The position numbers and the translations under genes are program-made. Below are positions 1-14,809 of a stretch of 14,809 nucleotides of DNA, in pieces. Numbering within the stretch: the stretch's first letter is position 1; each line of letters starts with the position of its first letter. The notes below the pieces were generated by a model, which did no database searches, had not been told where the DNA came from, and worked only from the letters and a program-made list of their open reading frames with translations. The DNA comes from Verrucomicrobiota bacterium (lineage in GTDB: Bacteria > Verrucomicrobiota > Kiritimatiellia > Kiritimatiellales > Tichowtungiaceae), in contig JADYZA010000071.1 in NCBI GenBank assembly GCA_020853375.1, positions 1 to 14,809 on the forward strand. The letters are read 5' to 3'.

Positions 1-294
1 ATTGTCGTGGTAAGAGCAGCCTTCACCGGACCAGCGGGCGGAATAAACGCCCGGTTCGCCGTTGAGCACCTCGACCTCAAGGCCGGAGTCATCGGCCAGC
101 GCGGGCAGTCCGGTAGCCTGGCAGATCTCAACCGCTTTTTTAATGGCGTTGGCCTCCAGCGTGTCGCCGTCTTCGACCACATCGGGAATTTCCGGGAAAT
201 CGAATGCGGAGCAGACTTCCAGACCTTGGAAATTAAAAATAGCGTGAATTTCTTCAAGCTTGTGCGGATTGCGCGTTGCGATTACCAGTTTCAT
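1..294 (-). CDS. rdgB: RdgB/HAM1-family non-canonical purine NTP pyrophosphatase (5' part only)
   Basis: The minus strand reads from an ATG at 294 to the window edge, giving the first 98 residues; the C-terminal half lies outside the window. The protein begins [16 protein letters not shown], the nucleotide-binding start typical of Ham1/RdgB, and later carries [14 protein letters not shown] (about residues 41-54) and [12 protein letters not shown] (about 63-74), the catalytic-site region with the conserved DDSGL. By family knowledge it hydrolyses dITP, XTP and ITP to monophosphates in the cytoplasm and so keeps deaminated purines out of DNA and RNA. The start is secure because the family begins directly with this strand. 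A degraded copy of the window's 17-bp palindrome (217-231) lies inside the gene and encodes F-Q-G-L-E. The gene is divergent from the tRNA-Leu gene. Confidence 0.93.
216..232. repeat. Degraded copy of the TTTCCAA-N3-TTGGAAA palindrome (inside rdgB)
   Basis: CTTCCAG-ACC-TTGGAAA: the right arm is intact and the left arm has two mismatches to consensus. The ACC spacer also occurs in the copies at 2970 and 7483. Confidence 0.55.
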
Positions 295-348
295 GGGGCG
301 GAGTGTGGAAGTTCAGGGATCAGACTTCAAGACCAGCTTAATTCAAAT

Positions 349-383
349 ATGCGCTTGCGCATGGCGGGTGGAGAAGCTATGTT
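349..383 (+). promoter_or_regulatory. Putative sigma-70-type promoter of tRNA-Leu, with an overlapping palindrome
   Basis: TTGCGC (355-360) is followed after 17 bp by TATGTT (378-383). This would start transcription near 390, about 10 bp before the mature tRNA. The perfect inverted repeat ATGCGC-TT-GCGCAT (349-362) covers the -35 box and could be an operator. It is a motif match only, and the -35 box is weak. Confidence 0.4.
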
Positions 384-399
384 TTTCGGCCTTTCCCGC

Positions 400-486
400 G
401 CTCGGGTGGTGAAATTGGTAGACACGCCAGCTTGAGGTGCTGGTGGCCGCAAGGCCTTCGGGGTTCGAGTCCCCGCTCGAGCACCA
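400..486 (+). tRNA. tRNA-Leu (anticodon GAG)
   Basis: The 87-nt sequence folds as a class II tRNA. The acceptor stem GCTCGGG (400-406) pairs with CTCGAGC (476-482) with one G-T pair, followed by discriminator A483 and an encoded CCA (484-486). The anticodon stem CCAGC/GCTGG (427-431/439-443) holds the loop TTGAGGT, so the anticodon is GAG (434-436), which reads CUC and CUU leucine codons. The long variable arm has a GGCC-GCAA-GGCC hairpin (445-456), as expected for leucine. The T arm is CGGGG-TTCGAGT-CCCCG (459-475). The D arm carries GGTAGAC. All arms look intact. Confidence 0.97.
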
Positions 487-559
487 AATCCTTTCTCCTT
501 CCTGCCTGACACGGAAACTCTGGCTTTTCCCGTCCGCATCCATTAAAACCCGCCCAAGC

Positions 560-1612
560 ATGAAAAAACGCGCAGCAGTCGGAATGAGCGGCGGCACGGA
601 CAGTTCCGTGGCGGCGGCTCTGCTTGTCGAGCCGGGCTGGGACGTCATCGGCCTGACCGCCCACAGGTGGAAAGACGGTTCGCGCTGCTGTTCGCTTGAA
701 GACGTCACCCGCGCGCAAAAAGTCTGCGCGGCGCTCGGCATCCGCCACTATGTCGTCAACGCGCAGGATCGCTTCGAAGAAAAAGTCGTCGCGCCGTTCG
801 TCAGCGAATACGCCGCAGGCCGTACGCCGTCGCCCTGCATCGCCTGCAACCAGTTCATCAAATTCGGCTTTCTGCTCGACCGCGCGGTGCAGCTCGACTG
901 TGCCGTGCTGGCGACCGGCCACTATGCGCGCATCGAAGAACGCGATGGCGCATTCCATCTTCTGCGCGCCGTGGATCGCACCAAAGACCAGTCCTACTTT
1001 CTGCACCGCCTCTCGCAGAAACAGCTCGCGCATGTGGTCTTCCCGCTCGGCGGCTGGACGAAAGAAGAAGTGAAAAAATGGTCGACCGACCACAACCTGC
1101 CGATTGTTCCGCGCGGCGAAAGTCAGGATCTCTGTTTTGTCGAAGAGGGAATGTATCCCGAATTTGTCGAAGCGCGCGCGCCGGAAGTGAAGAAGAAAGG
1201 GCGCGTACTCGACGATCAGGGCAAACAGCTGGCCGAACACGACGGCATCCACCGCTTCACCGTCGGACAACGCGGCGGAACCGGCGTCGCCGTTGGTGAA
1301 CGCGTTTACGTCAGCCGGATCGACGCCGACAAAAACGAAATCACTCTTTCGCCGCGCGAAGGCGTCATGCAGTCGGAATGTCTCGTGCAGGGTGCGCAAT
1401 GGATTTCAGGAATTTTTCCAAGCGTTGGAAACGTCACGGTTCAACCGCGCTACGGCCATCGCGGTGCGGACGCGACGCTCGAAAAAATCAGTGATACCGA
1501 ATTCAAGGTTCGTTATGCCGAACCGCAGTTCGCGCTCACTCCTGGCCAAGCCGCCGTCGTCTATCACGGCGACGAAGTTCTCGGTGGTGGGTGGATTCAG
1601 AGCGAACGATGA
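560..1612 (+). CDS. mnmA: tRNA-specific 2-thiouridylase MnmA
   Basis: The 350-residue product matches the usual MnmA length of about 350-370. In the cytoplasm MnmA adenylates and thiolates U34 of tRNA-Lys, -Glu and -Gln, taking sulfur from a relay. The PP-loop is SGGTDSS (10-16; many homologues have V where this has T). The first catalytic cysteine is Cys96 in PCIACNQFIKFG and the second is Cys192 in ESQDLCFV. ATGHYARI (118-125) and DQSYFLHRLS (143-152) are also family signatures, and the C-terminal third is the usual beta-barrel. I chose the ATG at 560 because the PP-loop then sits at residue 10, as in relatives; the frame stays open upstream but that part overlaps the tRNA gene. No Shine-Dalgarno is visible. 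The gene follows tRNA-Leu by 73 bp, so read-through co-transcription is possible. A perfect 17-bp palindrome at 1415-1431 encodes F-P-S-V-G in a loop that is variable between homologues. Confidence 0.95.
   Translation: MKKRAAVGMSGGTDSSVAAALLVEPGWDVIGLTAHRWKDGSRCCSLEDVTRAQKVCAALGIRHYVVNAQDRFEEKVVAPFVSEYAAGRTPSPCIACNQFIKFGFLLDRAVQLDCAVLATGHYARIEERDGAFHLLRAVDRTKDQSYFLHRLSQKQLAHVVFPLGGWTKEEVKKWSTDHNLPIVPRGESQDLCFVEEGMYPEFVEARAPEVKKKGRVLDDQGKQLAEHDGIHRFTVGQRGGTGVAVGERVYVSRIDADKNEITLSPREGVMQSECLVQGAQWISGIFPSVGNVTVQPRYGHRGADATLEKISDTEFKVRYAEPQFALTPGQAAVVYHGDEVLGGGWIQSER
1415..1431. repeat. Perfect copy of the TTTCCAA-N3-TTGGAAA palindrome (inside mnmA)
   Basis: TTTCCAA-GCG-TTGGAAA, both 7-bp arms perfect. 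It reads in frame as TTT CCA AGC GTT GGA AA. It lies in the variable linker before the VTVQPRYG strand of MnmA. Confidence 0.85.
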
Positions 1613-1655
1613 ATAGGGAAAATTGACGGATCGGTTATAGCTTATCGCTCATCAA

Positions 1656-2558
1656 TTATGATTTCTTAATCGGATCAAGCACCCAGCGTTTGTTGAACCA
1701 GAAGTATTGTTCGGGGCGGGCGTGGATTTCGGCGTCGAAGATGGAGACGAGCGCTTGCATCATCCGCTGCCAGTCTTCTTTTTTGTCGGCGGACGGATTG
1801 GGGAAGATCGGGGCGAATACTTGGCAGTCGTGAACGGTCCAGCCTCGGCGGGTGAGCACGACGGGATAAATCGGGCAGGAGGCCATCTGTGCGAAGAGAG
1901 CCGCGCCTGCGCCGAGGTTGGCCTTGCCGCCGAGGAAATCAATGGAGAGCGCTTCGGTGGCGGAGCGCACATCCGGCAGGATGGCCAGAACCTCTCCGGC
2001 TTTCAGTCGACGCACCACGTTTTTCAGCACGGCGGAATCGTTCAGAACCACTTCCATGCCGGTGGCGTTGCGCATCTGGTTCAGCAGTTCGTCGGTGAGC
2101 GGATTTTTCTGCCGCCGGGCGATGGAAAAGATTGGCATGCCGTCGAGTTTACTGGCGACGCCGGCCAGATCCCAGTTGCCCATGTGCGCTGTGGCGACGA
2201 TCAGCGGGCCGTTTTGTTTGTAGTCGTTATGCACCTGCTCGATGGAGTTGTAGAGCGGCATGCGGCGCATCTGTTCCGGTGTCAGCTTGCCAAAGCGTGC
2301 GGCTTCGACGGCGTTGAAGCAGATGTTGCGGAGAGAAATCCAGGCGATTCGTTTGCGCTCTTGGGCGGTGAAGCGGTCGCCGAAGACCTGCTTCAGGCGG
2401 CTTTCGGCCTTGTCACGGCGATAGCGCAGGACATGAAAGAACAGTTTGCCGATCAGCCAGCCGAGCGCAAGTGCCAGCCGCAACGGAAGAATGTTCACGA
2501 GGCTGAGCAGTCCGCGCAACAGAACGTATTCAATAATATGTTTGGTGCGATATTTCAT
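1656..2558 (-). CDS. LpxL/HtrB-family lysophospholipid (lipid A) acyltransferase
   Basis: This 300-residue protein has an N-terminal hydrophobic stretch (about 8-45), expected to anchor it on the inner face of the cytoplasmic membrane. The acyltransferase HxxxxD motif is in ATAHMGNWDLAG (His125, Asp130). GEVLAILPDVRSA (188-200), with LPD where LpxL proteins usually have a PDQ-type motif, and a C-terminal PEQYFWFNKRW are also typical of LpxL/LpxM. The family transfers a secondary acyl chain from acyl-ACP onto the lipid A precursor, so the cell probably makes lipopolysaccharide. Which chain is added cannot be told. Its ATG overlaps the dnaE stop (TCAT at 2555-2558, ATGA on the coding strand), so translation is probably coupled to dnaE. 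It converges with mnmA across 43 bp in which I see no convincing terminator. Confidence 0.85.
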   Translation of the reverse strand: MKYRTKHIIEYVLLRGLLSLVNILPLRLALALGWLIGKLFFHVLRYRRDKAESRLKQVFGDRFTAQERKRIAWISLRNICFNAVEAARFGKLTPEQMRRMPLYNSIEQVHNDYKQNGPLIVATAHMGNWDLAGVASKLDGMPIFSIARRQKNPLTDELLNQMRNATGMEVVLNDSAVLKNVVRRLKAGEVLAILPDVRSATEALSIDFLGGKANLGAGAALFAQMASCPIYPVVLTRRGWTVHDCQVFAPIFPNPSADKKEDWQRMMQALVSIFDAEIHARPEQYFWFNKRWVLDPIKKS

Positions 2559-5500
2559 GACTTGCGTCCATTAAAGCGTCGGCGGGGCGGTTCGCGCAAG
2601 AACGGTTGTGTTTTGGCGGCGACATAAACCGCTTCTTCGCCGAGCAGGTGTTCGAGTTTATGCACCAGTTCCGGCGAGACGGTTACTCGTGAATTCCGGT
2701 CGGCTTTGATGAAAACTTTTTCACCGGAATCGAGCTGGACGCAGAGGTTTAGCAGAGTCGGACCGGAGTGTTCTTCCGCGATTTTTTTGATTGCCTGGAG
2801 TTTTTCCTGACTCAGCGCCGCTTCGGGTAGGTGCAGGCTGAGCTTTTCGGCGAAGAGGAGCGGGGCTTCAGCGAGCGGGAAAAGTTCCGATATCTGGATT
2901 TCGAGTTCATCGCGGAAGTCGCGGGTGATTTTTCCCGTGGCCATCAGCGGCGCTCCGTCGTCGAGCAGTTTTTCAAACCTTGGAAACTCGCTGGACCAGA
3001 CGACGGCGTTGACGGCGGCTTCGAGGCCTTCGAGCCGGAAGCGGGCGTACGGCTTCGGGCTGTCGTCCGGAGTTTTCGGCTTGGTGAAAACTTTTTTGTA
3101 TTTATCCACCAGCCCGCCGACACGGATGAATGTTTTCTGTTCGTCGTTTCCGGCGGCTTGAAACACGTCGCCCAGTTCGCCGATTTTTTGAAGAGCGAAG
3201 GTTTTTAGTGTCCATTCGTATTCGGCCAGCGGGTGGCCTGAAATGTAAAATCCGATCAATTCTTTTTCCGCTGAAAGCATTTCGCTGTCAGGCCACGGCT
3301 CGATCACGGGGAGATCTTTATCGCTGTTTTCCGCCGGGCCGGTATTGAGCATGTCGAAGAGCGAGCGTTGTCCGCTTTGTTTATCGCGTTGGGCGGAGGC
3401 CGCGCGGCTCATCGCCATTTCAAGGCCGGCAAACAGGCGGCTGCGCGGCATGAGGCAGAAGTCGAAGGCGCCGCATTTAATCAGGCTTTCCAGCGTCTTA
3501 CGGTTCACTTCGCGGGAATCCATGCGGGAGCAGAAGTTCATCAGCCCGGTGTACGGGCCGTTGGCCTCACGTTCTTTCACCAGCGCTTCCACCGCGCCCG
3601 CACCGACGTTTTTCACGCCTGCCATACCGAAGTGAATCGCGCCTTGGACGGGCCGGAACCGCGCGATACTTTCGTTGACGCTTGGCGCGCACACGTTGAG
3701 GCCCATTTCGCGCGCTTCCGCCAGCAGGAACGCCAGTTTATCCGGCGTGCCCATTTCGCTTGAGAGGAGCGCGGCCATGAATTCCTCGGGGTAGTTGGCC
3801 TTTAGCCATGCGGTCTGGTAGGAGATAATTCCGTACGCCGCGCTGTGCGATTTGTTAAATCCATACTGCGCGAATTTCTCAATCATCTCCCAAAGCTTTT
3901 GCGCCAGCTTCTGGTCGATGTTGTTGGTTTTTTTGCAACCGTCGATGAAATTGGCGCGCTGCGCGTCCATGACGGCTTTGTCTTTTTTACCCATCGCACG
4001 GCGGAGCAGGTCGCCCTGGCCGAGCGAGAACCCGGCCAGCTTGTTGGCCGCCTGCTGAATCTGCTCCTGATAAACGATAATGCCGTAGGTTTCTTTGACG
4101 ATGCCTTCGAGTAACGGATGTTCGTACTGGATTTTCACCTTGCCGTGTTTGCGCGCGATGAATTCGTCGATGAACTGCATCGGCCCCGGGCGGTAGAGCG
4201 CGATCATGGCGATCAGGTCTTCGATGCGGTCGAGGCCGATCTTGCGCAGGGTGTCGCGCATTCCGGCGCTTTCCACCTGAAACACGCCGATCGTGTCGCC
4301 GCGGTTGAGCAGGTCGTAGGTCTTTTTGTCGTCGAGCGGAATTCGATCAATATCCAGCACGACCCCGTGGTTGATGCGGATGGACTCGACCGCCTCTTGA
4401 ATCACCGTCAGCGTTTTGAGTCCGAGAAAGTCCATCTTGAGCAGGCCGATGGCCTCCATCGGCTTCATTTCAAACTGGGTGATCACCTGTTTGTCTTTAT
4501 CCCGCGAGAGCGGCAGGATGTCGATCAGCGGTTTTTCGCCGATCACCACGCCGGCGGCGTGCGTGCCGGTATGGCGCGGCAGACCTTCCAGAACCGGCGC
4601 ATACTTCATGATTTCGCGGGCGGTCGGATCGCTGGCGCAGGCGCGTTTGAAGTCCGGGTTTTCGCTCAGCGCTTGCTCCAGCGTTGCGCCCGGCGTTTCC
4701 GGAACCATCTTGGCGAGCTTATCGCACTCGTTCAGCGGCAAAGCCAGCACCCGGCCAATGTCGCGGATCACCGTTTTCGCGCCGAGCGTTCCGAAGGTAA
4801 TGATCTGCGCCACGTTTTCGCGGCCATACTTATCCTTCACATACTCGATCACCTCGCCGCGGCGCGCCTGGCAGAAGTCGATGTCAAAGTCCGGCGGCGA
4901 TACGCGGTCGGGGTTGAGGAATCGTTCAAAAATCAAATTATAGAGCAATGGATCGAGCGCCGTGATGCCGAGCGCGTAGGCCAGCATACTGCCTGCGCCG
5001 GAACCGCGGCCCGGGCCGACCGGAATGCCGTGTTCTTTTGCCCAGCGGATGAAGTCCTGCACCACGAGGAAATAGTTGATGAAGCCGGTTTTTTCGATGA
5101 CGCCGACTTCATAATCGAACCGTTCCACCACCCGTTTTTCAATGTCGGTTTTCGGGTTCGTAAGATTTTCGACCGGATAGAGTTTTTTCAGTCCGGCGAT
5201 GCCGATGGCCATCAGGTAATCCTTCTGGCTCTTATATTCGGGTGGAATTCCAAACACTGGAAAATGGAGCGGCGGATTTTTGAGCGCAAACTCAACATTG
5301 CAACGGCGGGCGATTTCGACCGTGTTGGCCAGCGCCTCCGGATGGTTCGGGAAAAGCCGCTCCATTTCCGCACCGCTCTTCATATAAAACTGGTCGCCGG
5401 AATAGCTCATCCGGTTTGTATCGCTCACCAGATTGCCGTGCTGGAGACAGATCAGCACATCGTGCGCATCGCGGTGCTCCTGCCGGATATAATGCACATC

Positions 5501-6118
5501 GTTTGTCGCCACCAGCGGCAGGCCGGTACGTTTCGCCACTTCGACGATGTGTTTATTCGCCGTCTTCTGCTCAGGGAGACCGTGATCCTGAATTTCGAGG
5601 AAGAAATTATTCGGGCCGAGAATTTCGGAATACTCCTTCGCCAACGCCACGGCCTTATCGACCGCTCCTTCGGCGCAGGCTTCCGCGATTTCACCCTTCA
5701 GACAGGCCGACAGGCCGATCAGCCCCTTGCTGTACTGCCGGAGAATCTTCTTATCGATGCGCGGCTTATAATTGAAGCCTTCCAGATGACCGAGCGAAAC
5801 CAGATGCATCAGGTTGTTGTAGCCCTCGTTATCTTCTGCCAGCAGAACCAGATGCAAATTATCGGCCTGACCGCCCTCACGGTTATCCATTCCCTTGCGG
5901 GCGATGTACACCTCGCAACCGATGATCGGCTTAATACCGGCCTTCTGAGCCTTCTCATAAAAATCGATTACGCCGTAGAGCACGCCGTGGTCCGTAATCG
6001 CCAGATGTTCCTGCCCCAGCTCCTTGGCGGTTTTCACGGCATCGGCCACCTTGCACGAACTATCGAGCAAGCTGTATTCCGTGTGAAAATGAAGATGGCA
6101 GAACGGTACGGTTTTCAT
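2555..6118 (-). CDS. dnaE: DNA polymerase III alpha subunit DnaE
   Basis: At 1187 residues it is close to the usual DnaE1 length (about 1160). The order of parts is an N-terminal PHP domain (about 1-280), the palm with PPDFDIDF (Asp410, Asp412) and the third catalytic aspartate Asp563 in LLKMDFLGLKTL, the thumb and fingers with EGLPRHTGTHAAG (511-523) and YGFNKSHSAAYG, then an OB-fold region (about 997-1075) and a short C-terminal tail. It extends DNA at the replication fork. The PHP domain keeps a full set of likely metal ligands (His10, His12, Asp19, His44, Glu69, His105, Cys139, Asp207, His209), unlike the E. coli subunit. The start is the family-typical short lead before HLHFHTEYSLLDS; there is no Shine-Dalgarno. 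Degraded 17-bp palindromes lie inside at 2970 and 5247, and two stand just upstream of the start. Confidence 0.97.
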   Translation of the reverse strand: MKTVPFCHLHFHTEYSLLDSSCKVADAVKTAKELGQEHLAITDHGVLYGVIDFYEKAQKAGIKPIIGCEVYIARKGMDNREGGQADNLHLVLLAEDNEGYNNLMHLVSLGHLEGFNYKPRIDKKILRQYSKGLIGLSACLKGEIAEACAEGAVDKAVALAKEYSEILGPNNFFLEIQDHGLPEQKTANKHIVEVAKRTGLPLVATNDVHYIRQEHRDAHDVLICLQHGNLVSDTNRMSYSGDQFYMKSGAEMERLFPNHPEALANTVEIARRCNVEFALKNPPLHFPVFGIPPEYKSQKDYLMAIGIAGLKKLYPVENLTNPKTDIEKRVVERFDYEVGVIEKTGFINYFLVVQDFIRWAKEHGIPVGPGRGSGAGSMLAYALGITALDPLLYNLIFERFLNPDRVSPPDFDIDFCQARRGEVIEYVKDKYGRENVAQIITFGTLGAKTVIRDIGRVLALPLNECDKLAKMVPETPGATLEQALSENPDFKRACASDPTAREIMKYAPVLEGLPRHTGTHAAGVVIGEKPLIDILPLSRDKDKQVITQFEMKPMEAIGLLKMDFLGLKTLTVIQEAVESIRINHGVVLDIDRIPLDDKKTYDLLNRGDTIGVFQVESAGMRDTLRKIGLDRIEDLIAMIALYRPGPMQFIDEFIARKHGKVKIQYEHPLLEGIVKETYGIIVYQEQIQQAANKLAGFSLGQGDLLRRAMGKKDKAVMDAQRANFIDGCKKTNNIDQKLAQKLWEMIEKFAQYGFNKSHSAAYGIISYQTAWLKANYPEEFMAALLSSEMGTPDKLAFLLAEAREMGLNVCAPSVNESIARFRPVQGAIHFGMAGVKNVGAGAVEALVKEREANGPYTGLMNFCSRMDSREVNRKTLESLIKCGAFDFCLMPRSRLFAGLEMAMSRAASAQRDKQSGQRSLFDMLNTGPAENSDKDLPVIEPWPDSEMLSAEKELIGFYISGHPLAEYEWTLKTFALQKIGELGDVFQAAGNDEQKTFIRVGGLVDKYKKVFTKPKTPDDSPKPYARFRLEGLEAAVNAVVWSSEFPRFEKLLDDGAPLMATGKITRDFRDELEIQISELFPLAEAPLLFAEKLSLHLPEAALSQEKLQAIKKIAEEHSGPTLLNLCVQLDSGEKVFIKADRNSRVTVSPELVHKLEHLLGEEAVYVAAKTQPFLREPPRRRFNGRKS
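2970..2986. repeat. Near-perfect copy of the palindrome (inside dnaE, OB-fold region)
   Basis: TTTTCAA-ACC-TTGGAAA, one mismatch in the left arm. On the dnaE strand it reads TTT CCA AGG TTT GAA AA (F-P-R-F-E, from residue 1045). Confidence 0.65.
5247..5263. repeat. Near-perfect copy of the palindrome (inside dnaE, after the PHP domain)
   Basis: ATTCCAA-ACA-CTGGAAA. Each arm has one change from consensus. On the dnaE strand it encodes F-P-V-F-G (from residue 286), in a segment that varies between homologues. Confidence 0.6.
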
Positions 6119-6169
6119 GGGTCAGGGCGCCCATATTACCGAACCCGCCCGCCGGGGAAAGACTGGAGT

Positions 6170-6186
6170 TTTCCAACCGTTGGAAA
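6170..6186. repeat. Perfect copy of the palindrome, upstream of dnaE
   Basis: TTTCCAA-CCG-TTGGAAA. The symmetry extends one base each way (6169-6187, 8-bp arms). It begins 52 bp before the dnaE start codon. Confidence 0.85.
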
Positions 6187-6200
6187 AAATGAGCATGAAG

Positions 6201-6217
6201 TTTCCAAACATCGGAAA
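6201..6217. repeat. Near-perfect copy of the palindrome, upstream of dnaE
   Basis: TTTCCAA-ACA-TCGGAAA, one mismatch. The flanking G6200/C6218 also pair. Its centre is 31 bp from the perfect copy at 6170, the same spacing as between the copies at 7588 and 7619. Confidence 0.75.
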
Positions 6218-6287
6218 CAGAAGGACTTCGACAGCCGGATTTTTTAACAGAAGGGCACAAAGGAAAAGCCGAAGGTTCTGGCCTGTC

Positions 6288-6312
6288 CGCCATAGCACGA
6301 AGAGCGACGGCG
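6288..6312. repeat. Imperfect hairpin CGCCATAGC / GCGACGGCG
   Basis: The two 9-base arms (6288-6296 and 6304-6312) pair at seven of nine positions around a 7-base loop. It resembles short dispersed intergenic hairpins seen in many environmental genomes; that resemblance is from memory and unverified. Confidence 0.35.
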
Positions 6313-6319
6313 AAAATGC

Positions 6320-6339
6320 AGCGGCTCGCCGCCGCTTTT
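6320..6339 (+). terminator. Terminator-like hairpin without an evident upstream gene
   Basis: AGCGGC-TCGCC-GCCGCT (6320-6336) is a GC-rich stem ending in TTTT. No plus-strand gene precedes it, and the T run is short and runs into the palindrome at 6337. It may be coincidental, a repeat remnant, or the end of an unannotated small RNA. Confidence 0.2.
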
Positions 6340-6353
6340 CCAATCATCGGGAA
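6337..6353. repeat. Degraded copy of the palindrome, intergenic
   Basis: TTTCCAA-TCA-TCGGGAA. The left arm is perfect and the right arm has two changes. Its centre is 136 bp from that of the copy at 6201 (close to 13 helical turns). Confidence 0.55.
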
Positions 6354-6515
6354 TCCGCCCACGAATAATACGAAACAACACGAATGGCTTCCGAGGGCTG
6401 GAACTCCACCGCCGAAATTTCGAAAAACCATCTGTCGCTCTTTAATTTCCTTTGATAACATGACCCGCGTCGACGAGTGAAAGTTAATCGCTCGGCGGGA
6501 GTTGCCATATATTGC

Positions 6516-6520
6516 AGGAG
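6516..6520 (+). promoter_or_regulatory. Shine-Dalgarno of the gene at 6526
   Basis: AGGAG ends 5 bases before the ATG at 6526. This decides that start over the in-frame ATG at 6502, which would place the signal peptide eight residues inside the protein. Confidence 0.75.
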
Positions 6521-6525
6521 AAAAT

Positions 6526-7311
6526 ATGAAAAAAATAATCACACTGCTTCTTACGTGTCTAACCATCCTGTCTGCACAGGGAGCAGAAGATATTTCTTCA
6601 TGGCTCCAAAATTATTTCAGAGAGCCGCAGCCAGAAAAAATACCGTGGATGCTCGAACAACTTGAAAAAAGCCAGGCTCTAAAAACGCATCCGTCGGCGC
6701 AGTCTCCGACTACTGGTAGCCTGTATGTCATATTTAAAGCAAACCCTGCTGAGGCGATAACGTGGGTAAAAGGCGTCTGCGATTATTCTCCCGAGGTCAA
6801 AAGAATTTGCTGGATGGGACTTTGGCTTGCTGATCTGAAGTCGGGAAAAGAATATTTAGCCGAGATAAAACCGATGCTGTCCGGTGATGACCTTAAATAT
6901 GTAGACATTCTTTTATCGAATGCTCCGTACTCTATTGAGAAGAAATCCATTAAAAACCCAAGCGATCTTGACATGTTATGGGGCGCGTTCTTTGGCTCTG
7001 GAAACCCCGTTTATGTGGAGAAAATCATCACGGCACTAAAAGGCTATGACCAACGGGAGGATGTGGGGTTGTTTCTAACAGCCGCCGCCTCAAAGTGGTC
7101 GCTGAAAAGTAATGCTGAAAAATATCCCGAGATAAAGAGAATTTTGGAGCAACCCCGAGAATCTGGAAATGAAGTTGTGATCAGGCAGCTAAAGGACATC
7201 TTAGATCCAACAGTTTCAGCTTCTTCGGAAGAGGGAACAGAGCAGATGGCTAAAATATTGAAAGACGAATTTTCCAAAGAGGCAAAGGATCGGTTTCGTA
7301 ATAAAAAATGA
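6526..7311 (+). CDS. Exported protein of unknown function
   Basis: I do not recognise a named family with certainty. The 261-residue product starts MKKIITLLLTCLTILSAQGAE, a clear signal peptide with likely cleavage after AQGA, so it should act in the periplasm or outside. The mature part is mainly polar and looks helical, with LDMLWGAFFGSGNPVYVEKIITALK and a later AAASKWSLKSNAEKYPEIKRILE stretch. This is reminiscent of conserved hypothetical proteins found in several Gram-negative groups, but no function follows from that. The start is set by AGGAG five bases upstream. Its base composition is visibly richer in A/T than mnmA, dnaE or folP, with many AAA, AAT and ATA codons, which may indicate acquisition by transfer. 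It ends 10 bp before folP and could share its transcript. Confidence 0.8.
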   Translation: MKKIITLLLTCLTILSAQGAEDISSWLQNYFREPQPEKIPWMLEQLEKSQALKTHPSAQSPTTGSLYVIFKANPAEAITWVKGVCDYSPEVKRICWMGLWLADLKSGKEYLAEIKPMLSGDDLKYVDILLSNAPYSIEKKSIKNPSDLDMLWGAFFGSGNPVYVEKIITALKGYDQREDVGLFLTAAASKWSLKSNAEKYPEIKRILEQPRESGNEVVIRQLKDILDPTVSASSEEGTEQMAKILKDEFSKEAKDRFRNKK

Positions 7312-7321
7312 CCGCGTCCAA

Positions 7322-8230
7322 ATGATCGAAAAAAAACAGCAAGCCCTGATGCAATCAGTTCCAATGTCTGGAAACGCCAAAATCATCTGGAACTGCCGCG
7401 GGCGGGAAGTTGTCTGCGGGCAGAGGACGCTGATTATGGGCATTCTGAACACGACTCCGGATTCGTTTTCGGACGGCGGGCGTTTCCAAACCTTGGAAAA
7501 GGCCGTGGCGCGCGGCCTGCAAATGGTCGAAGAGGGCGCTGACATTATTGATATCGGCGGCGAATCGACCCGGCCCGGCGCAAAACCCGTCCAACCCTTG
7601 GAAGAAATTGCGCGGACGGTTCCAATCATTGGCAAACTGCGCGAGAAAACGGATGCGCTGATTTCGATTGATACGCGGAAAGCGGAAGTCGCCCGCGCCG
7701 CGCTGGCGGCGGGTGCGGATATTATCAACGACATTTCGGCGCTGGCCGATCCCGGCATGGCGGCGTTGGCGGCGGAGTCCGGCGCGGGGCTGGTGCTGAT
7801 GCATATGCTCGGAACGCCGGAGACGATGCAGAGTGATCCGCGCTACGATGATGTCGTTTCCAATGTTCGGAGTTTTCTGGAGGAGCGGTCGGCCTTCGCG
7901 ATTGGGCGCGGCGTTGCGCCGGAGCAAATCGCGCTCGATCCGGGGATTGGTTTCGGCAAGACGGATGAACATAATCTGGCGCTGTTGCGGGGAATTCCGG
8001 AGCTGGCGGACGCGGGGTGTCCGGTGTTGATCGGCGCGAGCCGTAAGAGTTTTATCGGGCGGATTCTGGGCGGGAAGCCGGACGAGCGGTTGGCGGGTTC
8101 GCTGGCGGTTGCGGCTTTTTCAATTCTGCGCGGCGCGCATATCCTGCGGGTGCACGACGTAAAGGAATCTTGCGATGCGGCGCGGCTTGTGGATACACTC
8201 CGAACCAATGAACTGGCTTCACAGTATTGA
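7322..8230 (+). CDS. folP: Dihydropteroate synthase FolP
   Basis: FolP joins 6-hydroxymethyl-dihydropterin pyrophosphate and p-aminobenzoate to dihydropteroate in cytoplasmic folate synthesis. The TIM-barrel motifs are all present: LIMGILNTTPDSFSDGG (37-53), GADIIDIGGESTRPG (72-86), SIDTRK (115-120), GADIINDISAL (131-141), DPGIGFGKT (206-214), GASRKSFIG (238-246) and RVHDV (276-280). The 302-residue length is a little over the usual 270-290 because the N terminus is long. ATG codons at 7322, 7349 and 7364 are all possible; none has a clear Shine-Dalgarno. The third lies inside a palindrome copy. Five palindrome copies lie in the first 560 bp. Its end overlaps the start of cdaA by 23 bp, which suggests coupled translation. 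Confidence 0.95.
   Translation: MIEKKQQALMQSVPMSGNAKIIWNCRGREVVCGQRTLIMGILNTTPDSFSDGGRFQTLEKAVARGLQMVEEGADIIDIGGESTRPGAKPVQPLEEIARTVPIIGKLREKTDALISIDTRKAEVARAALAAGADIINDISALADPGMAALAAESGAGLVLMHMLGTPETMQSDPRYDDVVSNVRSFLEERSAFAIGRGVAPEQIALDPGIGFGKTDEHNLALLRGIPELADAGCPVLIGASRKSFIGRILGGKPDERLAGSLAVAAFSILRGAHILRVHDVKESCDAARLVDTLRTNELASQY
7358..7374. repeat. Near-perfect copy of the palindrome at the start of folP
   Basis: GTTCCAA-TGT-CTGGAAA, one change in each arm. TGT is the complement of the ACA spacer at 5254 and 6208. The site contains a possible folP start (ATG 7364-7366). Confidence 0.6.
7483..7499. repeat. Perfect copy of the palindrome (inside folP)
   Basis: TTTCCAA-ACC-TTGGAAA. It encodes F-Q-T-L-E directly after the SFSDGGR motif. 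Its centre is 125 bp from that of the copy at 7358. Confidence 0.85.
7588..7604. repeat. Partial copy of the palindrome (inside folP)
   Basis: CGTCCAA-CCC-TTGGAAG. The inner TCCAA/TTGGA arms are perfect and the outer bases are lost. Its centre is 105 bp from that of the copy at 7483. Confidence 0.5.
7619..7635. repeat. Partial copy of the palindrome (inside folP)
   Basis: GTTCCAA-TCA-TTGGCAA. It has two changes from consensus. Its centre is 31 bp from that of the copy at 7588. Confidence 0.5.
7857..7873. repeat. Degraded copy of the palindrome (inside folP)
   Basis: TTTCCAA-TGT-TCGGAGT. The left arm is perfect and the right arm has three changes. It is the weakest of the listed copies. Confidence 0.35.
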
Positions 8231-9053
8231 ATATCCCGGCGCGACCGGCACCATCGAGATTCTGATTCTCGCGGCCATTTTCTATTTTCTGGTGAAGTTT
8301 TTCCGGGGCACGCGCGGCGCGTCGATTTTGACCGGACTGACCATCCTTTTCGCTTTCCTGATGGTGATTACAAAGTTCACAAACCTGCTGATTCTCAACT
8401 GGCTGCTTCAGAAGCTGATGGTGTATCTGGCGCTTGCGCTGGTTGTTATTTTCCATCCGGAAATCCGCCGTGCGCTGGCCCGGCTGGGTCGGCAGGGGAA
8501 TTTTATGGCAAGTAAGGCGCGCCGCGCGCTGGCCGATCCGGTCGCGGATGCTGTGCTGCTGATGTCGTCCCGCAAGATCGGCGCGCTGATTGCGATTGAG
8601 CGCGAGATGGAGACCCGCGGAATTCAGGATACCGGGACGGCAATGAACAGCGAGGTGAGTTCGGAGCTTCTCACCTCTATTTTTTATCCCGGCACACCGT
8701 TGCATGACGGCGGAGTGATTATCAGCGAGGACCGTATTGCCGCCGCCGGTTGCGTTTTCCCGCTGACACAGATGGAGGATCTTTCCCGTGATCTCGGAAC
8801 CCGCCACCGCGCGGCGATTGGGCTGACCGAAGAGACCGATACACTGGTGATCGTGGTTTCGGAGGAGACCGGAATTATTTCAATTGCCTATAACGGTCGT
8901 TTACGGCGCGGCTTCGACGGGCCGCGTTTGCGGCGTGTTCTGGCTTCATTCCTGAGTCGTAAGAGCGGTGGGCTCGGCCAGCTGGCCAACCGTCGTGACA
9001 GAGCGGACAGCGGACAGCTCAATTTTATTTTCGGAGAAGACCCGAATGGTTAA
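8208..9053 (+). CDS. cdaA: Membrane diadenylate cyclase CdaA (DacA)
   Basis: This enzyme condenses two ATP to the second messenger c-di-AMP, at the cytoplasmic membrane. The 281-residue protein has hydrophobic membrane segments (about 16-32, 38-56 and 60-82), the family-typical IFHPEIRRAL (81-90), and a DAC domain (about 105-250) with TPLHDGGVII (163-172) and GTRHRAAIG (197-205). The nucleotide-binding motif is usually DGA; here it is DGG (167-169), while RHRAA is intact, so activity is likely but that position deserves a check. I chose the ATG at 8208 because it gives the usual CdaA N terminus; it lies inside folP (23-bp overlap). An in-frame upstream ATG at 8175 would add 11 unusual residues. 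The stop overlaps the cdaR start by 8 bp. The folP-cdaA-cdaR order fits known cda loci. Confidence 0.93.
   Translation: MNWLHSIEYPGATGTIEILILAAIFYFLVKFFRGTRGASILTGLTILFAFLMVITKFTNLLILNWLLQKLMVYLALALVVIFHPEIRRALARLGRQGNFMASKARRALADPVADAVLLMSSRKIGALIAIEREMETRGIQDTGTAMNSEVSSELLTSIFYPGTPLHDGGVIISEDRIAAAGCVFPLTQMEDLSRDLGTRHRAAIGLTEETDTLVIVVSEETGIISIAYNGRLRRGFDGPRLRRVLASFLSRKSGGLGQLANRRDRADSGQLNFIFGEDPNG
9033..9036 (+). promoter_or_regulatory. Ribosome binding site of cdaR
   Basis: GGAG lies 9 bases before the ATG at 9046 and inside the end of cdaA. It supports that start over the in-frame ATG at 8968, which would put 26 extra residues with no family likeness ahead of the membrane segment. Confidence 0.55.
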
Positions 9054-10020
9054 ACGGAGAATTAGAATATCCGCGCGTCCGGTCGATCTGCTTTCTGTTT
9101 GGCGGGTTCTTTGCCGGAACTGGTTGATGAAATCACTTTGTCTGGTGATGGCGTTCGCGGTTTGGCAGGCGATTCGCGAAAACACCAGCTTCGAAGTGGT
9201 GGTGTCGGCGATTCCTGTCACCGTGACGGTTGGCGAGGGGTTGGCCGTTTTTGACCAGTCGACAGATACAGTCAACATCCGGTTCCGTGGCTCCCGCGAT
9301 GACATCCGTTTTATCAGCAGTGATCAAGTGGCGGTGAAAATCGACATTTCGAAACATGCCGACCGGTTGCGTCAGACCGTTAAGTTTTCGCCACGTTTTG
9401 TCAAAGCGCCGTCGCGTGCTCATGCCGTACAGTTTGATCCGGCGGAGATCGTGGTGACCGTTGACCGCGAGATGGAGCGGGTTTTGCCGGTGAAGGCGGT
9501 TTTTGAAGGGGAGCTTCAGCCGGGGATTCAGATGGAGAGATCTTCGTGTTCTCCCGCCACCGTCAGGGTGCGCGGCGCCGAACGGTTGCTGCGTGATTTG
9601 GAACAGGTGCGGACCGTTCCGATCAGTCTCGCTGGGCGGTACGATCTTTTTAAAACCCATGTGGCGGTTGATTCGGCTTCGCAGCCTTGGACGGCGACAC
9701 CAGATCGGGTGATGGTTGATGTTTCTCTAGCGGAGAGGGTTGCTTTCCGGCGGATTGAAGCCAGCGAGGTTCGTCCGTTGCTGGCTTCTGATGATACGCG
9801 GGTTGTGAAAATCCGGCCGGAAAGAGTAGCGGTAACGTTGCGCGGGGCTCCGCAGAGAATTGCTGAATTGAACGCCCGCGATGTATACACCTATATCGAT
9901 TGCACCGAACTGACCGAATCGGCGGATTATGAAATCTCCGTGCGGGCCGATGTGCCGCCCGGATTGCAGGTCGAAAAAATTGAACCCGCCGCCGTGCGGG
10001 TAACTGTCAAAAAAATGTGA
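9046..10020 (+). CDS. cdaR: YbbR-domain protein CdaR, partner of CdaA
   Basis: The 324-residue protein has a short basic N terminus, a single membrane segment (about 25-41, ending in VWQAIREN) and an extracytoplasmic region of YbbR-type repeats. Repeated units contain VRFRGS-like and VRVRGAERLL stretches and the recurring pattern 'P..v.v.g....i', for example FEGELQPGIQMERSSCSPATVRVRG and RADVPPGLQVEKIEPAAVRVTVKK. In Firmicutes CdaR binds and modulates CdaA; the same role is inferred here from the overlap with cdaA. Identification rests on the N-terminal anchor, the repeats and gene order, as the family is weakly conserved. The stop is 7 bp before the next gene. Confidence 0.85.
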   Translation: MVKRRIRISARPVDLLSVWRVLCRNWLMKSLCLVMAFAVWQAIRENTSFEVVVSAIPVTVTVGEGLAVFDQSTDTVNIRFRGSRDDIRFISSDQVAVKIDISKHADRLRQTVKFSPRFVKAPSRAHAVQFDPAEIVVTVDREMERVLPVKAVFEGELQPGIQMERSSCSPATVRVRGAERLLRDLEQVRTVPISLAGRYDLFKTHVAVDSASQPWTATPDRVMVDVSLAERVAFRRIEASEVRPLLASDDTRVVKIRPERVAVTLRGAPQRIAELNARDVYTYIDCTELTESADYEISVRADVPPGLQVEKIEPAAVRVTVKKM

Positions 10021-10027
10021 GCTACTT

Positions 10028-10885
10028 ATGCGATACGTTCTTTCCATTTCAATCGGTTTGGGTTTCGCCGTTTCTGCGCTGTCACAGGATATTCCGAAAG
10101 GGGCTTCGCCGTTGCCTTCCAGTGCTGCGTACGACAAGGTGCTTAAGCCGTCGTCTGAGTCCGCTCCGGAAGAAGGCCCCGCGAAATCGCTGCAAATGCG
10201 GCCTGGTGAAAAGGCCGAAACTCCACCATCGCTACTGAAACCTGCCGAAGAGATTTCCGGACTGAAATCTGAAAAAACCGGAGCCGGCATCTATACCGTG
10301 ACGACGAATGCTGCGCCGAGTCCCGCACCGGTTGCCGCAGCCGATCAAATTGATTTTTCAAAAGTTAATTTTCTGATGGATACCGGCCTTCAATATAAAG
10401 ATGCGGGAGAGTATGAAGAAGCCGAGAAGGCTTATTTGCGGGCATTGGAAAAGGTGCCTGGAAATCCCGACATCCGTTTCCGTTTGAGCACGCTGTATAT
10501 TCAAATGAAACGGTATGCGCAGGCCGGGAAAATTCTGGAGGAGCTGGGCAAGGAGTTTCCTGACAGCCCGATTGTGCATAATAATTTGTCGTGGGTTTAT
10601 GCGTCCGGCGGGGAAATGAAGAATGGAAAGCTGGCATTGCTTCACGCCCATGAGGCCATCCTGGCTGCACCGTATACTCCGTCTATTTGGAACACGCTGG
10701 CTGAGGCGTATTATGTGTCTGGAAAGTATGATGAGGCTTTGCAAGCTTCCGATCATGCGATCGGCCTGTTGAACATGCAGGAGCCCTCCGAGGCCGATAA
10801 GGCTTCTTTTGCGGCGCAGTATGCAAAAATTCAGCGCGCCATTGAAGCAGGCAAGCAACTTTCCGGCTTTGGCCCGAAGAAGTGA
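10028..10885 (+). CDS. Exported TPR-repeat protein of unknown function
   Basis: The 285-residue protein has an N-terminal signal-like segment (about 1-20, ending ALSQ), then a Pro/Ala/Ser/Glu-rich, probably disordered stretch (about 21-105), and a C-terminal block of tetratricopeptide repeats: about 114-147 (YKDAGEYEEAEKAYLRALE), 148-181, 182-217 (VHNNLSWVYASGG) and 218-251 (WNTLAEAYYVSGKYDEALQASDHAI). TPR arrays bind other proteins; the partner is unknown. It follows cdaR by 7 bp, so it is probably the last gene of the folP-cdaA-cdaR transcript and may act in the periplasm near CdaR. In several phyla glmM is found at this place, and it is not here. No Shine-Dalgarno is seen. The stop abuts that of the convergent gene. 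Confidence 0.8.
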   Translation: MRYVLSISIGLGFAVSALSQDIPKGASPLPSSAAYDKVLKPSSESAPEEGPAKSLQMRPGEKAETPPSLLKPAEEISGLKSEKTGAGIYTVTTNAAPSPAPVAAADQIDFSKVNFLMDTGLQYKDAGEYEEAEKAYLRALEKVPGNPDIRFRLSTLYIQMKRYAQAGKILEELGKEFPDSPIVHNNLSWVYASGGEMKNGKLALLHAHEAILAAPYTPSIWNTLAEAYYVSGKYDEALQASDHAIGLLNMQEPSEADKASFAAQYAKIQRAIEAGKQLSGFGPKK

Positions 10886-10888
10886 TCA
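10883..10888. other. Shared TGATCA: abutting stop codons of convergent genes
   Basis: TGA (10883-10885) ends the plus-strand TPR gene and TCA (10886-10888) is the TGA of the minus-strand gene. The two genes meet with no bases between them, so any terminator must lie inside the opposite gene. Confidence 0.8.
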
Positions 10889-11818
10889 TTGCCAAATGCT
10901 GTTTTTAAAGGTCGGCGAGGGATTTTCCGCAAACGGATCCGGACGGTTGATCGGCGACGATTTTCTAATCATCTCAATAGGCGTGAGCGGTGCCGGTTTC
11001 GAATCGTTCCGATCATAGGAAGAAACCGAGCTGGATTTGCGCACAGGTATCGCGGGGTTTACGGCAGGCGTGGTCGGCTGGGGGCGCAGGGGATTCTGTT
11101 GTGTGGAAGTTGAATTCCGCGTGGCTCCCGGCGAGAACGGCGCCGATGCGGTCGACTTTTCTCGGCGTGAAACCGTGCGGAGTGCAGTCATTGGATCGGG
11201 CGTTCCATCTCGCAGTACATTGTATGCTGGGGCATTTGTGTCCATTCGCTTGTCGCCAAACAGCTGCGGAGCCGCCAGTTTATATTTTTTCAGAGGATCC
11301 GATTCCTGCCGGTTGTTTTGCTTATCCATTTTTTCGCGCAGAAGCTTGTCAACCGCTTCGTTTTCTTTGGACAGAGCCGCGGCCTGATCTTTCAGTTCTT
11401 TTTGCCGCGTCAGTTCCTGAATCAGCCAAGCATTCTCATCGGGTTCATCTTTTGATGTTTTGGCTGCTGAATCATCCAGAACGGCCGCTGTCAGCCAGTT
11501 TTTATTTTCGGAGGGACGCGGCACGCTGGTCGCCGATTGCGGAGTTGCTTGAAGGGCTTTCACCGTCGGCTGAGCGTTCTGCTTAGCCTCCATTTCGCGC
11601 AGTTTTTTATCAAGCTGCCGGTCCTCTTCTGTTTCGCTGCGCGGTACCGTCAGGTTGCGATTTTCAATTAATGCGTTTTCAGAGTAGGTCCTATGAACCG
11701 CCTTCTTTTTTTGAGCGGCCAGCGCGGCGTCCAGATCCTCCGCCGTAACCGAAAGACTGATTCCGGCAAGAATGGCGATCGCGGCTAACCCTTTGGAAAT
11801 ACGGAACTTCATAGCCAC
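10886..11818 (-). CDS. Exported, polar coiled-coil/low-complexity protein of unknown function
   Basis: I do not recognise a family. The product is 310 residues from the GTG at 11818, or 308 from the ATG at 11812. The GTG has a GGTGAGG 11 bases upstream; that sequence is 17 bases from the ATG, so the GTG fits slightly better. A signal peptide (about 3-27, ending SVTAE) is clear. The rest has charged, heptad-like helices (about 60-82 and 133-172, for example EDRQLDKKLREMEAKQ and KENEAVDKLLREKMDKQ), and the C-terminal part is rich in Ser, Thr, Pro and Asn and probably disordered. No catalytic motif is visible. A structural or tethering role in the envelope would suit this composition, but that is a guess. 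It is divergent from the Trp-Pro repeat gene at 11944. Confidence 0.72.
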   Translation of the reverse strand: MAMKFRISKGLAAIAILAGISLSVTAEDLDAALAAQKKKAVHRTYSENALIENRNLTVPRSETEEDRQLDKKLREMEAKQNAQPTVKALQATPQSATSVPRPSENKNWLTAAVLDDSAAKTSKDEPDENAWLIQELTRQKELKDQAAALSKENEAVDKLLREKMDKQNNRQESDPLKKYKLAAPQLFGDKRMDTNAPAYNVLRDGTPDPMTALRTVSRREKSTASAPFSPGATRNSTSTQQNPLRPQPTTPAVNPAIPVRKSSSVSSYDRNDSKPAPLTPIEMIRKSSPINRPDPFAENPSPTFKNSIWQ

Positions 11819-11904
11819 TGAAAAATACGCCTCACCTTACTCAGCGTCAATCATCCGGTTGGGCGACATGGATTGGCGCTGTTTGGTGGCGGGAAAGAAA
11901 GCTT

Positions 11905-11933
11905 TTGCGGGTTGGTTCAGGCTCTGATAAATT
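11905..11933 (+). promoter_or_regulatory. Possible promoter of the 11944-mlaF transcript
   Basis: TTGCGG (11905-11910), 17 bp, TAAATT (11928-11933). It would start transcription within a few bases of the ATG at 11944, giving an almost leaderless message; no Shine-Dalgarno precedes that ATG. The match is weak (three of six bases in the -35 box, four of six in the -10 box). Confidence 0.25.
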
Positions 11934-11943
11934 CTCCGCCTAA

Positions 11944-13251
11944 ATGAAACGGGTATTTTTTAAGGGTTTTGTCTTTTTAGTGCTGTGCGGCCACGCCGCC
12001 GCAGGCAGTCTGTTTCCGTTTTATGACGACATTCAGACTGCGCAGGGATCGTTTTTCGCCGTCCGTCCGTTTTATTCACACACGGTCGTCAAGGAAGGCG
12101 AAATCCGCGACTACGTTTGGCCGCTTTATTCGCGCAAAGAGTTCAAGGATGAGCAGAGTTCCCGTGCGCTGATTTTCTGGTACACCCATAAGTTTAATGC
12201 GCAGCAGCAGAGTCCGCGCGACCGCAGTTGGCTTTTGCCGATCTACTTTAAAGGGCGCGATGTTGACGGCAAGGAATACTTTGCGCTGTTCCCTCTTGGC
12301 GGAACGATTCGCGAGTTTCTCGGCCGTGACGAGATCCTGTTTGCGCTGTTTCCGGTGTTTGGAAAAAGCCGGATCAACGATGTGAAAACAACCAGCGTGC
12401 TCTGGCCGATCTACTCGCATACACGCGGCACCGGCATAGAACGAGACCGCGTTTTTCCGATCTATGGAAAATCGGTGCTGGAAGGAAAATACGAAAAACA
12501 CTTCATTCTTTGGCCGTTTTGGAATTCCGCCGACTATTTTTATCCGGGCGATTCCGGAAAATCCTGGCTTCTATTTCCGGTGTGCGGTCGGGCGAAGATG
12601 GATCACGAAAGCACGGTCTGGGTGATTCCGCCTCTTTTCCGTTTTACCGAGGGCGATAAGCAGAACCGGATGACCTGTCCGTGGCCGTTTATTCAGAAGG
12701 TTGAGAGCGAGAAGTATGACAAAATGTATGTCTGGCCGCTTTGGGGAGAGAAACAGTTTAAACCCGGGTTGAAGCATCGCACGTTTGTTCTTTGGCCGAT
12801 TTTCTGGTCCGAAAAATCGACGGAGTCAAATCTGACAAAAACCCGGCGCATGGCGTTGCCGTTTTTCTTTCTGGATCGGAGTTTTCTTGAAGAAAAAGGG
12901 GTTGAAAAGGCCGACCGCGTCGAGGTTTCCAACTATTGGAAAATCTGGCCGCTGATGAGCTGGCAGCGCGATGGCGAAGTTTCCCGTTTCCGGATGCTGG
13001 AAGTCTGGCCGATCAAGAACAGCGCGCCGGTTGAACGTAACTGGACTCCGCTCTGGACGTTGTACAAACGGACAAATGCGGACGGAGTTGTCCGTAAAGA
13101 CGTGTTGTGGTTTGCCTGGCACAGCGAAGCATCGTTCGCCGCCGAACAAAAGGAATGGTCTTTACTGAAAGGACTGCTGGCGTATAAAAGAGACGGTGAG
13201 AAACAGAGTTTACGCCTTTTGTATTTTGTGCGCTTAGGGGAAGAAAAATGA
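11944..13251 (+). CDS. Exported Trp-Pro repeat protein, coupled to mlaE, function unknown
   Basis: The 435-residue protein has a signal peptide (about 1-20, ending GHAAAG) and then about 18 copies of a short aromatic motif, [W/F/L]-P-[L/I/V/F]-[Y/W/F], spaced 17-21 residues: for example RPFYS 41, WPLYS 59, LPIYF 98, FPVFG 136, WPIYS 154, FPIYG 171, WPFWN 190, FPVCG 211, WPLWG 264, WPIFW 284, WPLMS 335, WPIKN 355. Each motif is followed by charged turns. Alternating aromatic strands with this period suggest a beta-repeat fold such as a solenoid, propeller or barrel. I know no function for it. Its TGA overlaps the mlaE ATG, so the two are probably made together, which points to the cell envelope. 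A perfect palindrome (12926-12942) lies inside. Confidence 0.82.
   Translation: MKRVFFKGFVFLVLCGHAAAGSLFPFYDDIQTAQGSFFAVRPFYSHTVVKEGEIRDYVWPLYSRKEFKDEQSSRALIFWYTHKFNAQQQSPRDRSWLLPIYFKGRDVDGKEYFALFPLGGTIREFLGRDEILFALFPVFGKSRINDVKTTSVLWPIYSHTRGTGIERDRVFPIYGKSVLEGKYEKHFILWPFWNSADYFYPGDSGKSWLLFPVCGRAKMDHESTVWVIPPLFRFTEGDKQNRMTCPWPFIQKVESEKYDKMYVWPLWGEKQFKPGLKHRTFVLWPIFWSEKSTESNLTKTRRMALPFFFLDRSFLEEKGVEKADRVEVSNYWKIWPLMSWQRDGEVSRFRMLEVWPIKNSAPVERNWTPLWTLYKRTNADGVVRKDVLWFAWHSEASFAAEQKEWSLLKGLLAYKRDGEKQSLRLLYFVRLGEEK
12926..12942. repeat. Perfect copy of the palindrome (inside the Trp-Pro repeat gene)
   Basis: TTTCCAA-CTA-TTGGAAA. It encodes S-N-Y-W-K, a different reading frame from the mnmA and folP copies. 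It sits in the longest gap of the protein's repeat pattern (about residues 310-334). Confidence 0.85.
13236..13241 (+). promoter_or_regulatory. Strong Shine-Dalgarno of mlaE
   Basis: AGGGGA lies 6 bases before the ATG at 13248 and inside the end of the Trp-Pro repeat gene. It supports reinitiation at the ATGA overlap. Confidence 0.7.
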
Positions 13252-14069
13252 TCGCGCCGTTTAAAGAGATATACCGGTATTTGGATCTGCCGGTCAGATC
13301 TTTCCGTCGGCTGGGTAAAATTATCCTGCTGGCCTGCCACGATATGGGCAACGCGCTCATCATGCTTTTTTCGGCGGCGGGTTATATCCGCACGATTTGG
13401 AGACCGCGCGCGCGGCGTGAGACAATGGTTCAGCTCTACGTTACCGGTATCAAAAGTTTGGGTGTGATCACGGTCGTGGCGTTTTTCACCGGTATGATTT
13501 TGGCTTTGCAGACGGGTCTTGAGCTGCGCCGTTTCGGGCAGGAGGTCAATATCGGCACCGCAGTCACCATCGTGATGATTCGTGAAATGGGCCCGTTCAT
13601 GACCGCGTTGATTATTGCCGCCAGCGTCGGCTCGGCCATTGCCGCGCAACTCGGCACGATGGCTGTTTCAGAAGAAATCTCGGCGTTGGAAGTGATGTCG
13701 ATCAATCCCAACCGGTTTCTGGTGATGCCGCGACTGGTCGCGCTCGCTGTGATGATGCCGATCCTCACGGTTTACACGAACATTCTCGGCATCCTCGGCG
13801 GCGGAATTGTCGGTTCCACCCAGCTCGGTGTGGCATTTCAGGCGTATCTCGACAACGCCACCCGCTACGCCGAAAACAAAGACCTTTATGTCGGACTTTT
13901 TAAAGCGTTTGTTTTCGGCATCATTATCGCCACCGTCGCCTGCTATCAAGGATTAGCCACGACCGAAGGCGCTGTCGGCGTCGGACGCGCCACGCGGCAG
14001 ACGGTGATCATTTCATTCCTGATGATCCTGATTGTCGGCTACATGATCACAAGGCTGTTTTATATATGA
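13248..14069 (+). CDS. mlaE: MlaE-family ABC transporter permease
   Basis: The 273-residue integral membrane protein belongs to the MlaE/YrbE family, the inner-membrane permease of phospholipid transport between the two membranes. Visible features are an N-terminal amphipathic helix, about five hydrophobic segments (about 69-88, 106-135, 157-190, 215-233 and 250-272), the central REMGPFMTALIIAASVGSA (112-130), then AAQLGTMAVSEEISALEVM (132-150), and YQGL...EGAVGVGRATRQTVI (233-254). The length is usual. ATG overlaps the preceding TGA, and the next gene starts at its own TGA (ATGA at 14066-14069), so three genes are translated as a coupled set. The solute-binding MlaD subunit would be expected just past the right edge. 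Confidence 0.95.
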   Translation: MIAPFKEIYRYLDLPVRSFRRLGKIILLACHDMGNALIMLFSAAGYIRTIWRPRARRETMVQLYVTGIKSLGVITVVAFFTGMILALQTGLELRRFGQEVNIGTAVTIVMIREMGPFMTALIIAASVGSAIAAQLGTMAVSEEISALEVMSINPNRFLVMPRLVALAVMMPILTVYTNILGILGGGIVGSTQLGVAFQAYLDNATRYAENKDLYVGLFKAFVFGIIIATVACYQGLATTEGAVGVGRATRQTVIISFLMILIVGYMITRLFYI

Positions 14070-14809
14070 TAACTTTCGACAAAGTCACCAAGCGGCTTGG
14101 CGGCAAGACGGTCCTCAACGAGGTCAGTTTTGAAGTGCCCAAGGGCGAAACGTTTGTGATTGTCGGGCTTTCCGGCGCAGGCAAGAGCGTTACGCTAAAA
14201 CACATGGTTCAGCTGATGCTTCCGGACAGCGGAACAATTCGTATCGGCGAGGATGTTATCAATACAGCCCGCGGCACCGAGCTGGAACGTATGCGCCGCC
14301 GTTTCGGCGTGCTTTTTCAGGGGGCGGCACTTTTGCAGTGGCTGACCGTTTTTGAAAATGTGGCGCTGCCGCTTCGCGAACACACCAAGCTGAGCGAAGA
14401 GGAAATCGAAAAAACGGTGCGCGAAAAGCTGCGTCTGCTCAACATGGAAGATGCGATGGACAAATTCCCATCGGATCTTTCCGGCGGCATGCAGAAGCGC
14501 GTCGGCTTGGCCCGTGCCATCGTCATGAATCCTGAAATTATCCTTTATGACGAGCCGACCTCCGGCCTCGATCCGGTGACATCACGTCTGATTGACAAGC
14601 TGATCGAAAATCTGCGCAAAGAGCTGGGCATCACCAGTGTGGTTGTGACTCACGATTTGCACAGCGCACTGGCGATTGGCAAGCGGATTATGATGATCGA
14701 CGGCGGTCAAATTGTTGAAAACGCCACGCCGGCTGAATTTATTCAATCAACCAACGAAACAGTACAAAGGTTCCTAGAGTCCCAGTATATTACCCGCCGG
14801 GGTGCCTGG
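14066..14809 (+). CDS. mlaF: MlaF-type ABC transporter ATP-binding subunit (3' end cut off)
   Basis: The frame runs 248 codons from the ATG at 14066 to the window edge without a stop, so only the last part is missing. Walker A is GLSGAGKS (34-41), the Q-loop lies in LFQGAALL (83-90), the signature is LSGGMQKRVGLARA (138-151), Walker B is IILYDEPTSGLDP (158-170; Asp162, Glu163) and the H-loop is VVVTHD (His196). The RRFGVLFQGAALLQWLTVFENV stretch is typical of the MlaF branch rather than of general ABC ATPases. It would power MlaE-dependent lipid movement at the cytoplasmic face. Its ATG overlaps the mlaE TGA. Confidence 0.94.
   Translation, partial: MITFDKVTKRLGGKTVLNEVSFEVPKGETFVIVGLSGAGKSVTLKHMVQLMLPDSGTIRIGEDVINTARGTELERMRRRFGVLFQGAALLQWLTVFENVALPLREHTKLSEEEIEKTVREKLRLLNMEDAMDKFPSDLSGGMQKRVGLARAIVMNPEIILYDEPTSGLDPVTSRLIDKLIENLRKELGITSVVVTHDLHSALAIGKRIMMIDGGQIVENATPAEFIQSTNETVQRFLESQYITRRGAW

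Follow-up and report, generated by a model that had tools for sequence, protein, structure and literature searches.

Sequence-specific architecture sites are, to our knowledge, known in few bacterial groups, and the phased cooperative operators that we know of lie at single control regions. Lambda CI operators are 17-bp, 7-N3-7 palindromes with an odd centre; their binding is cooperative, with looping, and the sites are few and clustered on the phage. NtrC-type enhancer sites have CCA-N5-TGG geometry and come in pairs about 32 bp apart. We know of no helical phasing among Noc-binding sites (NBS), whose sequence differs from the palindrome described here, nor of phased arrays of HIP1 in cyanobacteria. 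According to the literature cited here, NBS are missing around the terminus (PMC7383237), HIP1 has very many copies and lineage variants (PMC4390886), and Lrp-like proteins occupy neighbouring palindromes whose centres lie two or three turns apart on the same face, with the DNA wrapped (PMC2995911, PMC10201364).

Here, we follow a palindrome from one 14,809-nucleotide stretch of DNA (the window) into related genomes. Its core is TTCCA-N5-TGGAA and its usual form TTTCCAA-N3-TTGGAAA, with G or C at the centre of the spacer. It has the 17 bp, 7-N3-7 form and odd centre of lambda CI operators, but there are hundreds of sites, and HTH_3 is undetected in three positive genomes. Like NtrC-type enhancers, it shows CCA-N5-TGG geometry and a similar pair spacing; unlike them, it has no clear excess of sigma-54 promoters beside its arrays, and HTH_8 proteins occur in each of the 46 genomes examined, whether these have the sites or lack them. 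HIP1 differs in its length of 8 bp, and it is tied to methyltransferases. The sites are short and scattered over the chromosome as NBS are, but show no terminus depletion in the complete relative G009. Their very many copies and lineage variants recall HIP1 (PMC4390886). Odd-centred palindromes at 2-3-turn spacing also characterize archaeal and bacterial Lrp/AsnC operators, which are cooperative and wrap DNA; those operators are described at single control regions (PMC2995911, PMC10201364), whereas the arrays here are genome-wide and extend into genes.

Palindrome sites in the window and across genomes

A first-pass annotation of the window had listed 13 copies, four of them perfect (1415, 6170, 7483 and 12926), and held that this exceeds chance. 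All 13 were recovered at the same coordinates, the remaining nine carrying 1-3 mismatches, and a search allowing up to 3 mismatches added three sites with 2-3 mismatches (10435, 12349 and 12454). The resulting 16 sites compare with a mean of 1.08 and a maximum of 5 over 200 dinucleotide shuffles. A C or G at the spacer centre, reported for all but one copy, is found in 15 of the 16 window sites; across 116 records, a few of them overlapping, 353 of the 359 perfect sites have it. The sites and relevant features are as follows, with gene names taken from the first-pass annotation or assigned by eye.

216..232: site, 2 mismatches, in the rdgB-like gene
1415..1431: perfect site, in the mnmA-like gene
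2555..6118, minus strand: dnaE (DNA polymerase III alpha, 1187 aa), with the conserved pair upstream of it; named by eye
2970..2986: site, 1 mismatch, in dnaE
5247..5263: site, 2 mismatches, in dnaE
6133..6169, minus strand: promoter-like conserved stretch that separates dnaE from the dnaE-proximal site
6170..6186: perfect site, dnaE-proximal half of the conserved pair
6201..6217: site, 1 mismatch, conserved partner 31 bp from 6170
6337..6353: site, 2 mismatches, intergenic, 136 bp (13 turns) from 6201
7358..7374: site, 2 mismatches, in the folP-like gene
7483..7499: perfect site, in the folP-like gene, 125 bp (12 turns) from 7358
7588..7604: site, 3 mismatches, in the folP-like gene, 105 bp (10 turns) from 7483
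7619..7635: site, 2 mismatches, in the folP-like gene, 31 bp from 7588
7857..7873: site, 3 mismatches, in the folP-like gene, 238 bp from 7619
10435..10451: site, 3 mismatches, perhaps a chance match
12349..12365: site, 2 mismatches, in the Trp-Pro-rich protein gene (11944-13251)
12454..12470: site, 2 mismatches, 105 bp (10 turns) from 12349
12926..12942: perfect site, in the Trp-Pro-rich protein gene (11944-13251)

The palindrome observation is confirmed, and it is larger in extent than the window could show. A whole-genome count gives 96 perfect sites in the window's own genome and 0 for the reversed control, and 36 of 40 genomes, this one included, have perfect sites. Across 240 genomes of the phylum, at least one perfect site occurs in 30 of 81 class members, while 8 of the 159 genomes outside the class have one each; counts above 1 are confined to the class Kiritimatiellae (highest, 1,010), and the reversed control matches once in all 240 genomes together. 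In many Kiritimatiellae, perfect copies number from tens to about a thousand per genome and lie within genes as well as between them; two genomes, 7.4 and 8.7 Mb in size, hold 83 and 65. The relaxed pair is absent from 47 of the 81 sampled class genomes, so the class can do without it. Sister genera use variant arms at unchanged spacing, and phage contigs carry arrays of 9 and 11 phased sites near the terminase. Within one genus, the density of perfect sites ranges from about 12 to about 200 per Mb, a shift that is quick for an essential architecture and, like the genomes without the pair, speaks against an architectural reading.

Conservation before dnaE and other genes

The dnaE of the window is 65-88% identical to full-length relatives in the genus, and the 31-bp pair before it is kept in 8 of 14 species, or 11 of 14 when degraded copies are counted. 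The linker drifts: mean pairwise identity over 11 dnaE loci is 0.87 for the arms and 0.36 for the linker. The conserved stretch at 6133..6169 contains a TAATAT/TAGAAT-like hexamer 31 bases past the dnaE-proximal site, and probably serves as the dnaE promoter. In G012, G002 and G003, the pair and this promoter-like block are placed together about 150 bp further upstream. Orthologous arrays also precede lysA, pyrB and mreC, and two rumen genomes have the same 22-30-22-31-31 layout before mreC. Both this joint placement and these orthologous arrays are points for a classical global transcription regulator, with cooperative operators at many promoters and in-gene copies acting as low-affinity decoys, an explanation taken up below with the placement of the sites. 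The arrays before dnaE, lysA, pyrB and mreC do resemble ordinary operators, which is at odds with an architectural role.

Inside dnaE, at the 2970 place, G013 and G004 have 2-mismatch versions at the same position and G013, G009 and G001 have versions shifted by one base; none of 12 orthologues has a perfect copy there, and the 5247 site was not found in the 12 orthologues. The three in-gene dnaE places differ from their orthologues by substitutions, save for one 3-base gap. This bears on the short multiplying repeat that the first-pass annotation had offered as an alternative, taken here as a mobile or self-multiplying element akin to REP/BIME or MITE. The intergenic excess, patchy distribution and arrays would suit such an element, but it is disfavoured because the linkers and N3 spacers vary while the arms and helical spacing are kept, with phase held at variable distances, and because the dnaE in-gene sites differ mostly by substitutions. 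We regard it as extremely unlikely.

Whole-turn spacing and placement of the sites

Neighbouring sites lie 22, 31-32 or 41-42 bp apart, and then at further multiples of about 10.4 bp. Among relaxed pairs in the 81 class genomes, 3,556 are spaced at 30-32 bp vs 21 at 25-27 bp, and 20 of those 21 come from three genomes of genus g2. Whole-turn neighbours in the window are found at 31 bp (6170-6201, 7588-7619), 105 bp (7483-7588, 12349-12454), 125 bp (7358-7483) and 136 bp (6201-6337); the 238 bp from 7619 to 7857, at 22.8 turns, fit the phasing more poorly. In G009, where phasing was computed for neighbouring sites with at most 2 mismatches, R is 0.90 at 17-70 bp (n 40), 0.79 at 70-150 bp (n 11), 0.80 at 150-350 bp (n 16, p 3.6e-5) and 0.46 at 350-500 bp (n 22, p 9e-3), vs 0.05 for the reversed control. 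Adding 3-mismatch sites lowers the value at 150-350 bp to 0.50; between 500 and 700 bp, neighbours are out of phase or show no phasing, and the signal at 1-2 kb is not independent. Neighbours within the same gene are phased as well (70-350 bp, R 0.77, n 22, p 2.5e-6), and only 8 of these 22 distances are multiples of three. Altogether, neighbouring sites stay on the same helix face, with coherence up to about 350 bp and a weak signal up to 500 bp, and they do so inside genes too. This helical phasing is new relative to the first-pass annotation.

Codon-preserving shuffles were made for 800 kb of G009 and repeated 20 times. Coding sites with 0, 1 and 2 mismatches number 46, 64 and 58 there, against shuffle means of 0.55, 4.7 and 22.5, so that perfect in-gene sites stand 84-fold above synonymous shuffles. 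The earlier claim that sites fall in all three reading frames also holds in G009 (36, 57 and 75 in-gene sites). The proposal that selection works at the level of DNA rather than of a peptide is supported, because all frames are used, 46 perfect coding sites stand against 0.55 in the synonymous shuffle, and same-gene neighbours follow helical and not codon spacing.

Copies in all frames, a high and lineage-variable copy number, alternate variants in sister lineages, and mismatches that pile up at the outer and inner ends of the arms could also come from a methyltransferase or repair bias, as has been proposed for HIP1, the highly iterated palindrome of cyanobacteria. Such a bias leaves unexplained both the whole-turn spacing with variable linkers and the kept dnaE pair, and we consider this origin very unlikely. 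RNA hairpins or terminators are scarcely credible. Every copy could fold into a hairpin with 7 bp in the stem and 3 bases in the loop, and compensatory two-mismatch sites (3 of 19 in G050, 8 of 60 at array loci) exceed naive expectations of 0.5 and 1.5, but there is no excess over a shuffle in which the mismatches keep their positions and bases (G009, 3 vs 6.4; G050, 3 vs 1.8, P 0.26; array loci, 8 vs 5.3, P 0.15). Sites also lie in divergent regions and inside genes, and phasing by helical turns belongs to DNA in its double-stranded form.

The density of sites is 3-fold (G009) to 25-fold (G050) higher between genes than within them, as a global regulator would have it. Sites occupy 25 of 89 convergent, 29 of 126 divergent and 76 of 354 tandem intergenic regions. 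With four genomes pooled, sites are as frequent in convergent as in divergent regions by share occupied, which counts against such a regulator. G050, which has the most sites of all, has poorer convergent regions, the pattern expected of a promoter factor and a point against an architectural reading (4 of 23 convergent, 9 of 30 divergent and 20 of 71 tandem regions occupied; 1.09, 3.30 and 4.01 sites per kb); G009 is the opposite. No -10-like hexamer was found at a fixed distance in the array flanks of five sets, and the genes adjoining arrays are of many functional kinds. The tie of sites to promoters is thus weak, and with in-gene neighbours phased and in-gene sites in such excess, we judge a global regulator to be unlikely. 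Along the G009 chromosome, the sites are evenly spread, and 40 stretches of 20 kb show no origin-terminus trend (Spearman rho with distance from the skew minimum -0.01, p 0.95); thirds counted from the skew minimum, set by eye at 1.44 Mb, have 7.0, 5.5 and 7.4 sites, and clusters per 20 kb have a mean of 4.38 and a variance of 5.57.

On balance, we favour the reading that the palindromes are sites of one dimeric, sequence-specific protein whose dimers touch or bridge over distances up to about 350 bp, likely with a chromosome-architectural role, and rate it slightly better than even. The predicted dimer would bind each palindrome, and bound dimers would contact each other or bridge along one helix face up to about 350 bp; the main role would be structural, with regulation at some promoters, such as that of dnaE, beside it. 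A fuller version, offered tentatively and rated somewhat below even, is that a candidate Kiritimatiellae protein reads up to 1,000 or more palindromes per genome and that selection keeps neighbours co-facial over hundreds of base pairs, even in genes, which would give a phased nucleoprotein or "sequence-coded chromatin," with the phage arrays before packaging genes using the same protein. If the genome-wide helical-phase rule holds within and between genes, it would be a readable code for a protein's layout of the chromosome in a class of bacteria with a poorly known cell biology. What the binder must do can be predicted from the site, from the spacing rule and from the limits of that rule, which makes the question testable.

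Candidate binding proteins

The first-pass interpretation stands in part: DNA-level selection and a genome-wide site hold up, and the best class of explanation is still a DNA-binding protein that organises the chromosome or is very widespread. The specific analogues are not supported, and the multiplying repeat is disfavoured. A Noc analogue is countered by the lack of an origin-terminus gradient in G009 and of a second ParB in the positive genomes tested; PF17762 matches once in 41 of 46 genomes, with no difference between those that have the sites and those that do not, twice in G055, G064, G105 and G206 (all without the pair) and not at all in G018. Sites in G009 are not confined to the terminus region, contrary to a MatP/matS analogue. 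The SlmA analogue is not supported, since PF00440 (TetR family) is undetected in 6 positive genomes of 30 tested (G010, G073, G082, G147, G181 and G191). These assemblies are 91-95% complete and hold 412 perfect sites (G010) or 64-122 pairs.

The binder was not found among the families profiled in positive genomes. LacI is not supported, PF00356 being undetected in positive G003, G045 and G099 (9 of 46 genomes overall), nor is HTH_3 (XRE/CI-like), PF01381 being undetected in positive G045, G087 and G181, the only such genomes among 30. Matches to the -24/-12 elements of sigma-54 promoters with up to 2 mismatches occur per kb near and far from arrays at 0.45 and 0.22 in array-selected loci (14 and 19 matches; 1 and 7 with up to 1 mismatch), at 0.27 and 0.52 in G050, and at 0 and 0.2 in G122 and G009, where only 1.3 and 0.4 kb lie near arrays.

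The class's Lrp/AsnC-like protein could itself be the binder, the dimers of an octamer holding sites 2-3 turns apart and wrapping or looping the DNA. Spacings of 22 and 31-32 bp are two or three turns on one face, matching the geometry of adjacent palindromes described for Lrp-like proteins, which wrap DNA (PMC2995911, PMC10201364). Among 68 genomes tested, PF01037 is present in 36 of 36 positives (defined by 4 or more relaxed pairs, or 100 or more perfect sites), and the 5 genomes lacking it all lack the pair, but it is also in 27 of the 32 others. The recognition helix varies among genomes with the same site (G050, G099, G122, G178, G014 and G181), one position being arginine in several, Q in G014 and E in G181; the HTH is present in 28 of 30 aligned proteins. 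An Lrp-like binder fits in geometry only, and we consider it distinctly unlikely. The core site lies at just 2 of 30 lrp loci, in one case (G127) about 140 bp upstream of lrp.

Abundance and distribution of the palindrome

A search of the window for TTTCCAANNNTTGGAAA, allowing as many as three mismatches, returned 16 sites, as against 1.08 in dinucleotide shuffles (largest value 5 in 200). These include all 13 copies of the 17-bp palindrome TTTCCAA-N3-TTGGAAA (the site) reported in the first-pass annotation, plus three that were absent from its list. The excess over chance that it described extends to the whole genome: the window's own assembly (1.55 Mb in 230 contigs, 88% complete, the window being contig 71) contains 96 perfect sites, and the reversed control, which is the site pattern read backwards, is absent from it. 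The annotation also held that selection or spread acts on the DNA and not on a peptide. In keeping with this, the coding DNA of the relative G009 (571 genes) has 46, 64, and 58 sites at 0, 1, and 2 mismatches, compared with 0.55, 4.7, and 22.5 after synonymous codons were permuted within genes.

Perfect sites occur in 36 of 40 genomes (the window's own plus 39 relatives), ranging from 1 to 412, while the reversed control matched once in total. In a phylum sample of 240 genomes, 30 of the 81 members of the class Kiritimatiellae contain at least one perfect site (maximum 1,010); outside it, eight of 159 genomes contain exactly one each, and the reversed control again matched once in the whole sample. 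The name of the class comes from one of its genomes, G122, which is the Kiritimatiellae MAG RGIG6649: locus L098 of that MAG agrees at every base with the beginning of G122 contig 1. We also searched a collection in which each named species is represented by a single genome; pairs of perfect sites separated by 3–33 bases turned up in at least 111 stretches. Titles among the matches listed name Kiritimatiellae and their kin, Pontiellaceae, Lentisphaerae, Verrucomicrobia, Spartobacteria, uncultured bacteria, and one Bacteroidales MAG. The contig titled Bacteroidales (L095) holds a perfect phased pair and is perhaps a mis-binned Kiritimatiellae contig. Open-access literature on the motif, palindromes, or binding sites in Kiritimatiellae or Verrucomicrobia held nothing relevant as judged by titles and abstract openings, nor did that retrieved with both arms plus "bacteria," judged by title among the matches listed.

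Spacing by whole helical turns

Arrays contain 2 to 7 sites, in which the arms (the 7-bp halves) are nearly invariant and the linkers between sites differ. Few changes are tolerated in the TTCCA core positions; the outermost T and the innermost A are variable, the latter changing mostly to G. Across our first 116 records, adjacent perfect sites lie 20–22 bp (24 pairs), 30–32 bp (157 pairs), or 41–42 bp (3 pairs) apart, with none at 23–29 or 33–40 bp. Because these loci were partly chosen for pairs, spacing was re-examined in unselected stretches, on which our claims of phasing and placement are based; loci selected for pairs make up the early record sets, part of the fixed-offset promoter test, and the array-locus rows of other tests. 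The unselected stretches gave spacings of 21–22 and 30–31 bp in G122 and 29–33 bp in G050. In G009, a single 3.88-Mb contig, short spacings are 22, 31, 32, and 40–42 bp and longer ones 53, 63, 83, 92, 95, 114, 116, 125, 135, 146, 167, 178, 220, 250, and 251 bp; the exceptions are 34 bp and an overlap of 1.

Variant arms at unchanged spacing occur in some members of the class that have no perfect sites, namely TTTTCCA-N5-TGGAAAA in G127, where the inner bases differ, and TCCAAN3TTGGA in G058. Relaxed pairs (TCCAN5TGGA twice, starts 30–32 bp apart) were found in 34 of the 81 class genomes, 3,556 summed over the class, and as single pairs in six of the 159 genomes outside it. At a control spacing of 25–27 bp, there were 21 relaxed pairs in the class and one outside. 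Twenty of those 21 belong to three genomes of one genus, g2 (G014, G018, and G019), which also hold 132 pairs at 30–32 bp. This genus is an exception to the spacing rule and perhaps has a second geometry.

To quantify phasing, we sampled 800 kb of G009 as 40 evenly spaced stretches and computed R, the phasing strength at a period of 10.44 bp, from sites with at most two mismatches. For all pairs, R was 0.90 at 17–70 bp (n = 43), 0.84 at 70–150 bp (n = 18), 0.77 at 150–250 bp (n = 9), 0.85 at 250–350 bp (n = 17), and 0.55 at 350–500 bp (n = 29), then 0.41 with a shifted phase at 500–700 bp (n = 20) and 0.01 at 700–1000 bp (n = 27); the reversed control gave 0.05. Since pairs within a cluster are non-independent, phasing was recomputed on neighbors only, giving 0.90 and 0.79 in the two shortest ranges, 0.80 at 150–350 bp (n = 16, p = 3.6e-5), and 0.46 at 350–500 bp (n = 22, p = 9e-3). 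Including sites with three mismatches lowered these four values to 0.87, 0.75, 0.50, and 0.33. Phase coherence in G009 is therefore solid up to about 350 bp and weak up to 500 bp. An apparently significant signal across 1–2 kb in G009 is not claimed because between-cluster pairs are non-independent and other genomes gave no clean repeat.

The phasing is also present inside genes. Neighbors within one gene gave R 0.96 at 17–70 bp (n = 15) and 0.77 at 70–350 bp (n = 22, p = 2.5e-6), and 8 of the 22 distances in the latter range are divisible by three, which is the chance level. Within the window, sites are spaced by 125, 105, and 31 bp in the folP-like gene and by 105 bp in the Trp-Pro gene. Between the phased sites and folP, positions 6502–7311 form a 269-aa ORF whose beginning resembles a signal peptide.

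Sites kept whole turns apart while their linkers vary are characteristic of protein-bound double-stranded DNA and point to neighbor contact or bridging: a putative self-associating dimeric protein would bind the duplex at each site and either contact its neighbor or bridge to it. Coherence is lost at about 350–700 bp, as would be expected from torsional flexibility in the case of bridging; alternatively, this range may reflect assembly size.

Chromosome architecture or transcriptional regulation

Such a protein could be chromosome-architectural or a classical global transcription regulator. We favor architecture over a promoter regulon, based on the number of sites, their even spread, and the phased in-gene copies. 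In G009, site density does not depend on distance from the GC-skew minimum, and site clusters per 20 kb are near Poisson. Genes adjoining arrays are of diverse functional kinds. Using a simple gene caller of our own with per-genome codon models, which makes genic and intergenic figures approximate, we obtained intergenic and genic densities per kb of 0.756 and 0.248 in G009, 2.553 and 0.100 in G050, 3.304 and 0.225 in G099, and 0.432 and 0.036 in G191. Summed over these four genomes, sites occupy 25 of 89 convergent, 29 of 126 divergent, and 76 of 354 tandem intergenic regions. Convergent regions are richest in G009 (16 of 50) and poorest in G050 (4 of 23, vs 9 of 30 divergent and 20 of 71 tandem). 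This intergenic pattern of G050 is one of the two strongest points against architecture. The other is fast copy-number change within a genus: in genus g1 (G000–G013), perfect-site density varies between species from ~12–15 per Mb (G007, G008, and G012) to ~200 per Mb (G002, G004, and G010).

A few arrays are conserved in place. Upstream of dnaE, a site with at most two mismatches is present in 13 of 14 members of the genus (G006 has none), and eight of 14 carry two of this quality at a 31-bp distance without this layout being imposed. When degraded partners are allowed, 11 loci match the 31-bp layout at 23–28 of 28 arm positions; G013 (interrupted second site), G006 (no site), and G001 (one site) were excluded from this comparison beforehand. 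Mean pairwise identity across the 11 loci is 0.87 for the arms, inflated because the layout was imposed and selected by fit to the arms, and 0.58 for the N3 spacers, 0.65 for the downstream promoter-like stretch, and 0.36 for the linker, a low figure that this selection does not affect. The pair lies ~150 bp further upstream in three species, and the promoter-like block is displaced along with it. In the window, this conserved block (6133–6169) has a TAATAT/TAGAAT-like hexamer at constant distance from the dnaE pair. Elsewhere, a six-site layout upstream of mreC is identical in two rumen MAGs, and the lysA and pyrB arrays are each common to two genomes, with a linker also shared at lysA. The conserved sites before dnaE, lysA, pyrB, and mreC show that certain positions have local importance. 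Within the dnaE gene, sites turn over between orthologues: the one at 5247 is in none of them, and the one at 2970 recurs in weaker form in G013 and G004 and shifted by one base in G013, G009, and G001.

Because the arrangement at dnaE hinted at the phasing of an activator beside polymerase, we tested arrays for a promoter at fixed distance. TANNNT showed no peak at offset 31 in the flanks of five sets, and a promoter at constant distance from arrays was rejected.

Candidate binding proteins and phage arrays

An Lrp/AsnC-like protein fits as binder by geometry and by presence: of 68 class genomes, 63 have a member (a single match in 48 and two in 15), among them all 36 positive genomes, defined by at least four relaxed pairs or 100 perfect sites. 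It fails on its recognition helix, which differs among genomes sharing the same site. Of 30 lrp loci, 28 are without the core site TTCCA-N5-TGGAA, and in one it lies upstream of the gene. In the near-universal protein of these loci (L192–L221), the ligand domain is conserved and the recognition helix is not; this protein may not bind DNA at all.

Other candidates were disfavored as well. The sites were considered as sigma-54 enhancers, but HTH_8 occurs in 46 of 46 genomes, with a helix that is alike in positives and negatives where read. Hits to -24/-12 promoters with up to two mismatches, counted per kb near and far from arrays, pointed in different directions, at 0.45 and 0.22 in array-selected loci and 0.27 and 0.52 in G050. 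No positive genome has ParB doubled, as a second ParB would require, and LacI, TetR, and HTH_3 each went undetected in some positive genomes; these four exclusions presuppose that every positive shares one binder family, and diverged members, or genes missing because an assembly is incomplete, could have escaped detection. As a test of autoregulation, we scanned 60 array-downstream proteins (60–366 aa) against Pfam, and no DNA-binding domain recurred among 25 listed of 85 families. The most frequent of those listed were Response_reg (3 of 60) and SMC_N (2 of 60), and one GntR-like protein was noted by eye (L021).

Spacings off the rule occur in many of the 48 IMG/VR stretches that contain two core sites, but some of these stretches have phased arrays.

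Phased arrays on tailed-phage contigs
L381, 3033–3362: 11 phased sites, up to 4 mismatches
L382 (related to L381), 2785–3031: 9 phased sites, up to 4 mismatches
L409, 649–768: 4 phased sites, ~1.7 kb before terminase

Successive spacings are 31, 22, 32, 31, 31, 31, 31, 42, 31, and 31 bp in L381 and 31, 31, 22, 31, 31, 31, 31, and 22 bp in L382. From the arrays, we infer that the phage hosts are Kiritimatiellae, and possible roles are late-gene control or packaging. Both the L381 and L382 arrays lie ~300 bp upstream of a gene pair whose last gene is the large terminase. In L382 and L409, matches were obtained for terminase, portal, protease, and head proteins; in L381, the portal was matched and the terminase was named by eye.
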